Below are positions 1-64,000 of a stretch of 64,000 nt of DNA, in pieces. How positions within the stretch are numbered: position 1 is the first letter of the stretch; every line of letters starts with the position of its first letter. The stretch is from Methanosarcinales archaeon. Its GTDB lineage: Archaea; Halobacteriota; Methanosarcinia; Methanosarcinales; Methanoperedenaceae. The notes beneath the pieces were generated by a model. The model made no database searches, was not told the origin of the DNA, and saw only the letters and a program-made list of their open reading frames with translations. The position numbers and the translations under genes are program-made. The stretch lies in contig CAJPFJ010000007.1 in the NCBI GenBank assembly GCA_905339155.1, forward strand, positions 1 to 64,000, in the 5' to 3' direction.

Positions 1-39
1 CTATCAGACCTCAGGGATCATGAGGATCGATTAGAATGA
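1..39 (+). CDS. C-terminal end of a VapB-type antitoxin (partial)
   Basis: Only the last twelve codons are inside the window (LSDLRDHEDRLE, then TGA). The stop overlaps the ATG of the following PIN gene in an ATGA junction, the usual translational coupling of antitoxin to toxin. The family call rests on this position and on the short acidic/arginine-rich tail. No DNA-binding domain is visible, so other small antitoxin types cannot be excluded. Confidence 0.55.
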   Translation, partial: LSDLRDHEDRLE

Positions 40-410
40 TGCTGGATTCTTTCGCATGGATGGAATATTTCATGGGGACTCCAAAAGGTGAAAAAGTCCA
101 AAAATTAGTCGATGATGATTCACAATTATACACTTCCCCGATAGTAGTGGCAGAAATATACTCTAAATCTCTCAGAACAGATGGAAACGCCGAAGAGAGA
201 AAGGATTTCATAATGAAAAGATGCGCTGTAGTAGCATTTGATGTAAAAATCTCAGTAGAAGCTGCAAAAATACATGCGCAGAATAGAGTTAAGACACACG
301 ATTTCGGTCTTGCTGACGCCATAATACTCGCTTCAGCCCGGAGCAGGAAAATAAAAGTTTTGACCGGAGATCCTCATTTTAAAAATTTCAAAGATGCTGT
401 TATGCTTTGA
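36..410 (+). CDS. vapC: PIN-domain ribonuclease toxin, VapC-like
   Basis: A 124-residue PIN-domain protein of normal length. The four acidic metal ligands expected for a VapC nuclease are present: D4, E40 (in VVAEIY), D94 (in GLADAIIL) and D112 (in LTGDPHF). VapC proteins cleave RNA, often tRNA, and are neutralised by a VapB antitoxin encoded just upstream. Here the upstream frame ends inside this start codon (ATGATG), so either ATG at 36 or 39 could start it. The gene converges on hsdS with only four bases between the stops. Beside a restriction-modification locus, this is a typical defence or stability neighbourhood. Confidence 0.85.
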   Translation: MMLDSFAWMEYFMGTPKGEKVQKLVDDDSQLYTSPIVVAEIYSKSLRTDGNAEERKDFIMKRCAVVAFDVKISVEAAKIHAQNRVKTHDFGLADAIILASARSRKIKVLTGDPHFKNFKDAVML

Positions 411-414
411 TTTT

Positions 415-1665
415 TCAAAGCGAGGTCTGTGATTCGCGAGCCTCGAACTCCAGCTCATGCACCCTGCGCTGCCCGGTCATCAGCTCGTGCAGCAAGGTTT
501 TGAACAGGGCGGTGAGAGTTTGTTTTTTACTTATAAGAATGTTATTTCTTTGATCCAAAATATTCAAAGTTATTCCAATTTCTTTCTGTTCTGTAAGTTT
601 AGGTAACGGAATATAAATTCCTTTAACATCTGAATCTCTTACTGCTGGATAACTTGCTCCACGTTGCAGTTTTTCAATTTTTTCAATAAAGAAATCTGTT
701 TGCAGATATTGATATAAATACTCTTGAATTAATTTATCTGGGTCTGGTTTTATAACACAATAACCCGTACTACAAATTTGATTGTGATAATCTTGAGATA
801 TTTTAGCTATACGCTTTAGAGTCGGTCGGACGGTCGCAAAAATTAAATCTCCGTCTTGGATTATTTTTCGTGCTCTACTTGGCGCTTCTTTACCTAATAT
901 TTTTGAAGTGTTTTCTATTCTGAAAAATTCGTTTGAAACACTCGAAACATCGACATAAATAAATTCCTTATCAGGCTCTTTTCCTGGATATCTTATTTTT
1001 GTTTTTAGTATCAACTTCTCAATTTTCACCACTTCCCAACTCTCCGGCACTAATCCGATTTCGGTTTCCTTCTGATGTTCGCCTCTGGTGCCTTCGGTAA
1101 AAAGTTTTTGCATGAGGGCTTTTTTCAGTTCGGTGGTGGTGCGTATCAGATTGTCCTGCTGCTCAATGGCTTTCTGCACAGTGCTTAATACGTGGGCGAT
1201 TTTGCGTTGTTCAGGGAGAGGGGGGAGGATGACTTCAAACGTTTTAATTATTGTTTGACTAATATTTGGTTGTGCTCCACCATATCGCTGTTTTAGAAAA
1301 TCCTCTCGTTTAAAAATAAGTTGAAAACGAAGAAATTCGTTGTTGAAATTATCTTCGTTTGGAAGGATTCCGCAAACTGCTTGATTAGTTGTTGCTTCTT
1401 TCTTTAAAATCGCTGTTTTTCCAACCGTAGCACCATACATTGCCATGAGAATAGTTTCTTTTGGGAATAGCTTAGCAGAAGAATTTTTTATGGCATTCTG
1501 AGTAATCTTTTCTTCTGTGTCAATAATATAATTATCATCAAGCTCTCCAGATTTAACCCAAAGAACTTCACCATTATAAAACTCCTTTTTTGTTCTACTT
1601 GGGGTTCCACCGCTTGTAGTTTTTGCAATTTCTTCTATTCTCTTTATTTTCCAGCCTTCCATCAT
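415..1665 (-). CDS. hsdS: Type I restriction-modification specificity subunit HsdS
   Basis: A 416-residue protein with two target-recognition halves, roughly residues 1-190 and 205-390. Each half ends in a helical spacer with the LPPLPEQRKIA / LPKLTEQKEIG motif typical of HsdS. It selects the DNA sequence modified by HsdM, and would also direct HsdR if one exists. The start overlaps the hsdM stop (ATGA) behind a GGGGG tract, so the two are translationally coupled. The recognition halves are noticeably more AT-rich than hsdM, as is common for exchangeable specificity domains. No HsdR gene follows before the convergent vapC. Confidence 0.93.
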   Translation of the reverse strand: MMEGWKIKRIEEIAKTTSGGTPSRTKKEFYNGEVLWVKSGELDDNYIIDTEEKITQNAIKNSSAKLFPKETILMAMYGATVGKTAILKKEATTNQAVCGILPNEDNFNNEFLRFQLIFKREDFLKQRYGGAQPNISQTIIKTFEVILPPLPEQRKIAHVLSTVQKAIEQQDNLIRTTTELKKALMQKLFTEGTRGEHQKETEIGLVPESWEVVKIEKLILKTKIRYPGKEPDKEFIYVDVSSVSNEFFRIENTSKILGKEAPSRARKIIQDGDLIFATVRPTLKRIAKISQDYHNQICSTGYCVIKPDPDKLIQEYLYQYLQTDFFIEKIEKLQRGASYPAVRDSDVKGIYIPLPKLTEQKEIGITLNILDQRNNILISKKQTLTALFKTLLHELMTGQRRVHELEFEARESQTSL

Positions 1666-3233
1666 ACCCCCAATTTTGTAAGAATGTTTTTCAATTCTGC
1701 ATCAATTGTGACATACTCGCTTTCCTGTTCCCGGAGTTCCTCCACTAATTCTTCAATGGGGCGGTAGGTGTAGGCATCATTAACCTGTATGTAGCGGCTG
1801 GGTGAAATATTGTAATCATTCTTAACGATCTCATCTTTACCCACAAGCCGGGAAAATTTTTCCACTTCCTTAAAGGCTTTATAGGTCTCAGCAATGCGGT
1901 CTATACCTTCCTGTGTGATATAGTTCTTGGGATCGCCCTTTTCAAACTCCTTGCCTGCATGTACAAGGAAAAATTTGTCTTTGTGCTTTTTGGCTTTGTT
2001 CAGGAAAATGATAATCCCTGGCGCAGAGGTATTATAAAAAAGATTTTCCGGCAGGTAAATAACCCCTTCTATCAGGTCATGCTCAACAAACCATTTGCGG
2101 CACTCCTTTTCTTTATTGCTCCCCTGGTTGCCGCTGCCCCTGCTGGCGGCTCCGGTATCAAGTACAATTCCTCCCCTGCCAGTATCATTCATGCTGCTGT
2201 AAATATGCTGCACCCAGCCCCAGTCAATCTTGCCCCCGCAAGGACCTGCCGGGAAGCGTTCCATTTCATCATTGATAAAAAAATCGTCATTTATGTAGGA
2301 TAAGCTGTCTTTTCCCTGGTTCCACATGGGATTTGCCACAACACGGTCAAACTTTTTCAGTTTGCCTGCGGTTTTGAAAATGGGATTTTTTAGCGTGTCG
2401 CCAATTTCAATTTCGCCCTCCATGTCGTGTATCACCATGTTCATTTTGCTCATTGCCCATGTGGAAGCGATAAATTCCTGTCCATGCAATTGAAGCGGCG
2501 CATATTTCTCTTTAGATCGCAGCGCCATTTTTTCTTCCATAACCATCTCACATTTAATGAGCAGACCGCCGCTGCCGCAGCAGGGGTCATAAATTTCCAT
2601 GCCAGGCCCGGCATCCATGATCTTTGCAATGATGAAACCCACTTCGGTAGGTGTGTAGAACTCTCCGGCGCTTTGTCCGCTTCCTTCTGCGAACTTGCGT
2701 ATCAGGTACTCGTAACTGCGCCCGATAATATCTGGCTCCACATCTTTTAATCCCAATCGCTTTTCGGAAACTTTTTCAATGAGTTTACTCAATCGGTCAT
2801 CATCAATATCACGCTGCCCGTGTGTGGTGGCATTAAAGTCAACACGATCAATGATCCCTTGCAGGTCTTTATTTTCTTTGGCTACGTCACGAAGAATATC
2901 GGTAAGCTGCTGTCCGATTTTATCTGACAGTTTTCTAACCACATCCCATGTTCTTTCCTTTTCGGGGTCTTTTGGCTTAATGGGTATGTAAAAACGCACT
3001 ATTGATTTATCCCGTTCCACCAATTGCAGGGCTTTCGTTCGGCTGTGTACTTTTTCTGCAATACGGTCAATCTCATCGTCAAACACATCGCATAATCGCT
3101 TTATAAAAATCAAAGGGAGAATATAATCTTTAAATTTAGCCGCATCAGCCGCGCCCCTGATACTGCAAGCTGCGTCCCATATCCAGCTTTCCATTGATTT
3201 TACTTTCTCACCATTTCCGTTTGTTTTTGCCAT
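1662..3233 (-). CDS. hsdM: Type I restriction-modification DNA methyltransferase HsdM
   Basis: A 523-residue N6-adenine methyltransferase. It has an N-terminal helical HsdM domain (to about residue 150), an SAM-binding motif DPCCGSGG at residue 216 and a catalytic motif NPMW at residue 301, a known type I variant of NPPF/Y. It works as M2S with HsdS encoded immediately downstream. The start ATG has AGGTAG a few bases upstream. Neither side of the pair in this window carries a DEAD-box HsdR. The locus is therefore either an orphan methylase or its HsdR lies left of the window. Confidence 0.95.
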   Translation of the reverse strand: MAKTNGNGEKVKSMESWIWDAACSIRGAADAAKFKDYILPLIFIKRLCDVFDDEIDRIAEKVHSRTKALQLVERDKSIVRFYIPIKPKDPEKERTWDVVRKLSDKIGQQLTDILRDVAKENKDLQGIIDRVDFNATTHGQRDIDDDRLSKLIEKVSEKRLGLKDVEPDIIGRSYEYLIRKFAEGSGQSAGEFYTPTEVGFIIAKIMDAGPGMEIYDPCCGSGGLLIKCEMVMEEKMALRSKEKYAPLQLHGQEFIASTWAMSKMNMVIHDMEGEIEIGDTLKNPIFKTAGKLKKFDRVVANPMWNQGKDSLSYINDDFFINDEMERFPAGPCGGKIDWGWVQHIYSSMNDTGRGGIVLDTGAASRGSGNQGSNKEKECRKWFVEHDLIEGVIYLPENLFYNTSAPGIIIFLNKAKKHKDKFFLVHAGKEFEKGDPKNYITQEGIDRIAETYKAFKEVEKFSRLVGKDEIVKNDYNISPSRYIQVNDAYTYRPIEELVEELREQESEYVTIDAELKNILTKLGV

Positions 3234-3391
3234 GCTACCTATCTATATTCGTACCTGATTCGTATATCCTACACTTTACCTGGAATCATAATCTTTTGCA
3301 TTAAATAATTACCAAAATTATATCTCTCAAAGAGTTATGGTCTGGTATAGTGGAAAGACATAATATCCCGCAAATATAATGAACATCCAGA

Positions 3392-4141
3392 ATGAAAAGA
3401 GAAATAAAAGAACGAACGATTCTTGATAAATTTGCCGAGGATTTTGTTAATATTGTCGAGAAACATGCAAAATACATTATTGTTTCAGGTTTTGTTGCGA
3501 TCGCGCATGGAAGAAGCAGAGGGACAGAAGACATTGACCTGATCATTGAAAGGATAGGAAAAGACGAATTCAAAGAAATGAATAATGATCTCCTGCTGGC
3601 AGGTTTTGAATGCATACAGTCAGAAGATCCTGATGTGATCTATGATGACTATTTGAATGATAAGACCAGCGTGAGATATATCAGAAAAGGACATTTTCTG
3701 CCTGAAATGGAATTAAAATTAGCCAGGGATGAACTGGACGAATATCAGATCAGGACACGCAAAAAACTGCCATTGACGGGGCTGGATATATATTTTTCAA
3801 GCATTGAAATGAATATTGCTTTTAAGGAAGAACTACTCAGGTCTGAAAAGGATATTGATGATGCAGATCATTTGCGGATCATCTATTCTGACGTGCTTGA
3901 TGAAAATGAGATCACAAAGAGCGCAAATCCGCAGGTTGAGGTTATCATGAGGGACAAAACTCATTCAGAACAGGTTATACGATGGGCAAAATATGTAAAA
4001 TCTCATCCGCGCTCTGTGTGGATCAAAGAAGTGAAACCTTTCATAGACTCTCAAATAATCATGGCAAACAATTTCTATGATCGTCTTGCAAAAACGCAAG
4101 GCGGGATTGAAAAAATAAGAAAGCTGAGAGATTTAAGATAA
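3392..4141 (+). CDS. Nucleotidyltransferase-fold protein (AbiEii/MNT-like)
   Basis: A 249-residue protein whose N-terminal third has a nucleotidyltransferase signature: a small-residue stretch (VSGFVAIAHG), then GTEDIDLII at about residue 48, resembling the metal-binding DxD of the Pol-beta superfamily. The rest is helical and unassigned. Such proteins occur as toxin-antitoxin components and as uncharacterised nucleotidyltransferases. It stands alone here, about 20 bases ahead of the helicase gene and next to the modification locus. The usual GSxxR loop is replaced by GRSRG, so activity is uncertain. Confidence 0.6.
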   Translation: MKREIKERTILDKFAEDFVNIVEKHAKYIIVSGFVAIAHGRSRGTEDIDLIIERIGKDEFKEMNNDLLLAGFECIQSEDPDVIYDDYLNDKTSVRYIRKGHFLPEMELKLARDELDEYQIRTRKKLPLTGLDIYFSSIEMNIAFKEELLRSEKDIDDADHLRIIYSDVLDENEITKSANPQVEVIMRDKTHSEQVIRWAKYVKSHPRSVWIKEVKPFIDSQIIMANNFYDRLAKTQGGIEKIRKLRDLR

Positions 4142-4162
4142 AAAAAACAAATTACCTCAATA

Positions 4163-6607
4163 ATGCTCTCCATCATCATCCACCCCCAGAAGTCAAAGCT
4201 CATCGTCCTCCCCATAAAAGACGACTCCAGAGAGCCCAATTTCTACGGTACCCTGATATTAAAGCACACCCCGAAAGGCGCGCGCGTGGGAAAATTCAGG
4301 ATAAAGCAGGGTGAAAAAGAAGACTTCAGGGCTCCTGAGGAACTCGTTGAACTTTTGCGCCTTGCTGATAAGATACTTATTGCAGAAGGGGATGAGGCGT
4401 CTGAGGCTGGTTTTAAGGAACTTCTCACAGCATACCAGCTTGATTACGGATATACGACAACATGTCGCCTTTGTCTTCTTGCAGGTAAATTTACGACGAA
4501 TAGTCCGATACGGTTCCACAATGAATCGGTATGCGAGGATTGTGCGAAAAAAGAACTGGTAAAGGAAGCAAAATCCATCAAGCTGGGAAGCCATGGCCAG
4601 GAACGTCTCATCCAGATACTGCTAAAAACAAGGAACCTTGACAGGGTGCTTGCAATGCTAAGCCCCGGGAAACTGGATTCGGGACTGACACGATTTGACA
4701 CCATGGCAGCATGTAAAGTTGATAAAACAATAAAGGTGAAAGACCTGCCGCTGCACGATGAATTTAAAAAGATCCTCATCAAACAGATGGAATTACTTAT
4801 GCCAGTACAGGCTCTTTCAATTGAAGCAGGTCTTCTTGAAAGAAAGAACCAGCTGATCATTTCTGCTACCGCAACAGGAAAAACACTCGTCGGTGAACTT
4901 GCCGGTATTTCCAACATTTTGAACAAAAAAGGCAAGATGCTTTTCCTTGTTCCCCTGGTTGCGCTTGCAAACCAGAAATATGAACAATTCACGCGGCGGT
5001 ATTCCTCAATCGCAACCACATCACTGCGTGTGGGCACAAGCCGCATAACTAAAGGAATAAAAGGTATCCGCACTACACTTTCCTCGGATATCATCGTTGG
5101 AACTTATGAAGGGATTGATTTCATAATGAGGGCAGGAAATGCACATATGCTTGGCAATATCGGAACGGTCGTTATTGACGAAGTGCATACGCTTGAGGAT
5201 AAAGAAAGAGGGCACAGGCTCGATGGTCTTATTGCCCGCCTGAAATTCATTGCACCCCTGGCCCAGTACGTTTACCTCTCAGCAACTGTCGGCGAACCTC
5301 GATGGCTTGCGGAAAAACTGGACGCGGGATTAATAGAATTCGAAGAAAGGCCTGTTCCTATTGAAAGACATCTGATCTTTGCGCCGGAATATGAAAAAAA
5401 GCGGATGATAGAACGCCTTGCCAGGCAGGAATATGACAAGAGATCCTCTAAAGGGTTTCGTGGGCAGACCATAGTATTTACTAATTCACGGCGCAACTGT
5501 CACATGCTGGCAGAAGGGCTTTCAATAAAAGCGCTGCCATACCATGCGGGTTTATCCTATCCTGAAAGAAAAAAAGTGGAAGAGCAATTCGGCAGGGGAG
5601 AGCTGCCTGTGGTCGTGACAACCGCGGCACTTGCGGCAGGCGTGGATTTTCCCGCATCCCAGGTGATATTTGAGTCGCTTGCCATGGGTATAGAATGGCT
5701 GACCGTGCGTGAATTCCAGCAGATGCTGGGACGGGCCGGAAGACCCGATTACCATGACCTTGGAATCGTGGTGCTTCTTGCTGACCCGGAGAGAAGGTTC
5801 GGAAAGGGTGATTCGGAGGATGAAGTAGCTTTTCGGCTGCTTCGTGGTGTACTTGAACATTTTGGCGTGGATTACGGGGATGATGAACAGCTTGAGGAGA
5901 CTCTTTCCAATGTCGTGGTGGCGCATTCACTTGTTGACATCAGGAAATTAAATGAAACGCTGCTTGGCAAAGGAAACCTTGAGTTCCTGCTGGATAAACT
6001 CGGGGAATATGGTTTTATCGAGAAAAAAGATGGCGATTACCGCCCCACTAAACTTGGGTTTATTGTTGCATCACATTTCCTGAGCGTAGAACAGACATTC
6101 TTGATAAAGAATGCAATTTTTAAAGGAATTAAACCAATGGATATTATCACAGGCCTTGTGACCCTGGATTCTGTATATTTCAGATATGCTTCCCAGTTAT
6201 CTGATGCCCTCGGGACTGATATCCCAACAAGGGTTTTCGGCGCCGGTCTTGATATTGTTTTTTCGGCTGATGGTTTTTCAAAGCTCAAAGAAAACCTGCG
6301 CCGCACAATGCTTGATTTTGCCCGGGAATTTATGTCATGCACATGCAAAGATTCGCCATACTGCGGCTGTGCCGAACGTAAATTCTCAGCAAGGGTCATT
6401 GAATTATGCGCCGAGGGTCATGCGCCTGATGGGGTGATTAAGGAGCTAGAGAAGCAGTATGGGGTTTATGCATATACAGGTGATGTTCTCAATTACCTGG
6501 ACCAGGCTGCAAGGAACCTTGAAGCTGTGGAATTGATAGCCGGGATTTTCAGTAAGAAGGAGATTTCTGACAGAGCAAGGGAATTGAGGGAAAGGATGGA
6601 AGGTTAG
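4163..6607 (+). CDS. Archaeal SF2 DEAD/DEAH-box helicase with N-terminal zinc motif
   Basis: An 814-residue superfamily 2 helicase. Walker A ATATGKT ends at residue 241, the Walker B box is DEVH at 339-342, motif III is SATVG near 373 and motif VI QMLGRAGRP lies at 520-528. The N-terminal region before the core resembles the archaeal DUF5814 domain and carries a CxxC...CxxC zinc site (C101, C104, C124, C127). A second cysteine cluster (CTCKDSPYCGC) sits near residue 725. The overall layout is closer to archaeal Hel308/Ski2-like helicases than to Lhr. Likely role: DNA or RNA unwinding in repair or replication restart. It follows the nucleotidyltransferase gene by about 20 bases. Confidence 0.85.
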   Translation: MLSIIIHPQKSKLIVLPIKDDSREPNFYGTLILKHTPKGARVGKFRIKQGEKEDFRAPEELVELLRLADKILIAEGDEASEAGFKELLTAYQLDYGYTTTCRLCLLAGKFTTNSPIRFHNESVCEDCAKKELVKEAKSIKLGSHGQERLIQILLKTRNLDRVLAMLSPGKLDSGLTRFDTMAACKVDKTIKVKDLPLHDEFKKILIKQMELLMPVQALSIEAGLLERKNQLIISATATGKTLVGELAGISNILNKKGKMLFLVPLVALANQKYEQFTRRYSSIATTSLRVGTSRITKGIKGIRTTLSSDIIVGTYEGIDFIMRAGNAHMLGNIGTVVIDEVHTLEDKERGHRLDGLIARLKFIAPLAQYVYLSATVGEPRWLAEKLDAGLIEFEERPVPIERHLIFAPEYEKKRMIERLARQEYDKRSSKGFRGQTIVFTNSRRNCHMLAEGLSIKALPYHAGLSYPERKKVEEQFGRGELPVVVTTAALAAGVDFPASQVIFESLAMGIEWLTVREFQQMLGRAGRPDYHDLGIVVLLADPERRFGKGDSEDEVAFRLLRGVLEHFGVDYGDDEQLEETLSNVVVAHSLVDIRKLNETLLGKGNLEFLLDKLGEYGFIEKKDGDYRPTKLGFIVASHFLSVEQTFLIKNAIFKGIKPMDIITGLVTLDSVYFRYASQLSDALGTDIPTRVFGAGLDIVFSADGFSKLKENLRRTMLDFAREFMSCTCKDSPYCGCAERKFSARVIELCAEGHAPDGVIKELEKQYGVYAYTGDVLNYLDQAARNLEAVELIAGIFSKKEISDRARELRERMEG

Positions 6608-6718
6608 AAGAATATCGAGGTAAACGCGACAAATATTCCACAATGTCGCAGGATACGAAAAAGCGTTTATAGTTCCTAAAATATAACTCTGAATAAAATC
6701 ATAACAGGAGATGATCTT

Positions 6719-7198
6719 GTGGTTAAAAACAAAAAAATTCTAATAACCTATGCGTCTGCAATAGGAAGTACTGAAAAACTTGCACAGGTAATCGCAGAAG
6801 GGATTAGAAAAGTGGATGGCGTATCAATTGAAGTGAAGAGGGCAAGGGATGTCAAAACAGATGATGTTGTTTCAGCTAATGGCTATGTTTTTGGCTCACA
6901 TTCTGCTTCTGAATATATTGAAGGAGAAATTAAAACTCTCTTTGAGGGACTCTCTCCTGTAAAAGAGAAAATGAGTGGTAAACCCGTATTACTTTTTACA
7001 ACAGGACAGGGCATGCAAGTCCTGGCGCTTGCATCAATAGAAAAATTAGTGGATGTATTCAATCCCCAGTTGATCAAACCAAGCCTGGCAGTTAAAGGTA
7101 TGCCAGGAGAAGCTGATAAAGCAAATGCCATTGCGATGGGAGAAAAACTGGCAGATGCGGTAAAAAAAACACAAGAACCAACATATATTGTCGCTTAA
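6719..7198 (+). CDS. Flavodoxin-family electron carrier
   Basis: A 159-residue flavodoxin-like protein. The N-terminal beta strand ILITYASAIGSTEKLA contains the FMN phosphate-binding loop (S/T-rich with G), and FTTGQG near residue 100 fits a second flavin loop. The start is GTG at 6719, chosen because AGGAG lies eight bases upstream. An ATG at 6711 is in another frame. A TATA-like TTTATA lies about 50 bases upstream. The gene is monocistronic and convergent with hisD. It probably shuttles low-potential electrons; the partner is unknown. Confidence 0.8.
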   Translation: MVKNKKILITYASAIGSTEKLAQVIAEGIRKVDGVSIEVKRARDVKTDDVVSANGYVFGSHSASEYIEGEIKTLFEGLSPVKEKMSGKPVLLFTTGQGMQVLALASIEKLVDVFNPQLIKPSLAVKGMPGEADKANAIAMGEKLADAVKKTQEPTYIVA

Positions 7199-7223
7199 TA
7201 GGAATGAAAGATTAAATCTTCGC

Positions 7224-8480
7224 TTATCTGCGTATCCTTACTGCATTTGCATGGGCGAAAAAACCTTCAGCTTCGGCAAGCTCAACAATTGTATCATTCA
7301 TTTCCTCAAGTCCCTTCTTTTCAATTATCTGCACGCTTGATTTTGTCACGAAATGGTCAATATTCAAACCTGAGAACATCCTTGCGTATCCTCCTGTTGG
7401 AAGGACATGGTTCGTGCCCGAAGCATAATCACCGGCTGATACAGGCGCATACGAACCAACAAATATCGAACCTGCATGCCTGATCCTTCCGAGAATATCC
7501 TTCTTAGTCATTATTTCAAGATGCTCGGGCGCAAACTTATTTGAAAAATCAATGCATTCATCAAGTGTTCCAGTGAGTATCGCTGCATTCTCAAGCGATT
7601 TATTTATTATCTCTCCCCGCGCCGCTTTTTTTATCTGGATCTCTATCTCTTGCTCTACACTTTTTGAAAGTTCATCGGATGGAGTTACAAGCACTGAAAC
7701 AGCATTCGGGTCATGCTCTGCCTGGGCGATCATATCCGAAGCTATAAAATCGGCTCTTGCCGATTCATCCGCGATAATGAGCACTTCACTCGGGCCTGCA
7801 GGAAAATCAATAGCAGTTCCGCAGGCCATTTTGGCCGCTGTGACATATAGATTGCCAGGCCCTACGATCTTATCAACTTTTGGAATGGTCTTTGTACCGT
7901 AAGCCATGGCAGCTATTGCTTGCACCCCGCCCACGCGAAAAACACAGTCTGCGCCTGCGATATGTGCGGCTGCCAGTGTCAATGGGTTCACTGTTCCATC
8001 AGGGTTCGGGGGCGTGCATATAATAACGCGGCGTACGCCTGCAACTTTTGCAGGGATAACAGTCATAAGAGCTGTGCTGGGATAAGATGCCCTTCCGCCT
8101 GGTACATAAGCGCCTACTGACCCAAGAGGTGAAATACGCTGTCCAAGCCTGATCCCCGGTGCAAATTCCTTTATCCAGTCCTTTGTGACCTGGGCCTCAT
8201 GAAATGCACGTATGTTCGAAGCTGCTTTTTTAAGATGGATTAGGAGCTTTTTATCAAGCGAGAACACAGCTTCATGTATTTCCTTATGAGTTACTTCAAT
8301 CTCCTTTAAGGTTGCTTTATCGAATTGCGCAGTGTATTTTAATAGGGAAGGGTCGCCATTCTCTTTTATATCGTTGAGAATGGATGTTACAGAAGGCATT
8401 ACCTCCTGTAACTCGTCATGGCGCATCAGAAGGCTTTCAATTTCAATATTTGTAAGTTTAGAAATGGAATTTAATAACAT
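7224..8480 (-). CDS. hisD: Histidinol dehydrogenase
   Basis: A 418-residue enzyme for the last two steps of histidine synthesis (L-histidinol to L-histidine, NAD+ dependent, zinc enzyme). Family hallmarks are visible: [45 protein letters not shown] and HLEIM, including catalytic and zinc-binding residues. It matches the usual length. It is not in a his operon: hisA lies 1.8 kb away in the same direction with tatC and thiL between, so archaeal-type dispersal of his genes applies. Confidence 0.97.
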
Positions 8481-8525
8481 TACATGCTGATTTCAAGGCC
8501 GAGAAAGATAAATGTTTGTGTGAAA

Positions 8526-9233
8526 TCAAAAATATCTGGCTATTATCAAACTGAATTCAAACAACATTACAAGAACTAATGCCACTATCAATTCTGAAAT
8601 GGCTGAAGGGTCAGGTGATATAAAAAATGCAAACGCAAGAAGGGCTCCATAAATGAATTTTCGTTTTCCTTTAAAGAACTCAAATTTCAAAATACCCATC
8701 TTGATGGCTGATATCAGCAGTAAAGGAAACTGGAATATAAGTCCAAATCCTATTATCAGCGTAATTATCGTGTCAATTGTTTTTATAACTGAAACCTGCG
8801 GGTCTGCAATATCATTTGAATAAAACATCGTATATTTAAATAGAAGGGGCAATATTAAAAAATATGCAAGAAACGCTCCCAATGTGAACAGTATAAATGA
8901 AAACGGTACTATCTTGATAAAAAACATCTTTTCATTTTTATAAAGTCCTTTTGCTATAAACATGAATACCTCATAAACAAGGAGCGGTATTCCTATAAAA
9001 AGTGATGCAACTAAAGAGAGTTTAAATCGTGTAAGGATCAGTTCCATCGGGGAGTATATGGTCATAGGCACCGGAATTGCATTGTTCCATATGATTCTTA
9101 AGAGCCCTCCTGAATAAATGAAAACAATAGAAGTGACCAGGATAATCGGGATAACCACTATCATCATCCTTGACCGCAGTTCTTTAATATGTTCCTCGAG
9201 GGGCAATTCCTGATCGCCAGGTACAGAATTCAT
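8526..9233 (-). CDS. tatC: Sec-independent protein translocase subunit TatC
   Basis: A 235-residue polytopic membrane protein with six hydrophobic segments. The N-terminal signature LEEHIKELRSRM is the conserved cytoplasmic TatC motif that receives twin-arginine signal peptides. It exports folded, often cofactor-bearing proteins. No TatA gene is adjacent, so TatA must be elsewhere. It is divergent from thiL across a short AT-rich region. Confidence 0.93.
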   Translation of the reverse strand: MNSVPGDQELPLEEHIKELRSRMMIVVIPIILVTSIVFIYSGGLLRIIWNNAIPVPMTIYSPMELILTRFKLSLVASLFIGIPLLVYEVFMFIAKGLYKNEKMFFIKIVPFSFILFTLGAFLAYFLILPLLFKYTMFYSNDIADPQVSVIKTIDTIITLIIGFGLIFQFPLLLISAIKMGILKFEFFKGKRKFIYGALLAFAFFISPDPSAISELIVALVLVMLFEFSLIIARYF

Positions 9234-9352
9234 TAGAGTGTATTGATTCTTTTTCTTATATCAATGTTTTTTATTAAAAAATATAAAGTTTGAGTCCAAA
9301 AATTATTCATTTATGGAAAAGCTATAATGTATATAAACCAAATTATCGCCAA

Positions 9353-10309
9353 ATGAAAATCCGTGAACTTAAAGAGCGCGACTTAATTGAACATATTTCG
9401 GGATTACTTACAAAACCCGGAAAAGATACGGTCGTTGGCGCAGGAGTTGATGATTGTGCAGTTCTCGATATAGGGGGGAATGATTATCTTCTTGCGACTA
9501 CTGATATGCTTCATCGAAAGACTGACTTTCCACACCGTATGTCGGGATGGCAGATAGGGTGGATGGCTGTGGCTGTAAACCTGAGCGATTTAGCTTCAAA
9601 AGGGGCAAAACCGCTTGGGATTTTAATGGCTATTGGTATTCCCCCGGATTCAGAGCTTGATCTTTTGGATGATATCATTAAAGGTATGGATGATTGCGCA
9701 CGAAGTTTCGGGACTCGGGTCATCGGGGGTGATATGGATTCACATGACGAACTAACGATGACCGGGACAGCGCTTGGACTTGTAAATAAAGACTTGCTTA
9801 TAAGGAGAAGCGGGGCAAATCCGGGAGACCTTGTGTGCGTAACAGGAAATCTTGGTACTGCTGGAGCTGCACTGATATTATTGCAGAAAAATATTAATGT
9901 AGACCAGCAGATACTAAAAGCCCTGTTTGAACCCATACCCAGAATAAATGAAGGCATGGCATTGGCAAAAACATGCGCAATAACATCGATGATGGATATA
10001 AGCGACGGGCTTGCGTTATCACTTCACGATCTGGCAAAAGCAAGTGGTGTTGGATTCAAAATATATGACGATAAGCTTCCGGTTCTTCCTGATGTTAAAA
10101 AACTATTAAAAGGTAATGAATTGCCTGGAGCCGTTGTTTTTACTGGCGGAGATTTTGAGTTGTTGTTCACAGTGCCTCCTGATAAGATAAATAAAGCCAG
10201 GAACGCCTGCTCATTTACCGTAATCGGGGAAGTCATAAAAGAAGGTATTTTCATTGAAAGATCGAATGGAATTGAAAAGCTTGAGGCCCGTGGGTTTGAG
10301 CACTTTTAG
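9353..10309 (+). CDS. thiL: Thiamine-monophosphate kinase
   Basis: About 318 residues from the chosen start. It phosphorylates thiamine monophosphate to thiamine pyrophosphate with ATP. Motifs: VGAGVDDCAVLD, TTDMLHRKTDFP (Mg2+/ATP-binding aspartates), AVNLSDLASKGAKP and SMMDISDGLALSL. I chose ATG at 9353 because TATATAAAC lies about 20 bases ahead, suggesting a nearly leaderless transcript, and because KIRELKERDLIE is the normal ThiL N-terminus. An in-frame TTG at 9290 would place that TATA box inside the coding region. Confidence 0.94.
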   Translation: MKIRELKERDLIEHISGLLTKPGKDTVVGAGVDDCAVLDIGGNDYLLATTDMLHRKTDFPHRMSGWQIGWMAVAVNLSDLASKGAKPLGILMAIGIPPDSELDLLDDIIKGMDDCARSFGTRVIGGDMDSHDELTMTGTALGLVNKDLLIRRSGANPGDLVCVTGNLGTAGAALILLQKNINVDQQILKALFEPIPRINEGMALAKTCAITSMMDISDGLALSLHDLAKASGVGFKIYDDKLPVLPDVKKLLKGNELPGAVVFTGGDFELLFTVPPDKINKARNACSFTVIGEVIKEGIFIERSNGIEKLEARGFEHF

Positions 10310-10312
10310 ATT

Positions 10313-11035
10313 TTAAGTATCATCGAATTCCAGCGCTTCACCCAGGGTGAAATTCCCTACATATAGCGCAGCTCCGATAACGAGGCCTTTTGCTCCTGTC
10401 CCCTTAATTATTTCGATATCAGATAATGTAGTAATTCCGCCGGATGCGATGACCGGAATTCCCAATGCATCCACAAGTTCCTGTGTTGGCGCAGGGTTTA
10501 CTCCCTGTAATAAACCTTCTGTGTTGATATCTGTAAAAAGGATGCTTCCTGCTCCGAGTTCTTCAAATTTCCTGCCAAGCTCGACAGTTGAGAAAGCGGA
10601 TTGTTCAGCCCAGCCGTGCGTGGTAACCTTGCCATTTTTTGAATCAAGGGCAACCATGATCCTGTTGCCTCCGAATTCGTCTGCGAGTTCTTTAACCAGA
10701 GAAGGTTGTCTTATTGCAGCTGTACCCAGGATTATCCTGTCAACGCCCAATGAAAGAAGATCCTGTGCATCCTTTTTTGACCTTATTCCACCGCCTACCT
10801 GCGTTTCAACCCGGGAAAATTTTATTATGGATTCAATTATTGAACTATTTAAACGGAGTCCTTCGATTGCGCCGTCAAGGTCAATGAGATGGATTATCCT
10901 GGCCCCACCCTTTATCCAGCGCAAAGCGACATCTAATGGATTGTCAATTGATACCCTCTCTGTACCTGGGATACCCTGGACAAGGGAAACGCATTTTCTA
11001 TTTTTTAGATCGATCGCCGGGATTACTTTGAACAT
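10313..11035 (-). CDS. hisA: Phosphoribosylformimino-5-aminoimidazole carboxamide ribotide isomerase
   Basis: A TIM-barrel isomerase of the histidine pathway, about 240 residues. The start MFKVIPAIDLKN carries the catalytic Asp after beta-1. VGGGIRS and VIASGGITT are the two phosphate-binding loops, and FTDINTEG holds the second catalytic Asp. I prefer ATG at 11035; a TTG eight codons upstream has no better ribosome binding site. It converges on thiL with three bases between stops. A paralogous HisA-like barrel is at 57.8 kb. Confidence 0.95.
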   Translation of the reverse strand: MFKVIPAIDLKNRKCVSLVQGIPGTERVSIDNPLDVALRWIKGGARIIHLIDLDGAIEGLRLNSSIIESIIKFSRVETQVGGGIRSKKDAQDLLSLGVDRIILGTAAIRQPSLVKELADEFGGNRIMVALDSKNGKVTTHGWAEQSAFSTVELGRKFEELGAGSILFTDINTEGLLQGVNPAPTQELVDALGIPVIASGGITTLSDIEIIKGTGAKGLVIGAALYVGNFTLGEALEFDDT

Positions 11036-11111
11036 TTGGCCACAATTTTTTTTTGACAATAGGGTGTCGTATGAAATAATAGTTTCGCAAAATTTATTTT
11101 GAATGTATGAT

Positions 11112-11200
11112 ACATAAGATATAAATGCTATGCAAAAGTATTAGGGCTGCCCAAATGTGAGGGCTGCGCCGGATAATTCCGGGGCTAAAGCCACAGGAGG
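11112..11200 (+). promoter_or_regulatory. Promoter and structured leader of the rps13 operon
   Basis: A TATA-like GATATAAAT lies near 11117. The leader up to the AGGAGG before the start at 11206 holds a hairpin CCGGA-TAAT-TCCGG (11169-11182), then GGCT-AA-AGCC, and a repeated GGGCTGC. Two small GC-rich stems so close to the ribosome binding site could mediate autogenous control by a ribosomal protein. This is inference from position and pairing only. Confidence 0.45.
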
Positions 11201-11205
11201 AAAAT

Positions 11206-11919
11206 ATGGCTAAAAAAGAAGAAGCAAAAGAAGTAAAAGAACCCAAGAAAGAAGCTCCCAAGAAAGAGGCTCCCAAACAGGAAGCTGTACAGGAAGCGAA
11301 GAAAGAGAAAAAGCAAGATAAGAGACATGAGGGGAAAGGGGAAGGAAAAGAACACGAAAAGAAGGATCGCAAAGGTGCTCCGAAAGAAGGAAAGAAAGAA
11401 ACCCCTAAAGCCAAGGAAACCGGCCCTGAGATCAAACATTTTGTACGAATAGCAAATACTGACCTTGATGGCAAAAAAAGCGTTCAGTATGGTCTAATAG
11501 GAATAAAAGGTATAGGCAGGCGGGCAGCAAAAATCTTAACCGTTAATTCAGCCGTGGATCCAAAAGCAACATTGGGTTATGTTTCTGATGTGGAAACAGA
11601 GAGATTACAATTATCAGTAGACAACATTTCATCTATTCTCCCGGCATGGATGGTTAATAAACAAAACGATATCATGTCAGGTGAAGATAAGCATCTTATC
11701 GGGACAGATGTATTACTGGGCCTTAATGAAGATTTGAACACAATGAAAAAAATGCGTTCATATAAAGGATTAAGACATGAGCGCGGTCTAAGAGTACGCG
11801 GCCAGCGCTCAAGATCAACAGGAAGAAGAGGAAGAACTGTTGGAGTCTCACGCGCAACACTCCAGGCAAAACCCAAAGAAGCAGAAAAGAAAGAAGAGAA
11901 AAAAGGAGCTGGTAAATAA
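11206..11919 (+). CDS. rps13: 30S ribosomal protein uS13 with long lysine/glutamate-rich N-terminal extension
   Basis: A 237-residue uS13. The conserved protein starts near residue 78 ([26 protein letters not shown]) and includes the C-terminal [20 protein letters not shown] motif that contacts tRNA and 16S rRNA. The first ~75 residues and the last ~18 are almost entirely K/E/P/A, a low-complexity addition of about 90 residues over a normal archaeal S13. AGGAGG precedes the ATG by five bases. First gene of rps13-rps4-rps11-rpoD; its stop overlaps the rps4 start. Confidence 0.95.
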
Positions 11920-12521
11920 TGGGCTACCCGGGAAAAAACAGGAAATCATATAATACGCCCAAGCATCCATGGCAATCTGCCAGAATCGAACCTGAGGTCG
12001 AACTTGTAAAAAGATATGGTCTCAGAAACAAGAGAGAAGTCTGGAAAGCTCATAGCGAACTTAAGAAATACAGGGAACTTGCCAGGAAACTACTTGCAGA
12101 AAGCATAAAAGGAAAACTTGAAGGGCATGTTAAAACAGATTCGGAAAATATTCTTAACCGTTTGAAAAGGTATGGGCTATTAAAGACTGATTCAGTACTT
12201 GATGACATTCTTTCTCTTGATGTAAATAATTTCCTTGAAAGAAGGCTTCAAACACAGGTACACAAGCAGGGACTTGCCAATACCCCGAAACAGGCCAGGC
12301 AATTTATTGTCCATGGGCACATTTCCGTTGCAGGACGAAAGATCACCGTACCTGGTTATCTTGTTCCATCTAATGAGGAATTGTCATTGGGTTATTATAC
12401 AGGTTCCGAATTGTCAAAAGAATCTCATCCGTCAAGACCTGCGCAGGTAGTAAAGAATATAATCGAGGAAACAACAAAATCGGACGAAACAAGAAATGTA
12501 CCCATGAGGGAGGCTAAATAA
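11919..12521 (+). CDS. rps4: 30S ribosomal protein uS4
   Basis: A 200-residue archaeal uS4. The S4 RNA-binding domain lies around residues 107-170 ([31 protein letters not shown]). It binds 16S rRNA early in small-subunit assembly. It is joined to rps13 and rps11 by one-base TAATG overlaps, so the three are translationally coupled. The C-terminal ~40 residues are charged and variable, as in relatives. Confidence 0.96.
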
Positions 12522-12901
12522 TGGCAACTGAGAAATGGGCTGTAGCTCATATATATTCCTCGTTCAACAATACCCTGATAACAATTACTGATTTAACAGG
12601 GGCTGAAACGATAGCAAAAACAAGCGGCGGTATGGTTACAAAAGCTGCCAGGGAAGAGAGTTCCCCTTACACTGCCATGCAGATGGCTAACCAGATTGCA
12701 GATAAGATAAGAGACAAAGGAATAATTGGTATTCATATAAAAGTAAGAGCGCCAGGCGGCAACATGCAGAGAAGTCCCGGAGGAGGAGCTCAGGCTGCTA
12801 TCAGGGCATTTGCACGTGCTGGAATAAAAATTGGCAGGATCGAGGATGTTACCCCGATACCTCATGACGGCACAAAACCTAAGAAGGGCAGGCGTGTGTA
12901 A
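12521..12901 (+). CDS. rps11: 30S ribosomal protein uS11
   Basis: A 126-residue uS11, normal archaeal length. Signatures: [40 protein letters not shown] and the C-terminal [17 protein letters not shown]. It is a platform protein near the P/E sites. Start overlaps the rps4 stop, and the rpoD ATG follows the stop codon directly. Confidence 0.97.
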
Positions 12902-13687
12902 ATGGATATTGACATAATCGAATTATCCGAGCGCAAGGCAAGATTCGTTCTATCTGATGTTTCTGCATCATTTGCAAATGCTTTAAGAAGAAGTATCCTG
13001 GCAGAAGTTCCGGTAATGGCTATTGATGATGTTAATATTTATGAAAATACTTCTGTATTGTTTGATGAACAGTTCGCCTTAAGATTAGGAATGATCCCGT
13101 TAAAAACAGATATTAAATCCTATGTGCTTCCTGAAGAATGTAATTGCAAGGGCGAAGGATGTACTTTATGCAAAGTATCTTTGACCCTTAGCGCAGAAGG
13201 CCCGAAAGTCGTATATTCAGGGGACCTGGTTTCTGCTGATCCGCAGGTGGAACCAGCTGATAAAACCATACCGATTGTTGAACTCAAGGATAAGCACAAG
13301 GTTGTTGTAGAAGCGATCGCAAGGCTTGGAACAGGCAGGAAACATAGTAAATGGCAGGCCGGCGTTGCAGCAGGATTTAAGAATATGCCAATTGTGACCA
13401 TCCAAGGATGCGATTATTGCGGAAACTGCGTGGAAGTCTGTCCGCGGAAGATCCTGAAATTGGAAGGCGATACGGTAACTGTCACTAATGTAATTGAATG
13501 CTCCATGTGTCGGTTATGCGAAGAAGAATGCGAAATGGATTCAATTAAAGTGACCAGTGACCCGGAATCCTTTGTTATGACATTTGAAACAACAGGGGCT
13601 CTGACAGCTAAAGAAATCGCTCTAGAAGCGGCAGGTAATATTAAGAAGAGAGCCGAACAATTAAGTGAAATAATTGATGCCCTCTGA
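12902..13687 (+). CDS. rpoD: DNA-directed RNA polymerase subunit D (Rpo3) with two ferredoxin-type Fe-S sites
   Basis: A 261-residue archaeal RNA polymerase subunit D, the equivalent of bacterial alpha and eukaryotic RPB3, which assembles with subunit L. The dimerisation motif FANALRRSILAEVPVMAID is at residues 24-42. The inserted ferredoxin domain is intact: C170, C173, C176, C180 and C200, C203, C206, C210 can hold two [4Fe-4S] clusters, and a further C80/C82/C87/C90 set resembles a zinc site. Clusters in this subunit are known in Methanosarcina. It ends the operon; the stop lies at the foot of a perfect hairpin. Confidence 0.97.
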   Translation: MDIDIIELSERKARFVLSDVSASFANALRRSILAEVPVMAIDDVNIYENTSVLFDEQFALRLGMIPLKTDIKSYVLPEECNCKGEGCTLCKVSLTLSAEGPKVVYSGDLVSADPQVEPADKTIPIVELKDKHKVVVEAIARLGTGRKHSKWQAGVAAGFKNMPIVTIQGCDYCGNCVEVCPRKILKLEGDTVTVTNVIECSMCRLCEEECEMDSIKVTSDPESFVMTFETTGALTAKEIALEAAGNIKKRAEQLSEIIDAL

Positions 13688-13713
13688 TAAAAGAGAATAC
13701 AATCTCTTTTATC
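13686..13713 (+). terminator. Perfect 11-bp stem-loop after rpoD
   Basis: GATAAAAGAGA pairs exactly with TCTCTTTTATC around a six-base loop ATACAA. It begins within the rpoD stop codon and is followed by AT-rich DNA, which also holds a TATA-like CTTATAAATA for the tRNA. It may end the ribosomal operon transcript or mark a processing point ahead of the tRNA. Confidence 0.5.
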
Positions 13714-13756
13714 TTATAAATATTTCATAATGCTTTGAAATAAAAGTATTCCATAT

Positions 13757-13841
13757 GCGGAGGTTGCCCAGACAGGTCAAAGGCGCCAGCTTGAGGGGCT
13801 GGTTTCGAAGGAATTCGTGGGTTCAAATCCCATCCTCCGCA
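13757..13841 (+). tRNA. tRNA-Leu (anticodon GAG)
   Basis: Acceptor arms GCGGAGG and CCTCCGC pair fully, with discriminator A and no encoded CCA. The anticodon arm CCAGC-TTGAGGG-GCTGG gives anticodon GAG, there is a long variable arm as in class II tRNAs, and the T arm is GTGGGTTCAAATCCCAT. In Haloarcula a tRNA-Leu heads the L18e-L13-S9 operon that continues this ribosomal cluster. Here those genes do not follow. A near copy of the 3' half is at 43.4 kb. Confidence 0.95.
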
Positions 13842-13942
13842 TCAATATAATTCTTTGATCCTACCCACCGGAACACTTCCTATCCATTTGATCATTTCCG
13901 TCCAAAGGATTAAATATTTATAAGTACTATAATACGTACACA

Positions 13943-14167
13943 ATGAAGCGGAAAGAATTGAGTGAAGCAAGTGTGCGAAGAAACTATGCATTCAGTCAGT
14001 GCACAATTGAAAACTTGAAATGGCTCATAGACCACAGGATATACAGGAGTGAGACAGAAGCTATTGATCTTGCAATTGAACGTATGCGAACCATCTATGA
14101 AATGAGTGAAGAAGCGTCAAAACCGTCGATTTCAGAAAATCTAGAAGATGCCAAAAAGTCAAAATAA
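13943..14167 (+). CDS. Small protein, possible ribbon-helix-helix regulator
   Basis: A 74-residue, charged protein. QCTIENLKWLIDHRIYRSETEAIDLAIERM has the length and pattern of a ribbon-helix-helix or CopG-like dimer: a short strand, then two helices with a turn at RIYRSETEA. TTTATAAG lies about 22 bases upstream of the ATG, suggesting its own leaderless promoter. It lies directly beyond tRNA-Leu, a position where integrated elements often keep a small regulator. Family assignment is tentative. Confidence 0.5.
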   Translation: MKRKELSEASVRRNYAFSQCTIENLKWLIDHRIYRSETEAIDLAIERMRTIYEMSEEASKPSISENLEDAKKSK

Positions 14168-14228
14168 AACTCCATGATGGCAGCGTGGAAGTGAACACCT
14201 TCAAATTTTCTCAGGATAAATCTATTTT

Positions 14229-14687
14229 CGGCAATCGTACAGCGAGCGGAGGGCAGGTGCAGCGCGTTTTTTTTTAAGTCTCTTCTCTTTGCGCTCAATT
14301 CGATATAAGTAAATTCGTAAACACATGAACAAACACGGGCGCATAACTAAAAACATCGCGAAGCGCGTGGAGATAGAGGTATCCAGGAAGGTTAGAGCCT
14401 GACCCTGCCACAAAAAAAGATCATAAGCCAAAGCAACCATTCAGGACCAATAAAAACATGTGCGTCCTCAATACGTGATAACCACAATCAGCGCCTGTGC
14501 AAGACCTCGGATGCCATAAGCCATTAATTTCCCTATTGAGATCTATCTTATTCTGGGATATGTAAACAGAGAGTACTGCCAGTATGACAAGGAGCACGAA
14601 CCCGATAAGGAAATATCCTGCCCTTAAAAAGAATGGCTGATCATCCGGCTCACTGTTGATATCATTATTTGCATTAACATCTGCCAT
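14229..14687 (-). pseudogene. Remnant of a membrane protein, possibly YeiH-type sulfate exporter
   Basis: The open frame 14421-14687 (88 residues) encodes one clear membrane helix (LIGFVLLVILAVLSVYI). It then runs into a non-hydrophobic tail. In the +1 frame at that point the DNA reads LMAYGIRGLAQALIVVITY, then a stop, and later GPEWLLWLM. These resemble successive pieces of the putative sulfate exporter family (YeiH, Cons_hypoth698), so the gene seems frameshifted and truncated. The DNA below 14420 is GC-rich with a T9 run and no coding signal. Family match is from memory of the motif. Confidence 0.35.
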
Positions 14688-14689
14688 GT

Positions 14690-14803
14690 TTACACCAGCG
14701 TCCAGGGGATTATTTTTGCAGATATGATTCCTGCGGCGGCTATTAGCACAATAATAAAGCCAATAACAACTGCTAACCAGTCTTCAGATATTTTAAATGA
14801 CAT
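14690..14803 (-). CDS. 37-residue single-span membrane peptide
   Basis: A short frame encodes MSFKISEDWLAVV and then a hydrophobic helix ending in KIIPWTLV. Its stop lies two bases from the ATG of the next remnant. SEDWLAVxIGFxI is what the N-terminus of YeiH-like transporters looks like, so this may be the first segment of the same broken gene. The upstream region contains a degenerate copy of the shared promoter box (14857-14925). Confidence 0.4.
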   Translation of the reverse strand: MSFKISEDWLAVVIGFIIVLIAAAGIISAKIIPWTLV

Positions 14804-14856
14804 TTCTTGCTCCGGAACTCAGATTTTGGAAGTTCAGGATTAAGAGAAAACATAAG

Positions 14857-14925
14857 CATATAAATTTAGAGAAATGGACTGGAATTGGCTTGATTGTTCA
14901 AAAAACCGAATGAATGCGGCAAAAA
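14857..14925 (-). promoter_or_regulatory. Degenerate copy of the shared TTTGCC / ATTTCTCTA / TATA promoter
   Basis: On the minus strand this reads TTTTTGCCGCATTCATTCGG, then, further on, ATTTCTCTAAATTTATATG. The first block closely matches the element ahead of the ABC operon (TTTGCCGCAATCCTTC). The second matches its ATTTCTCTAnnnnTATAT end with the same spacing. The central GACAAC/TTGCTG core is lost. It sits about 55 bases upstream of the small membrane peptide gene. Confidence 0.4.
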
Positions 14926-14926
14926 G

Positions 14927-15079
14927 CTAATTCAAACCTGCATAATCCATTACTGTTTTCTGAGCATTCAGGAATTTAACGATCTTCTCAAATTCGATAT
15001 CTTTTCCGAGTTCCTTGTTTTCGATTTTAAGACTCAATGATCTGCTCATTCGGGAGTTGCTACATATTTTTTTCATCAT
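14927..15079 (-). CDS. 50-residue hypothetical protein
   Basis: Starts with ATGATG behind GGTGGTGAT and encodes a basic, helical peptide (RSLSLKIENKELGKDIEFEKIVKFLNA in outline). No family is recognised. It lies downstream of the 15169-15589 frame on the same strand, separated by about 90 bases, and the two may be co-transcribed. Short length and lack of homologues I can name keep confidence low. Confidence 0.35.
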   Translation of the reverse strand: MMKKICSNSRMSRSLSLKIENKELGKDIEFEKIVKFLNAQKTVMDYAGLN

Positions 15080-15168
15080 ATCTATCACCACCAAGAGATT
15101 ATACTCGATGATATATATTATTTAATAATGAGGCAGATGTTGACACCATTATTCCAACTTTATTAATT

Positions 15169-15589
15169 CTATACCGTGGCTTCTCTATTGGCTTCGATAT
15201 CCCATCTGATCTCTTCGGCTAATGACCGTCTTGCAGTAGCTGCTATATCGAGCTGTTCATATATGTATTCACGCAGGTACATATCCTCGATATTTTCTGC
15301 ATCATTTTCGATATCATGCTGACGACTAAGAATGGTTCCAAGTTCTTTTTGTGCATGATTCCTGTCTGTACGCTGCCAGCTTCCTGATATTGTCGAAAGC
15401 GAGCGCCTTAATCTTTCAAGGCCGATCCTTATTCGATGGAATTCCGGTCTTCCCAATCTTTCCTTTGCATAGTTTTCATATGGCGATTCTGCTTGTATTT
15501 CCTGTGTATTTTCTTCTATTTCTGATACTTCGCCATTCCATTTGTTATGGATGGCAAAAACGATCCCTTCTTTGATTGAACATATTTTT
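15169..15589 (-). CDS. Hypothetical protein, coiled-coil-like, start unclear
   Basis: The frame is open from just after TAG at 15601-15603 down to 15169. The C-terminal 95 residues (from TTG at 15456) are strongly helical and charged, with many R/E/D (SRQHDIENDAENIEDMYLREYIYEQ in outline). The in-frame region upstream also looks coding (SIKEGIVFAIHNKWNGEVSE) but has no ATG, GTG or TTG. So either the gene starts at TTG 15456 behind AAAGGAAAG, uses a rare start, or has lost its 5' end. Function unknown. Confidence 0.4.
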
Positions 15590-15679
15590 GACCTCTCGTT
15601 CTATATAAAAAGATGATATATATATCCCTGAATATACAGGCAGGTTTTGTCACCATCCAAACAGAACCGGAATTATTTC

Positions 15680-15712
15680 GACAATAATTGCCTGATAGGT
15701 TAAACTTATGAT
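15680..15712 (+). promoter_or_regulatory. Shared-type promoter box ahead of winged-helix gene 1
   Basis: GACAATAATTGCCTGATAG followed by GTTAAACTTATGATG. The GACAA and TTGC blocks and the 15-base distance from TTGC to the TATA-like TATGATG match the boxes of the ABC/MFS/homoaconitase promoters. The almost identical GACAATAATTGC occurs ahead of the second winged-helix paralog. Confidence 0.5.
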
Positions 15713-15746
15713 GATACTCTTCATAAAATGGTTTAAGTGATCAACT

Positions 15747-16037
15747 ATGAGGGATATTTTATCAGGAGATGGGTTAAATTTGATGGATACGGGCATTCCA
15801 GGTAAAGGATTTGAAAATTACAGCTCGGTTAAGATCGATGGTTTCTCACCTTCGATGAAGCTTGTTCTTAATATACTTGAAAACCATGGGCCACTGACAC
15901 AAAAAGAGATAACAAAGGTAACCCGCCTTCCCACAAGAACAGTTCGCTACGCCTTAAACAGATTAAAACAAGAAGATATTTTAGAAGAACGTGAATACTT
16001 CCAGGATGCCAGACAGTGCCTGTATTATATAAAATGA
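15747..16037 (+). CDS. Winged-helix transcriptional regulator (paralog 1)
   Basis: A 96-residue protein. After ~30 variable residues comes a winged helix: SPSMKLVLNILENHGPLTQKEITKVTRLPTRTVRYALNRLKQ, where LTQKEITKVTRLPTRTVRYAL is the helix-turn-helix, and then the wing (DILEEREYFQDARQCLYYI). It resembles archaeal MarR/TrmB-like wHTH proteins. A truncated paralog sits at 17.6 kb with a nearly identical upstream box, so mutual or self regulation is plausible. No effector domain is present. Confidence 0.75.
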   Translation: MRDILSGDGLNLMDTGIPGKGFENYSSVKIDGFSPSMKLVLNILENHGPLTQKEITKVTRLPTRTVRYALNRLKQEDILEEREYFQDARQCLYYIK

Positions 16038-16076
16038 TTTTGAGATTTTTTCAGGTAATAATTGCCTTTGTCACAC

Positions 16077-16445
16077 TTATTCTCGTAAAACCTGAGAATT
16101 TGTTAGCATGTATTTAGCATAAGCAAGGACATTCTCCTCAATGAATCCTGGAGCTTCAACCGGCTCTATACCTATGCTCTGCAATCCTTCTGCTGCGCCT
16201 CCTCCGATCCTGCTGCACAGTACCGCATCGCAGTCGCTGATAATAGAAACACTTTTTTCAAGAGCATCGTCAGCATGCCCTCCGTACTCAAGCGTACCGC
16301 ATGAGGGATCGTTCTCCCTCACTTCAAGGACTTTAATCCCCTCTCCATCCGATTCTATTATTATGAATTTTCTTGCCTTGCCGAAATGCTGGTTAATGAC
16401 CTTGCCATCGCTAGAAGCAATTGCCATCTTTAAACTTTTCTTCAT
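16077..16445 (-). CDS. NifX/NifB-type dinitrogenase iron-molybdenum cofactor-binding domain protein
   Basis: A 122-residue single-domain protein of the NifX/NafY/MTH1175 family. Signatures: N-terminal MAIASSDGKVINQHFGKA, then VLCSRIGGGAAEGLQSIGIEPV. The NifX fold binds Fe-S or Fe-Mo cofactor precursors. In methanogens these proteins often stand outside nif clusters. It is four bases downstream of the methanogenesis marker 8 gene in the same direction, so the two are probably one transcript. Its role may be in metal-cluster handling for methane metabolism rather than nitrogen fixation (inference). Confidence 0.85.
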   Translation of the reverse strand: MKKSLKMAIASSDGKVINQHFGKARKFIIIESDGEGIKVLEVRENDPSCGTLEYGGHADDALEKSVSIISDCDAVLCSRIGGGAAEGLQSIGIEPVEAPGFIEENVLAYAKYMLTNSQVLRE

Positions 16446-16449
16446 GATC

Positions 16450-17313
16450 TCACACCAGTGGCCCTGGCTGCCTTTCTTCAGGCAGGACCGGGAGCTTCAT
16501 CGTATTCACAAGAATCGGGTCCTTAACTTCTTTTGCCCGCTCAAGCAACAACTCTCTTCCTCTTGTGGTGATCGCGAATATGGGTACAGCCGTGCCGAAT
16601 TGAGCTATGGTCTTGCCAGCCACCCCAGCCCTTATCCATTTTGATGTGCAGCCTGTGGCCATATCCACAAGGTCAATAAATTCTTTTGCTTCGTTATCAG
16701 GCATGCCTGTAGAGTGCACTCCGAACGCTATTACTTCAGTGCCTGTCTCCTTTTCGATTCTTCTTATTTCTTTGAGATCTTTGAGATTTGCCACTGATAC
16801 GCCTATCTTCCTGAATCCAAGTTCTATGGCTTTTCTCACCCCGCTCACCTGGTCTATTGCGGCAGTGCCAGGATCAATGACCACGCCGCCAGCAGCCTTT
16901 ATCCTTTTGATCAGCCCCTGTATTGGCGACGTTTCCGTCAGTCCTGATATGCGTGAGCCCATGCCCTGGCAGAGCCTGGGATTGCCCGTGATTACTGTTC
17001 CTGCGCCGTCGCATACAGTAATCGTGGTATCGAGGAGCCCACGCCGCAAAGCGGTCATGAATGTCTCACTCGCCCCGAACCCGACAAAGATTTCCATTTC
17101 CAGTTCTCGGTTTTCTGAAAACATGCCGAAGTCTTTCATCCTGAACTCTATATTGTCCTTTGCCGTCTTTGGGGTGAATTTCTTGATCCCCCTGACCTTA
17201 TCGAAGATAGGACAGTACTCGGTCATGGGAACACCGACCTCGATGACCTTCCCGTTCTCAACGACTACCCTGGTTCTGCCCTGAAGTTCCATTACATGAC
17301 GTTCTTTTGGCAT
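16450..17313 (-). CDS. Methanogenesis marker protein 8 (DUF2099 family)
   Basis: About 287 residues from ATG 17313, chosen because GGAGG lies seven bases upstream. An in-frame ATG 15 codons earlier has no such site. The protein (EYCPIFDKVRG, GFGASETFMTALRRG, GNPRLCQGMGSRISGL, GVHSTGM) matches the DUF2099 family, which is confined to methanogens and ANME archaea and has no established biochemical role. It is strong evidence for the lineage. A perfect 25-base palindrome lies 77 bases upstream. Confidence 0.88.
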   Translation of the reverse strand: MPKERHVMELQGRTRVVVENGKVIEVGVPMTEYCPIFDKVRGIKKFTPKTAKDNIEFRMKDFGMFSENRELEMEIFVGFGASETFMTALRRGLLDTTITVCDGAGTVITGNPRLCQGMGSRISGLTETSPIQGLIKRIKAAGGVVIDPGTAAIDQVSGVRKAIELGFRKIGVSVANLKDLKEIRRIEKETGTEVIAFGVHSTGMPDNEAKEFIDLVDMATGCTSKWIRAGVAGKTIAQFGTAVPIFAITTRGRELLLERAKEVKDPILVNTMKLPVLPEERQPGPLV

Positions 17314-17389
17314 ATTTTGCCTCCATATATCATGAATAACAATAGTCATTGGACGCATTTAAGGACTGGCTTACTGGCAAATTGATAAA

Positions 17390-17414
17390 AAATAAGGCAA
17401 ATTTTGCCTTATTT
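17390..17414. promoter_or_regulatory. Perfect 12+1+12 palindrome upstream of marker 8
   Basis: Arms AAATAAGGCAAA and TTTGCCTTATTT flank a single T. The TTTGCC half is the same word found at the outer end of the shared promoter elements. It lies 77 bases from the marker 8 start and next to TTTAAATAC on the other strand. It looks like the operator of a symmetric dimer. Confidence 0.55.
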
Positions 17415-17551
17415 AAATACATACGAAAACTATGATGTATCTGTGATAAAATGACAATACAACCAAACTGAAGGGATTTACTTTGTCCCCGAAATAGAAT
17501 ACAGTAAAGCCACCCCTATTTTATTACTTCCAAAAGAATCAGATCATTTGT

Positions 17552-17587
17552 GACAATAATTGCTCCAATAAATAGGTTTATAAAGAT
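17552..17587 (+). promoter_or_regulatory. Shared-type promoter box ahead of winged-helix gene 2
   Basis: GACAATAATTGCTCCAATAAATAGG, split here as GACAATAATTGC and a 15-base spacer, then TATAAAG. The first 12 bases are identical to those ahead of winged-helix gene 1, and the spacing to the TATA box equals that in the ABC and MFS promoters. Confidence 0.5.
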
Positions 17588-17622
17588 TAAATCCGAGTAT
17601 AAGTTGGAGAATTTAGAAATGA

Positions 17623-17907
17623 ATTTTAGAAGGAATCGTCTTTGCCATTAATGGCCCACAGATTGAATCGATAAAGATAGATCATTTACCGCCATCAGCA
17701 AAACTTGTTTTTAAAGTGCTTGAATCGAGCGGCTTTTTAACACAGAAAGATATTGCAAAGCAAACCTATCTTCCGGCCAGGACAGTGCGTTATGCCCTGA
17801 ACAGGCTGAAAGAAGAAAAAGTATTGCAGGAGCGCTTCTATTTCCAGGATGCGCGCCAGAGCCTGTACGGGCTGAACGGTATTGTTCAGGGGGTGGTTAC
17901 TCTATAA
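17623..17907 (+). pseudogene. Winged-helix regulator paralog 2, 5' end out of frame
   Basis: The winged helix (GFLTQKDIAKQTYLPARTVRYALNRLKEEKVLQERFYFQDARQSLY in outline) is close to the 15.7 kb protein. A GTG at 17716 would give 63 residues, but homology to the paralog continues upstream in frame (ESIKIDHLPPSAKLVFKVLE) back to a stop at 17620-17622, with no ATG/GTG/TTG. An ATG at 17619 with TTGGAG ahead is in another frame and ends after 11 codons. This suggests a one-base frameshift. A rare start codon or a shortened functional repressor are alternatives. Confidence 0.6.
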
Positions 17908-18038
17908 TTTACCTCACCTCCCTAATTTTAAGATTTATTTAAGTGGATTTAATTATATATTCTAAAAATATAATTCGAATCCATGGATATTGAAATCATT
18001 CCGAATGTTTAAAACACTTTTCATTTCAAGCCCGATAT

Positions 18039-18140
18039 CTAAGGGGCTGCACATCCTGTTACATTCACTCTTGCTATCACGAAGTCTTCATCTGCAGGTA
18101 TCATCTCATATTCTTTCAATTCTATTAAACGAGACTCCAT
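18039..18140 (-). CDS. 33-residue frame overlapping the HicB-like gene
   Basis: ATG at 18140 begins inside the 3' end of the HicB-like frame and encodes an acidic peptide (ELKEYEMIPADEDFVIARV in outline). It may be a displaced tail after a frameshift in the HicB gene or a spurious frame. No family is recognised. Confidence 0.2.
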   Translation of the reverse strand: MESRLIELKEYEMIPADEDFVIARVNVTGCAAP

Positions 18141-18303
18141 CTTTTATCTTCTCTATGGTTTTTTCGATCGTCTCACCTTTAGAATAACAACCAGGTAAGG
18201 CTGGTACCTCTGCCCAATAAACATCTTCTCGTGCTTTATGGACCAATATCGTCCTCGATCTGTTGATATGTATTATCTGACCGTTCTCCAAAAGCACCTG
18301 CAA
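18106..18303 (-). CDS. HicB-like antitoxin-domain protein without adjacent HicA
   Basis: A 65-residue protein with the HicB N-terminal core, VYWAEVPALPGCYSKGETIEKTIEKIKDG, a partial RNase H-like fold. HicB normally neutralises the mRNA interferase HicA and ends in a DNA-binding domain. Here no HicA frame lies on either side and no C-terminal regulator domain is present. It starts 15 bases after the substrate-binding protein gene on the same strand, so it is probably transcribed with the ABC operon. Likely a solitary HicB-like protein. Confidence 0.65.
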   Translation of the reverse strand: MQVLLENGQIIHINRSRTILVHKAREDVYWAEVPALPGCYSKGETIEKTIEKIKDGVSFNRIERI

Positions 18304-18318
18304 TTTTCAATCTTTAAC

Positions 18319-19386
18319 TCATTTCTTATAATATGGATTGAACTTGTTTGTATAGATATCAGACGGCTTGAATTGCCCTTCTTTTATTTTTCCATCCTTT
18401 ACAAGCCAGTCTATCCAGAACTGCGCATCGCTATCTGCCAACAGCGCATGTTCTCTTACTCCAAAGCCTCTCCAATATTTTGCCAGATCAGTATTTCCAC
18501 CTTTGTCTTTGAGTACTTTGGCAGCCAATTCCTTTGCCTCCCCCGGGTGCTCCTTTGCCCAGTCTGCAGCTTTTGCTATCCCTTCTGTGAGTCGCTTTGC
18601 TGCATCGGGATTTTCCTTCAGGAATTTATCTGAAGTGAAAAGAACACAATGTGTCTGGTCTCCAATGATATCATAATCCGTGAACAGCACTCTTACACCT
18701 TTGCCTTCTTCGATCTTATCCACGACTACACCCAGCGGAGCGACTACATCCACCTGCCCCTGTTTGAGCACCTGCTCATGCTTGGAAATGCCTATTGGGA
18801 CTAGTTGCACCTGATCCGTGGATATTCCATTTCGAGAAAGGTATTCACGCGTTACATAGTCCACATGCGCGCCCAGGATATTGACTGCTATCTTCTTTCC
18901 AACAAGGTCTTTTGCACTTCGGATGCTGCTGTTCCCAAGTACGATCCATTTTGATAAGAAAGGAGTTCCCTCATACCAGCTTTCTGGCGAGTTGCCCATA
19001 GGAGCCGCAAATGCTGTAATCTCACTTCCCCTTGCTTTGGCGTTGATCACTGAAACCCATGCAGAGTGACCTACGTCCGTACTGCCTGAAGCAACTGCAA
19101 GTATATCTTCAGGACCGCCGGTATATGAACCTTCGCGTGTGAGGTTTATGCCTTTAAGATATCCAAGTTCTTTTGCGAATTCATAAGGCTCAATGATCGT
19201 GCTGGCAGAAAGGTATCGTATCGTAATATCTTTCTGGGATCCAGTTTCACCTACTTGCAATGTCGGATTTGTAGTTTTTATTTCCTGTTTCGGTTCAGCT
19301 TTTGTTTCCTTGACCCATAAAAGGCCAGCAGTCAATATTAAAGCGATGCCAATAAGGATCGCTGCCGTTTTTATATTGGTATTCAT
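18319..19386 (-). CDS. Sulfonate/taurine/nitrate-type ABC substrate-binding protein (SBP3)
   Basis: A 355-residue periplasmic-type binding protein of the SsuA/TauA/NrtA class. It has an N-terminal membrane anchor (AAILIGIALILTAGLLW), GSTDVGHSAWVSVINA near residue 105, then GKKIAVNILGAHVDYVTREYLSRNG, and the family ending FKPSDIYTNKFNPYYKK. There is no lipobox cysteine, so it is probably held by the uncleaved N-terminal helix. It is the last gene of the ATPase-permease-SBP order (20932 to 18319). Sulfonate is the family default; the real ligand is unknown. Confidence 0.85.
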   Translation of the reverse strand: MNTNIKTAAILIGIALILTAGLLWVKETKAEPKQEIKTTNPTLQVGETGSQKDITIRYLSASTIIEPYEFAKELGYLKGINLTREGSYTGGPEDILAVASGSTDVGHSAWVSVINAKARGSEITAFAAPMGNSPESWYEGTPFLSKWIVLGNSSIRSAKDLVGKKIAVNILGAHVDYVTREYLSRNGISTDQVQLVPIGISKHEQVLKQGQVDVVAPLGVVVDKIEEGKGVRVLFTDYDIIGDQTHCVLFTSDKFLKENPDAAKRLTEGIAKAADWAKEHPGEAKELAAKVLKDKGGNTDLAKYWRGFGVREHALLADSDAQFWIDWLVKDGKIKEGQFKPSDIYTNKFNPYYKK

Positions 19387-19398
19387 TTTTATTTTCTT

Positions 19399-20184
19399 CT
19401 ATGATATCGTCATTTCTTCTTTCCATTTCGTTGTGCTTTTCTCAAGCCATACAAGAGAATAATTAGTTATCAATCCAAGAACCGCAAGCACGACGATCGC
19501 TGCGTACATCTCAGGTATCATAAAATTATATTCCCAGTTGATTACCGAGTATCCAAGTCCGGATTTTGCTCCTATCATCTCAGCTGCCACAAGGACGATT
19601 ATCGAGTGAGTCGCACTGAGTCTCACACCTGTGATTATTGAAGGAAGAGATGAGGGAAGGACCACTTTCCTGAACAGGGAAACTTCAGAGGAGCCCATGG
19701 AGCGCTCTGATTTTATGAGAAGTGGATCAACATTTCTCACCCCACTTATTGTATTTAGCAAAATAGGCCACTGTGCGCCCCAGAAGATCACTGCGATCTT
19801 GGATATCTCACCAATGCCCAGGAACAGGATAAATACCGGGAACAGGGAGAGGGATGAAGTCTGCCTTAATGTTTGTACCAGGCCGTCAGCGATCTCCTCA
19901 AAACCACTGTACCAGCCCATTAAAAACCCGAGGGGTATCATCGTTATTGCAGCAAGGGAAAATCCTGTGAAAGCACGCTGCAGGCTGATACTTGTATGCA
20001 CCCACAACTCACCTGATATGAGCAGCCTGATCAAAGCTTCAAAAACTTCAGATGGCGGCGCAAGGAAGGTTTTGCTTATGATGCCGGATGCAGGCAGTAA
20101 TTCCCAGATGAGCAGGAATGCAAACAGTAATATAAACTTTTTAAGGCATTTCCATATCGTTATTTGATGCTTTCTCCCTGACAA
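19399..20184 (-). CDS. ABC transporter permease, SsuC/TauC type
   Basis: A 261-residue BPD_transp_1 permease with about six membrane spans. The coupling EAA-like loop appears as SERSMGSSEVSLFRKVVLPSSLPSIITGVRLS around residue 160-190. It forms the channel for the importer with the ATPase at 20141-20932, whose 3' end overlaps this gene by 44 bases, and delivers ligand from SBP3 downstream. Confidence 0.88.
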   Translation of the reverse strand: MSGRKHQITIWKCLKKFILLFAFLLIWELLPASGIISKTFLAPPSEVFEALIRLLISGELWVHTSISLQRAFTGFSLAAITMIPLGFLMGWYSGFEEIADGLVQTLRQTSSLSLFPVFILFLGIGEISKIAVIFWGAQWPILLNTISGVRNVDPLLIKSERSMGSSEVSLFRKVVLPSSLPSIITGVRLSATHSIIVLVAAEMIGAKSGLGYSVINWEYNFMIPEMYAAIVVLAVLGLITNYSLVWLEKSTTKWKEEMTIS

Positions 20185-20932
20185 GTTTCCCCACCTCCTG
20201 CCGTATTTTTATAAAATCAACACTGGTTCTGTGCTCTTCAAATCTTGGTCTTGGCAATGGCACTTCGACTATTTGTTTTATTACTCCAGGTCTAGCTGAC
20301 ATCACCGCGATCCTGTCTGCCAGGAAAACAGCTTCCTCGATATTATGGGTGACAAAGAGGACAGTTTTTTTTGTTTTTTCCCATATGCGGAGAATTTCAT
20401 TTTGCAGTGTCTCCCTTGTCTGGGCATCAAGTGCAGCAAATGGCTCATCCATCAGTAATATATCTGGATCATATGCCAGAGCCCTTGCAATTGCAACGCG
20501 CTGCTTCATACCGCCGCTTAGCTGGTATGGATAGTGCTCCTCAAAACCCAGGAGGCCGACAAGTGTTACAAATTTTGCGCATATCTCATCCCTTGTTTTC
20601 CCTGGGACCCCTTTTTCTTCAAGCCCATAGGCTATGTTTGCCAGCACGGTCCGCCAGGGGAACAAAGCATAGCCCTGGAACACTATGCCTCGATCATGAT
20701 CCGGCCCATTGATGGCTTTTCCATCTATGTAGATATTGCCAGATGTAGGTTTTATCAGACCTGCCAGGATCTCAAGAAATGTTGATTTCCCGCATCCACT
20801 GGTACCTACGATAGCAAGGAATTCTCCTTCCTCAACTTCCAGGTTTATTCCGCCAATAGCTTCCACCTCTCCATTGGCTCCGTTTTTGCCAGGGAAAAAC
20901 TTCTTGATATCCTCTACCTTTATTTTTATCAT
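20141..20932 (-). CDS. ABC transporter ATP-binding protein, SsuB/TauB type
   Basis: A 263-residue ATPase. Walker A GTSGCGKST is near residue 43, the Q-loop is VFQGYALFPW, the signature is LSGGMKQR, Walker B is DILLMDEPFAALD and the switch is FVTHN. The insert GANGEVEAIGGINL is normal for this class. It is the first gene of the three-gene importer; the shared promoter element (20969-21036) sits 37 bases upstream of its ATG, so the importer belongs to that regulon. Confidence 0.9.
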   Translation of the reverse strand: MIKIKVEDIKKFFPGKNGANGEVEAIGGINLEVEEGEFLAIVGTSGCGKSTFLEILAGLIKPTSGNIYIDGKAINGPDHDRGIVFQGYALFPWRTVLANIAYGLEEKGVPGKTRDEICAKFVTLVGLLGFEEHYPYQLSGGMKQRVAIARALAYDPDILLMDEPFAALDAQTRETLQNEILRIWEKTKKTVLFVTHNIEEAVFLADRIAVMSARPGVIKQIVEVPLPRPRFEEHRTSVDFIKIRQEVGKLVREKASNNDMEMP

Positions 20933-20968
20933 GCTCTTCCGATCATTTCACAATCTTTGGAATGAAAG

Positions 20969-21036
20969 ATATATAGAAGTAGAGAAATCAGCAAGTGTTG
21001 TCTTTTTTATTCGGAAAAGTGAAGGATTGCGGCAAA
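20969..21036 (-). promoter_or_regulatory. Shared promoter element ahead of the ABC importer operon
   Basis: Minus strand order: TTTGCCGCAATCCTTC, CTTTTCCGAATAAA, GACAACACTTGCTGATTT, nine bases (CTCTACTTC), TATATAT. The TATA edge is 37 bases from the start codon. All blocks and the nine-base gap agree with the elements at 34.6, 35.9 and 38.9 kb. Confidence 0.75.
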
Positions 21037-21041
21037 TCTAT

Positions 21042-22148
21042 CTATCGATATTTAGAACCGTAATGCGCCAGAACCCCTGCGATAACACCCAGCGCCGGGT
21101 TTGTTGCCAGGCTCATAACTACAACCAGTAATGCAACACTCCGGTCTCCCTTATTCACATTTTTGAAAACACTTGCAAGTTCAAAACCACTGTAAAATAA
21201 CAAACATCCAATTACTGCGATCGGTATGATCCTGAGAAAATCCAGTCCACTATCTCCAAAGAATAACCCTGTGAAGATTAGCAGACTACCCAGCATGATC
21301 GGCGCGGCTTTTGTCCTTGCGCCGAATTTGTAGTGCGCTGCAACACCTCCGCTGCCGTGGCACATGGGCATGCCCCCAAGAGAACCTGAAAAAAGATTTG
21401 CAATACCCATACTTGTGGATAGATTATTGGCATTTGCTCTTTTATGCCCGGGATAGATGTTATGGGATAATGCAGAGGTTGCAATGACGGCATTTGTCAG
21501 GGTCAAAGGAATCTGGATTAAGACAAAAGTCAGCATGGTTGTACTGAATAGATCGCCGACATTAGGTAAGTTGATTTCCGGAAGAGAGAATCCGGGAACT
21601 ATAGCAGGAAATTCTTTAATCAGACCTGTTAAATATCCAAGCAGAATGCCAAGGATCAGGGCAATAATTGCAGTCGGAAATCGGCTATTTTGAAACAGCA
21701 AAAACATTATGACAAGTATGATCAGCCCCAGCAGCAGTTGCTGCATAATAAATTTTATTCCAACAAAAACAAGAGAAATTCCAAGGGCTGTCTGGATCCC
21801 GATAGAAACAATTCCTGGTGTATGTTTAACCAGCCATTTTACCGCACCTGTAATCCACAGCACCAAAAGTATGATCCCGATAGCCACCGATGCCGCTGCA
21901 ATCGCTCCCGGAGTCAACTCATAAGATATAGCGTAAGCAGAAGCAGCTTTCATCGGCTGGACTGCCATGGGAAAACCGTAGAACATACCGGAAAATAAGT
22001 AAAATATGCCAAAAGTAGTAAAAACACTTGATGGGGACAGGTGGTTGATAGAGATCGCACTGATCACAAAAGGAAGGAAAGTCCCAAGATCACCGAGTGA
22101 TCCGGAGGCTTCTGATATGATGAATTTTAAGCGATCTATAGGTTTCAT
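21042..22148 (-). CDS. MOT1-type molybdate/sulfate transporter
   Basis: A 368-residue polytopic membrane protein. Two related halves carry the motif seen in molybdate transporters of the MOT1 family (SGSLGDLGTFLPF at residues 15-27, PMAVQPMKAASAYA near 60, then GLFSGSLGGMPMCHGSGGVAAHYKFGARTK). These import molybdate or sulfate. It lies between the DrrAB-type exporter and the sulfonate-type importer on the same strand. The shared promoter element of the ABC operon begins six bases beyond its stop, so the importer is transcribed separately from it. Confidence 0.82.
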   Translation of the reverse strand: MKPIDRLKFIISEASGSLGDLGTFLPFVISAISINHLSPSSVFTTFGIFYLFSGMFYGFPMAVQPMKAASAYAISYELTPGAIAAASVAIGIILLVLWITGAVKWLVKHTPGIVSIGIQTALGISLVFVGIKFIMQQLLLGLIILVIMFLLFQNSRFPTAIIALILGILLGYLTGLIKEFPAIVPGFSLPEINLPNVGDLFSTTMLTFVLIQIPLTLTNAVIATSALSHNIYPGHKRANANNLSTSMGIANLFSGSLGGMPMCHGSGGVAAHYKFGARTKAAPIMLGSLLIFTGLFFGDSGLDFLRIIPIAVIGCLLFYSGFELASVFKNVNKGDRSVALLVVVMSLATNPALGVIAGVLAHYGSKYR

Positions 22149-22241
22149 TCACTACGAGCTGGCATAATTTTTAATCTGTGCGCATTTTGCGCTCTTCGCG
22201 GTTCAAAATATGTTATTGATTTTTTTACCATTTGATTCTCC

Positions 22242-22997
22242 TTATTTTTTTTCATTGAAGATCCATGATGTGATGAATAACATAAAGCTTGAAAAAACAG
22301 ACAAAACCAAAAGATCAAAATACAGAGAATACTGGCTTTCATTAATTATGATCCCACGGATTGCATCCACACCATATGTCATCGGGTTTAACGAACTCAG
22401 GGTTTGTAACCACCCGGGGGCATTTGTAAGGGGAAACAAAGCGCCGCTTAAAAAGAACGTTGGCATAATTATAAAACTCATTATAGTCTGGAATCCTTCA
22501 AAACTATCCATGATGGAAGCTATAAAAAGTCCAAAACAATCAAATCCAAGGGATATCAAAAGCATTATTGGTATTATAAGAATAATATGCAATGGCGATA
22601 TGTGGACGCCAACAATAAAAGATAGCAGAAGTAACAACGTGCCCTGGATCAATGCATTTGTAGCTCCTCCCAACGCCTTTCCTATTACGATCGACGTCCT
22701 GGAAATCGGTGAAACGAGGATCTCTTTTAAGAACCCGAACTCGCGATCCCATATGACGGATATCCCTGAACGCATTGATGTAAAGAGAAGGGTCATTCCT
22801 ACGATACCAGGAAAAATAAATTCGTTGTATCCGGATGTTATCACGCCTGTCCTGAGATTGATCCCCATGCCTGCGCCAAATATGATAAGCCACAGGAATG
22901 GAGTTGTCATGGCGCTTGCGAAATGTATCCTTTCACGGTAGAACTTGATGATCTCCCGAAGCCATATTGAATATACCCCGCGCAGTTCTCTTCTCAT
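22242..22997 (-). CDS. ABC-2 type exporter permease, DrrB-like
   Basis: About 251 residues from ATG 22997, chosen because it starts one base after the stop of the partner ATPase. Upstream in-frame ATGs would overlap that gene by more than 100 bases. It has six membrane spans with the ABC-2 C-terminal pattern LSPMTYGVDAIRGI (here SLNPMTYGVDAIRG). With the DrrA-type ATPase it would export a hydrophobic or lipid-like compound. Confidence 0.88.
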   Translation of the reverse strand: MRRELRGVYSIWLREIIKFYRERIHFASAMTTPFLWLIIFGAGMGINLRTGVITSGYNEFIFPGIVGMTLLFTSMRSGISVIWDREFGFLKEILVSPISRTSIVIGKALGGATNALIQGTLLLLLSFIVGVHISPLHIILIIPIMLLISLGFDCFGLFIASIMDSFEGFQTIMSFIIMPTFFLSGALFPLTNAPGWLQTLSSLNPMTYGVDAIRGIIINESQYSLYFDLLVLSVFSSFMLFITSWIFNEKK

Positions 22998-22998
22998 C

Positions 22999-23982
22999 TT
23001 ATCTGCCCCTGCGCTTTCGCTTATACATACTGATGAAATTATCCTCCCCTTCCTCGCGGATCTGCCTGCCCGTATGATGCAGGAATACATCATGCAGTGT
23101 TGGCTCATCAATATCGATTGAATCTACTGCTATATGCAGATCCTGTGCACTATTGATTATTCGCACAGCATTCATTGATCCCTGTTTCACATTCAAGCTC
23201 AATCTATCCTGTGATGCCTGCATTTGCAGGATATAATCCTGCCCGGAAAGTCCGGTTGCGAGCTTATCCGGATATTTTGTCCGTACTATGATGTTGTCAC
23301 CTGCAAGGAAACTTTTGAGGTGTTCCGGTGTATCCCTGACTTTGATGATGCCATGATCAATGATCGCTATATCATTGCAGAGAAGGTCAGCTTCATCCAT
23401 GTAATGTGTTGTCATGATAATCGTCAATTTTTCTTCTTGCGCAAGTGTTTTTATGTAGTCCCAGATGTGTTCCCGCGTTTGGGGGTCCAATCCGATGGTC
23501 GGCTCATCCAGGAATAATATTTCGGGATTATGAATAAGCCCGCGCGCCATTTCAAGACGCCGTACCATACCTCCGGAAAATGTCCTGACAAGAGAATCAG
23601 CCCTGTCCTCAAGTCCCACAAGTTTGAGGACTTCCCGTATCCGCCTGCCCATTATTTTTGATGGGACATCATAAAGCATGGCATGAAATCTCAGGTTCTC
23701 GCGAGCCGTGAGCCGATCATCCACGCTTATGCTCTGGAAGACTATGCCTATGCTTTGCCTTACCCTGGCAGAGTCTTTGATTATATCATATCCATTGACA
23801 ATTGCAGAACCTGATGTGGGATTTACGATCGTGCACAGCATTGAAAGTATCGTGCTTTTCCCTGCGCCGTTGGGGCCAAGGAGACCGAATATCTTCCCTG
23901 TTTCTACCTTGAGGTTGAGGTTATTTACTGCGGTTAAGGTTTTGTATTTTTTTGTGAGGTTAGTTGTTTCGATTGCGTACAT
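22999..23982 (-). CDS. ABC-2 exporter ATP-binding protein, DrrA-like
   Basis: A 327-residue ATPase: Walker A GPNGAGKST near residue 38, Q-loop FQSISVD, signature FSGGMVRRLE, Walker B EILFLDEPTIGLD, switch TTHYMDEADLLC, and a DrrA-type C-terminal domain of about 100 residues. It powers the permease encoded one base downstream. The gene starts six bases from the stop of tusA, so the exporter is probably co-transcribed with the dehydratase/TusA genes. Confidence 0.9.
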   Translation of the reverse strand: MYAIETTNLTKKYKTLTAVNNLNLKVETGKIFGLLGPNGAGKSTILSMLCTIVNPTSGSAIVNGYDIIKDSARVRQSIGIVFQSISVDDRLTARENLRFHAMLYDVPSKIMGRRIREVLKLVGLEDRADSLVRTFSGGMVRRLEMARGLIHNPEILFLDEPTIGLDPQTREHIWDYIKTLAQEEKLTIIMTTHYMDEADLLCNDIAIIDHGIIKVRDTPEHLKSFLAGDNIIVRTKYPDKLATGLSGQDYILQMQASQDRLSLNVKQGSMNAVRIINSAQDLHIAVDSIDIDEPTLHDVFLHHTGRQIREEGEDNFISMYKRKRRGR

Positions 23983-23987
23983 TTATT

Positions 23988-24221
23988 CTATCCTTTCTTC
24001 ACAAATATATGGTATGCTCCCTCTTTGGTCTCGACATCCAGGAACTCATCACCGGATTTGGTCAACCATACATCAATATTCTGCCATGCTTCAGGGTCGC
24101 TTGCTATAACCTCAAGTATTTCACCCTTTTTAAGTAATTTTATCTGCTGTAATGTCCTTATTCGGGGATAGGGGCATTTTTCGCCCCTGACATCTAACTT
24201 AACATTTGGAACCATTGTCAT
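23988..24221 (-). CDS. TusA-family sulfur carrier protein
   Basis: A 77-residue TusA/SirA-like protein. The persulfide-carrying cysteine is in LDVRGEKCPYPRIRTLQ (CPxP motif). Members relay sulfane sulfur to acceptors in tRNA thiolation, molybdenum cofactor and other sulfur pathways. It is 12 bases downstream of a dehydratase-family gene and in the same transcript direction. Its presence within the sulfonate-type transport/dehydratase array points to sulfur chemistry. A second intact paralog (42.8 kb) and a broken one (43.1 kb) are nearby. Confidence 0.88.
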   Translation of the reverse strand: MTMVPNVKLDVRGEKCPYPRIRTLQQIKLLKKGEILEVIASDPEAWQNIDVWLTKSGDEFLDVETKEGAYHIFVKKG

Positions 24222-24233
24222 ATTGCTGCCTCT

Positions 24234-25634
24234 TTACCTCAACATCTCTATGAATATCTCAACCCTGCTATGCATCTGTTCATGTCCTTCCCGACTTTCA
24301 GCCATAGCTCGCTCGATAGTTATAGTTGGAATTCCCGTCTCTTCCCTGACAACATCCGCAACCATTCTTGCCGCACCGGACTGGTAATTGCATCCCCACT
24401 GGTGCATAAATATCAGACCGTCTGCATTTGATCTTACTACCTGCTCTGCCGTCCATAAACCCCGTTCTTCAGTTGGAAGTTCGTATGGGAAAGAAACAAT
24501 TGCTTTCGCCAATTTTTCATATGGATCTCCTGTTTCCTCAACATCCACGGATACCTCACTCCATCCGTCATCCTTTCCTACTACAACTCCCCCCAAACTG
24601 TCCACATGTTTCATACTCGGATTTACACATGAACCGCATATGAACAACCTTACCGGATCGTCTTCTATCCCTTCTCCTTTAATTGAATTCTTAACGCTGT
24701 CTTTCACTTCATTGTAAGATTCCTCAAGTATCTGTTTTGCTGCCACAGGATCGCTGTTGCTTTCGTTGCCAAGCTGCATTATGCCTGTGTGATCCGTACT
24801 GTTGGTGGGCGGTACTTTTGCCCCCCACCACAGCTTTACATAATCCCTGGCAAGCCTGCGTTTCTGGTTGTGGAGTTTGATCTCATTCATGATATCTTCA
24901 TCAGTAACTTCCCTATTACCCAACTCTCCAATTTTTTGGGTCAGCCTGCGAAGATTATCAGCCACATATTCTGCTGCCCATTTTTTATCGCGTTGATGGT
25001 TAACCGGGGAATCAACTAAAAGAAGCGGAATTTTTATATTGCCATGCCTGTGCGCTTCAACGCCATATGCGATATCTGAGCAGCGCAGGCACAGGTATGG
25101 AGCTATTAAAGCTATAGGCACCATGCCTTCCTGGATTATCTCGTATTTTGCCGTCTGGCATGCCTCTACTGTCAATTCCTGCCTTCCGATCTCTCTTATC
25201 TGGAGCCTTCGAAAATCTGCTTCCTGATAGTCCTGGTTTTCCTTGAGATTGGTAGCCCATCCATTCACCATGCCAGGTCTTGTGGGTATTCCTCCGGCTG
25301 CATAATACGGCTCGTGTGTTTGCCCACCCTGTATGAAAACAACTGGAACCCCATTGCGGGCTGCCTCTGTAAGGCGGTCATGGACAGTAATGCTAAAATA
25401 ATTCCGTTTTACGCCGCTTATCAGATTCGTGTCTTTTGACAGGCCATGATATCGACTATCGCTGAATAAATGTGGATGTCTTCGCGGTCCCTCTTCAGTC
25501 ATGAAGTCCCATATATCACCGGGCGTTACCCGCCTGCCGTCCCTGAATACAAGATCATCGGTTTCAAAAAACCTGGATCTTACTTCTTCTGGATATTGAA
25601 ATAGTTCTTTAGTTCTTGTCATAGTGTCATCCAT
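24234..25634 (-). CDS. 2-hydroxyacyl-CoA dehydratase / double-cubane family protein A1
   Basis: A 466-residue member of the HgdB/BcrC/FldB family (2-hydroxyacyl-CoA dehydratase D-component), with a ~100-residue N-terminal extension. Cluster-ligand candidates are YLCLRCSDIAYG, ICGSCVNPS and HQWGCNYQSGAARM. The C-terminal helix ends SRVEIFIEMLR. The family uses an [4Fe-4S] or double-cubane [8Fe-9S] centre reduced by an ATP-dependent activator (present at 32.5 kb). It starts directly after the stop of SBP1. Length and architecture match A2 at 29.9 kb. The substrate is not known, and CoA-ester dehydration should not be assumed. Confidence 0.8.
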   Translation of the reverse strand: MDDTMTRTKELFQYPEEVRSRFFETDDLVFRDGRRVTPGDIWDFMTEEGPRRHPHLFSDSRYHGLSKDTNLISGVKRNYFSITVHDRLTEAARNGVPVVFIQGGQTHEPYYAAGGIPTRPGMVNGWATNLKENQDYQEADFRRLQIREIGRQELTVEACQTAKYEIIQEGMVPIALIAPYLCLRCSDIAYGVEAHRHGNIKIPLLLVDSPVNHQRDKKWAAEYVADNLRRLTQKIGELGNREVTDEDIMNEIKLHNQKRRLARDYVKLWWGAKVPPTNSTDHTGIMQLGNESNSDPVAAKQILEESYNEVKDSVKNSIKGEGIEDDPVRLFICGSCVNPSMKHVDSLGGVVVGKDDGWSEVSVDVEETGDPYEKLAKAIVSFPYELPTEERGLWTAEQVVRSNADGLIFMHQWGCNYQSGAARMVADVVREETGIPTITIERAMAESREGHEQMHSRVEIFIEMLR

Positions 25635-26654
25635 TTATTTTTTATAATAACTATTATATTCATTTGTATAAACATCAGAAGGCTTGATCTGGCCTGGTTT
25701 TAATTTTCCTTCCTTTTCCCATACATCAAGCCACCACTGTATGTCGTTGTCATTTGGGTATGGATGCTCTGGTGAATGTGTTGGTCTGTAATATTTTGCC
25801 AGTTTGGAATTCCCGCCTTTTCCTTCGTATATCTGTGCTACCGCTTTTTTTACCCGTTGCGGGTCTTTCTGGAACTCTTCCCATACCAAGCGTCTTGAAT
25901 TCTCGTAAACCCGGACAAATCTTTTAACAGTATCAGGATTTTCTTTAATAAAATCCTCCCTGAATCCCTCGCCGTATGTCAGCACATCTCCCCTGACATC
26001 ATATACAGTGAACAGCACCCTGAGCCCGCCTTTTTCAAGTGCCATATTGACATTCGGGGGTCCGATAGCTGCAACATCAACCTGTCCGCTTCTTAATACC
26101 TGCTCCTGCTGGGCAGCAGGCACAACGACAAGTTGAACCTGGTCAATAGATAAACCGTTTTGCTTCAAGTACTCCCGCATCACATAATCCACTTCAGCTC
26201 CCAGTACATTCAATGCAAGTTTTTTACCTACAAAATCATTGGCTGTATGGATCTTGCTCTCATTCAGGACAACCCATGTGAAACTTGGATCATCCTTTGA
26301 CCGAACACTTCTCCCGACGACCGCCTTTATTTTTCCACCGCTTGAAATAACATTTATCCAGGATGTCCAGGACGAACCTGCAAAATCAATGTTTTTAGCA
26401 AGAAGAGCCTGTAGGCTCTGTGTACCACCCGTGCTCTGCACAGAATTAATCAATTCAAGCTTTATACCTTCTTCTGCGAGGAAATCTCTTCCAGTCAGTT
26501 TTTGTGCGATCTCCCAGCTATTCACTGTATCAGGGCTATCGAGAATGCGGATGGTAGCAAGGGTTTCAACCGGCTTATCTTCCTGTGAAAAAAATAATCC
26601 CGTACCAATAATGGCTATAGCAACTATGGACCAGACTTTTATGCTATTGTTCAT
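25635..26654 (-). CDS. Sulfonate/taurine/nitrate-type ABC substrate-binding protein (SBP1)
   Basis: A 339-residue relative of SBP2 and SBP3. N-terminal anchor IVAIAIIGTGLFFSQEDK, the motif QALLAKNIDFAGSSWTSWINV, GKKLALNVLGAEVDYVMREYLKQNG and the common ending IKPSDVYTNEYNSYYKK. It shares the array with only one permease/ATPase pair on this transcript (28.1-29.8 kb), which suggests that SBP1 and SBP2 are alternative ligand receptors for one channel. Its stop touches the ATG of dehydratase A1. Confidence 0.85.
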   Translation of the reverse strand: MNNSIKVWSIVAIAIIGTGLFFSQEDKPVETLATIRILDSPDTVNSWEIAQKLTGRDFLAEEGIKLELINSVQSTGGTQSLQALLAKNIDFAGSSWTSWINVISSGGKIKAVVGRSVRSKDDPSFTWVVLNESKIHTANDFVGKKLALNVLGAEVDYVMREYLKQNGLSIDQVQLVVVPAAQQEQVLRSGQVDVAAIGPPNVNMALEKGGLRVLFTVYDVRGDVLTYGEGFREDFIKENPDTVKRFVRVYENSRRLVWEEFQKDPQRVKKAVAQIYEGKGGNSKLAKYYRPTHSPEHPYPNDNDIQWWLDVWEKEGKLKPGQIKPSDVYTNEYNSYYKK

Positions 26655-26666
26655 TTTCTAACCTGC

Positions 26667-26987
26667 CTACCTGAGCATTTCTATGAATGCCTCAACCCTG
26701 TTGTGGGACTGTTCCAGAGCCTTGCGCCTGCCAAGTTCTGCCAGCTCAATGTTTATGGCTTTTCTACTCTCTTCACGAATTTTATTGCCTCTTATATCTG
26801 CTTCTCTAAGATTCAGCCCTTCTTTTTTGTTAAGAGCCCACTGGCTTATGAAAGCAGGTCTTGCAGGTATCCCTCCAGCTGCATAATAAGGTTCCATCCC
26901 CTGCCCGCCCTGTATAAAAACGATCGGTACGCCGCTATTCTGGGCTTTTATCTCTTCTGGATATCTGAAAATATCATCTTTTGACAT
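26667..26987 (-). CDS. Miniature dehydratase-family protein lacking the catalytic core
   Basis: A 106-residue protein assembled from three pieces of the A1/A2 family: residues 1-13 match their N-terminus (FRYPEEI), about 14-79 match A2 residues 87-155 (GVPIVFIQGGQ, EPYYAAGGIPARP, EGLNLREADIRG), and the last ~27 match the A2 C-terminus (ELGRRKALEQSHNRVEAF). Two in-frame deletions of about 73 and 280 residues removed every cluster cysteine. The frame is intact and has a good AAGGAG site eight bases before ATG. It could be a decaying duplicate or a surviving scaffold or subunit-like piece. Confidence 0.75.
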   Translation of the reverse strand: MSKDDIFRYPEEIKAQNSGVPIVFIQGGQGMEPYYAAGGIPARPAFISQWALNKKEGLNLREADIRGNKIREESRKAINIELAELGRRKALEQSHNRVEAFIEMLR

Positions 26988-28045
26988 TATTTAACTCCTT
27001 TTTTTTCAATATATTCTTTATAAAATGAATTGAATTCATATGTATAGATATCAGATGGCTTTATTTGTCCGGGTTTCAGTTTTCCTTCAGACTCAAAAAT
27101 ATCAAGCCAATACTGAATATCCCGGTCGGTAGCAAATGGATACTCTGGTGACCAGGTGGGTATGTAATACCTGGCTAACTTCGGATTCGCGCCTTTTTCC
27201 GAATATATTTCTTCTACAGTCTTTTTCACGCGGTCCGGATTCTTCTGGTACTCTTCCCAGACCAGGCGCAAAGATTTTTCGTATGCTGTGATGAAACTTT
27301 TTACAGCTTCAGGATATTTTTTTATAAAATCTTCCCTGAATCCATGCCCCAGGATTATATTATTCCCTTTTAGGTCATAACTCCTGCTGCCCGGCAATTG
27401 CCTGAGTCCACCCTTTTCAATTGCTATGTTGAAATATAGATCGTTAAACGATGCTGCTGCATCTACCTGTTTACTCCTTAAGACCTGCTCTTGCTGCGCC
27501 CAGGGTACTACAATAAGCTGAACCTGATCTATTGAAAGTCCGGTCTGGGAAAGATATTGCCTTGTCAAATAGTCATATTCAGCCCCCAGTACATTGACTG
27601 ATATTTTTTTTCCTATGAGATCTTTGGCTGAATATATACTGCTATTTTCCAGAACTACTAACCCTGAGCCTGGTTTATCCGGAGTGACCACAGATGTACT
27701 AAAAACAGCCTTTATCTTTCCGCCACTGGCGAGTATATTTATCCATGCAGGCCATGCTGATCCGGCAAAATCAATATTATTTGCAAGAAGAGCCTGAAGA
27801 CTCTGTGTACCACCTGTGCTCTGCACAGAAGAAATTAGCTCAAGCTTTACTCCCTCTTCTGCCAGGATGTCCCTGCCGTCCAATTTTTTTATGATCTCCC
27901 AGTTATTTATAGTATCCGGGCTATCCAGAATTCTGATCGCAACCGTTTCTTCATTCTGTTTTTCTCCATTCGTGAAAAACAATCCTGCTCCAACAATCGC
28001 AAAGGCAATGACCGCTATGGATAAAAATTTTATATTATTGCTCAT
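26987..28045 (-). CDS. Sulfonate/taurine/nitrate-type ABC substrate-binding protein (SBP2)
   Basis: A 352-residue binding protein. N-terminal anchor LSIAVIAFAIVGAGLFFT, QALLANNIDFAGSAWPAWINI, GKKISVNVLGAEYDYLTRQYLSQTG and ending IKPSDIYTYEFNSFYKEY. Very similar to SBP1, from which it is separated by the miniature dehydratase gene. It directly follows its permease gene and overlaps the miniature gene's start by one base. Confidence 0.85.
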   Translation of the reverse strand: MSNNIKFLSIAVIAFAIVGAGLFFTNGEKQNEETVAIRILDSPDTINNWEIIKKLDGRDILAEEGVKLELISSVQSTGGTQSLQALLANNIDFAGSAWPAWINILASGGKIKAVFSTSVVTPDKPGSGLVVLENSSIYSAKDLIGKKISVNVLGAEYDYLTRQYLSQTGLSIDQVQLIVVPWAQQEQVLRSKQVDAAASFNDLYFNIAIEKGGLRQLPGSRSYDLKGNNIILGHGFREDFIKKYPEAVKSFITAYEKSLRLVWEEYQKNPDRVKKTVEEIYSEKGANPKLARYYIPTWSPEYPFATDRDIQYWLDIFESEGKLKPGQIKPSDIYTYEFNSFYKEYIEKKGVK

Positions 28046-28064
28046 CTAATAATTACCCCTGTTT

Positions 28065-28928
28065 TTATCCGAGAATCGCCCTATCCAGGTCTCCCTTCCA
28101 GGAAGTTGTTTTCTTTTCAAACCAGACCAGGCTATAATTTACAGCGAGTCCTATGATAGTCAGTGTAAGGATTCCTGCATACATTTCAGGTATCATAAAA
28201 TTGAACTGTGCATTCTGGATAAAGAAACCAAGCCCTGTTTTTGCTCCGATCATTTCAGCTGCAATAACTACAAGAATGGCTATTTTCGCACCCAGCCTTG
28301 CTCCTGAAACTATGGATGGCATGCTTGCAGGAAGTATGACTTTCCTGAATAGTTCCTTATCCGAAACCCCCATCGATTTGGCTGCTTTTATAAAGATCGG
28401 ATCAACATTCTTGACACCGCTAATGGTGTTTATCAGGATCTGCCATACAGCGCCATAAAATATGATTACTATTTTAGATGTCTCACCAAGTCCAAAGAAC
28501 AAGAGGACCACAGGAAGCAAGGCAAATATAGAAATATTTCTCAGACTTTGCATGAAAAGATCAGCATAACTTTCAAATTTGCTATACCACCCCATCAAGA
28601 AACCCAGCGGAACTCCTACCAATACAGCCAGCCCAAACCCTATGATGGACCTCTTTAGACTTGCTCCTATATGTACGAACAGTTTGCCTGATACCATGAG
28701 ATCGATCATGGTTTTAATCGTCTCGGAAAACGTGGGCAGGAACATTGGATCGACAACACCTATTCTGGGCAAAATCTCCCATAAGGCAAAAAATAAAAAT
28801 ACGACCAAAAGACCTCGTGAAGATTTGCTTATTTTTTCTTTTAAAGAAACAAATTTATTTGCTATACCGCCGATCTCAACAGATCGGGATTTGTATTCAT
28901 CTTTCGAACTAAATATTTCTCCGGACAT
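28065..28928 (-). CDS. ABC transporter permease, SsuC/TauC type
   Basis: A 287-residue permease with six spans after a ~35-residue polar N-terminus. Coupling loop: AAKSMGVSDKELFRKVILPASMPSIVSGARLG. AAGGAG lies ten bases before ATG. It lies between its ATPase (28965-29804) and SBP2, and probably serves both SBP1 and SBP2. Close paralog of the permease at 19.4 kb. Confidence 0.88.
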   Translation of the reverse strand: MSGEIFSSKDEYKSRSVEIGGIANKFVSLKEKISKSSRGLLVVFLFFALWEILPRIGVVDPMFLPTFSETIKTMIDLMVSGKLFVHIGASLKRSIIGFGLAVLVGVPLGFLMGWYSKFESYADLFMQSLRNISIFALLPVVLLFFGLGETSKIVIIFYGAVWQILINTISGVKNVDPIFIKAAKSMGVSDKELFRKVILPASMPSIVSGARLGAKIAILVVIAAEMIGAKTGLGFFIQNAQFNFMIPEMYAGILTLTIIGLAVNYSLVWFEKKTTSWKGDLDRAILG

Positions 28929-28964
28929 TATTATTAACTCCTTTTTATAATATAAATTCCAATC

Positions 28965-29804
28965 TCACTTCGCATAAACCGATGCAAGCTCCCAGTCCTT
29001 CTGCGCTTTGAGCACTTCTCCTTTGAGGGCATCCCATACTTTATGACGATTATTGGCAAATTCATTAGTTGATCTTATGTTCCCATCCCTGGGTCTTGGA
29101 AGATCGATGTCTATCATCGTCTTGACAATTCCAGGTCTTGCAGTAAAGACTGCAACCCTATCTGCAAGGAATATTGCTTCATCAATGCTATGAGTCACAA
29201 ATATGACAGTTGTACCCGTCCCTTCCCAGATTCTCAAAAGTTCATTCTGGAGAATTTCCCGTGTCTGGGCATCAAGAGCCGCAAAGGGTTCATCCATTAA
29301 AAGCACATCCGGATTTGTCGCTAATGCTCTTGCTATTGCAACACGCTGCTGCATTCCTCCGGAAAGTTGATAGGGGAACCTGTCCCAGAAATCTGAAAGC
29401 CCAAAGGTGGAGAGCAGCTTTTTTGCGACTTTTGTTCTCTCTTCCCGGGGCACATGCTGCATCTCAAGTCCGAATTCAATATTCGAAAGAGCATTTCTCC
29501 ATGGGAACAATGCGTACTGCTGGAACACATATCCTGTTTTAAGAGTTGGTTTATCGATCGGTTTTCCATCCAGGTAGATCGTTCCGCTAGTAGCGTTCGT
29601 CAATCCGCCTATAATATCAAGAAAAACAGATTTCCCACATCCGCTTGGTCCAACTATAGTAAGGAACTCTCCCTTTACGATACTCAGGTCAACGCCTGCC
29701 AGGACTTCAACTTCATTTGACACTATTCCATCGTTTTTTACCTGCTGACCTTCCTTAAGCTTGAATTTTTTCTTAACCTGGTCTGATTTTATTTTTTCTG
29801 ACAT
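28965..29804 (-). CDS. ABC transporter ATP-binding protein, SsuB/TauB type
   Basis: About 279 residues from ATG 29804, preferred over the in-frame GTG at 29825 because AAGGGG lies six bases upstream. Walker A GPSGCGKSVF, Q-loop VFQQYALFPW, signature LSGGMQQR, Walker B DVLLMDEPFAALD, switch FVTHS. The Walker A ends GKSV rather than GKST, an unusual but tolerated change that deserves checking. It follows dehydratase A2 by about 70 bases on the same strand. Confidence 0.88.
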   Translation of the reverse strand: MSEKIKSDQVKKKFKLKEGQQVKNDGIVSNEVEVLAGVDLSIVKGEFLTIVGPSGCGKSVFLDIIGGLTNATSGTIYLDGKPIDKPTLKTGYVFQQYALFPWRNALSNIEFGLEMQHVPREERTKVAKKLLSTFGLSDFWDRFPYQLSGGMQQRVAIARALATNPDVLLMDEPFAALDAQTREILQNELLRIWEGTGTTVIFVTHSIDEAIFLADRVAVFTARPGIVKTMIDIDLPRPRDGNIRSTNEFANNRHKVWDALKGEVLKAQKDWELASVYAK

Positions 29805-29873
29805 ACTTAGCCCCTTTATAGTCACCTAGTACCTGCTTCCCATTGAGATCTGCCGCCGAATTCAGCCATAAGG

Positions 29874-31265
29874 TCAGTTCAGCATCTCAATAAATGCCTC
29901 TACCCTGTTGTGAGATTGCTCAAGCGCTTCCATGCGACCAAGTTCTCCTACCTCGACGTAGGTGGTCGGGAGTCCGGTTCTGTCTTTAATTATGTCCGAG
30001 ATCATCCGCGCTACAGATGTCTGGAAATTGCATCCCCAGTTGAACATGAAAATCACGCCATCAGCTCTTGATTTTTGTGCTTGCTCGGCGGTCCATTCCG
30101 CTCTTCCCTCAGTAGATCGCTCATATGGGAAAGACAATATCGCTTCTGCAAGGTTTTCGTAAGGATCTCCGGTCTCTTTTACAATTGTTGAAGCTTCGCT
30201 CCAGAAATCATCCTTCCCGACAACAACAGCGCCTGCTTTATCAACCAGGAAAGGGTTCGGGCCAACACATGAACCGCAAATGTAGAGCCTGGAAGGATCG
30301 TCCTTCAAACCTGCGCCTTTGACGCCATGTTTGACACGCTCCTTTAGCTCTTCTCGTGTTTCTTCCAGTACCCTGGTCGAAGCGGAATAATCACCGCAGC
30401 CATCTACACCAAAAGGTACGATTCCGCTGTGATCAACGCTATTGGTGGGTGGTACTTTTGCATTCCACCAGATTTCATAGCAATCGCGCACAAGTTCGCG
30501 TGCTTTATTTTCACGCTTGATCTCTGCCCTTAACGCTTCATCTGTCACTTCTTTATTTGAAAGCTCGCCAATTTTGCCTGTTAAAGTTTCAAGCTCTTTC
30601 TTGAGATACTCTTTTTTCCATTCGCCTGGATTGTGATCGATCGGATGGTCAACGAGATATGTCGGAACAGTTCTTTTTCCATGACGATGTGATTCCACAA
30701 GGTATGCCATATCAGAGCAGCGAAGGCACAGGTATGGTGCAACAAAATCCACAGGAACAATATTATCCTGCACTGCCGAATGTGCTGCTATCTGGTTGCA
30801 TGCTTCGATAGTAACGCCCTTCCTTCCTTCCTCTAAGATCGACATTCCCCTGAGGTCTGATTCTCGCAAATTCAGTCCCTCTTTCATGGTTCGAGCCCAA
30901 TTCATCACGAATCCGGGTCTTAGTGGAATGCCGCCAGCCGCATAATAGGGTTCAACGGTCTGTCCTCCCTGTACAAGGACTACGGGAACCCCATTTTTGT
31001 GCGCATCAAGCATACGATCACGTAGAGTAAGTGACAAAAAGCTTCGCTTTATGCCGCTTAAGAAGTTCACGTCACTTGATATGCGTCCGGCAAAGTGGAC
31101 GCTTTTATCAAATGCATATGGAAATCTGACAGGTGCCTCTTTGGTCATGAATTTCCATATTTCGGCTGCTGATACCTGCCGTCCGTTACTGAATTCGAGA
31201 CCATTGGTCTCGGAAAATGCTGGTCCAAGTTCATCCGGATACCTGAAAAGATCTCCTGAACTCAT
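29874..31265 (-). CDS. 2-hydroxyacyl-CoA dehydratase / double-cubane family protein A2
   Basis: A 463-residue protein. Residues 1-90 are an extension unique to the A1/A2 type; the rest is the HgdB-like double Rossmann-type fold. Cysteines at 156, 180, 183 (APYLCLRCSD), 330, 333 (ICGSCVGP) and 412 (WGCNFQTS) are shared with A1 and are the likely cluster ligands. It starts inside the end of the B-type gene (ATGA overlap), so B and A2 are probably made in equal amounts as a heterodimer. It is fed electrons by the ATPase activator two genes upstream. Substrate unknown. Confidence 0.82.
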   Translation of the reverse strand: MSSGDLFRYPDELGPAFSETNGLEFSNGRQVSAAEIWKFMTKEAPVRFPYAFDKSVHFAGRISSDVNFLSGIKRSFLSLTLRDRMLDAHKNGVPVVLVQGGQTVEPYYAAGGIPLRPGFVMNWARTMKEGLNLRESDLRGMSILEEGRKGVTIEACNQIAAHSAVQDNIVPVDFVAPYLCLRCSDMAYLVESHRHGKRTVPTYLVDHPIDHNPGEWKKEYLKKELETLTGKIGELSNKEVTDEALRAEIKRENKARELVRDCYEIWWNAKVPPTNSVDHSGIVPFGVDGCGDYSASTRVLEETREELKERVKHGVKGAGLKDDPSRLYICGSCVGPNPFLVDKAGAVVVGKDDFWSEASTIVKETGDPYENLAEAILSFPYERSTEGRAEWTAEQAQKSRADGVIFMFNWGCNFQTSVARMISDIIKDRTGLPTTYVEVGELGRMEALEQSHNRVEAFIEMLN

Positions 31266-32449
31266 GCTTCCATCACCTGGAGATTCTTATTTTTTACTAA
31301 TTCCACGAAAGCCTCGGCTCTCGTTCGAATAGCTTCGACATCAGAGCCTGCATATTCCGTATGGATCTCAAGCAGCGGTATTCCCTCTTTCCTGAGTACG
31401 TCCTTTGTTTCCCCGGCCTTGAAAGTGAAGGGATCGCAGTATCTAAGTGTGTGATAGATTACTCCCTGTGCCCTGTAATCCTTTATTTGTTGCTTCAGAT
31501 TCGCAAGTCGCCCGTCTGTTTCCAGGTCAAGATAAGGCAGTGCTGCGTGAGGAACACGGTTGATATATGCATCTGCTATGCCGTTTATGGACGGCTCTTT
31601 AATATTGACGTTCAGTATCGGATTAAGACCGGACCAGAGATCATCACCTACGATTCTTCCGCCAACCTTCTCAATAATACTTATCAGCTTTGTATCTTTG
31701 GGAGGAATTATGCTGCCTGATAGGAAGATACGGGCATCCCCATTAAGATTTCCAATTTTTGCTATGCCATGTTTTTCTTTTAGCTCTTTTAGAAGTTCCT
31801 GCAGTAATGAATTATATCGCCCCCTATCCAGGTAATATCCTGCATGTATCACATCGAAAACTTCACGCCATTTTATGGGTGCTTTATCAATTGCCTGGTA
31901 GTTGTAAAGTTCTTTAACGGATTTCCTTATACTATTGTAAAGTTTGACGGAATCTGCAAGCTTATTCGTATCAAGTTTGTTTCCGGCAAATTCTTCTAAT
32001 TTCTGTGTAAAGGCTTCCACTTCTTTGCGGAAATAAACCTGGCCTTCAGGTGAAGTAAAATTTCTTGGTACTCCAAGGATAATGGTATTTGCCTTGAAAT
32101 AATATTTTATGAGCTCTGCAACGCGGTAAATTTGCAGGCAGGTCGCATCCACGGCAACCAGGTCCGAATTCCGGATATAGGGATCCTTATTTTCTGCAAA
32201 AAGACCCACGGTTTCTCTTGCGTATACGCAATTTTTTGTGGAGATATATCTTGCGCCGATCTCAACTAACCTGTCGTCTCCTCCTGCACCCAGCCTGATG
32301 GGAATTAATCCTAATGCATGGATTATCTCTTCAGGGATATTGTAATTAAGCCATCCAACTACTTTTGCTCCGGTTTTTTTTGCTTCTTCAAGTTCCAGAG
32401 GTCTTCCCTTTACTGCTTCTTCTATTTTTCTTAAAGTCTCTAATGCCAT
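31262..32449 (-). CDS. 2-hydroxyacyl-CoA dehydratase / double-cubane family protein B
   Basis: A 395-residue canonical-length member of the family (GWLNYNIPEEIIHALGLIPIRLG, then GRPLELEE at the N-terminus). Candidate ligand cysteines: C74 (STKNCVYAR), C104 (DATCLQIYR) and a late RYCDPFTFK, the three-cysteine pattern of the family. It starts two bases after the activator stop and overlaps A2 by four bases. The tight order activator-B-A2 is the standard layout of hgdCAB-like operons and of double-cubane proteins. Confidence 0.87.
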   Translation of the reverse strand: MALETLRKIEEAVKGRPLELEEAKKTGAKVVGWLNYNIPEEIIHALGLIPIRLGAGGDDRLVEIGARYISTKNCVYARETVGLFAENKDPYIRNSDLVAVDATCLQIYRVAELIKYYFKANTIILGVPRNFTSPEGQVYFRKEVEAFTQKLEEFAGNKLDTNKLADSVKLYNSIRKSVKELYNYQAIDKAPIKWREVFDVIHAGYYLDRGRYNSLLQELLKELKEKHGIAKIGNLNGDARIFLSGSIIPPKDTKLISIIEKVGGRIVGDDLWSGLNPILNVNIKEPSINGIADAYINRVPHAALPYLDLETDGRLANLKQQIKDYRAQGVIYHTLRYCDPFTFKAGETKDVLRKEGIPLLEIHTEYAGSDVEAIRTRAEAFVELVKNKNLQVMEA

Positions 32450-32451
32450 AA

Positions 32452-33258
32452 TTACACCTTTTGGCCGTAGCTCCTGGCGAGCACTGCCGCTCCAAGAGCC
32501 CCAACTAACTGCGGGTCATATTCCGGCGCCACTATCTTTGCTTTAAGTACTTCTTCCAGCGCAGCTTTCATCCCCACATTTTTTGCAACTCCTCCAGAGA
32601 AGAAAACATCGCTCTCCACACCGACACGGGAAAACATCCCTGATATCCTGTTGGCAATAGCGTGGTGTATTCCTTTAATGATATTCTCTGGTTTCTCGCC
32701 TCTTGCAAGCAGTGAGATCGTCTCAGATTCTGCAAAAACCGTGCATGTGCTGCTCATCGGGACGATTTCTTTTGCCTCTAATGACATCGGACCCAGGTCG
32801 TTCAGTTTAACTTTGAAAACATTTGCCATTACTTCAAGGAACCTGCCTGTGCCTGCTGCGCATTTGTCATTCATTGCAAAATCTACAACATTGCCCTTTT
32901 CATCCAGGCGGATCGCTTTGCAATCCTGTCCACCCATGTCAATTATTGTCCTGGTTGTAGGGTGCAGGTAATGTGCTCCCCTTCCGTGGCAGGTAATCTC
33001 AGTTATTGTTTTATCTGCATAAGGCGCTGAGATCCTTCCATAACCGGTTGCAACTATGTATTTAAGGTCATCACGCGTGATTTTTGCAACGGTAAGCGCT
33101 TTCTCAAGAGCAAGCAAGCCACTCTCTTCTGAATTTAATCCTGATGGAACAAGACCATAGCCAGCTATTGAGCCATTTGATACAATTACCGATTTAGCTG
33201 TCAGCGAACCTACATCCACACCAGCGAATGGTGGTTTTATATTTTCTTTTTGTGTCAT
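32452..33258 (-). CDS. ATP-dependent activator of 2-hydroxyacyl-CoA dehydratase (archerase, HgdC/BadF family)
   Basis: A 268-residue ASKHA-fold ATPase. DVGSLTAKSVI is the phosphate-1 loop, DMGGQDCKAI the second. The two cluster cysteines sit in NDKCAAGTGRF (C133) and STCTVFAESE (C172), 39 residues apart as in Acidaminococcus HgdC, so a dimer can hold the bridging [4Fe-4S] cluster. It uses ATP hydrolysis to push a low-potential electron into the partner dehydratase. First gene of the array downstream of a shared promoter element. Confidence 0.93.
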   Translation of the reverse strand: MTQKENIKPPFAGVDVGSLTAKSVIVSNGSIAGYGLVPSGLNSEESGLLALEKALTVAKITRDDLKYIVATGYGRISAPYADKTITEITCHGRGAHYLHPTTRTIIDMGGQDCKAIRLDEKGNVVDFAMNDKCAAGTGRFLEVMANVFKVKLNDLGPMSLEAKEIVPMSSTCTVFAESETISLLARGEKPENIIKGIHHAIANRISGMFSRVGVESDVFFSGGVAKNVGMKAALEEVLKAKIVAPEYDPQLVGALGAAVLARSYGQKV

Positions 33259-33303
33259 ATCTTCCTCCTCTTTTAAATAAGAGTAATCTCAATATTGCCT
33301 GTG

Positions 33304-33373
33304 GATATATCACAGTTTAGAAATCAGCAACTATCGCCCCATTTCACCCAGAATCCGCATGATTACGGCAATA
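33304..33373 (-). promoter_or_regulatory. Shared promoter element ahead of the activator-dehydratase operon
   Basis: Minus strand: TATTGCC near the MFS stop, then GATAGTTGCTGATTT, nine bases (CTAAACTGT), GATATAT. The GACAAC half is degenerate (GGCGATAG) but TTGCTGATTT and the nine-base gap are exact. TATA lies 46 bases from the activator ATG. Confidence 0.6.
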
Positions 33374-34550
33374 TTTTCCGATTCAATTCATTTTTCTCAC
33401 TAACAAAAATATAAAGTGTCATGATCCCAAAAAGAGGTATGAACGACAGGAATATCGCCTGTATGCTGAAAAAATCTCCGATCATTCCTCCCAGCGTTGG
33501 TCCCAATATTGAGCCCATGGCAAAACCGAAAGAAAAAATGCCTGCTATCTTGCCCTTTTCTCCGTCTATATTCCCGATCTGTGTAAATGTAATAAGGGTA
33601 ATTAAACCTGAGCTCATTCCAAGGACGACAGATGCTATTGAAATCTGAAATATATCCCTGCTCATTCCTATCACCAGCAAAGCGAGAATGGTTACAATAA
33701 AGCTGAATATATACAGGTTAGTATTATTTTTGCGAACCAGCTGCCCGCATAAAAATACTACACATATCGTTGCTCCTCCTTTTAATGCTATTAACAAAGC
33801 GGCTACGTCAGGAGATAAACTAAGGTCTTTGATCACAAGGACAATGATGAAGGTTGAAAATGTAATAAAAAATGCCCCATTAATACTCTCAATAATAGTT
33901 GCAGATACTAAAGACCTGTTTTTTGCAAGTGCCTTATAATGATTTGAGGCATCTGTGAGCTTAAAATTTTTTGGTTTAACAGGTAAATTGCTTCCACCAT
34001 TTGTCCGCGCAAGAATAACCAAAAACGGCGCCAGTAAAAATACTCCTGCAAGTGCGAAATAGCTTTTAAAGCTCATAGCTACTAAAGCTATCCCGCCAAG
34101 AATTGGTCCTATCAATGCACCACCCACACTCATCGAGCCCTTGAACCAGCCTCCTTTTTTTATGCCAATAATATCCATATTCTTGAAAAAATCAGCATTG
34201 AGTGAAGTTGTTCTTATAGATCTTGCCATACCGAAGAATACCATAATGAGAAGAAGAAGTTCAATACTTGATACATATGAGATGAGAACAATTATTGATG
34301 AACCCATCACAGCGCTTGCAGAGTACATCTTTTTCGAGCCTAAATAATCCACCATGAATCCCGCAGGTAATACTACAAGTAAATCCCCGATTCCAGCAAT
34401 CCCTTTGATCAGACCGATCTGGGTGGAAGAGGCGTTCAGGCTGAGTGCGTAAATTGGTAGAATCAAATTCACCATACCCATCGCAATGCCGGTGCTGATA
34501 TTTATGAGCATAAATTTTAAAATAAGCTCATTACCCTTGAAAATTTTCAC
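33363..34550 (-). CDS. Major facilitator superfamily transporter (paralog 1)
   Basis: A 395-residue protein with twelve predicted spans and the MFS loop DYLGSKKMY after span 2 (GFMVDYLGSKK). It resembles drug/sugar efflux-type MFS proteins, without a specific substrate signature. It is a tandem paralog of the next gene upstream; both N-termini read MKIFxGNELIxxFMLINIS. Its own shared-type promoter element (34571-34638) puts the TATA box 21 bases from the start codon, so the mRNA may be leaderless. Confidence 0.85.
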   Translation of the reverse strand: MKIFKGNELILKFMLINISTGIAMGMVNLILPIYALSLNASSTQIGLIKGIAGIGDLLVVLPAGFMVDYLGSKKMYSASAVMGSSIIVLISYVSSIELLLLIMVFFGMARSIRTTSLNADFFKNMDIIGIKKGGWFKGSMSVGGALIGPILGGIALVAMSFKSYFALAGVFLLAPFLVILARTNGGSNLPVKPKNFKLTDASNHYKALAKNRSLVSATIIESINGAFFITFSTFIIVLVIKDLSLSPDVAALLIALKGGATICVVFLCGQLVRKNNTNLYIFSFIVTILALLVIGMSRDIFQISIASVVLGMSSGLITLITFTQIGNIDGEKGKIAGIFSFGFAMGSILGPTLGGMIGDFFSIQAIFLSFIPLFGIMTLYIFVSEKNELNRKILP

Positions 34551-34570
34551 GGCTAAACTCTAAAAGACAA

Positions 34571-34638
34571 ATATATAGCACTATACAAATCAGCAAGTGT
34601 TACCGTATTTATTCGGAAAAACTAATGTTTGAGGCAAA
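34571..34638 (-). promoter_or_regulatory. Shared promoter element ahead of MFS paralog 1
   Basis: Minus strand: TTTGCCTCAAACATTAG, TTTTTCCGAATAAA, GGTAACACTTGCTGATTT, nine bases (GTATAGTGC), TATATAT. Nearly identical to the element of MFS paralog 2, so the promoter was duplicated with the gene. Confidence 0.75.
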
Positions 34639-34674
34639 TATTTCCCGGACTGCCTTAGAACCGTATAATCCGTT

Positions 34675-35895
34675 TTACCCAACAGTATTTTCTTCAACAT
34701 TTTCAGGTAATTTGCTGATGTTTTCGGAGACAATTCTTTTACCGCTAATAAAGGTATGAATTGCCAGTGCGCTAAATGGAATAATAAAAGCAAGAAAAAT
34801 CGCCTGTACACCATACAGATCTGCGATTATTCCACCAAGCATAGGTCCTATGATCGCGCCGGCGCCGTTACCAAATGAAAAGAAACCTGTTATCTTACCT
34901 TTTTCTCCATCTAAACTTCCGACCTCTGTAAAATTGATCAGGGTGATCAGACCTGTACCTGCGCCATTTATCAACGATGCCAGCCCAAGCTGAATAGTAT
35001 CTGTTCCATTCCCTAAAAGAAGAAGTGAAAGAATAGTTGTAATATAAGCGAATAAATATAATTTGTTATTGTTCTTCTGCAGGTATGCACCCCCGAAGAA
35101 CGCTACAAGCAACGTGGACACCCCTTTTATAGAAATAAGCGCTGCTGCTATACCCGGTGATAAACCAAGGTCTTTGATCACCATCACAGTAATAAAAACT
35201 GTAAATGTCATGAAAAATGCTGTATTGAGGCCATTTTTTATAGTTGCGCTAACCAGGGTCTTGTTCTTTGTAAGAGACTTATAATGGTTAGAACTATCGA
35301 TCAAACTATGGTTCTGTGTTTTCACATGTGAGCTGATCTCATTCTTTGAGGCAGCGTTTATCACCATGAATGGTATAAGTAAAATTGCGCCTGTTAAAAG
35401 AAAATAGCTTTTAAAACTAAAGGCTGTCACAGCTATCCCGCCAAGCATAGGTCCGATCAAGGATGCTCCTATGGTCATTGAACCTTTGTACCATCCAGCT
35501 CTTTTTATGCCAATAGTGTTCATATTATTAAAAAAATCAGCACTTAGCGCCGTCATCCTGAACGTTTTTGAGACACCGTAGAATAACATCGTAAATAAAA
35601 TGAATTTAGAAGTTGCAGCCAGGGACAAAAGCATTATTACTGCAGCACTACAAATGCAGCTTACTGAATATGTCTTTCTTGAACCTAAATAATCCACAAT
35701 TAACCCGGCAGGCAGAACAAAAAGCACGTCTCCTATGCCGGAAAAGCCTTTGATTAAACCTATTTCTGAGGAAGTTGCATTCAGGCTTAGGGCATAGACA
35801 GGGATTATAAAATTCATCATGCCAACTGCAATCCCGGAGCTGATGTTTATAAGCATGAATCTAAAAATAAGTTCGTTGCCCTGAAAAATTTTCAC
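34675..35895 (-). CDS. Major facilitator superfamily transporter (paralog 2)
   Basis: A 406-residue twelve-span MFS protein, closely similar to paralog 1 over its whole length (shared PIYALSLNA, GLIKGxxGIGD, VDYLGSxKxYS, SVDGEKGKI-like loop SLDGEKGKITGFFSFG). Roughly half of aligned positions look identical by eye. Monocistronic, each copy having its own promoter element. In this context it may export a product or import the substrate of the neighbouring dehydratase system. Confidence 0.85.
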   Translation of the reverse strand: MKIFQGNELIFRFMLINISSGIAVGMMNFIIPVYALSLNATSSEIGLIKGFSGIGDVLFVLPAGLIVDYLGSRKTYSVSCICSAAVIMLLSLAATSKFILFTMLFYGVSKTFRMTALSADFFNNMNTIGIKRAGWYKGSMTIGASLIGPMLGGIAVTAFSFKSYFLLTGAILLIPFMVINAASKNEISSHVKTQNHSLIDSSNHYKSLTKNKTLVSATIKNGLNTAFFMTFTVFITVMVIKDLGLSPGIAAALISIKGVSTLLVAFFGGAYLQKNNNKLYLFAYITTILSLLLLGNGTDTIQLGLASLINGAGTGLITLINFTEVGSLDGEKGKITGFFSFGNGAGAIIGPMLGGIIADLYGVQAIFLAFIIPFSALAIHTFISGKRIVSENISKLPENVEENTVG

Positions 35896-35916
35896 AGCTA
35901 AACTCTAAAAAAGCAG

Positions 35917-35983
35917 ATATATAGCACTATACAAACCAGCAAGGGTTGTCGTATTTATTCGGAAAAGCGAATGTTTGAGGCAA
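35917..35983 (-). promoter_or_regulatory. Shared promoter element ahead of MFS paralog 2
   Basis: Minus strand: CTTGCCTCAAACATTCG, CTTTTCCGAATAAA, GACAACCCTTGCTGGTTT, nine bases (GTATAGTGC), TATATAT, 22 bases before the start codon. Confidence 0.75.
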
Positions 35984-36033
35984 GGTTCCTGTTGAGATAA
36001 CGGTATTCTACCACAAATATTCATTCAATGACA

Positions 36034-36119
36034 TATATCGGATATCTTGTTTTATTAACGATACCGATATATACATTGATAAACATATCGGTATAGTTTA
36101 ATTATGTCCGATACCGATA
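36034..36119 (+). promoter_or_regulatory. Inverted-repeat operator cluster ahead of and within the fic start
   Basis: ATACCGATAT (36061-36070) and ATATCGGTAT (36085-36094) form a perfect 10-base inverted repeat with a 14-base spacer. The same word recurs at 36111 inside codons 3-6 and partly at 36034 (TATATCGGATATC). The repeats bracket the likely TATA box, so binding would repress fic. Confidence 0.6.
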
Positions 36120-37030
36120 GTCCATTGATTCATAAGAAACTCCTCACTCGTATAGAAGAGAAAATGGGCCGCCTCAACTCGCTGCGCCCTCTTCCGGCAG
36201 ATAGCGTAATAAGATTACATGATGAAATGCGTCTCCTTCATACCTATCATTCTAATGCAATAGAAGGGAATACCCTGACACTTTCTGAGACAAGACTTGT
36301 TCTTGAAGAAGGTACTACTATAGGAGGGAAGTCCCTGCGGGAGCATCTTGAAGCAACAAATAATGCAAAGGCATTTGATCTGATCGAAGATATTGCAAAC
36401 AAGAAAAAACCAATAGACCATATTACAATCCAGCAAATTCATGAGCTTGTAACCGCTGGCATACTCGAAGAAGCAGGCAAATACAGAAGAATTAATGTCA
36501 GGATTACTGGCGCGGTAAAAACTCCGCCTGACTGGTCAAAGATAGTAAAACTGATGGATGAACTGGTTAAGAAAATATCAGAAAGTAAAACACATCCGGT
36601 TGAAACTGCTGCATACCTCCAGCATCGATTTGTAAAGATTCATCCATTTATTGATGGTAATGGCAGGGTAGCGCGTTTACTTACAAACCTGTACTTGTTC
36701 TCACGTGGATATCCGGTTATTGTCCTGAAAAGTGAAGAAAGAGGGAAATATTACAAATTTTTAAGGGCTGCTGATGCTGGAAATCTTGGCACTTTTGCCA
36801 ATTTCATTGCAAAAGCCGTGGATGAGAGCCTGACAATGTATCTGTCGATCTATGGAGGGATCGATGAATTGCTGCCATTGAAAGAGCTTGCAAAAGGAAC
36901 TCCTTATTCACAGGAGTATCTGAGCCTGAGAGCAAGACAGGGAATTCTGGATGCTGTGAAAACCGGGAAATCATGGTATTCATCAAAACGGGCTGTGGAA
37001 GAGTATCTTTCTGAACATGGGATGAAGTGA
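36104..37030 (+). CDS. Fic family protein (AMP/NMP transferase)
   Basis: A 308-residue Fic protein with catalytic motif HPFIDGNGR at residues 180-188 and an N-terminal inhibitory helix motif SNAIEGN (S50, E54), the intramolecular-inhibition type. Fic enzymes move AMP or similar groups from nucleotides to protein hydroxyls. The C-terminal ~50 residues (SLRARQGILDAVKTGKSWYSSKRAVEEYLSEH in outline) look like a helix-turn-helix found on many Fic proteins. With a set of inverted repeats over its promoter, self-repression through that domain is a reasonable guess. Confidence 0.9.
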   Translation: MSDTDSPLIHKKLLTRIEEKMGRLNSLRPLPADSVIRLHDEMRLLHTYHSNAIEGNTLTLSETRLVLEEGTTIGGKSLREHLEATNNAKAFDLIEDIANKKKPIDHITIQQIHELVTAGILEEAGKYRRINVRITGAVKTPPDWSKIVKLMDELVKKISESKTHPVETAAYLQHRFVKIHPFIDGNGRVARLLTNLYLFSRGYPVIVLKSEERGKYYKFLRAADAGNLGTFANFIAKAVDESLTMYLSIYGGIDELLPLKELAKGTPYSQEYLSLRARQGILDAVKTGKSWYSSKRAVEEYLSEHGMK

Positions 37031-37140
37031 ATGGAAAAAGAACAAGAATCAGGATTATGACCCGCAATATCCATATCAGATGTAATTTAGAGGTATCTCC
37101 AATAAAAGGTCTTTTGACTATCACTAAACTCCGTTGAATC

Positions 37141-37641
37141 TCAAACTGCACCAACCTTTTTCCGATGCCTGACCAGCCCGCCATCAGCCAGTATCTCACG
37201 AAGGAACTCAGGAAGTTTTGTAGCCTGGTATTTCACATTTTCATGTACAATTATTCCATTTCCAGTATCTATTTCAATTGTATCCCCTTCTTCGCAGTCG
37301 ATCCTGGCTTCAATAATTGTAAGACCTACATTGATAGCATTCCTGAAAAATATCCTCGCGAAAGATCCAGCTACAACGCAGGCAATGCCAGCATATTTTA
37401 ACGCCAGCGGCGCCTGTTCGCGAGATGATCCGCATCCGAAATTCTCACCCGCCACTATTACATCACCCTTTTGCACTTTTGTTGAGAACTGCGGGTCTAT
37501 TCCTTCCATTACATGTGCTGCAAATATAATCATCTCAGTAGTCCGCAGGTATTTTCCTGGAATAATCACGTCAGTATCTACATTATCGCCAAATTTCCAC
37601 ACTTTTCCGGTGATCTTGCCAGGATCATTTATGATCGCCAT
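37141..37641 (-). CDS. hacB: Homoaconitase small subunit (coenzyme B pathway)
   Basis: A 166-residue small subunit of the isopropylmalate/homoaconitate hydro-lyase family. The substrate loop reads GKYLRTTEM (residues 29-37). YLRT, with its arginine, is the version of methanogen homoaconitase; isopropylmalate enzymes have YLV there. The swivel-domain serine motif [13 protein letters not shown] is intact. With HacA it would convert homocitrate and longer homologues to iso-forms during 2-oxosuberate synthesis for coenzyme B. One base downstream of hacA. Confidence 0.85.
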
Positions 37642-37642
37642 A

Positions 37643-38887
37643 TCAAATAACCTCCCTTGGATCTGCTATCTCTCCACGCAATGCGCTTGCTGCTGCGGTC
37701 TGGGGCGAAGACAGGTAAATCAATCCTCCAGCCCCCATACGCCCTTTGAAGTTCCGATTGGATGTGGAAAGACATGTCTCGCCTTCGCATATCACTCCCT
37801 GGTGGGCGCCAAGGCACGGCCCGCATCCGGGCGGTGCAATAACAGCGCCTGCTTTAAGAAGTGTTGAAATTATCCCGGATTCTGTGGCTTTTATGAGTAT
37901 TGAACGGGAAGCTGGCAACACGATCGTCCTGGTTTTTACTTGCTTTCCATTCAGGATCTTTGCAACAATCTCAAGGTCTTCGTATCTGCCATTAGTACAG
38001 GAACCTATGAAAACCTGGTCAAGTTGTGTCCCAACGAGTTCGCTTATATTGAAAACATTATCCACTTCATGTGGTTTTGCGATCTGCGGTTCAAGGTTTG
38101 CCACATCATAATATAAATCTTCACAGTATGTAGCATTTTCATCAGCATAAACCGGTTCATATTTTTCTTTTGCCTTTCCATTCAGAAAAGTAAAGGTTTT
38201 TTCATCAGCCGGAACTATACCGGTTTTTGCTCCCATTTCTATGGACATATTGCATAATGTCATACGTTGCGCCATTGAAAGGTCATTAATTGTCTCTCCA
38301 TAATATTCGATGGCTTTATAATTAGCACCATCGGTTCCTATGTTTTTTATTATATTAAGTGTCAGGTCTTTTGCCGATACGCCCTTTGAAAGCTTCCCTT
38401 CTACCGTTATTCTGATAGTCTGCGGAACGCGAAGCCAGAGTTTTCCTGAGGCAAATATCTCTGCCATATCCGTCGCCCCGACACCTGTTGCTAATGCCCC
38501 GAATGCCCCGTAAGTACATGAGTGCGAATCCGCGCCTATTATGAGTTTTCCAGGCAGTGCAAATCCATTTTCAGGAAGCACCTGGTGGCATATGCCCTCG
38601 CCTATGTCAAAGAAGTTAGTAATTCCCTGTTCGCGAACCCATTGCCTTATTCCATGATGCAGTTTTGCACCAGTATCGGTATGGGCGGGTGTATAGTGAT
38701 CAAATGGTATTATGATTCGTCCCGGATCCCATACTTTCTTTATGCCCATCTCTTTAAAGGCTTTCACGGCAAGCACTCCCGTACCGTCATGCGCCATCGA
38801 ATAATCAATATTTGCTATCACAAAATCATCGGCAGCGACTTGTTTTCCGGCTGCGCGGCTGAGAATTTTTTCGCTGATCGTTGGCAT
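37643..38887 (-). CDS. hacA: Homoaconitase large subunit (coenzyme B pathway)
   Basis: A 414-residue aconitase-fold subunit. The three [4Fe-4S] ligands are in IGSCTNGR and in [31 protein letters not shown] and the N-terminal AKILSRAAG-like start ([12 protein letters not shown]) match archaeal LeuC/HacA. Specificity is set by the small subunit, which here is of the homoaconitase type. The operon is driven by a shared promoter element 28 bases upstream. Confidence 0.88.
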
Positions 38888-38914
38888 GGTTATTTGCCAA
38901 TTGTGTTAGAGCGG

Positions 38915-38984
38915 ATATATAGCACTTATTATATCAGCAAGTGTTGTCATATTTATTAGGAAAAGCGAAAGGTGGGGGCAAAAC
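38915..38984 (-). promoter_or_regulatory. Shared promoter element ahead of hacAB
   Basis: Minus strand: TTTTGCCCCCACCTTTCG, CTTTTCCTAATAAA, GACAACACTTGCTGATAT, nine bases (AATAAGTGC), TATATAT, 28 bases before the hacA start. It links coenzyme B synthesis to the transport/dehydratase array. Confidence 0.72.
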
Positions 38985-38986
38985 AG

Positions 38987-39757
38987 CTAATCCAGATCCT
39001 TCCTTAACTGTGCCGCTTTCGTAAAAAAACTATCCGTAGAGTAATGCAGCACAAGGCTTGACGCGATCATTCCTGCCACAAAGATCGAAGTAAAAATCGC
39101 TATCTGTATTGATGCAGCTTCCATCGGGTCAGCGCCTCCAAGCAGCATGCCAGTCATGACACCTGGTATCCACACAATGCCAAGGTTTTTCATATTATCT
39201 ATGGAAGGTATCAAAGCCGAAAGAATGCCCTGTTTGAGGCATGCTGCTGCTGCAAGCTCGGGTTTGGCGCCCATGGCCAGATACGCTTCAACTTCAGACC
39301 GCCTGTTCTTTATCTCTCCTTTATACCTGTCTATAGCAAGCGAACTCACATTCATGGCATTGCCAATAAGGATGCTGCCGGTAGGGACAATATATCGTGC
39401 TTCCAGGGGGAAGATGCCCATCAGGAAAAAAGGGAGAAGTAACAATAAAGACGCAGAAGCTATCGAAACGATAGCGACTGGCAAACCCTTCTCAAGCTTT
39501 CCCGATCTTGAATAAGTGGTATATCCTGCGATTGCAGCCATAGCCACAAGCACAAAAAAACTCCAGAAAAGAGGCTTTTCAAACAATATCAGGATGATGG
39601 AGGCAAGTATCAGTATCTGTACCAGGGCTCTTGTACCTGCCAGTAATATTTCCCTTCCGATGCCAAATCTGTGCGCATAAGCTGCTGACAGTATCACCAG
39701 AAAAACAGTAAGAGCAAGTGCAAGAGCTTCAAGCATTATAATCCCCCAGCCTTCCAT
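38987..39757 (-). CDS. FetB-like ABC permease (UPF0014)
   Basis: A 256-residue membrane protein with about six or seven spans and the family motif GNAMNVSSLAIDR followed by EAYLAMGAKPELAA and GMLTGMLLGGADP-like PGVMTGMLLGGADP. FetAB (YbbLM) in Escherichia coli exports iron. Its start overlaps the ATPase gene by 29 bases. Metal export is the family expectation. Confidence 0.82.
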   Translation of the reverse strand: MEGWGIIMLEALALALTVFLVILSAAYAHRFGIGREILLAGTRALVQILILASIILILFEKPLFWSFFVLVAMAAIAGYTTYSRSGKLEKGLPVAIVSIASASLLLLLPFFLMGIFPLEARYIVPTGSILIGNAMNVSSLAIDRYKGEIKNRRSEVEAYLAMGAKPELAAAACLKQGILSALIPSIDNMKNLGIVWIPGVMTGMLLGGADPMEAASIQIAIFTSIFVAGMIASSLVLHYSTDSFFTKAAQLRKDLD

Positions 39758-40403
39758 CCCTGAGGATCAATCTCCTTCCCCCTATCCTTTCAACCTGTTC
39801 TTTCTCATGAGTGACCCAGAGTATGGTCAGATCCCTTTTTTTTTGCAAACCCAATAGCAATTTCTCGATTCTCTCAGCCGACAGTGCATCAAGAGACGAA
39901 GTTGGTTCATCCAGAAGAAGAATCTCTGGCTGGTTTGCAAGTGCTCTTGCTATGCATACCCGTTGTTTTTCTCCAATTGAAAGTTGTCCGGCATCCGCAT
40001 CCAGCAAATCTTCAGGTATACCGGCATCCCTGGAAAGAGTTTCAATTCCAGTATTTCCATCCCACAATTTTATACCGAAAACTAAGTTATCCCTTACACT
40101 TCCTTTAAAAACGACAGGTACCTGGAAAACCATGCCGATCTTTCGCCTCAGCTCCATGGGAACATGGCTTCTGATATCATTGCCGTTTAGCAGGATGATA
40201 CCGGAATCGATCTCGGAAAGTCTGTTGATCAACCGAAGAAGAGTTGATTTTCCGGAACCTGAAGCTCCCATGATACTGACAAGTCCACCTTTATTGACCT
40301 TAAGGTCAAGACTGTTTAAAATCTGTGTCCTGACCCTGGTATTATTTACGTTGCGAAAGACAGCTTTTGATACATTTTTCAACTCAAGGTGAACATGATT
40401 CAT
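39729..40403 (-). CDS. FetA-like ABC ATP-binding protein
   Basis: A 224-residue ATPase: Walker A GASGSGKST near residue 47, Q-loop VFQVPVVF, signature LSIGEKQR (variant of LSGGQ), Walker B EILLLDEPTSSLD, switch WVTHEKEQ. Pairs with the UPF0014 permease encoded by the overlapping next gene. No shared promoter box is seen upstream. Confidence 0.87.
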   Translation of the reverse strand: MNHVHLELKNVSKAVFRNVNNTRVRTQILNSLDLKVNKGGLVSIMGASGSGKSTLLRLINRLSEIDSGIILLNGNDIRSHVPMELRRKIGMVFQVPVVFKGSVRDNLVFGIKLWDGNTGIETLSRDAGIPEDLLDADAGQLSIGEKQRVCIARALANQPEILLLDEPTSSLDALSAERIEKLLLGLQKKRDLTILWVTHEKEQVERIGGRRLILRDGRLGDYNA

Positions 40404-40441
40404 CTGTCCTGAAATGTCCTACAATTCTATAAACAATGCCA

Positions 40442-42589
40442 TTACTTCCTCAGAACCAGATATCCTGTCGTTACAAGACCTGCCACAGCAAAGAATATCC
40501 AGTTCCATTGCTGGGGCTTGGCCGTATCACCAGGTGTTGTTACTGGCGAACTGGTTTGTACTGCACCGGGTGAAGCTGACTGTAACGAAGTACCAGGAGT
40601 TGTTGTGACTGATGCCCATGTTTCAGTGGAAGTTATGGGTGCAGCAGATGTGGTGGTTGCATTGGCACTTGCAGCTTTTGAATCAATTTTTGAATTGGCC
40701 AAGATCACCTGTTCAAAATATGGATAGAATCGCAGTGTAGTTGAACTGTCAGCTACCTTGAATTTTAATCCATTCCCAAGGTCAATAACAGCATTCTGGG
40801 CAAGGTTTATGGAGTTCTCCTTATTATATAGCAGCACATAATTCTCATTGGCTTCTTTTACCTCAAATACTCCGAACTTGTCTTGGGCTTTTACTTCCAA
40901 AACATTCTGGGATATAAGCCAGGTGTATCTTATCTGCAAAAATGTTTCCGTGTCTTTGGCACCTGAAAATATACTATCTACATATGTAACGAATACAGGT
41001 ACATTTGATTCTCCTTTCAGGTTATTCGCAGTATAAGTGTATACTTCTCCCTCATTTACTATTTTAGTATCTAACGTTATTCCATCTTTTATCAGGGAAA
41101 GTGATGCCTGTCTTGGATTTGTTTTTACATCAAGAGCATCAACTGTAAGATTAAATCCTTCACCAAGGTTCCATGTCGTACCAATCTTCAGTGTCTGCTT
41201 TTCATCTGTCTTTTGTTCGATTATAAGTTTTGCCAGCTTGTTCGCCTTGCCATTCACGGCAACATAAACCTCCCCGAACCACCCAAGCCGTGAATAGTAG
41301 CCTCCATTCCTGCTATTTATGAACGTCTTTGTTGTACTATTGTACTCAAGAGCATTCTCAACTTTCAAACCTTTTTCACTGAATACTTTATATTTTTGGT
41401 CTGTCCGGGATGTATTATAAAGCAGCTTTTCTGTCTCAATAGTCCTCTTCATATTGGTCAAAGTTAATGCGCTCTGATCAACGAGAAGACTTTCACTTGA
41501 TTTCCCTCCACCAGATGCATACCAGAATCCCGGGAATCTTTGTGCATCCCATACAAGAGTCTTATACTTGCTCTCGTCATAAGCGCCGCCTCTTAATTCA
41601 TATTTTCCAGGTTTTGTTTTTTCAAGTATCGGATAAAAGCGAAGCGCTGTTGTGCTATCGGCTACTTTGAACTTGAGGTCGCCGTACAGCGGCTGTACCG
41701 AGTTCTGGCCAAGGTTTATGGACGTATCTTTATTATATAGGGTCAGGGAGTTTTCTGTTGCTTCTTTCACCTCAAAAACACCAAATTTATCTCCGCTCTT
41801 TATTTCAAGCACATTATTGGATATTAACCATGTATATTTAAGCTGGACAAAGGCAGCCATGCCTTCTGCACCTGTGAAAATTCCATCAATGTAAGTGACA
41901 AATAGCGGTACGCTGGATTCTCCACCCAGGCTTTTTTCGGTATATGTATAGACTTCACCTTCATTAACTACCTTTATATCCAGTGTTTTGCCATCCTTTG
42001 CCAGGATAAGCCATGCCTGCCTTGGGGATGTTTTTGTATCAAGGGCTTCAAGGGTAAGATTATATCCTTCTCCGAGATCCCAGGACACACCGAGCTTTAA
42101 TGTCTGCTTTTCATCTGTCTTTTGTTCTTTTATAAGTTTTGTCAGCTTGTTTGCTTTTCCGTTCACGGCTATATAGACGTCACCAAACCATCCAAGCCGT
42201 GCATAATATCCACCTGTAGTATTTCTTGTAAAGATCTTGCTGGTGCTGTTATATTCAAGACCGTTCTCTACCAATTTGCCTTTTTCGCTGAAAACCTTAT
42301 ATTTCTGGTCAGTGCGAGAGGTATTATACAGGAGTTTTTCTTCATTGATTATTCGACTGCTTGTTTTCAAGCTTGACGAAACCTGGTCAATCTTGAGGGT
42401 TTCGCTTGATTTCCCGCCACCATACCAGAACCCAGTAAAATTCTGGGCATCCCACAGCAATGTGGTATTATATTTATTTGAGCTCTCATCAAAAACCACG
42501 CCATGGATCTCGACTTTAGTCACGTTGCCGGCTGTTACGGGTATTGCTGAAATTAATATGATCGCAAGTATTGCCAATATTTGTTTCAT
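40442..42589 (-). CDS. S-layer family protein with two tandem duplication domains
   Basis: A 715-residue exported protein. An N-terminal signal peptide (ILAILAIILISAIPVTAG) is followed by two repeats of the Methanosarcinales S-layer domain (about residues 24-310 and 330-600). Each opens with a VWDAQxFxGFWY phrase (LLWDAQNFTGFWYGGGKSSE, LVWDAQRFPGFWYASGGGKS). A Ser/Thr/Pro/Ala-rich linker (about 615-690) and a C-terminal membrane helix (WIFFAVAGLVTTGYLVL) anchor it. No PGF-type sorting motif is present. It has a shared promoter element, so the cell surface changes with the regulon. Confidence 0.88.
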   Translation of the reverse strand: MKQILAILAIILISAIPVTAGNVTKVEIHGVVFDESSNKYNTTLLWDAQNFTGFWYGGGKSSETLKIDQVSSSLKTSSRIINEEKLLYNTSRTDQKYKVFSEKGKLVENGLEYNSTSKIFTRNTTGGYYARLGWFGDVYIAVNGKANKLTKLIKEQKTDEKQTLKLGVSWDLGEGYNLTLEALDTKTSPRQAWLILAKDGKTLDIKVVNEGEVYTYTEKSLGGESSVPLFVTYIDGIFTGAEGMAAFVQLKYTWLISNNVLEIKSGDKFGVFEVKEATENSLTLYNKDTSINLGQNSVQPLYGDLKFKVADSTTALRFYPILEKTKPGKYELRGGAYDESKYKTLVWDAQRFPGFWYASGGGKSSESLLVDQSALTLTNMKRTIETEKLLYNTSRTDQKYKVFSEKGLKVENALEYNSTTKTFINSRNGGYYSRLGWFGEVYVAVNGKANKLAKLIIEQKTDEKQTLKIGTTWNLGEGFNLTVDALDVKTNPRQASLSLIKDGITLDTKIVNEGEVYTYTANNLKGESNVPVFVTYVDSIFSGAKDTETFLQIRYTWLISQNVLEVKAQDKFGVFEVKEANENYVLLYNKENSINLAQNAVIDLGNGLKFKVADSSTTLRFYPYFEQVILANSKIDSKAASANATTTSAAPITSTETWASVTTTPGTSLQSASPGAVQTSSPVTTPGDTAKPQQWNWIFFAVAGLVTTGYLVLRK

Positions 42590-42624
42590 TTTTATAACCT
42601 CTTTGTTCAGAGATTTTTCCGAAT

Positions 42625-42693
42625 CTATATAATGCTAGAGAAATCAGCAACAGTTGTCACAGTTCATCCAAAAACAGTATAAATGAAGCAAAA
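42625..42693 (-). promoter_or_regulatory. Shared promoter element ahead of the S-layer gene
   Basis: Minus strand: TTTGCTTCATTTATAC, then GACAACTGTTGCTGATTT, nine bases (CTCTAGCAT), TATATAG, 36 bases before the start codon. The middle TTTTCCGAATAAA block is degenerate. Confidence 0.65.
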
Positions 42694-42812
42694 GATTCCG
42701 CTTTGGTTCAATAATGCAAGTATTCAAAACGAAATCAACTTTTTAGCAATTATTGAACAAAATGAAAAAAGTAATTACGAAAAGTCATCTATCTGACGAA
42801 GAATGCGGATTT

Positions 42813-43031
42813 TCAATGCTTTTTGATTATGACCATAAAATCGCTACCTGATTCCTCAATCTTTACAATTTCATGTCCCTGCTCCCTTGACCATTCCGGA
42901 ATTGCATTTCTTGCAGTAGCATCATCTGTTAACACTTCAAGTTCTTCACCGGTTTTTAACCCATCGATCTGTTTCTTGGTATAGAACAATGGCAGCGGGC
43001 ATACTTTACCTCTTGCATCTATTTTGTGCAT
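42813..43031 (-). CDS. TusA-family sulfur carrier protein
   Basis: A 72-residue TusA-like protein with the active cysteine in DARGKVCPLPLFYTKK. LKTGEELEVLTDDATARNAIPEW is the normal second half, so it is complete. It is the second intact TusA of the window and lies next to a broken third copy. It is probably monocistronic. Confidence 0.88.
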   Translation of the reverse strand: MHKIDARGKVCPLPLFYTKKQIDGLKTGEELEVLTDDATARNAIPEWSREQGHEIVKIEESGSDFMVIIKKH

Positions 43032-43115
43032 GTGTTATAGTATGGATCCTGGTATATTTTAGGTTTGGATAAAGGCAAAAAATGTTAGGATTATTCGCTT
43101 TCTCAAAAAAGATAT

Positions 43116-43230
43116 TCAGCCTTTCCGGACAAAGATCGTATAATTTCCTTTGACAACCTCGACCGCAAGCAATTCATTCCCGGATTTCTTTGCCCAGGCA
43201 TCGATATGGCCAGGGATAATTGAGAAAAAG
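43116..43230 (-). pseudogene. C-terminal fragment of a TusA-like gene
   Basis: The minus strand reads IDAWAKKSGNELLAVEVV and then KGNYTIFVRKG before TGA. This aligns with the end of the TusA at 24.0 kb (IDVWLTKSGDEFLDVET, then IFVKKG). The N-terminal half with the CPxP cysteine is absent upstream. No start codon or ribosome binding site is visible. Confidence 0.7.
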
Positions 43231-43401
43231 CTGAAGGGATAAAATTTTCCTTTTAAAAATGCCTGCTGGTTTCAGAGTATTGGGAGCTTTTCGACTCATC
43301 CTATATGAATAACCACTTTAAACCCTGAGGACAATGGCATCATTTAGGCGGGTTTGATCCTAATAAGAACGTAAATCTTATAACATCTCTTTGAAATGCT
43401 A

Positions 43402-43453
43402 TTGAGGGGGCTAGTTTCGAAGGAATTCGTGGGTTCAAATCCCATCCCTGGCA
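43402..43453 (+). pseudogene. 3' half of a tRNA-Leu (integration scar candidate)
   Basis: From the anticodon loop (TTGAGGG) to the acceptor 3' strand. Thirty-four bases from GTTTCGAAGG through CATCC are identical to tRNA-Leu(GAG) at 13757-13841, and ATCAAT after the acceptor also agrees. The last seven acceptor bases differ (CCCTGGC instead of CCTCCGC), and no matching 5' half exists upstream. It could be one end of an old tRNA-targeted insertion or a decayed second tRNA-Leu. Confidence 0.7.
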
Positions 43454-43770
43454 TCAATTGCGCTTCTTTATGTTCAGAAGACGGTTTCATCCAGGCCTGC
43501 CTTCCACTTTTATCAGACACACTGCACTCCAATTTGATGTGTATAAAAAAGCGGTCATCGGCATGGCAATGAATCAAAAAATTGAAAAGTCGGAATCAAT
43601 ATATGAATTGGTGGACGTACTTGCGGCTTATGGATGATGGGCCATATTGTTAATCCTGCACGGTTGATCCAGGATATGGAGCGAATGGGAATTGAACTAC
43701 ATATAAAAATTTATTAGTCAAATATTTATGACCACAAACACATCAAATCGATTTTATGCATAAATGGAAA
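43454..43770. other. Intergenic stretch with no convincing gene
   Basis: Only short frames are present, the best being about 24 residues near 43563-43637 on the plus strand (KIEKSESIYELVDVLAAYG). No RNA gene, repeat or clear promoter is seen before 43771. The DNA looks like part of the decayed zone between the tRNA fragment and the methyltransferase. Confidence 0.4.
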
Positions 43771-43806
43771 TTTATATGAAGTATCTTTCATATAAATTTA
43801 TATGAA
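43771..43806. promoter_or_regulatory. Palindromic operator overlapping the methyltransferase promoter
   Basis: A perfect 20-base palindrome, TTCATATAAATTTATATGAA (43787-43806), is preceded by a third half-site TTTATATGAA (43771-43780). The palindrome contains the TATA box and ends 12 bases before the ATG at 43819, so a bound dimer would block initiation. Confidence 0.65.
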
Positions 43807-43818
43807 ATAAAAGGCATA

Positions 43819-44481
43819 ATGGTAACTGAAAACATGAATGATACAAAACGTGGACAGGCCATTTACACAAAATCGTTTTTGGCCCTCTATGATCTAACTG
43901 TGCTTGGTTTTTTCTGCAGTTTCATTTGGAGGTGTCCTTCACATCACATATTAGAATTGTATGATCAACATGTATCTAAAAACCATCTGGACATAGGTGT
44001 CGGTACCGGTTACTTTTTGGATCATTGCCGGTTTCCTGTTTCTAATCCGCGCCTTGCATTAATGGATCTGAATCCTAATAGCCTTATGAAGTCCAGAGAG
44101 CGTTTAGAACGATATAATCCTGAAGTTTACCGTATGAACGTTCTGGAAATTGAAATGGCAGGAATTCAGCACTTCGACTCGGTGGCACTAACCAATCTGC
44201 TTCACTGTTTGCCAGGCACCATGAAGACGAAGGGAATCGTATTTGAGAAAATAAGGAGTTTGTTGAATCCTGGCGGAGTTGTCTTTGGTTCCACCATCCT
44301 CGGAAAGGGAGTCGATAATAATTTCCTGGCAAAATACTTCATAAACGCAAACAATACAAGAGGCGTTATGACCAATATGCAGGATGACCTTGATAGTTTA
44401 ATGAATGAATTGGAACAATACTTTCCTGAGAGCTCCGTCAAAGTAATTGGATCTATGGCGCTGTTTTGGGGAAAAAAGTGA
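43819..44481 (+). CDS. SAM-dependent class I methyltransferase
   Basis: A 220-residue methyltransferase. Motif I is LDIGVGTGYFLDHC near residue 57; motif II ends in ALMDLNPNSL; FDSVALTNLLHCLPG is motif IV; LLNPGGVVFGST is motif VI. It resembles small-molecule or lipid methyltransferases. The substrate cannot be told. It is single, strongly promoter-controlled (see the palindrome), and intact among gene fragments. An alternative ATG five codons downstream exists. Confidence 0.85.
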   Translation: MVTENMNDTKRGQAIYTKSFLALYDLTVLGFFCSFIWRCPSHHILELYDQHVSKNHLDIGVGTGYFLDHCRFPVSNPRLALMDLNPNSLMKSRERLERYNPEVYRMNVLEIEMAGIQHFDSVALTNLLHCLPGTMKTKGIVFEKIRSLLNPGGVVFGSTILGKGVDNNFLAKYFINANNTRGVMTNMQDDLDSLMNELEQYFPESSVKVIGSMALFWGKK

Positions 44482-44494
44482 GCCATTACATTTC

Positions 44495-44527
44495 TTTTCA
44501 TTTGTTCCTCCTCTTCATCCCCTGTAA
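44495..44527. repeat. 33-bp direct repeat, copy 1
   Basis: Identical to 46694-46726. In copy 2 this stretch is the 3' end of the PEP-synthase-like gene plus the GAGGAGGAAC ribosome binding site and the start of the next frame (minus strand). Copy 1 therefore marks the 3' end of a lost second copy of that gene. Confidence 0.85.
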
Positions 44528-44645
44528 TGGTTCAGGGGCTCTTAACCGCTATTACGGAGTGATGACGATTCATATCGATCCTGAACCACCACATCAGCAT
44601 TGCACAGTGATATACATCAGCATGTTCTTTACAAAATATTTCATT
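44495..44645 (-). pseudogene. Remnant of a PEP-synthase-like gene (piece B)
   Basis: On the minus strand KEHADVYHCAM resembles DEQANVYHCAW of the intact protein at 46.7-49.4 kb. It is followed within about 100 bases by the exact 33-base 3' junction of that gene. Everything between, including the mobile histidine domain, is gone. Call rests on the motif and the repeat. Confidence 0.5.
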
Positions 44646-44696
44646 GCATCGAAAGTTATTTTAATGAGCATGTGTTTAATAGAACCATTTGGGGGT

Positions 44697-44998
44697 ATGT
44701 GTTTGAGTGAAAGTGTAAAGTTTCCCAAAAAAGAAGCTGAAAGAAATCGGTTTAAAGATCTAACAATTAGGGTCAGGGATTTTGCAAAAAGCTTTGTTGA
44801 CACATTTCATGAGCCTTTTCTGCTCCTGGATAATGACAAAAGACTTCAATGACTTTGAAGTAGAGCATAATTTCCCGACCATTGGTCACAAAATAATGAG
44901 GCTAAATGCCCGGATTATCGAAGCGGAAGGGAGAACTAAAGAAAATAATTGATGAATGTGAAAAAGAGGTCACGTCTTTGAAAAAATCTGTGTTATGA
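44697..44998 (+). pseudogene. PAS-domain protein fragment with internal deletion and frameshift
   Basis: The first frame (44697-44852) reads SFVDTFHEPFLLLDNDK, the usual opening of a PAS sensor domain. The next frame, entered at 44839, reads DFNDFEVEHNFPTIGHKIMRLNAR, the end of the same type of domain. The ~40 residues normally between are missing and the frames are out of phase. The tail continues as EVTSLKKSV in a third frame. Probably a dead PAS sensor or histidine kinase. Confidence 0.6.
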
Positions 44999-45021
44999 AT
45001 TGAATTTAATATAGTTTTCCT

Positions 45022-45203
45022 TCAAACCGGCTTTGCACTTAAAGTCGCACTTATTATCTTAACAACACCGCTTGTTCCATCCACTTCTATCAAATCACCA
45101 TCTTCCAGAGCAGCGATAATCCCTTGAACGTTTACTACGCAGGGAGTTCCATACTCACGAGCCACAATAGATGCATGGTCTGGGGTCGCACCCCGGCGCC
45201 GTT
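45022..45203 (-). pseudogene. Fragment of PEP-utilising mobile (histidine) domain (piece A)
   Basis: The minus strand reads GATPDHASIVAREYGTPCVV, then NVQGIIAALEDGDLIEVDG, ending at TGA. This is the swivelling phosphohistidine domain of PEP synthases. The intact neighbour has YLSHGAIVAREYGIPAVV. A TAA lies in frame just upstream, so this is a detached C-terminus. Its last ~15 residues differ from the neighbour, so it came from another paralog. Confidence 0.75.
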
Positions 45204-45276
45204 AAAATAATGTTGACCCAAAGTGTTAATATTACGCATATCAGCGGTTTTTCCAGCACAAAAGATTTTACCCCCA

Positions 45277-46644
45277 TCATATTTCATAATCCTTATATGC
45301 ATTCTTCATCTGCCCGGCAACTTTCATTCTAAGAGAGATCAAACCCGGTATTTCTTTCAATGGATATTTCCTCATTAATGAAATACTCTTTCCCAGAGGT
45401 ATTGTATCGAAATACAAAGAATTTAAATTATTGAAAAATTCTTTCAAAGGGAGTTTTGTTGGAAGCTGGGTATGAAGAAAATCAAAGAGATCGTAATCAT
45501 GAGTAATGAGACGGTCTTTAACTTCTTCATATAGATCCGTCCCCGGCAATGGAGTAAGAACAGCAAAGCTCGCAAAATTGAGTTCCATTCCCCTGCAATA
45601 TTCTTTAAATTCTTTAAAATCTTCTGCATTAAAATCCGGCCTGACAATAAACGAAGCATATATTTCTATGCCATTTGAATTCAATATTTTGATTGCCTCT
45701 TTATTATTTTCGACAGTTGAACCTTTATTTATATATTTAAGGTCTTCATCCCTGAAAAATTCAAGCCCCACAAAAACCCTTTCAAGTCCGATTTCTTTCC
45801 ATATTTTAATAAGATCCGGATTCTTAACGATCGTATCACTTCTTCCATAAAGAAAATATCGTTTTTTGATTCCGGCTTCCCTGATCAATTCAGCCAGGAT
45901 CTTCATCCTTTTAGCATCGACCATTGATTCATCATCGGCAAAAAAAACATATTTTTCTTTGATCCCGGATAGCTCCCTGACAATGTTTTCCGGCTTTCTT
46001 TTCAGGTACTTTCCGCCTGTAAGCTTCCATAGGGCACAGAAATTACACCTGTTCGGGCATCCCTTTGATGTTCGTATTGATGCAAGCGGTCTCATCCATT
46101 CGCTGTAATAGTATTTCCTGTATTTTTCCGTAAATTCCCTTGCCGGAAAAGGAAAGATATCAAGATCAGTTATGGGTTCAGGCGGATTCATTACCCTCTC
46201 TCCTTTTTTCAGATAGGATATTCCGGCAATTCCATCAAATGGTCTTTTGGATACAAGCCTTGAAATGATCTCCTTGAAAATAAGAACTCCCTCTCCCATT
46301 ACTATAAGGTCAATATAGGGATTAGAGAAATCCTCAGGGGCAACCGTTGCATGATGGCCTCCGACAACGGTAAAGATACCAGGATCAATGGTTTTGATCT
46401 TATTGAAAAGGTCTTTGACCGTATTCACATGAACAGTATATGCAGTGATCCCGACAACATCTGGTTTGAATTCCTGCATTTGCGAATCAAGGTCTTTGTC
46501 AATACGCATATCAAGTATTCTTACGTCATGATCCTCTTTAACGCCTGAAGCCAGATATTCAAGAGCAAGCGGCTCATAAATAAAAACATCCTCTCCACCG
46601 ATCGTTTTTTGGGCTTTCGCCGGCTGTATCAGTAATATTTTCAT
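45277..46644 (-). CDS. B12-binding-domain radical SAM protein
   Basis: About 455 residues from ATG 46644, chosen for AAGGAG nine bases upstream. An N-terminal Rossmann domain of the B12-binding type (KILLIQPA, PLALEYLASGVKE, DVVGITAYTVHVNTVK, VVGGHHATVAPEDF) is followed by radical SAM motif CPNRCNFC near residue 200. The DxHxxG cobalamin signature is not obvious, so cobalamin may be base-off or absent. Relatives methylate or rearrange lipids and natural products. It is the last gene of the TetR/phosphotransferase operon. Confidence 0.85.
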   Translation of the reverse strand: MKILLIQPAKAQKTIGGEDVFIYEPLALEYLASGVKEDHDVRILDMRIDKDLDSQMQEFKPDVVGITAYTVHVNTVKDLFNKIKTIDPGIFTVVGGHHATVAPEDFSNPYIDLIVMGEGVLIFKEIISRLVSKRPFDGIAGISYLKKGERVMNPPEPITDLDIFPFPAREFTEKYRKYYYSEWMRPLASIRTSKGCPNRCNFCALWKLTGGKYLKRKPENIVRELSGIKEKYVFFADDESMVDAKRMKILAELIREAGIKKRYFLYGRSDTIVKNPDLIKIWKEIGLERVFVGLEFFRDEDLKYINKGSTVENNKEAIKILNSNGIEIYASFIVRPDFNAEDFKEFKEYCRGMELNFASFAVLTPLPGTDLYEEVKDRLITHDYDLFDFLHTQLPTKLPLKEFFNNLNSLYFDTIPLGKSISLMRKYPLKEIPGLISLRMKVAGQMKNAYKDYEI

Positions 46645-46700
46645 GATATTATTCTCCTTGCGCATTTCAGAAATATTTTTGCCAATTTATTTATTTTCAT
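46641..46700 (-). CDS. 19-residue leader frame coupled to the radical SAM gene
   Basis: Behind a very strong GGAGGAAC site, an ATG opens MKINKLAKIFLKCARRIIS, whose TGA overlaps the radical SAM start (ATGA). The basic peptide may be only a coupling leader. The same ribosome binding site and start occur in the 33-base repeat copy at 44.5 kb. Confidence 0.4.
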   Translation of the reverse strand: MKINKLAKIFLKCARRIIS

Positions 46701-46726
46701 TTGTTCCTCCTCTTCATCCCCTGTAA
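46694..46726. repeat. 33-bp direct repeat, copy 2
   Basis: Identical to 44495-44527. It spans the stop of the PEP-synthase-like gene and the ribosome binding site of the following frame. Confidence 0.85.
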
Positions 46727-49377
46727 ACCTTCCCCTCATCACCGTCAACCGTAATCTGTTCTCCGTCCTTCAAAGTCTTCATCACTCCCGGCACATTGAC
46801 GACAGCCGGTATGCCGTATTCTCTCGCCACAATAGCCCCGTGGGAAAGATAGCCTCCAATTTCCATTACCACGGCTTTAGCTCTTAAGAACAATGGTGTC
46901 CATCCCGGGTCTGTGGAAGGAGCAACCAGGATATCACCCGCCTGTAACCGTGTGTTTTCTCGGGGATGCCTGATTAACCGCGCCCTGCCTGAAGCCCTTC
47001 CTGCTGCCACACCAATGCCTGCCAGCAACTGCCCGTGTGCTTCAAGCGCCTGTGCTTTTTGCTGGGGCGCATCATCTATAATAACATCAGGCGGTTCCAG
47101 GCTGGATAATTCCTCCCGCATCTTTTTTCTTTCTTCCACCAGTATCTTCAACCCGCTGCCATCAAAGTATCCTGCCAGGATCGCCGAAAGTTCGTGCCAG
47201 GCACAGTGATAGACATTAGCCTGTTCATCAAGGATCTTCCGTTCCACAAGACGGCGCCCCAGCTCCTGAAAATACATACGTGAAACCTCAGCAGGTTTTA
47301 CAAGGACGGATTTTGCCATTTCCCTCGTTCCTGCGTTTTTCCTTGCCTGCCTGGTAAGCATACTGATCGTTAACCGCCCCAAACTCCATTTGAGTTTGGC
47401 CGCGATCTCCTTTTCCGCGGCCTCGCGCCTGGCTGCCTGAACAGCCCTGTGATCAGTATTTCCGGGCGACAGCACCTGCGCCCTGATAATTTCCAGCAAA
47501 TAGCCCGGATCCTCCCCCCAGCGGGGATTCAACAACTCCGCTTCATAGACCCCGCGGTGACCGTAGTCTTTCAGGAATTCTTCAAATTCCTTGCAGAATT
47601 GTGAACCTGCGGGAATTTCATCTTTCCACGCCGATGGTCTGAAGGGTTCAGCCGTAAAGTACAACCTGGCAGCTTTATCCATCTGAACTGTCTTTGCCAG
47701 TTCCATCAATCTGTAACCGTGTTCAGCGCTCGTTATTTCCGAAGCCCCGGCGAGCAAACCATTTGCCAGGGCTGCACCGCGACCTGGAAAATCCCTGTCC
47801 AGCGCCTGAACCAGCCCGGTTAAAGAAACACCGGTTGATAAGCCCAGGACCATATAGGTGCAAGAATACTCAAGAAGTTTCGGACTGGCTTCAGAGAAAT
47901 AAGAAATTAGTTCCTGATCGTTCATGGCATGGAAATTTCGCTGTTTCCATAGCTCGACTGTTTCCCACATGTCTTTAAAGATCTTTTCAGCAGAATGCTG
48001 GGTTCCAAGAACATTGATGATAAGATGTATGCGCCGCCAGATCCGTTTAATTCCCGCAAGTCCTCCAAGAGGATTGCCAGGGGGGACCCTGATCTCGGGC
48101 TGGTGACCGCCTATATTGGCGTTAGTCTCTGCAGGCAAAGAGCCCAGAGCGTCATATAAACCCCACTGGAATGCAGACAGGTTGAAATATCCCCTGCCTT
48201 TGTAAAGCCGCACCCAGCGGGTTCCTTCAGGCAGCCTGTAGCCTGCTGCCAGAAGGTTAGCATTCATCATCATATCAAGAGTATTGCATAAGAGACTCCA
48301 GGAAAGCGTAGTAAGTACCATTGGCACAGCATCTTTAATGTTGGCATTGGACCAGATAACAGGCTGACCGACAAGCCCCGGGATCGCAGGTTCTCTGAGA
48401 TTTGTCACAGGTCTGGCTTGCAGCACATGAAATTTTTTTCCATCAAATGCCCATTCCATATCCTGATCTTTCATACCCCTGCCAAGCGCTTCGTATACCC
48501 GAAGCGTCAGCGAACCCAGTTCTATGATCTGGTTATCGTTGAGAACAGGTCGTTTATCGCCGTTTTCTTCACCACCCGAGTTCACAAGTTCTGTCCCGCC
48601 TCTTTGCACAAGCCTCGTAAATTTCTTCTTGCTGCCGATCTTCTTCTCAACAATTTCAGGCAGTGAAGCTATTTTATGCAGCAGATACTCGTCCGGCTCG
48701 ACTGCGCCGCTTACTACCGATTCTCCCAGGCCGAAATTGGCACTGATCGCGATCCTGTCGCGCCGCCCTGTTCGCGGATCGCAGCTGAATGCTATCCCGG
48801 CTGCCACAGCAGGTACAAGTTCCATGATAACTACCGCAGCAGCCACATCATTATCGCCAAATCCCATTTTACGCCTGTAGGCGACAGCCCTTGGTGTCCA
48901 CAGGGAAGCATAGCAGTTCCTGATAGCCTCGCCGATATTCGAAAGTCCTCTAACATTGAGAAATGACTCATGCACTCCTGCAAAAGAGGCACGTGCAGAA
49001 TCCTCGGCGGTTGCAGATGATCTTACAGCTACAGGTTTATCGAGAAGTCCCATACCTGCAAACCGATCTGCCAGCTCCTGCCATATGGCGTCAGGTAAAT
49101 GACCTTCATTGATTTTGCGCCTGATCTCTCCCAGCATTTCTTCATTTTCCAGCGCCTCTTTGGCCTTAATGGAAGCTGCTGCATGAATGAGCTCAGCCAG
49201 TCCGTTATGCTGCATGAAATCCTGATAAGCCCTGGCTGTCAGAACGCCGCCTGCGGGAACCAAAAAACCATAGCGATGCAGGCTGCCCAGATTCTGTCCC
49301 TTGCCGCCAACTTCAGTTATCCCGGAATTGGCCGATCCTTCCCAGTCAAGGAAATATTGTTTCTCATTTGTGTTCAT
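46714..49377 (-). CDS. PEP-synthase-like phosphotransferase with rifampicin-phosphotransferase (Rph) domain order
   Basis: About 887 residues from ATG 49377, four bases after the tetR stop. The N-terminal ATP-grasp domain (GGKGQNLGSL, RSSATAEDSARASFAGVHES) is followed by a long helical middle (about residues 370-790) and a C-terminal mobile domain with the phosphohistidine in YLSHGAIVAREYG. The PEP-binding TIM barrel of true PEP synthase is absent after the histidine domain. The order is therefore that of rifampicin phosphotransferases and related drug/metabolite kinases. It probably phosphorylates a small molecule using the beta-phosphate of ATP. Controlled with TetR. Confidence 0.8.
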   Translation of the reverse strand: MNTNEKQYFLDWEGSANSGITEVGGKGQNLGSLHRYGFLVPAGGVLTARAYQDFMQHNGLAELIHAAASIKAKEALENEEMLGEIRRKINEGHLPDAIWQELADRFAGMGLLDKPVAVRSSATAEDSARASFAGVHESFLNVRGLSNIGEAIRNCYASLWTPRAVAYRRKMGFGDNDVAAAVVIMELVPAVAAGIAFSCDPRTGRRDRIAISANFGLGESVVSGAVEPDEYLLHKIASLPEIVEKKIGSKKKFTRLVQRGGTELVNSGGEENGDKRPVLNDNQIIELGSLTLRVYEALGRGMKDQDMEWAFDGKKFHVLQARPVTNLREPAIPGLVGQPVIWSNANIKDAVPMVLTTLSWSLLCNTLDMMMNANLLAAGYRLPEGTRWVRLYKGRGYFNLSAFQWGLYDALGSLPAETNANIGGHQPEIRVPPGNPLGGLAGIKRIWRRIHLIINVLGTQHSAEKIFKDMWETVELWKQRNFHAMNDQELISYFSEASPKLLEYSCTYMVLGLSTGVSLTGLVQALDRDFPGRGAALANGLLAGASEITSAEHGYRLMELAKTVQMDKAARLYFTAEPFRPSAWKDEIPAGSQFCKEFEEFLKDYGHRGVYEAELLNPRWGEDPGYLLEIIRAQVLSPGNTDHRAVQAARREAAEKEIAAKLKWSLGRLTISMLTRQARKNAGTREMAKSVLVKPAEVSRMYFQELGRRLVERKILDEQANVYHCAWHELSAILAGYFDGSGLKILVEERKKMREELSSLEPPDVIIDDAPQQKAQALEAHGQLLAGIGVAAGRASGRARLIRHPRENTRLQAGDILVAPSTDPGWTPLFLRAKAVVMEIGGYLSHGAIVAREYGIPAVVNVPGVMKTLKDGEQITVDGDEGKVYRG

Positions 49378-49381
49378 TATT

Positions 49382-49969
49382 TCAACACCCGATGCCCTCA
49401 ATAATCATATCGATCTTCCCCGATATATCCTCTGAAAAGGAATAATCGGTCTCTGACCACAACCACTCCATAAGTGAATGAAAATAGATAGCTGATATAA
49501 TATCAGCCGCTTTCTTTACTTCAATATTGTTTTTCACATCCCCTTTTTTCAAGCCTTCTTCAATCAGGCTGTAGAGAATGTTACTCAGACGGGAACTTTT
49601 CCTTTCATCCTGCCTAACACCATAGTGCCTCAGGTACTCAAATACGAACATTTTTGTAAGTTCTTTATCCTTTTCATTAGTCTTTGCAACGAAAACAAGT
49701 GTATTCTTTATTTTTTCCTTCGTGGGGATACTCCTTCTTGTTTCATGTTTGATCTGACTATAGGTCAATTCTTCTTTCAGTTCAACGAAGTACAGGAGCA
49801 GTGCAGTTTTACTCGGGAAATAATTGAAAAAAGTGCCTTTACCTATTCCTGCTTCCCTGGTGATCTCATCGACAGTGGTATTCTCGATACCCTTTTCTTT
49901 AAATAATCTGCCCGATACCTCTAATATCTTATTTTTTGTCTCTATTTTCTTTTTCTCACGCAGGGACAA
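49382..49969 (-). CDS. TetR/AcrR family transcriptional repressor
   Basis: A 195-residue TetR-type regulator. The DNA-binding domain covers residues 8-55 (TKNKILEVSGRLFKEKGIENTTVDEITREAGIGKGTFFNYF in outline), and the rest is the variable ligand domain. First gene of the three-gene minus-strand operon. A palindrome TATGACCGCGGTCGTA lies 38 bases upstream of its start and would serve as operator, making the operon ligand-inducible. Confidence 0.92.
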   Translation of the reverse strand: MSLREKKKIETKNKILEVSGRLFKEKGIENTTVDEITREAGIGKGTFFNYFPSKTALLLYFVELKEELTYSQIKHETRRSIPTKEKIKNTLVFVAKTNEKDKELTKMFVFEYLRHYGVRQDERKSSRLSNILYSLIEEGLKKGDVKNNIEVKKAADIISAIYFHSLMEWLWSETDYSFSEDISGKIDMIIEGIGC

Positions 49970-50006
49970 ATGAACCTCTCCTCGTCGTATAATGACTATG
50001 GTTTAA

Positions 50007-50022
50007 TATGACCGCGGTCGTA
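50007..50022. promoter_or_regulatory. Palindromic operator of the TetR operon
   Basis: TATGACCGCGGTCGTA, with the exact core GACCGCGGTC and AT-rich flanks TTTAA/TTTAAA that extend the symmetry. A further GTCGTAT-like half lies at 49983-49990. It abuts the stop codon of the Nif3 gene. Confidence 0.65.
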
Positions 50023-50023
50023 T

Positions 50024-50764
50024 TTAAAGATTTTCGTAATGAGATAATCTTAAACCGGGTTTATCCTCAATATAAGAAGATTCGACAGGCAACCTATCAC
50101 ATAATTTTCTCATTGCCGGCGCTTCTGTTGCATAATGGGTTGCATCAAAAAGGCATAATCCGTCTGCATACCTTAGGGCATCATGGCGCATTTCCCCTGA
50201 AACAAGCGCATCGACACAGTTCTCTATTGCAATATCAATGTATTCGCGCCTGAACCCGCTTCCTCCAACCACCATGATTTTCTTGATCATTCCATTTCCT
50301 TTATATTGGACATGAGTATCCAGCTTTTTTGAGATAAAAGCTGCGAATGCAGGCGCTTTCATTGGTTCTATCTCTCCGATCCTTCCAGGCGGAAGAGGAA
50401 GGGAATTCTTCAATCCCAGTAATTCAGCAAGCACATCATTCACCCCGCCCTGTGCTTTGTCATAATTCGTGTGCATCGTGTAGATGGAAATATCGTTATC
50501 TATCGCAATTTTCAGGGTATCTGACAATCGTTTCGATATAAGATTTATCGGGTCAAATATCAATGCGTGGTGGGTTATGAGCAGGTCGGCGCCTATCTGT
50601 GCCGCTTCTTTGAGAACTAAGTCGGTTGGATCAAGTGCAACTGCAATTTTTTTTATCTCGTTGCCCCTGTCAAGTATAAGTCCTATTCTACCATTGTCGA
50701 AATCTTCGGCAAGTGAGAGAGGTGCGATGGATTCAAGGATGGATGTTATTTCATTTATTTGCAT
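50024..50764 (-). CDS. Nif3-like dinuclear metal-centre protein (GTP cyclohydrolase I type 2 family)
   Basis: A 246-residue NIF3/DUF34 protein of normal length. Metal ligands are in LLITHHALIFDP and in MHTNYDKAQGGVND, with a late DATHYATE motif. The family is universal and may be a metal-dependent hydrolase or metal chaperone; its exact role is unsettled. It starts 13 bases after the GTPase gene on the same strand. Confidence 0.9.
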   Translation of the reverse strand: MQINEITSILESIAPLSLAEDFDNGRIGLILDRGNEIKKIAVALDPTDLVLKEAAQIGADLLITHHALIFDPINLISKRLSDTLKIAIDNDISIYTMHTNYDKAQGGVNDVLAELLGLKNSLPLPPGRIGEIEPMKAPAFAAFISKKLDTHVQYKGNGMIKKIMVVGGSGFRREYIDIAIENCVDALVSGEMRHDALRYADGLCLFDATHYATEAPAMRKLCDRLPVESSYIEDKPGLRLSHYENL

Positions 50765-50777
50765 GGTTGTTTGTTGG

Positions 50778-51950
50778 CTATTTCACAGACACTATCTTCA
50801 CGATATCCCCATTCTTCAACTCGTGTTTCTCCCCAAGCCTCATCTTGGTGCGAGCATCTACTGCATGGAGGAAACTCTTTCCGATATCGGTATGTATCAT
50901 GAAGGCAAGGTCTTTTGGCGTACTCCCTTTTTTCATAATGAATGCATCCGGAAGTATTGTGCCCTTCTTATCTGTGAACCTGTTCTCATCTTCCACCGGA
51001 TAAACAACGATCAGTTCCAGAAGCTTAAAAACCGTCTCATTGATGCATTTCTGGATACCTGTGCCGCCATTCTTCTTCAAAAGCAGGCGAATCTTTGAAA
51101 GCGCTTCTTTCTGGGGACCGGAAAGGTTTGGGGATTCAACAAAATCAGCATCTCCGGGAATGTATTTTATGGCTCCGCTCTTATCGGCAAGGCGCAGCAC
51201 AACTTCCGTTGCCCCGCTTACCGGGATAGCTCCCTTTTTCACCAGGCGCTCGATATTTTCCTGTGAAGCAATATCTATTTTATTTGCCGCAATGATAAGC
51301 GGCTTACTTTCAACCCTGAGCATATCGGAAAGCTCAATTATCTGCTCTTCGGTCCACACCTGGGGCTTATCGCGCGGAAGTCTCATTCTCGAAAGAATGG
51401 TTCTCACGTGTGCCTCTGTTATTCCTGCGCCTTCAAGTTGTGCTGCGATAGTCTCTTCGATCTTTAATCCTTCTGCATTTACTTTTCTTGAAAGCCTCTC
51501 CCAGTTGCGCTTCAGGATGCCAGCCATCCACATGGTTATCTCATGAGCAAGGAATTCTACATCTGCAAGCGGGTCATGTGAACCCACAGCAACAGGATTT
51601 CCTTCGATATCCGTGCCGCCAGATGCATCTATTACATGGATTATAGCCTTTGCCTGCCGAAGATTATCAAGAAATTCATTGCCAAGTCCCCGTCCTTTAT
51701 GGGCATCAGGCACAAGACCCGCCACATCGATCATTTCAATCGGCACGAACCTTACACCATCCCGGCAATTGCCGCAATCGAGTTTCAATTCCCTGCACGG
51801 GCATGGTGTCCTTACATATCCCACACCATGATTCGCATCGATAGTTGTAAAAGGATAATTTGCAATCTCAACATTCGCAAGTGTTGCGGCTTTAAAAAAT
51901 GTTGATTTCCCTGAGTTTGGTTTTCCGGCAAGAGCTATTGAAATGGCCAT
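50778..51950 (-). CDS. YchF/Obg-type GTPase with C-terminal TGS domain
   Basis: A 390-residue translation-factor-class NTPase. G1 GKPNSGKST (residues 9-17), G3 DVAGLVPDAHKGRG, G4 NKID near 222, and a C-terminal TGS-like region ending GEKHELKNGDIVKIVS. The cysteine-rich insert CPCRELKLDCGNC after the G2 region is typical of the archaeal subgroup. It probably binds ribosomes. Upstream TATA-like sequence is shared with the divergent gene at 52.0 kb. Confidence 0.92.
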   Translation of the reverse strand: MAISIALAGKPNSGKSTFFKAATLANVEIANYPFTTIDANHGVGYVRTPCPCRELKLDCGNCRDGVRFVPIEMIDVAGLVPDAHKGRGLGNEFLDNLRQAKAIIHVIDASGGTDIEGNPVAVGSHDPLADVEFLAHEITMWMAGILKRNWERLSRKVNAEGLKIEETIAAQLEGAGITEAHVRTILSRMRLPRDKPQVWTEEQIIELSDMLRVESKPLIIAANKIDIASQENIERLVKKGAIPVSGATEVVLRLADKSGAIKYIPGDADFVESPNLSGPQKEALSKIRLLLKKNGGTGIQKCINETVFKLLELIVVYPVEDENRFTDKKGTILPDAFIMKKGSTPKDLAFMIHTDIGKSFLHAVDARTKMRLGEKHELKNGDIVKIVSVK

Positions 51951-52005
51951 GCTACTAATACATATCTTTTAAACTTAACTTTTATCTATATTGAATCGAC
52001 GATAA

Positions 52006-53205
52006 ATGAACCGAAAATATATATATCATATAATACAACTTCTGTTAATGCCCCATAAAAGATCAATTTTCAAAGACCTGTTTGAAAAACGAAAGAGTTT
52101 AGCGGTAAAGGTGGGTCTTACCGGTGTAATCCTTTTGCTTGTTTCGTTACTTTCAAAGGAAATTATGCCCGTTTCGCAGCCTACCGGATTCTCACATATT
52201 CTAAATGTAATTATTGAGTTGTTCGGTAAAGTAGGTGAAGCCTTCATTCTATCCGGATTCGTTGTTTTTGTTCTGGAAGAGCATCCTCTGGCACTGATGG
52301 TGAAAGATGTATCAAAATCCATAATTGATGAGATCATTGACAGGCATTTCACAAGGAACGAATTGATAGGATTTATATTAAAAGGTATAAAGAATTTAAA
52401 TAAATATGAACATATTGATGATGAAATATACACTTTGTATGAAAAATATGGGTTGCTTGAACTGACAGATGAGCCAAGAACGTCCAATGTCTCAATCATA
52501 TTCAAGAAGGAAGGGGAAGTGGAAGGTGAAAAAGATAATATAATCTTAAGCAGGGTTTATGATTACAGGGCAACAAATGAAGCGCAAGAAATTGGAAATT
52601 CAAAACTGATAAACAGGGATGGACTTGTTGCATTTTTCGATTCCCCTATACCTCAATTAATGAATGAGACCGAAGATGAGATATTAAAGAATATCCATAA
52701 ATACCTGGATATTTCTTTTAAATTTTCCACATCATTTGAAATAAGCGGATATATTTGCAATAAGAGCCTTTTACCACTTGAACCTGTTTTTTTGGATCGG
52801 ATAAATTTTGACCTTGAGAATTGCAGGCCAGTAAATTATGTTAATAATAAAGAGTTCAGCCCAGAATTATATGTTGTTTATGAGATAATAAGCCAGAGCG
52901 ATGGAAATCGCCTCCTGAAATTGAACGCATATTTCAATGTCAAGATCCCTCCAAAAGAGTATATCGAATTATTTTTTGAAATAAAGGGAATTGTATCTGA
53001 TTATGATCTATGGACATATGAGTTCATTTCATATACTAAAGGCGTTACATTTGAATTGCAGTTAGGAGACGATTTTGAGACAAAAATAGAAGAGGTTTTG
53101 ATCGGTGTTCCAAATCCCCCTATTAAATCTAACTCCAAATTGAAATATAATGGATGGATCATGCCACATTCATCAATATCCGGGACATGGAGAAGAAGGA
53201 TTTGA
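52006..53205 (+). CDS. Membrane-associated hypothetical protein
   Basis: A 399-residue protein with two hydrophobic segments near residues 36-50 (VGLTGVILLLVSLLS) and 70-90 (GEAFILSGFVVFVLEE), then a soluble, charged 300-residue domain rich in beta-type sequence. No family is recognised. The start could instead be ATG 52048 (MPHKRSIFKD), because a TATA-like ATATATATATCATATAA lies between the two ATGs. The layout of two N-terminal spans with a cytoplasmic domain is seen in some prokaryotic defence sensors, but no motif supports that here. Confidence 0.6.
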   Translation: MNRKYIYHIIQLLLMPHKRSIFKDLFEKRKSLAVKVGLTGVILLLVSLLSKEIMPVSQPTGFSHILNVIIELFGKVGEAFILSGFVVFVLEEHPLALMVKDVSKSIIDEIIDRHFTRNELIGFILKGIKNLNKYEHIDDEIYTLYEKYGLLELTDEPRTSNVSIIFKKEGEVEGEKDNIILSRVYDYRATNEAQEIGNSKLINRDGLVAFFDSPIPQLMNETEDEILKNIHKYLDISFKFSTSFEISGYICNKSLLPLEPVFLDRINFDLENCRPVNYVNNKEFSPELYVVYEIISQSDGNRLLKLNAYFNVKIPPKEYIELFFEIKGIVSDYDLWTYEFISYTKGVTFELQLGDDFETKIEEVLIGVPNPPIKSNSKLKYNGWIMPHSSISGTWRRRI

Positions 53206-53221
53206 TTGCCAGATCAATAAA

Positions 53222-53569
53222 TTAAAGGATCTCCTTTATTCTACCGGCTGTCTTTTCAATTTCCCTGATAATGGGATCAAGACTTGCATCCTGTTCGGCC
53301 ATAACGGAAATCAATGCCTTTGAACCCGCATAAGTGGTAATCAGCTTTCCGCCATTATAATCCACGATCACACGGTCAGGATTGACTTTTTCAAGCTTAT
53401 TGGTGGCCGTTTGCGCAGCCCGTAACATGTTTGCCGACATCAATGTAAGCATTTCGGAACCTTCTGTTGCATGTTCACCGATAAGGTAACCATCACGGCC
53501 TGCAAGTGCGATCATTTTCACCCCATTCATTCTCTTCAGGTCTAATAGAACTTTATTATATACATCCAT
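53222..53569 (-). CDS. Roadblock/LC7 domain protein
   Basis: A 115-residue single roadblock/LC7 domain (IALAGRDGYLIGEH, MLTLMSANMLRAAQTA, LITTYAGSKALISVMAE). Such proteins act as partners or regulators of small Ras-like GTPases such as MglA. No MglA gene is adjacent. Convergent with the 52.0 kb gene. Confidence 0.88.
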   Translation of the reverse strand: MDVYNKVLLDLKRMNGVKMIALAGRDGYLIGEHATEGSEMLTLMSANMLRAAQTATNKLEKVNPDRVIVDYNGGKLITTYAGSKALISVMAEQDASLDPIIREIEKTAGRIKEIL

Positions 53570-53714
53570 ATTTTACCTTCTGTCAGATTTTACCTTCTGT
53601 CATATATTACCCCAATAAATCATATACTTGTGATGTTATAATCCTTTCGGGTCTGTCTAAAAATATTAGTTTTTAAAAGTTTATTCTTTGAGACATAATA
53701 TATCACAAAAATGA

Positions 53715-54740
53715 CTAAATATGTATCTTCACCTCATCAAGAAGAAACGGCGGATGAAAAATCCCGTTTTCTGTGATGATAGCAGTCACATTCTCCATTG
53801 GAGTTGCATCAAAGGCAGGATTATAAACATTTACCTCAAGTGGAGCTATCTGGTGCTTCCCAAAAAACTTCAGTTCTTCAGGTTTTCTTAATTCGATTGT
53901 GATCTCATCTTCAAAACTTTCATAATCAAACGTTGAAACAGGCGCTGCTACATAAAAAGGCACCTGGTGCTCTTTTGCTATGACCGAATGGGTATAAGTC
54001 CCTATCTTATTGAATACGGCATCCTGGGTGATCCTGTCCGCGCCCACTATGACTTTATCAACCATTCCTTTTCTCATCACATGACCAGACATGCTGTCTG
54101 TGATAAGCGTTACCGGGATTTTATCTTCCATTAATTCCCATGTTGTTATTCTGCTTCCCTGGTTAAGCGGGCGTGTCTCGCAAGAAATGACTTTTATGTC
54201 TTTTCCCTGGGCGCGGGCAGACCGGATAACCCCAAGGGCAGTGCCCCAGTCAACGCAGGCAAGCCTTCCGGCATTACAGTGTGTCATTACGGTATCCCCG
54301 TCTTCAAGAAGAGCCGCTCCATGCTCCCCAAGCTGCATATTCTTTTCCACATCCTCATCAGCTATTGCTTTTGCCTCATCAAGCGCAAACATTCTTAGTT
54401 CTTTGATGTTCTTTGCATCCTCTAAGGCCGCCAATACGCGTTTTACTCCCCATGAAAGATTTACTGCTGTGGGTCTTGTGGCGATTATAGCATTTGCTGC
54501 ATCCAGGATATCATCCATTGATCTATCCAATGAGTTGGCTTTACTTCGAAATGCAGCAAGAGCGACACCAAAACCTCCGGCGGCCCCGAGTGCAGGTGCG
54601 CCGCGGACGCGAAGTGTTTTTATGGCTTCGCATAGTGAATCAATTGTAACGCATTCTATGACCTTAAATTCTGCTGGCAGAATGGTCTGGTCTATCATTG
54701 CAATATTGTTGTTATTGTTATTCCAGTCTATTGTTCTCAT
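53715..54740 (-). CDS. mtnA: S-methyl-5-thioribose-1-phosphate isomerase
   Basis: About 341 residues from MRTIDWN, the usual first residues; an ATG six codons upstream is also possible. Family motifs: RVRGAPALGAAGGFGVAL, MTHCNAGRLACVDWGTALG, CETRPLNQGSR, VGADRIT and YVAAPVSTFD. It converts methylthioribose-1-phosphate to the ribulose form in methionine salvage. In archaea it may also serve related 5-deoxyribose phosphates. The catalytic Cys/Asp of the family (CETRPLNQG, GADRI) are present. Confidence 0.92.
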   Translation of the reverse strand: MRTIDWNNNNNNIAMIDQTILPAEFKVIECVTIDSLCEAIKTLRVRGAPALGAAGGFGVALAAFRSKANSLDRSMDDILDAANAIIATRPTAVNLSWGVKRVLAALEDAKNIKELRMFALDEAKAIADEDVEKNMQLGEHGAALLEDGDTVMTHCNAGRLACVDWGTALGVIRSARAQGKDIKVISCETRPLNQGSRITTWELMEDKIPVTLITDSMSGHVMRKGMVDKVIVGADRITQDAVFNKIGTYTHSVIAKEHQVPFYVAAPVSTFDYESFEDEITIELRKPEELKFFGKHQIAPLEVNVYNPAFDATPMENVTAIITENGIFHPPFLLDEVKIHI

Positions 54741-54852
54741 TGAAATCGTATTTATCATTCGTGTTTAAATATATTGCTTTTCAAAGTTAATCCAGGAATA
54801 TTGAATGGTCCACTGATTCCACATAACTAAGAATGTTCATATCCTGTCTGCC

Positions 54853-55998
54853 TTAATAGCATTGTATCCGTTTGGATAATTCAAGAATGATATCTGCAGC
54901 AATTTGTGATCCTTTCATGTCCCGTGCATTTTCAGAATATTGCCTTGCTTTTTCCTTGAATCTTTTTTCATTCAACAGAACGTTGATCTTTTCATATAAG
55001 CCTTCACCGTTAAAAGATTCAAAATCAAGGGTTTCGCACATTCCAAGTTCTTTCATTCGTTTTGCATTATATTCCTGCTCGACCTGTCCTTTAATGGGAA
55101 TTATAAGGGCTGGTTTTCCAAGCGTCAGGATTTCCATGGCAGTGCTGTGACCTGCCTGAGCAATAACAAGCTGCGCTTCGGCCATATATGGGGATGGATC
55201 CTCGCAAAATCCCACAACAGTTGTGTTTTTTTGAATATAATCACTTTTGAATTTGGCAAATACCAGAAAATTAATGCCAGGAAATCTATCCGCTATATTT
55301 AATATCCCATCAAAGATGGGACGGCTGAATGAATGTCCGCTAAGAATGGTTAAGATGAATGGACTTTTTATGCCTGAAGGCACAGGTTGCTCATTTTCGT
55401 ATTTGGCAGATACTACAGGCCCGATAAATCTTTGTTTTTTCATAACATGCGGGCTTTTACTTAACATATTAAGACAAACAGTATGGGGAGGTGCAAAATC
55501 AGGGATCAGGACTTCTTCGGCAAGCGCCATCGTTGTTTTAAGGGTTAGATCCACTGACTTCCCGACAAGGTTCAACAGGAATTTACTTTCCTTGAAAAAA
55601 GACTCAATGCTTGTCTGGTTGGATATTATTATGCAAGGCAACCCGAGTTTGAAGGCCGCAAAAACAGATGCGCTCCTGCCATCTGCAACCACGCATGTTG
55701 CAGAAAAATCCTCCATGATCTTTTTTTCCTGCGATATTATTCTTGAATAATGAAATACTGAATTCCTGCTTTGTGATATTGTAGCTTTGAGGTCAAATGA
55801 CCCTTCTTTTGCTGTCATTTCGAATTCTTTTTCAATTTCAATGGCATCAAAATTCTTTTTCAAGCGATCCAGCACATAACCATAACTCCCCATGAGAACA
55901 CAGGCGCCAGCATTCTTTAGTGTCATGGCTATTGCCATATCCCTGCTTGAATGACCGTAACCTTCCCCGCATACTGAAAAATAAATTTTGTGAACCAT
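54853..55998 (-). CDS. Glycosyltransferase, UDP-GlcNAc transferase-like (MJ1255/VC2487 family)
   Basis: A 381-residue GT-B fold protein. N-terminal FSVCGEGYGHSSRDMAIA is the acceptor-side glycine loop; C-terminal VIAQAGHSTAMEILTLGKPALIIP is the nucleotide-sugar site, as in MurG-like enzymes. Archaeal members are thought to act on cell-surface or lipid glycans. Monocistronic, about 150 bases from pirin in the divergent direction. Confidence 0.85.
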   Translation of the reverse strand: MVHKIYFSVCGEGYGHSSRDMAIAMTLKNAGACVLMGSYGYVLDRLKKNFDAIEIEKEFEMTAKEGSFDLKATISQSRNSVFHYSRIISQEKKIMEDFSATCVVADGRSASVFAAFKLGLPCIIISNQTSIESFFKESKFLLNLVGKSVDLTLKTTMALAEEVLIPDFAPPHTVCLNMLSKSPHVMKKQRFIGPVVSAKYENEQPVPSGIKSPFILTILSGHSFSRPIFDGILNIADRFPGINFLVFAKFKSDYIQKNTTVVGFCEDPSPYMAEAQLVIAQAGHSTAMEILTLGKPALIIPIKGQVEQEYNAKRMKELGMCETLDFESFNGEGLYEKINVLLNEKRFKEKARQYSENARDMKGSQIAADIILELSKRIQCY

Positions 55999-56147
55999 GA
56001 CTTTCTTAGATTCGGTTTGAAGTATATAGATTGCGATTGGAGTGCGCCCTTAAAGTGGACTGTTAGTTAAGGTGCTGATGCTTTCTCAACGAAAAAGATA
56101 TTATGAACTGCGCCAAATATACATTATTGTAAAGGAGTGACAACAAA

Positions 56148-57005
56148 ATGAACCGAAAGATTGAAAGCATATCCAAAAGCAAACCCACACTGGAAGGTGC
56201 AGGAGTTCACCTGAAAAGGGCATTCGGTTACAACGAAGTGCCTGAACTTGATCCTTTCCTGCTACTTGATGATTTTCATTCCGATAACCCCGCAGACTAT
56301 ATCGCCGGGTTTCCATGGCACCCTCACAGGGGTATTGAAACAGTGACATATATGCTGGAAGGCATGGTAGAACATGGCGACAGCATGGGAAATAAAGGTG
56401 TGATACTACCGGGAGATGTGCAATGGATGACCGCTGGAAGCGGGATAATCCACCAGGAAATGCCAAAAGGACATAATGGGCATATGTGGGGTTTCCAGTT
56501 ATGGGTGAATCTTCCATCCACACATAAAATGATGGAACCCAGATACAGGGAAGTGAAGAACTCACTGATACCAGAGATCACGATAGATAAAAACGTTAAG
56601 ATCAAGATCATTTGTGGGGAATCAGGTAACACAAAAGGACCTGTACAGGATATCGTTGTTGATCCTGAGTATCTTGATATTACAATGGCGCCAGGCGCGG
56701 AATTTGAACATGGCATCAAGAGAGGGTACAGGGTATTTGCCTATGTGATCAAAGGAAGCGGGTTTTTTGATGCGGATAAGAAAAAATCAATATCTAACGA
56801 ACATCTTATAATTTTCAAAGACGGGGATAATATAAAAATTACAGCAGGCGACAGGAGTCTGCGTTTCCTCCTTGTATCCGGTAAACCTATTGGCGAACCT
56901 GTAGCATGGGCTGGACCTATTGTTATGAACACGCAGGAGGAACTGGATATAGCTTTTGAAGAATATCGCAAAGGTAGGTTTATCAAACATAACAATATGA
57001 ACTAA
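56148..57005 (+). CDS. Pirin family protein
   Basis: A 285-residue bicupin pirin. The metal site HPHRGIETVTYMLEG (histidines near residues 64 and 66) and HQEMPKG are intact. AAAGGAG lies ten bases before ATG. Pirins are iron-binding proteins with quercetinase or regulatory roles; the archaeal function is unclear. Confidence 0.93.
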   Translation: MNRKIESISKSKPTLEGAGVHLKRAFGYNEVPELDPFLLLDDFHSDNPADYIAGFPWHPHRGIETVTYMLEGMVEHGDSMGNKGVILPGDVQWMTAGSGIIHQEMPKGHNGHMWGFQLWVNLPSTHKMMEPRYREVKNSLIPEITIDKNVKIKIICGESGNTKGPVQDIVVDPEYLDITMAPGAEFEHGIKRGYRVFAYVIKGSGFFDADKKKSISNEHLIIFKDGDNIKITAGDRSLRFLLVSGKPIGEPVAWAGPIVMNTQEELDIAFEEYRKGRFIKHNNMN

Positions 57006-57097
57006 TTCTCAAAAACAAAGAATTTCCCTGCAAATTCGTGCAAACCTTTATAATTAATCATGTATATTCAGGGAAGAGGAGATAGGAGTATCATGCA

Positions 57098-57454
57098 ATG
57101 AGCGAGTTTATTTATGGTGTAATAGATTATATAATTTTTCCATTATATTTGGTTTTCGTTTTTTTATCGATCCAGATATGGTTTTTATGGAAAGATGTTG
57201 ATAAAGAAAAATTCAAATTCAGACTTCTTGTAAGTCAATCTTTTTTCAGGAAAAATAGTGTGTTTGTATTCTCTTTTAGCACTTTTTTCATGCTCCGTGA
57301 ATTTGAATTTATCGAGGTATATTCTGGTATTTTTGATATGATGGCGCTTATTAGTATAGTATTATTTACTTATAGCTGGTATTCGACTTTAAAACCATTT
57401 GCAGTTCGAAAGATTCTTCCAAGGGAATTCAAATCCGATAAAAGGTATCATTGA
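57098..57454 (+). CDS. Three-span membrane protein, hypothetical
   Basis: A 118-residue protein with hydrophobic segments near residues 10-28 (IIFPLYLVFVFLSIQIWFLW), 52-66 and 77-95. A short basic C-terminus follows. It resembles small archaeal membrane proteins of unknown function. It converges with the next small membrane gene with a 7-base overlap. Confidence 0.6.
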   Translation: MSEFIYGVIDYIIFPLYLVFVFLSIQIWFLWKDVDKEKFKFRLLVSQSFFRKNSVFVFSFSTFFMLREFEFIEVYSGIFDMMALISIVLFTYSWYSTLKPFAVRKILPREFKSDKRYH

Positions 57455-57651
57455 ATTGGTTTTGTCCAAATAAAGAAATTATGAACAAGATAAATGATAA
57501 AACCGAACGTAATAGCACCTAACAATGCACTTTGCCAATCAAGGATCTTATTTTGTAAAAAAAATTTTAACATAATATAGATGATAAAATATGCGACTGA
57601 GGCTGTAAAAGTTAGAACAATCGTTTTTTTCATGATGTCATATATTATCAT
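57448..57651 (-). CDS. Two-span membrane protein, hypothetical
   Basis: A 67-residue protein with two hydrophobic helices (TIVLTFTASVAYFIIYIML in outline, then LLGAITFGFIIYLVHNFF) joined by a short basic loop. No family is recognised. The start may be the internal MKKTIVL (57633). Confidence 0.5.
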   Translation of the reverse strand: MIIYDIMKKTIVLTFTASVAYFIIYIMLKFFLQNKILDWQSALLGAITFGFIIYLVHNFFIWTKPIQ

Positions 57652-57773
57652 TATATTTTATAATAAGCATTCCCCATAATTATATCCAAATTATGACCAT
57701 ATCTAAAAATCTTCCAGGGTATTGGATATCGATAACAAAATACTTATGATATTAATTTAATGTTTGATAAGAA

Positions 57774-58469
57774 ATGTTTCGAATTATCTTAGTATTGGAC
57801 ATACTAAATGGTATTGTAGTGCACGCGGTGAGGGGCGAACGGGCTAAATACAAGCCCATCGAAAATAGCCGGATTTGTGATTCATCAGATCCGCTTGATT
57901 TAATTTGCACAATTGGGCCTTCACAGGTGTATATTGCTGATCTTGACCATATCCAGGACATTGGTGATAATTTTGGGGTGATAGGAAAAATATCTCAAAA
58001 AACAAACACTATGGTGGATATTGGCGTAAAAAATATGGATGATGTCCGTAAATGTGCAGAAATTGCATATACAGTCATCATTGGCACTGAAACCGCTTCA
58101 TTAGATATCATAGGAAAAGCAACCATCCAATTTCCAGGAAGGATCAATGTGAGTATAGATATGAAAAATGGGATTGTTCTGACAAAAGACCGGGAAATGG
58201 ATGTGCAGCCAGAAGAACTTATGAGAAAACTGAATGAATTTGACCTGAAGGAAATTATCATACTGGATTTAGGTAAAGTGGGGACAAGCGCCGGGATCAA
58301 TAAGGATTTATTAAAGAAAATGGCTGGAATATCAGCGCACAAAATTCTTGTTGGGGGGGGTATAAAGGATCTGGATGATATCGTTGTCCTGAAAGATCTG
58401 GGCATCGATGGGGCACTTGTTGCCACCGCGGTCCACAATGGTAAAATACCGATAGAACTTATTCATTGA
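57774..58469 (+). CDS. HisA/HisF-related TIM-barrel protein
   Basis: A 231-residue barrel related to HisA: RIILVLDILNGIVVHAVRG carries the first Asp, VDIGVKNMDD and VGGGIKDLDD are the phosphate loops. This archaeal family is distinct from the true HisA at 10.3 kb (shorter, with MFRIILVLDILNG instead of the HisA PAIDL). The substrate is unknown; its phosphate site is intact. Convergent with DUF1284 with an 11-base overlap. Confidence 0.8.
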   Translation: MFRIILVLDILNGIVVHAVRGERAKYKPIENSRICDSSDPLDLICTIGPSQVYIADLDHIQDIGDNFGVIGKISQKTNTMVDIGVKNMDDVRKCAEIAYTVIIGTETASLDIIGKATIQFPGRINVSIDMKNGIVLTKDREMDVQPEELMRKLNEFDLKEIIILDLGKVGTSAGINKDLLKKMAGISAHKILVGGGIKDLDDIVVLKDLGIDGALVATAVHNGKIPIELIH

Positions 58470-58839
58470 AGCACACTTTCCTATATCCGCACCCGGCACA
58501 AAATTGCACTTTCCATTCTTCCAGAATATCGGGTAATATAACTGCGATCATCTTCCAGTCAACGATCTTCCCGGCCATGAATCCCAGCAATCTCAGGGCT
58601 TCTTTGTCCTGGACAAGTATCATTTCATCCGAATATTCATTGCTAGCACATTTTTTATCGTTAAGATACGGGCATTTTGCGCATACCTCATCCGGGCCTG
58701 ATACTATTTCCACTTTTTCTTTTTTGAGGACTGCATATATATTTTTGATGAAATCTTCTGAGTAGCCTTCACCCCTGAAGAAATTAAGGCATATGAGATG
58801 ATGACCTCGAAGTCTTGATTTCATATGTTCATGATCCAT
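58459..58839 (-). CDS. DUF1284 family protein, cysteine-rich
   Basis: A 126-residue protein with SRLRGHHLICLNFFRGEGYSEDF (the DUF1284 opening), then CAKCPYLNDKKC and a C-terminal CAGCGYRKVC. The two cysteine groups could hold an Fe-S cluster or zinc. Function unknown. Start may be the internal ATG at 58824, directly before the conserved region. Confidence 0.82.
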   Translation of the reverse strand: MDHEHMKSRLRGHHLICLNFFRGEGYSEDFIKNIYAVLKKEKVEIVSGPDEVCAKCPYLNDKKCASNEYSDEMILVQDKEALRLLGFMAGKIVDWKMIAVILPDILEEWKVQFCAGCGYRKVCFNE

Positions 58840-58846
58840 CTTTCAT

Positions 58847-58903
58847 TCAAAAATTCTCATCCCTTAAAATATCATTAAGATACAGCTTTGTTTCCCTATA
58901 CAT
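58847..58903 (-). pseudogene. Truncated HEPN toxin, 18 residues
   Basis: MYRETKLYLNDILRDENF then TGA. It starts inside the last codons of the MNT gene, the usual overlap of mnt-hepn (DUF86) pairs, and reads like the first line of a DUF86 protein (RDYKLYLEDIL). The remaining ~100 residues with the RNase motif are absent before the DUF1284 gene. Confidence 0.6.
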
Positions 58904-59201
58904 ATACTGCTTCCTTCAAGATATCGTCTTTGATCAGCAGCTTCAGGGTTTCGATAATCACAAGGTCAACTTTTTTTTTCAGGGTATCCTCTAAAAAGAA
59001 TTTGAGACCCATATAGTTCTTGAACGTCTCCTTCCCGTCCTCCAATTCTACCAGAATATCTATGTCGCTGCGCTGCGTTTCCTCCCCTCTGACAATAGAA
59101 CCAAAAATACCTGTTTTCTTAACACCATATATTTCCCTCAGGCGCAGCTTGTTTTTATCAAAAAAACGCTTTATTTCCTCAAACGATTTTCCAGGCATCA
59201 T
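58896..59201 (-). CDS. mntA: MNT-type nucleotidyltransferase antitoxin
   Basis: A 101-residue minimal nucleotidyltransferase: GIFGSIVRGEETQRSDIDILVEL has the GSxxRG loop and the DxD metal site (D67 and D69 by position), and KKKVDLVI supplies the third carboxylate. MntA adds AMP to its HEPN partner and so silences it. Here the HEPN toxin survives only as an 18-residue stub, leaving an antitoxin without a toxin. Confidence 0.88.
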   Translation of the reverse strand: MMPGKSFEEIKRFFDKNKLRLREIYGVKKTGIFGSIVRGEETQRSDIDILVELEDGKETFKNYMGLKFFLEDTLKKKVDLVIIETLKLLIKDDILKEAVYV

Positions 59202-59276
59202 ATTATATCATCTTTGTATATTATTTTCTTCTTCATATATTCAACCTTCTATCGCACAGATTTTTCCTTATCCTGC

Positions 59277-59467
59277 TTAGCCAATCTCCATAATCCTGTC
59301 GTCCTCAATGCTCACCCCCTGCGAGGCTCGACCGCGGATTAAGCTCAGGCTGCGGCGGCGCGCATGGGTGGAAAAGTTGCGCAAAGGATGCAAAGTTTCT
59401 TGCTTGATCGCTTTGGGTCCTTTGCGGTGGGTTTTGTTGTCAAATCCCGCTATGCGAAATGTTTTTG
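59277..59467. repeat. GC-rich interspersed-repeat-like intergenic sequence
   Basis: A stretch of much higher GC than its surroundings (CTGCGGCGGCGCGCATGG) with phrases such as CTTTGGGTCCTTTGCGGTG and GCAAAGGATGCAAAG. This is the kind of low-information sequence that recurs between genes in many genomes. An open frame of 67 codons crosses it on the minus strand and runs into the beta-propeller stop; I consider it non-coding. Confidence 0.35.
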
Positions 59468-59470
59468 AAT

Positions 59471-61657
59471 CTATTTCCATCCATACTCATTGTACATGTC
59501 CTTCGAGAATGGCAGATCGATGCTTTTTATTTCGCTGATATCCTCCAGATCGTTCATCATGACCTTTCTTGCCGATATCGTATAAAGCACATCATCCATG
59601 AACAATGACCTGCGAACGGCGCCGGGTGAGCCCCAGTAATAAAACGGCTCCTCGAAATCATCAAAGTGCGATATCTTGCCCTTGAGATTGAAGCCGTTAA
59701 GGGTGATGTTGAAGACATAAGCGCCCTGCCATACTCTTTGCACGGTTTGGCCGTACCTGCTGTCGTATTGCTCTTTTCCGGTAACTTCTCTGACCGGGAT
59801 CACCAGAAGGTTCTTCTTTTTATCAAACAGGAATGCCTTATGATCTTGAAGCGCCTCTGAATCCGACCCGGCTTTTCCTATTTCATAGGTATCTATCTGT
59901 TTTGGATCATTGACATCAGATACATCGAACAGTGAGAGTTTCACTCCTTTTATCGATACTCCACCCCATTCATTCTCGGCGGTTTCTTTACCCACTCCGA
60001 TTATATGGTTTTCATCATACGGGTGCAGATAATCTGAGAAACCCGGTATTTTGAGCTGGCCAAGCACTTGCGGGTTATTGGGATATGTGAGATCTATCAC
60101 AAACAGAGGATCCATTCTCTTAAATGTTACCATATAGAGCCTGTTCCCGATGAATCGCGTGGAGTATATTCTTTCATCCGGCGCTATCTTTTCCAGCTTC
60201 CCGGCAATTTTGAGGTCGCTATCCATGATATATACGTTATTGTACTGGATGTTGCTGTTTATGGTCCAGAACTGCGAAGTGGTGGCAACCCTGAAATAAT
60301 CCCCTGATTCATCCATAGAGAACTGGTTCAGAAGGCTTCCCGGTACTTCGCCTTTTGTTTTATATTCAATAATGCCCTTATCGATGCTAATTTTCTGGAT
60401 GACCGTCTTTTCCCTTTCCTGTGCAAGCTTTACCTCATATTCATCAACTGCTTTCTGGACATCATCCCGGTATTTTTGTTTTTCATTTTCCGTCATCCTG
60501 TTGAAAGTATCCTCAAGAATGGATGATATCTTATCCCACTTTTCATGCTGGTCAAGGTTACTGTTCTTGATCTCGTTTATCTTGTCCCGGGCATCCTGCG
60601 GAAGCAGAGGCATTACCACCTCATAGAACCGTTCCTCACGCTGCGCTTCATAATACAATACAGGCATATTCTTCCTGTAAGTGATGTATATATTATTCTG
60701 GGAAACATACAAATTGTCAGAATAACCCATCATGAATGTTTTTGCATTGATGCTATCTGTTTGTTTAATATTGATAGAGGCGATGGTATGGAAAACGTAA
60801 TTCTGTTCCGGATTATCAAAGTAGTATACATCCGGAGTCATGATCCTGGCTGACCCCTTCATTATGACAGGCATATCCACAAAATCATTGTAATAATAAA
60901 CCGTATCTTTTGCAATAAAATATACATTATCCCCGATCATCCTTGACTGGAAATAATTGCCACTGATGCTGTAATTTGCCACTTCTTCAGGGTTTTTCCT
61001 GTTTGAGATATCATATACCATGGCTACTGTTTTCATAGCGTCCCTTGGCCTTGGCATGTAATCATATTCCGGAATACCATAGACGGTATCGGTATCTTCC
61101 ATGAAAATTAAGAGCCTGTCGCCATTCACGAATAGATCCTTTGGTCTTCCCTGGATCAGTGTGGAGGAAAGGATTGTTGCATCAGATGCAGGGAACGCAT
61201 CTAAAATTACAAGCTTGTTCTGCGCGATGACATAGATGTATTTCCTATCATTTTTTACAAAATCAGCTTCATCCACACCTTCTACCTGGATATTTGTTTT
61301 TGAATAATCTGTTGCAGTCTCACCTGATGGCGCTTGAATATTGGAAGTTACAGCTTTGGGCATTACCCCTGACTGAATCGGGACGGCTGCTCCTGTTGCT
61401 CCCTCTTGTGTTATGGCCCTTCCCATAACAGAACCAGCGAATGCACCTGTACTTTGTGCGCTTGCTTTCATGTATTCCCGCAATTCATATGCTGAAGAAA
61501 ATTTCTTTAATTCCTGGGTTGATCCAGGTATTGAAATAATTGTTTCGTTCCCCACATTCTTTTCATTGTCTATTGTTTTTATGTCCTGCTGGGCGCACCC
61601 GCTGAAGATCGCAATGCTTATAATTGCTAATATCAAAATTATCACTCTTTTGTTCAA
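59471..61657 (-). CDS. Secreted lipoprotein with C-terminal beta-propeller domain
   Basis: A 728-residue exported protein. The signal peptide ends in a lipobox (IISIAIFSGCAQQ, cysteine 21), followed by a short linker and the beta-propeller domain family PF09826/COG4880: TNIQVEGVDEADFVKND marks its start near residue 143. Repeated YVIAQNKLVILDAFP, AMVYDISNRKNPEEVA and LSLFDVSDVNDPKQIDTY blades follow. No catalytic motif is visible. It is probably a cell-surface binding or scaffold protein. Confidence 0.88.
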   Translation of the reverse strand: MNKRVIILILAIISIAIFSGCAQQDIKTIDNEKNVGNETIISIPGSTQELKKFSSAYELREYMKASAQSTGAFAGSVMGRAITQEGATGAAVPIQSGVMPKAVTSNIQAPSGETATDYSKTNIQVEGVDEADFVKNDRKYIYVIAQNKLVILDAFPASDATILSSTLIQGRPKDLFVNGDRLLIFMEDTDTVYGIPEYDYMPRPRDAMKTVAMVYDISNRKNPEEVANYSISGNYFQSRMIGDNVYFIAKDTVYYYNDFVDMPVIMKGSARIMTPDVYYFDNPEQNYVFHTIASINIKQTDSINAKTFMMGYSDNLYVSQNNIYITYRKNMPVLYYEAQREERFYEVVMPLLPQDARDKINEIKNSNLDQHEKWDKISSILEDTFNRMTENEKQKYRDDVQKAVDEYEVKLAQEREKTVIQKISIDKGIIEYKTKGEVPGSLLNQFSMDESGDYFRVATTSQFWTINSNIQYNNVYIMDSDLKIAGKLEKIAPDERIYSTRFIGNRLYMVTFKRMDPLFVIDLTYPNNPQVLGQLKIPGFSDYLHPYDENHIIGVGKETAENEWGGVSIKGVKLSLFDVSDVNDPKQIDTYEIGKAGSDSEALQDHKAFLFDKKKNLLVIPVREVTGKEQYDSRYGQTVQRVWQGAYVFNITLNGFNLKGKISHFDDFEEPFYYWGSPGAVRRSLFMDDVLYTISARKVMMNDLEDISEIKSIDLPFSKDMYNEYGWK

Positions 61658-61795
61658 TTGCTATCACCTGTTTGGTAATATATGGTCGCATAATGATAAA
61701 TATATCTTTGACTTCGAATTGAATTGGAGTTATGGTTTTCCTGATATTTTTCCATTACAGGTATTTTTTTATATATCTTAAGAAATATAAGCAAT

Positions 61796-62452
61796 ATGCG
61801 TTTTGATCTGCATATCCATTCAAACTATTCATCCGACAGTGGATTGCCTGTGGATGATATATTAAAAATGGCTGTGAAAAAAGGATTGGATGGGATCGCG
61901 ATTTGCGACCATAATACCATAACGGGGAGTTATCTTGCCAGGAAGCGCGTTACGGAATTGTATCTCCCATTGCTGGTTCTCCCTGGTGTGGAAGTCTCAA
62001 CTTCGAAAGGTCATCTTATCGTTCTTGGGGTAAGGGAAAACATTCAACCAGGACTGACGCCCGGTGAGACTATAAGGATCGCAAGGCAAAAGGGTGGGAT
62101 CATAATTGCCGCTCATCCTTTTAAAAAAAATAGCATCGGTAATGTGGAAGGAATGGATATTGATGCGATCGAAACATTCAATTCAAGATGCATTTTCGGG
62201 GAAAACAAGAAAGCAGAAAAGATGGCAATAGAACTTGGAAAACCGCAAGTCGGCGGAAGTGATTCACACATTATTGGAACTATCGGGATCGGATATACAG
62301 AAATTGATTCAGAACCAGATGAAGAATCCGTACTGAATGCTATCAGGGAGGGAAGAACCCGGACAGGTGGGAGGATCGCACCTGTATATGTTGTTATTTT
62401 CCAGGTAATGAGAGGGGTTTTACGGCGCATTAAGACAAAAAATAGGGAATAA
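61796..62452 (+). CDS. PHP-domain phosphoesterase
   Basis: A 218-residue PHP protein. Metal ligands: DLHIHSNYSSDS, ICDHNTITG, GVEVSTSKGHLIVLG, AAHPFKK and GGSDSHIIG. Small archaeal PHP proteins are metal-dependent phosphoesterases acting on nucleotides or sugar phosphates. TATATATC lies about 25 bases before the ATG, so the mRNA is nearly leaderless. Confidence 0.9.
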   Translation: MRFDLHIHSNYSSDSGLPVDDILKMAVKKGLDGIAICDHNTITGSYLARKRVTELYLPLLVLPGVEVSTSKGHLIVLGVRENIQPGLTPGETIRIARQKGGIIIAAHPFKKNSIGNVEGMDIDAIETFNSRCIFGENKKAEKMAIELGKPQVGGSDSHIIGTIGIGYTEIDSEPDEESVLNAIREGRTRTGGRIAPVYVVIFQVMRGVLRRIKTKNRE

Positions 62453-62524
62453 TTAGATTTTGATTGGGTCAATACAATCCCATAGAAAGATTTTTTATAA
62501 TGTTTAATCAGTATAAGAGATGCA

Positions 62525-63934
62525 ATGTTAGATTATGATGTGATTATCGTTGGAGGAGGAATAAGCGGGCTATTATCAGCCCTGACTCTTTCAAAGCACG
62601 GGAAGAAAGTGCTTGTACTTGAAAAGGAGGATGCCGTAGGTGGCAATTGCAACAGTTACATAGTGGATGGTTTCCAGGTGGACACGGGGCCTCATGCGAT
62701 CACACACCTGCGGGAAGGGCCACTTCGCCGGTTGATGGATGAATATTTCACTTACTTGCCCTTTTTTGTGGATTACGGGCACTATTATGTGCGTACCGAA
62801 AAAGGTCTGACAAAAATCCCATCAAATATAAAAGATTTCGTCACTTTTGATGTACTTCCAAGAAAAGACAGGCTCATGCTTTCACAGGCATTAACAAAAG
62901 CGCTGACCCAGATGACCTTCGGGATGCTGGATGGCGATCAGCCTGTTTACGATTACCTTCCTAAAGGACTTTCCGAGGATACATATGATTTTGTGAATGC
63001 TATAGCATATTTCCTTTCCGGTAAATCCATGAAAGACACATCCGTAAACCGTGTATTATATGGGAGCAGTTTTGTAAGAGACAGTGTTTCCGAGGATGTT
63101 TTTGGGGACGTTGAGGTGGCATCAGGTACTTCTTATGCTTCAATGATAAGTGACAAATTGTCAAAATACCACTTAAGAGATCATCTTACATCCTTGAGCA
63201 GACTTGCCACCAATAAAGTATCTTATGCGCAGGCTTATCCTCGCGGGGGATTGAGATCACTGTTAAAAGCTGTATTATATTCGATGCCTGAGACAGTGCA
63301 AATAAAAACATGTTCAAGAGTGAGCAAAATATTGACAGATGGTGAAAAAGCGATCGGTGTTGCTAACGATACTGATTCTTATTCTTCGGATATAGTCGTT
63401 TATACGGGTTTTGTAAAAAGCCTTCCTTGCCTTATCGAATTACCATCGGATTATATAAAGAAACTTTCAACGATAGACCAGACCCTGAGCCTCACGGTCT
63501 GGCTTGGATTGAAAGAAAAAATGAAAGAATTTGATTATACAGGCTCTGAGGTCTGGTTCAAGGGTGGCGCATACTGGGCGATGCCCATCAGTAATTACGA
63601 TGCGAGCATTGCGCCTAAAGGTAAGCAGCTTGTGGGATTTACATTTGTAATTGATGATAAAAATAACATCGAAAACGAGAAGAAAAAAGCGCTGGAATTG
63701 ATCAGGAGGGCAGTACCTGATATAGAAAATAAGATCGAAATGACACATTACCAGTTGACAATACCCGAAAAAGCTGCTGTGACAATTAACGGATTTTTTA
63801 CAGGAACACGTTCACCGGTCAAGAATCTCTATCTGGCAGGGACTGACACCGATAGCCGCAGCATGGGAGTAACAAGGGCGGCATATTCTGTTCTTGAGAT
63901 GCTAAAAGCCATGAAAGAGGATAAGATTCTCTGA
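62525..63934 (+). CDS. CrtI-like FAD-dependent oxidoreductase / desaturase
   Basis: A 469-residue flavoprotein. N-terminal DVIIVGGGISGLLSAL and VLEKEDAVGGNCNSY bind FAD; FQVDTGPHAITHLREGP follows as in phytoene desaturase-like enzymes; C-terminal NLYLAGTDTDSRSMGVTRAA is the second FAD motif. In archaea such enzymes act on carotenoid, quinone or polyprenyl chains. It follows the PHP gene with its own promoter region. Confidence 0.87.
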   Translation: MLDYDVIIVGGGISGLLSALTLSKHGKKVLVLEKEDAVGGNCNSYIVDGFQVDTGPHAITHLREGPLRRLMDEYFTYLPFFVDYGHYYVRTEKGLTKIPSNIKDFVTFDVLPRKDRLMLSQALTKALTQMTFGMLDGDQPVYDYLPKGLSEDTYDFVNAIAYFLSGKSMKDTSVNRVLYGSSFVRDSVSEDVFGDVEVASGTSYASMISDKLSKYHLRDHLTSLSRLATNKVSYAQAYPRGGLRSLLKAVLYSMPETVQIKTCSRVSKILTDGEKAIGVANDTDSYSSDIVVYTGFVKSLPCLIELPSDYIKKLSTIDQTLSLTVWLGLKEKMKEFDYTGSEVWFKGGAYWAMPISNYDASIAPKGKQLVGFTFVIDDKNNIENEKKKALELIRRAVPDIENKIEMTHYQLTIPEKAAVTINGFFTGTRSPVKNLYLAGTDTDSRSMGVTRAAYSVLEMLKAMKEDKIL

Positions 63935-63935
63935 T

Positions 63936-63975
63936 TTTTTTAGTTTTTATCTTGTTTTTTCCTGTTTTTTAAATA
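63936..63975 (+). terminator. Oligo-T terminator after the CrtI-like gene
   Basis: Several T5-T6 runs (TTTTTTAGTTTTTATC, GTTTTTTCC, GTTTTTTAAA) follow the stop codon within 40 bases. Archaeal RNA polymerase terminates on such runs without a hairpin. The last 25 bases of the window hold nothing else recognisable. Confidence 0.55.
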
Positions 63976-64000
63976 ATCCGAAAAACCTGAATTCAGGACG

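Follow-up and report, generated by a model that had tools for sequence, protein, structure and literature searches.

A minus-strand archaeal array that appears to pair sulfonate-type importers with an uncharacterised, ATP-powered member of the radical dehydratase family of iron-sulfur enzymes

Why would an archaeon keep the genes of an ATP-powered radical enzyme among those of importers that resemble sulfonate transporters, and on what would such an enzyme act? To our knowledge, all activator-dependent enzymes of this family with settled natural substrates act on CoA thioesters. The array considered here occupies positions 18319..33258 of the window (the whole 64,000-nucleotide stretch analysed), with all of its genes on the minus strand, and its sequence suggests that sulfonate-type importers are combined there with an uncharacterised iron-sulfur enzyme from the family of radical dehydratases. 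A preliminary description had listed an activator, a B subunit, two long A subunits, TusA, two importers, three binding proteins, MOT1 and DrrAB. Pfam and NCBIfam matches bear out this inventory:

32452..33258, minus strand: HgdC-type ATP-dependent activator (TIGR00241 275.6 bits, cut-off 125.4; PF01869 217 bits; C90, C133 and C172 invariant, n = 22 sequences)
31262..32449, minus strand: B subunit, HadC/BzdN/DCCP-like (PF06050 275 bits; C74/C104/C338 invariant, n = 28 sequences)
29874..31265, minus strand: A1, long A-type subunit, 463 aa (PF06050 152 bits; three cysteines invariant, n = 44 sequences)
28965..29825, minus strand: ATP2, importer ATPase (PF00005 117 bits)
28065..28928, minus strand: Perm2, importer permease (PF00528 97.6 bits)
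26987..28045, minus strand: SBP3, NMT1-type binding protein (PF09084 59 bits; closest solved relative SsuA 3uif, E 1.3e-9)
26667..26987, minus strand: A3 remnant, 106 aa, internally deleted A gene (match to both ends of A1)
25635..26654, minus strand: SBP2, NMT1-type binding protein (PF09084 75 bits; closest solved relative SsuA 2x26, E 5.4e-6)
24234..25634, minus strand: A2, long A-type subunit, 466 aa (PF06050 151 bits; 52% identical to A1)
23988..24221, minus strand: TusA-family sulfur carrier whose only cysteine is C16 (PF01206 74 bits)
22999..23982, minus strand: DrrA-type exporter ATPase (TIGR01188 355 bits, cut-off 312)
22242..23111, minus strand: DrrB-type exporter permease (TIGR01247 235.6 bits, cut-off 223)
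21042..22148, minus strand: MFS_MOT1 anion transporter (PF16983 170 bits)
20141..20932, minus strand: ATP1, importer ATPase (PF00005 115 bits)
19399..20184, minus strand: Perm1, importer permease (PF00528 87 bits)
18319..19386, minus strand: SBP1, NMT1-type binding protein (PF09084 92.6 bits; solved relatives 3qsl, 1.9e-12, and THI13, 1.3e-8)
33363..34550, minus strand: MFS1, major facilitator transporter next to the array and possibly accessory to it (PF07690)
34675..35895, minus strand: MFS2, a further major facilitator transporter, likewise possibly accessory (PF07690)

With start codons as given in the list of open reading frames, intergenic spacing from HgdC to DrrB runs from -113 to 48 bp (the A1 and B genes overlap by 4 bp), and MOT1 is flanked by the two wider gaps of the array, 93 and 109 bp. 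The count of two long A subunits was right for A1 and A2 but overlooked a third, internally deleted copy at 26667..26987, which matches A1 at residues 86-154 (61%) and 437-462 (81%) and lacks the middle. With this remnant included, A and binding-protein genes alternate along the array (A1...SBP3-A3 remnant-SBP2-A2).

Its PF06050 subunits, together with the BadF/HgdC-type activator encoded next to them, place the enzyme in the BCR I/HAD superfamily. Residues C133 and C172 of the activator, invariant in all 22 activators aligned, are presumably the two cysteines to which the bridging cluster is bound. A1 and A2 share cysteines, as previously proposed, with three cluster-type cysteines invariant in the A alignment. 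In B, the only columns holding cysteine at the 30% level are the three invariant ones. HadC has three cluster cysteines. An excerpt of PMC11971306 gives three for HadB, and the same pattern of three per subunit holds across the 44 A and 28 B sequences. The A family profile aligns residues 132-463 to the HAD alpha subunit (3o3m_A), and the first ~130 residues lie outside every solved-structure match. The B profile has DCCP as its best solved relative (7yyl, 2.8e-50) and also matches the HAD beta subunit (3o3m_B, 2.6e-37).

We then looked for the same gene set elsewhere, a check that the preliminary description had proposed, and found it in archaea and bacteria. The long A subunit defines a rare subfamily, and the 19 genomes that carry it comprise nine from archaea, nine from the phylum of a Chlorobiaceae MAG, and that of Ruminiclostridium hungatei. 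B and/or HgdC lies within 10 kb of A in all 19, and an NMT1/SsuA-like binding protein does so in 15, a count for which the reference binding proteins come from two of the genomes themselves (G000, the window's genome, and G410). No such binding protein is found at four other HGD-D loci (C12, C68, G363 and C37). Recurrence in 19 genomes argues that the gene set is more than chance, and the proximity of B/HgdC and binding proteins to A, set against the four other loci, supports an import-coupled function. The NMT1-family proteins found in G000 (3/3), G197 (2/2) and G987 (1/1) are all located in the array, and A copies often stand beside a binding-protein gene. Copies of window genes occur in the arrays of G197 (DrrA 67%, DrrB 68.5% and MFS1 50% identical), G821 (Perm1 81%, MFS1 69%) and G806 (TusA 92%), with MFS2 copies 67-68% identical in G821, G817 and G806, and A2 is 68% identical to one R. 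hungatei A. A Porin_O_P protein accompanies A in 9/9 A-carrying genomes of the Chlorobiaceae MAG's phylum (by Pfam for L028 and BLAST for the others), which fits an anion as substrate.

The description of the importers as sulfonate-type holds as a resemblance. The SsuA-family NCBIfam model has a cut-off of 163.5, of which SBP1 reaches 99.4 and SBP2 97.3, and the closest solved relatives of SBP1 are 3qsl and THI13/THI5 rather than SsuA. SBP2 and SBP3 best match solved SsuA proteins. Two of six array relatives scanned exceed the cut-off (L028 at 173.8 and L085 at 254) and four fall below it (L091 155.2, L086 124.7, L088 99.3, L093 75.7). L028 and L085 also have SsuA proteins as best solved matches (E 1e-39 and 1.2e-20), more strongly than SBP2 and SBP3 do. 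In TauA a glutamine contacts the sulfonate, according to an excerpt of PMC6906117; read by eye, the alignment shows no evident counterpart in L085.

Sulfur-assimilation genes of three kinds lie near A in 5/9 archaeal genomes: TusA (near A in 2 of the 19 genomes), MetY/MetX/MetW (G821), and ThiS-MetY-ThiF-JAB-sulfite reductase (G197). The last two mean that the archaeal sulfur link does not depend on TusA alone. None of the tested sulfur genes is near A in the ten bacterial genomes or in the other four archaeal ones. Presence of sulfite reductase in 9/9 genomes is uninformative, as the family also occurs in 11/14 control genomes.

From these genes, their order and recurrence, the cysteine patterns and the importer families, we arrive at a best reading that we hold with slightly less than even confidence: a two-component reductase, coupled to import and driven by ATP, would cleave an organosulfur anion reductively and without CoA. 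SsuA/TauA-like ABC importers would bring in a small anion. HgdC, as ATP-driven electron activator, would charge B, a putative shared electron-transfer subunit that would give A low-potential electrons singly. A would be the substrate-specific catalytic subunit, several copies being served by one B and one HgdC, and may bear a [4Fe-4S] cluster with one iron site open. With no CoA activation, it would cut a carbon-sulfur bond by radical elimination, yielding sulfite or sulfide. The released sulfur would enter cysteine or homocysteine synthesis, in some hosts via TusA, MetXYW or a ThiS-type carrier, and DrrAB and the MFS proteins may export by-products. The earlier inference of an ATP-dependent attack on an imported organosulfur compound is thus retained in part: an ATP-driven activator/dehydratase-type enzyme does accompany sulfonate-importer-like transporters, and archaeal arrays carry a sulfur link. 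Against an organosulfur substrate stand the THI13-like SBP1, the sub-cut-off SsuA scores, the lack of an evident TauA-type glutamine in L085, the ten bacterial and four archaeal genomes without the sulfur genes tested near A, and importers of other than NMT1 type: CUT1-type (SBP_bac_1) binding proteins replace NMT1 beside the enzyme in R. hungatei, and A adjoins a BtuF-type protein in G405 and BtuF-type and SBP_bac_5 proteins in G1203, two archaeal genomes of one genus in another group.

This variety of importer families (NMT1, CUT1, BtuF, SBP_bac_5) suits the same import-coupled, ATP-driven reductase acting on a small anion other than an organosulfur compound (an oxyanion, nitrogen compound or organic acid), in which case the nearby sulfur genes would have some unrelated role. 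The ligands of NMT1 proteins are diverse, methyltransferases occur with the G197 and G806 arrays (with S-adenosylhomocysteine hydrolase in G806), and exporters accompany other arrays; the methyltransferases and exporters would suit a substrate that is converted and sent out of the cell, not assimilated. We consider such a cargo unlikely, though a serious contender, given the three kinds of sulfur-assimilation genes near archaeal A and the best matches of the binding proteins to SsuA. An arsenic version is unsupported, with no conserved cysteine across nine aligned methyltransferases.

Superfamily membership, the HgdC activator, the three-cysteine pattern and the alignment of A with the HAD alpha subunit would also suit a classical CoA-ester enzyme, either a 2-hydroxyacyl-CoA dehydratase or an aromatic acyl-CoA reductase, whose CoA ester would be made from an imported acid. 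Classical dehydratase clusters adjoin a 2-hydroxyacid dehydrogenase gene. In R. hungatei, genes for a nitroreductase and a PF02826 protein (D-2-hydroxyacid dehydrogenase family) come after one HgdC-A-B set, which favours a classical dehydratase at that locus. One A carrier is R. hungatei DSM 14427. For the array as a whole we judge a CoA-ester enzyme improbable, because no equivalog cut-off is reached, the ~130 N-terminal residues of A have no solved-structure match, and the Pfam-scanned neighbours (a part of all neighbours) include no CoA ligase or CoA transferase. The preliminary description had set its view against a placement of A and B within a characterised CoA-ester clade, and by curated cut-offs A1, A2 and B all score below: HadBC models (NF052455/NF052456) give B 34.0 against 750 and 113.4 against 700, and A2 37.5 and A1 32.3 against 700, while class I benzoyl-CoA reductase models give B 111.7 against 421 (BcrC) and 82.3 against 454 (BzdN), and A2 19.6 against 449 (BzdO). 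HgdC scores 235.6 bits with the BzdQ model (cut-off 380.2).

A cofactor or metal route, in which the enzyme would reduce an imported corrinoid, molybdenum or iron complex or activate another enzyme, draws on what adjoins A in G405 and G1203 (BtuF-type and MoeA-like proteins and a FecCD-type permease) and on MOT1 in the window. We give this little credence: the two genomes with such neighbours belong to a single archaeal genus, set against NMT1-type importers in 15/19, and among the loci compared MOT1 is near A in the window only.

The label used previously, that of a double-cubane reductase like DCCP, is suggested by the closest solved relative of B and by NF040772 (DCCP), the top NCBIfam model for A1, A2 and B yet below its cut-off of 350 (75.8, 74.2 and 214.7, respectively), but is very improbable and refuted at the sequence level by three cluster-type cysteines, not six, in each of A and B. 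Aligned with the six BzdN ligands listed in an excerpt of PMC11971306, B lacks three (those columns hold N35, W272, and either H301 or a residue next to it), and a fusion protein from G983 retains six cysteines in the same alignment, showing that a six-ligand protein can be recognised in this way.

Returning to reductive cleavage of an organosulfur anion, the arrays may, as a more tentative proposal, represent a new ATP-driven anaerobic sulfur-scavenging route built on a radical-dehydratase scaffold, a counterpart that evolved alongside the isethionate and methylthio-alkane reductases of nitrogenase-like type. It would be CoA-independent, each of its exchangeable A subunits would serve a different imported substrate of the sulfonate type, and the system would have spread among archaea and two or more lineages of bacteria. 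If so, ATP-driven radical enzymes would gain a branch that works with importers and without CoA, extending their chemistry, and one missing means by which strict anaerobes draw sulfur (or some other element) from small anions would be identified.

Among known systems, the array resembles the 2-hydroxyacyl-CoA dehydratases (HadI/HadBC, HgdC/HgdAB) in its HgdC activator and two HGD-D subunits with three cluster-type cysteines each, A corresponding to alpha and B to beta. It differs in the diverged N-terminal extension of A (about 65-70 residues), in scores below the family cut-offs, in importers rather than CoA enzymes among the neighbours scanned, and in the several A per B of some arrays. With class I benzoyl-CoA reductases (BzdNOPQ, BcrABCD, MbdNO) it shares an HGD-D heterodimer that receives its electrons from an ATP-driven activator, whereas it has no six-cysteine subunit, cut-off match or recognised aromatic-degradation neighbours. 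DCCP is the nearest solved relative of B but has the three ligand cysteines that B lacks. TudS, a desulfidase of the same superfamily, removes sulfur at an iron-sulfur cluster and argues for the organosulfur reading, but has one domain and is described in an excerpt of PMC11971306 as sulfur-transferring and not radical-generating. The system IsrBHDK with SsuCAB of Rhodobacter capsulatus yields sulfite from isethionate, as inferred from mutants and gene transfer (excerpt of PMC11423573), and like the array ties an ATP-driven low-potential reductase to an SsuA-type importer, with a link to sulfur assimilation. Radical SAM genes (NF045502), present in some arrays, are likened to IsrB by gene type. 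IsrBHDK itself is nitrogenase-like and belongs to an unrelated enzyme family, and no nitrogenase-like HDK occurs among the Pfam-scanned array proteins of the window. In the C26 array of the bacterium G983, importer genes that share 50-76% identity with those of the window stand together with genes for nitrogenase-like HDK and for variant radical SAM proteins, and these gene types, which echo IsrBHDK with SsuCAB as described in that excerpt, speak for an organosulfur substrate.

The array runs on the minus strand from 33258 to 18319, and every gene listed in the preliminary description was confirmed there. Its best single reading, at slightly less than an even chance, is that an anion of the sulfonate type is imported and attacked reductively, the two steps being coupled. 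Neighbouring genes from the ATP-dependent activator gene (HgdC) to DrrB range from a 113 bp overlap to a 48 bp spacing, while MOT1 is flanked by wider gaps of 93 and 109 bp. One gene had been missed:

26667-26987, minus strand: A3 remnant, 106 aa, matching residues 86-154 (61%) and 437-462 (81%) of A1, one of the two long HGD-D (PF06050) subunits

Judging from these matches, the gene is a further, third copy of A that has suffered internal deletions: its middle and much of its N-terminal part are gone relative to A1, and the frame is still open. Genes for A subunits and binding proteins (SBPs) alternate in the order A1 - ATPase - permease - SBP3 - A3 remnant - SBP2 - A2 - TusA, and the remnant, placed between genes for two binding proteins, points to substrate modules having been gained and lost. 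Base composition (43.8% within the array vs 41.4% elsewhere) is uninformative. Next to the array lie NifX-like (PF02579) and DUF2099 genes (16077-17358, minus strand); both are syntenic neighbours of the array in the archaeal genome G821, as is the NifX-like gene in G817.

The preliminary description had proposed looking for the same gene order in other archaea, and the A subfamily is present in nine archaeal genomes including the host. It is carried by 19 different genomes in total, the others being Ruminiclostridium hungatei and nine from the phylum of a Chlorobiaceae MAG (the MAG and eight others, the latter reached through that phylum and only putatively Chlorobi). Profile searches, counting the centre genome, found A in 5/60 relatives of the host, 2/61 relatives of the archaeon G197, 4/232 genomes of the order of the archaeon G405 and 9/198 genomes of the MAG's phylum; around R. 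hungatei, A appeared in one of 391 class genomes and one of 119 relatives, R. hungatei itself both times. Among 392 genomes of the host's phylum, an even draw from a larger group, the A1 query gave full-length matches in the host and G197 only. Some match at 1e-10 was present in 13 of these genomes, the other 11 matching with the C-terminal part only, in shorter HGD-D frames. A scan of named genome contigs by two short peptide patterns, which possibly left out records near the window's genome, yielded two loci, in the Chlorobiaceae MAG and R. hungatei.

In a tree of 44 A proteins, window A2 groups with one protein each from G821 and R. hungatei (support 100/100), and the three host groups require six changes against a minimum of two; long branches were flagged and the placement of window A1 is less sure. 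The R. hungatei protein is 68% identical to window A2, above the 52% identity between A1 and A2. Transfer of A between domains is the simple reading of these sequence relationships. The system is real and recurrent, and gene transfer probably accounts for its spread. As for vehicles, the A2 query had no match among plasmids, and none of 49 stretches found in viral contigs by two peptide patterns was confirmed. A very divergent A relative in the genome G1039 (L090:325-1785) is 31% identical to A1 and keeps the three invariant cysteines; nearby lie an activator with 56% identity to window HgdC and a binding protein resembling SBP3 at 54%. No earlier description of this array was recognised among the open-licence PMC papers listed, which is no proof of its absence in print.

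Neighbourhoods were compared by BLAST against a reference set that combined genes of the window with those of several sister loci, so genes of the source loci match by construction and owe their family assignments to separate Pfam and NCBIfam scans; in related loci the longest ORF was taken as the gene, without recourse to annotations. Counts refer to fetched loci, which left out, for example, G1003 C34, G940 C114 and C117, and G870 C44. Within 10 kb of A, the partner subunit B and/or HgdC occur in all 19 genomes and an NMT1/SsuA-like binding protein in 15, the exceptions being G405, G1203, G411 and G1202 (where A lies on a 3.7-kb contig). No such binding protein was found at four other HGD-D loci (host C12, C68 and C37; G363 C31), of which C37 fell below the BLAST limit and was judged separately. 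Three of these loci (L036 and L037, on host C12 and C68, and L027 in G363) share a conserved set of another make, in which a single HGD-D subunit is accompanied by a regulator that looks like ArsR and a protein that looks like DsrE (both named by eye), with an activator in C12 and G363. Genome-wide, at E 1e-8, NMT1 proteins lie exclusively in the array in the host (3/3), G197 (2/2) and G987 (1/1), and none lies near A in G405 (two copies), G1203 (two) or R. hungatei (twelve); in each of the remaining twelve genomes searched, some copies fall within the arrays or contigs that were read and some beyond them.

Each of the nine A carriers in the MAG's phylum has a relative of the Porin_O_P protein of one locus (L028). 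In G197 (L025) and G806 (L088), genes for several SAM-dependent methyltransferases, related to one another, are scattered among those of the array, joined in G806 by S-adenosylhomocysteine hydrolase. Arsenic methylation was rejected as their role, nine methyltransferases having no conserved cysteine. The radical SAM family NF045502 exceeds its cut-off in 17/198 genomes of the MAG's phylum and in 7/9 A carriers (Fisher p 3e-7, relatedness ignored); the two genes may be no more than markers of a single clade. A radical SAM gene lies about 130 bp or less from A (matched stretches) in four genomes (G870, G983, G1003 and G1043), so that it was rejected as an obligatory partner and counts at best as an occasional one. 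On R. hungatei contig 6 (L049-L050), four further A copies, B copies and CUT1-type binding proteins are found; a radical SAM gene linked to TatD lies close to them, as does an NADH-dependent [FeFe] hydrogenase that has a NuoF-like partner.

Sulfur genes among those tested occur near A in 5/9 archaeal vs 0/10 bacterial genomes. TusA is present in the arrays of the host and G806 (92% identical); G821 has MetY, MetX and MetW, the latter two above NCBIfam cut-offs; G817 has a MetY piece and MetW; and G197 has ThiS, a MetY-like enzyme, ThiF, JAB and a sulfite-reductase-like protein. Because the host and G806 belong to one genus, as do G821 and G817, these amount to about three independent cases. 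Sulfite reductase itself was discarded as evidence, being present in 9/9 genomes but also in 11/14 controls. A sulfur role of the array is predicted as likely; a new ATP-driven anaerobic sulfur-scavenging route, built on a radical-dehydratase scaffold with exchangeable A subunits, is possible but less likely than not.

The main competitor is that the same import-coupled ATP-driven reductase acts on an anion other than an organosulfur compound, which we regard as rather unlikely. In its favour, binding proteins beside the enzyme are CUT1-type in R. hungatei, G405 has BtuF-type binding proteins, a FecCD-type permease and MoeA beside HgdC-B-A, and G1203 has these plus SBP_bac_5; the methyltransferases and hydrolase of G197 and G806, and the lack of the tested sulfur genes in bacterial arrays, likewise count against sulfur. 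The G405 and G1203 loci (L034, L035, L052, L100, L101) include MoeA-like genes. About 15-20 kb away in G405 are a gene that by eye looks like FmdE and one resembling sulfite reductase, with 29% identity to its G197 counterpart. The initial "sulfonate-type" label for the importers describes a resemblance: SBP1 and SBP2 fall below the SsuA cut-off, as do four of six sister-array binding proteins scanned, and SBP1 is closest to 3qsl and THI13/THI5. SaoX identity of the binding proteins was a false lead (weak matches, 25-67 bits vs 300), as checked against PMC13188914.

A classical CoA-ester enzyme, either a dehydratase or an aromatic acyl-CoA reductase, is improbable. In R. hungatei, a nitroreductase and then a D-2-hydroxyacid dehydrogenase family gene come after one of the HgdC-A-B sets, favouring such an enzyme at that locus; against it, A1, A2 and B reach no characterised family's curated cut-off, and no CoA ligase or transferase appears in the part of the neighbours scanned with Pfam. 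The enzyme is of a known kind, within which it forms a new subfamily, and its setting is new as well. The presence of several A per B and activator suggests that A carries substrate specificity.

The double-cubane label originally given to the enzyme proved wrong, and that alternative is rejected on cysteine content. Alignments, without exact duplicates, took A from 400 aa, B from 340 aa and HgdC from 240 aa, thereby excluding the A3 remnant and partial genes. The 44 A sequences share three invariant cysteines (159, 185 and 415, A2 numbering), others being variable (182 in 29/44, 333 in 26/44, 336 in 40/44). In 28 B sequences, the three columns with cysteine in >30% of rows are all invariant, and window B has no further cysteine. 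According to PMC11971306, six cysteines serve the proven double cubane of BzdN and three the one [4Fe-4S]-OH2 cluster of BzdO; in a profile alignment using the residues named there, B has equivalents of BzdN C73, C100 and C327 and lacks C36, C263 and C293. A G983 protein that fuses HgdC to HGD-D has, when aligned with B, cysteine at all six columns. Because A and B have three invariant cysteines each and B lacks half the BzdN ligands, the window enzyme fits the pattern expected of dehydratase-like subunits with single clusters. The alpha (catalytic) subunit of HAD aligns with A profile residues 132-463 and its beta subunit with B; DCCP also aligns with window B.

A parallel to import-coupled reductive attack is provided by G983, a genome of the MAG's phylum. 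Its contig C26 encodes relatives of the window's importer, namely three binding proteins like SBP3 (50-53% identity), a permease like Perm2 (63%) and an ATPase like ATP2 (76%), which share one 36-kb stretch (L113-L114, 1-36000) with nitrogenase-like HDK genes: a NifH-like protein (381.5 bits, just below the nifH cut-off of 394.35) and two nitrogenase-component-1-like proteins (PF00148, 219 and 223 bits). Six radical SAM genes of a variant type lie in the stretch too, as does a distinct HgdC/HGD-D set, one member of which is an activator-HGD-D fusion. Nitroreductase-family genes lie beside this set (L113:18800-19321) and beside R. hungatei HgdC-A-B (L029:12709-14344) and are 42% identical. Related importers thus adjoin both kinds of ATP-driven reductase, and import-coupled reductive attack is therefore preferred. 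In Rhodobacter capsulatus, PMC11423573 infers from mutants and gene transfer that sulfite is freed from isethionate by an enzyme of the nitrogenase-like kind, together with SsuCAB and a radical SAM protein. The C26 stretch resembles this system in its importers, nitrogenase-like HDK genes and radical SAM genes, and its HDK set may be an isethionate reductase.
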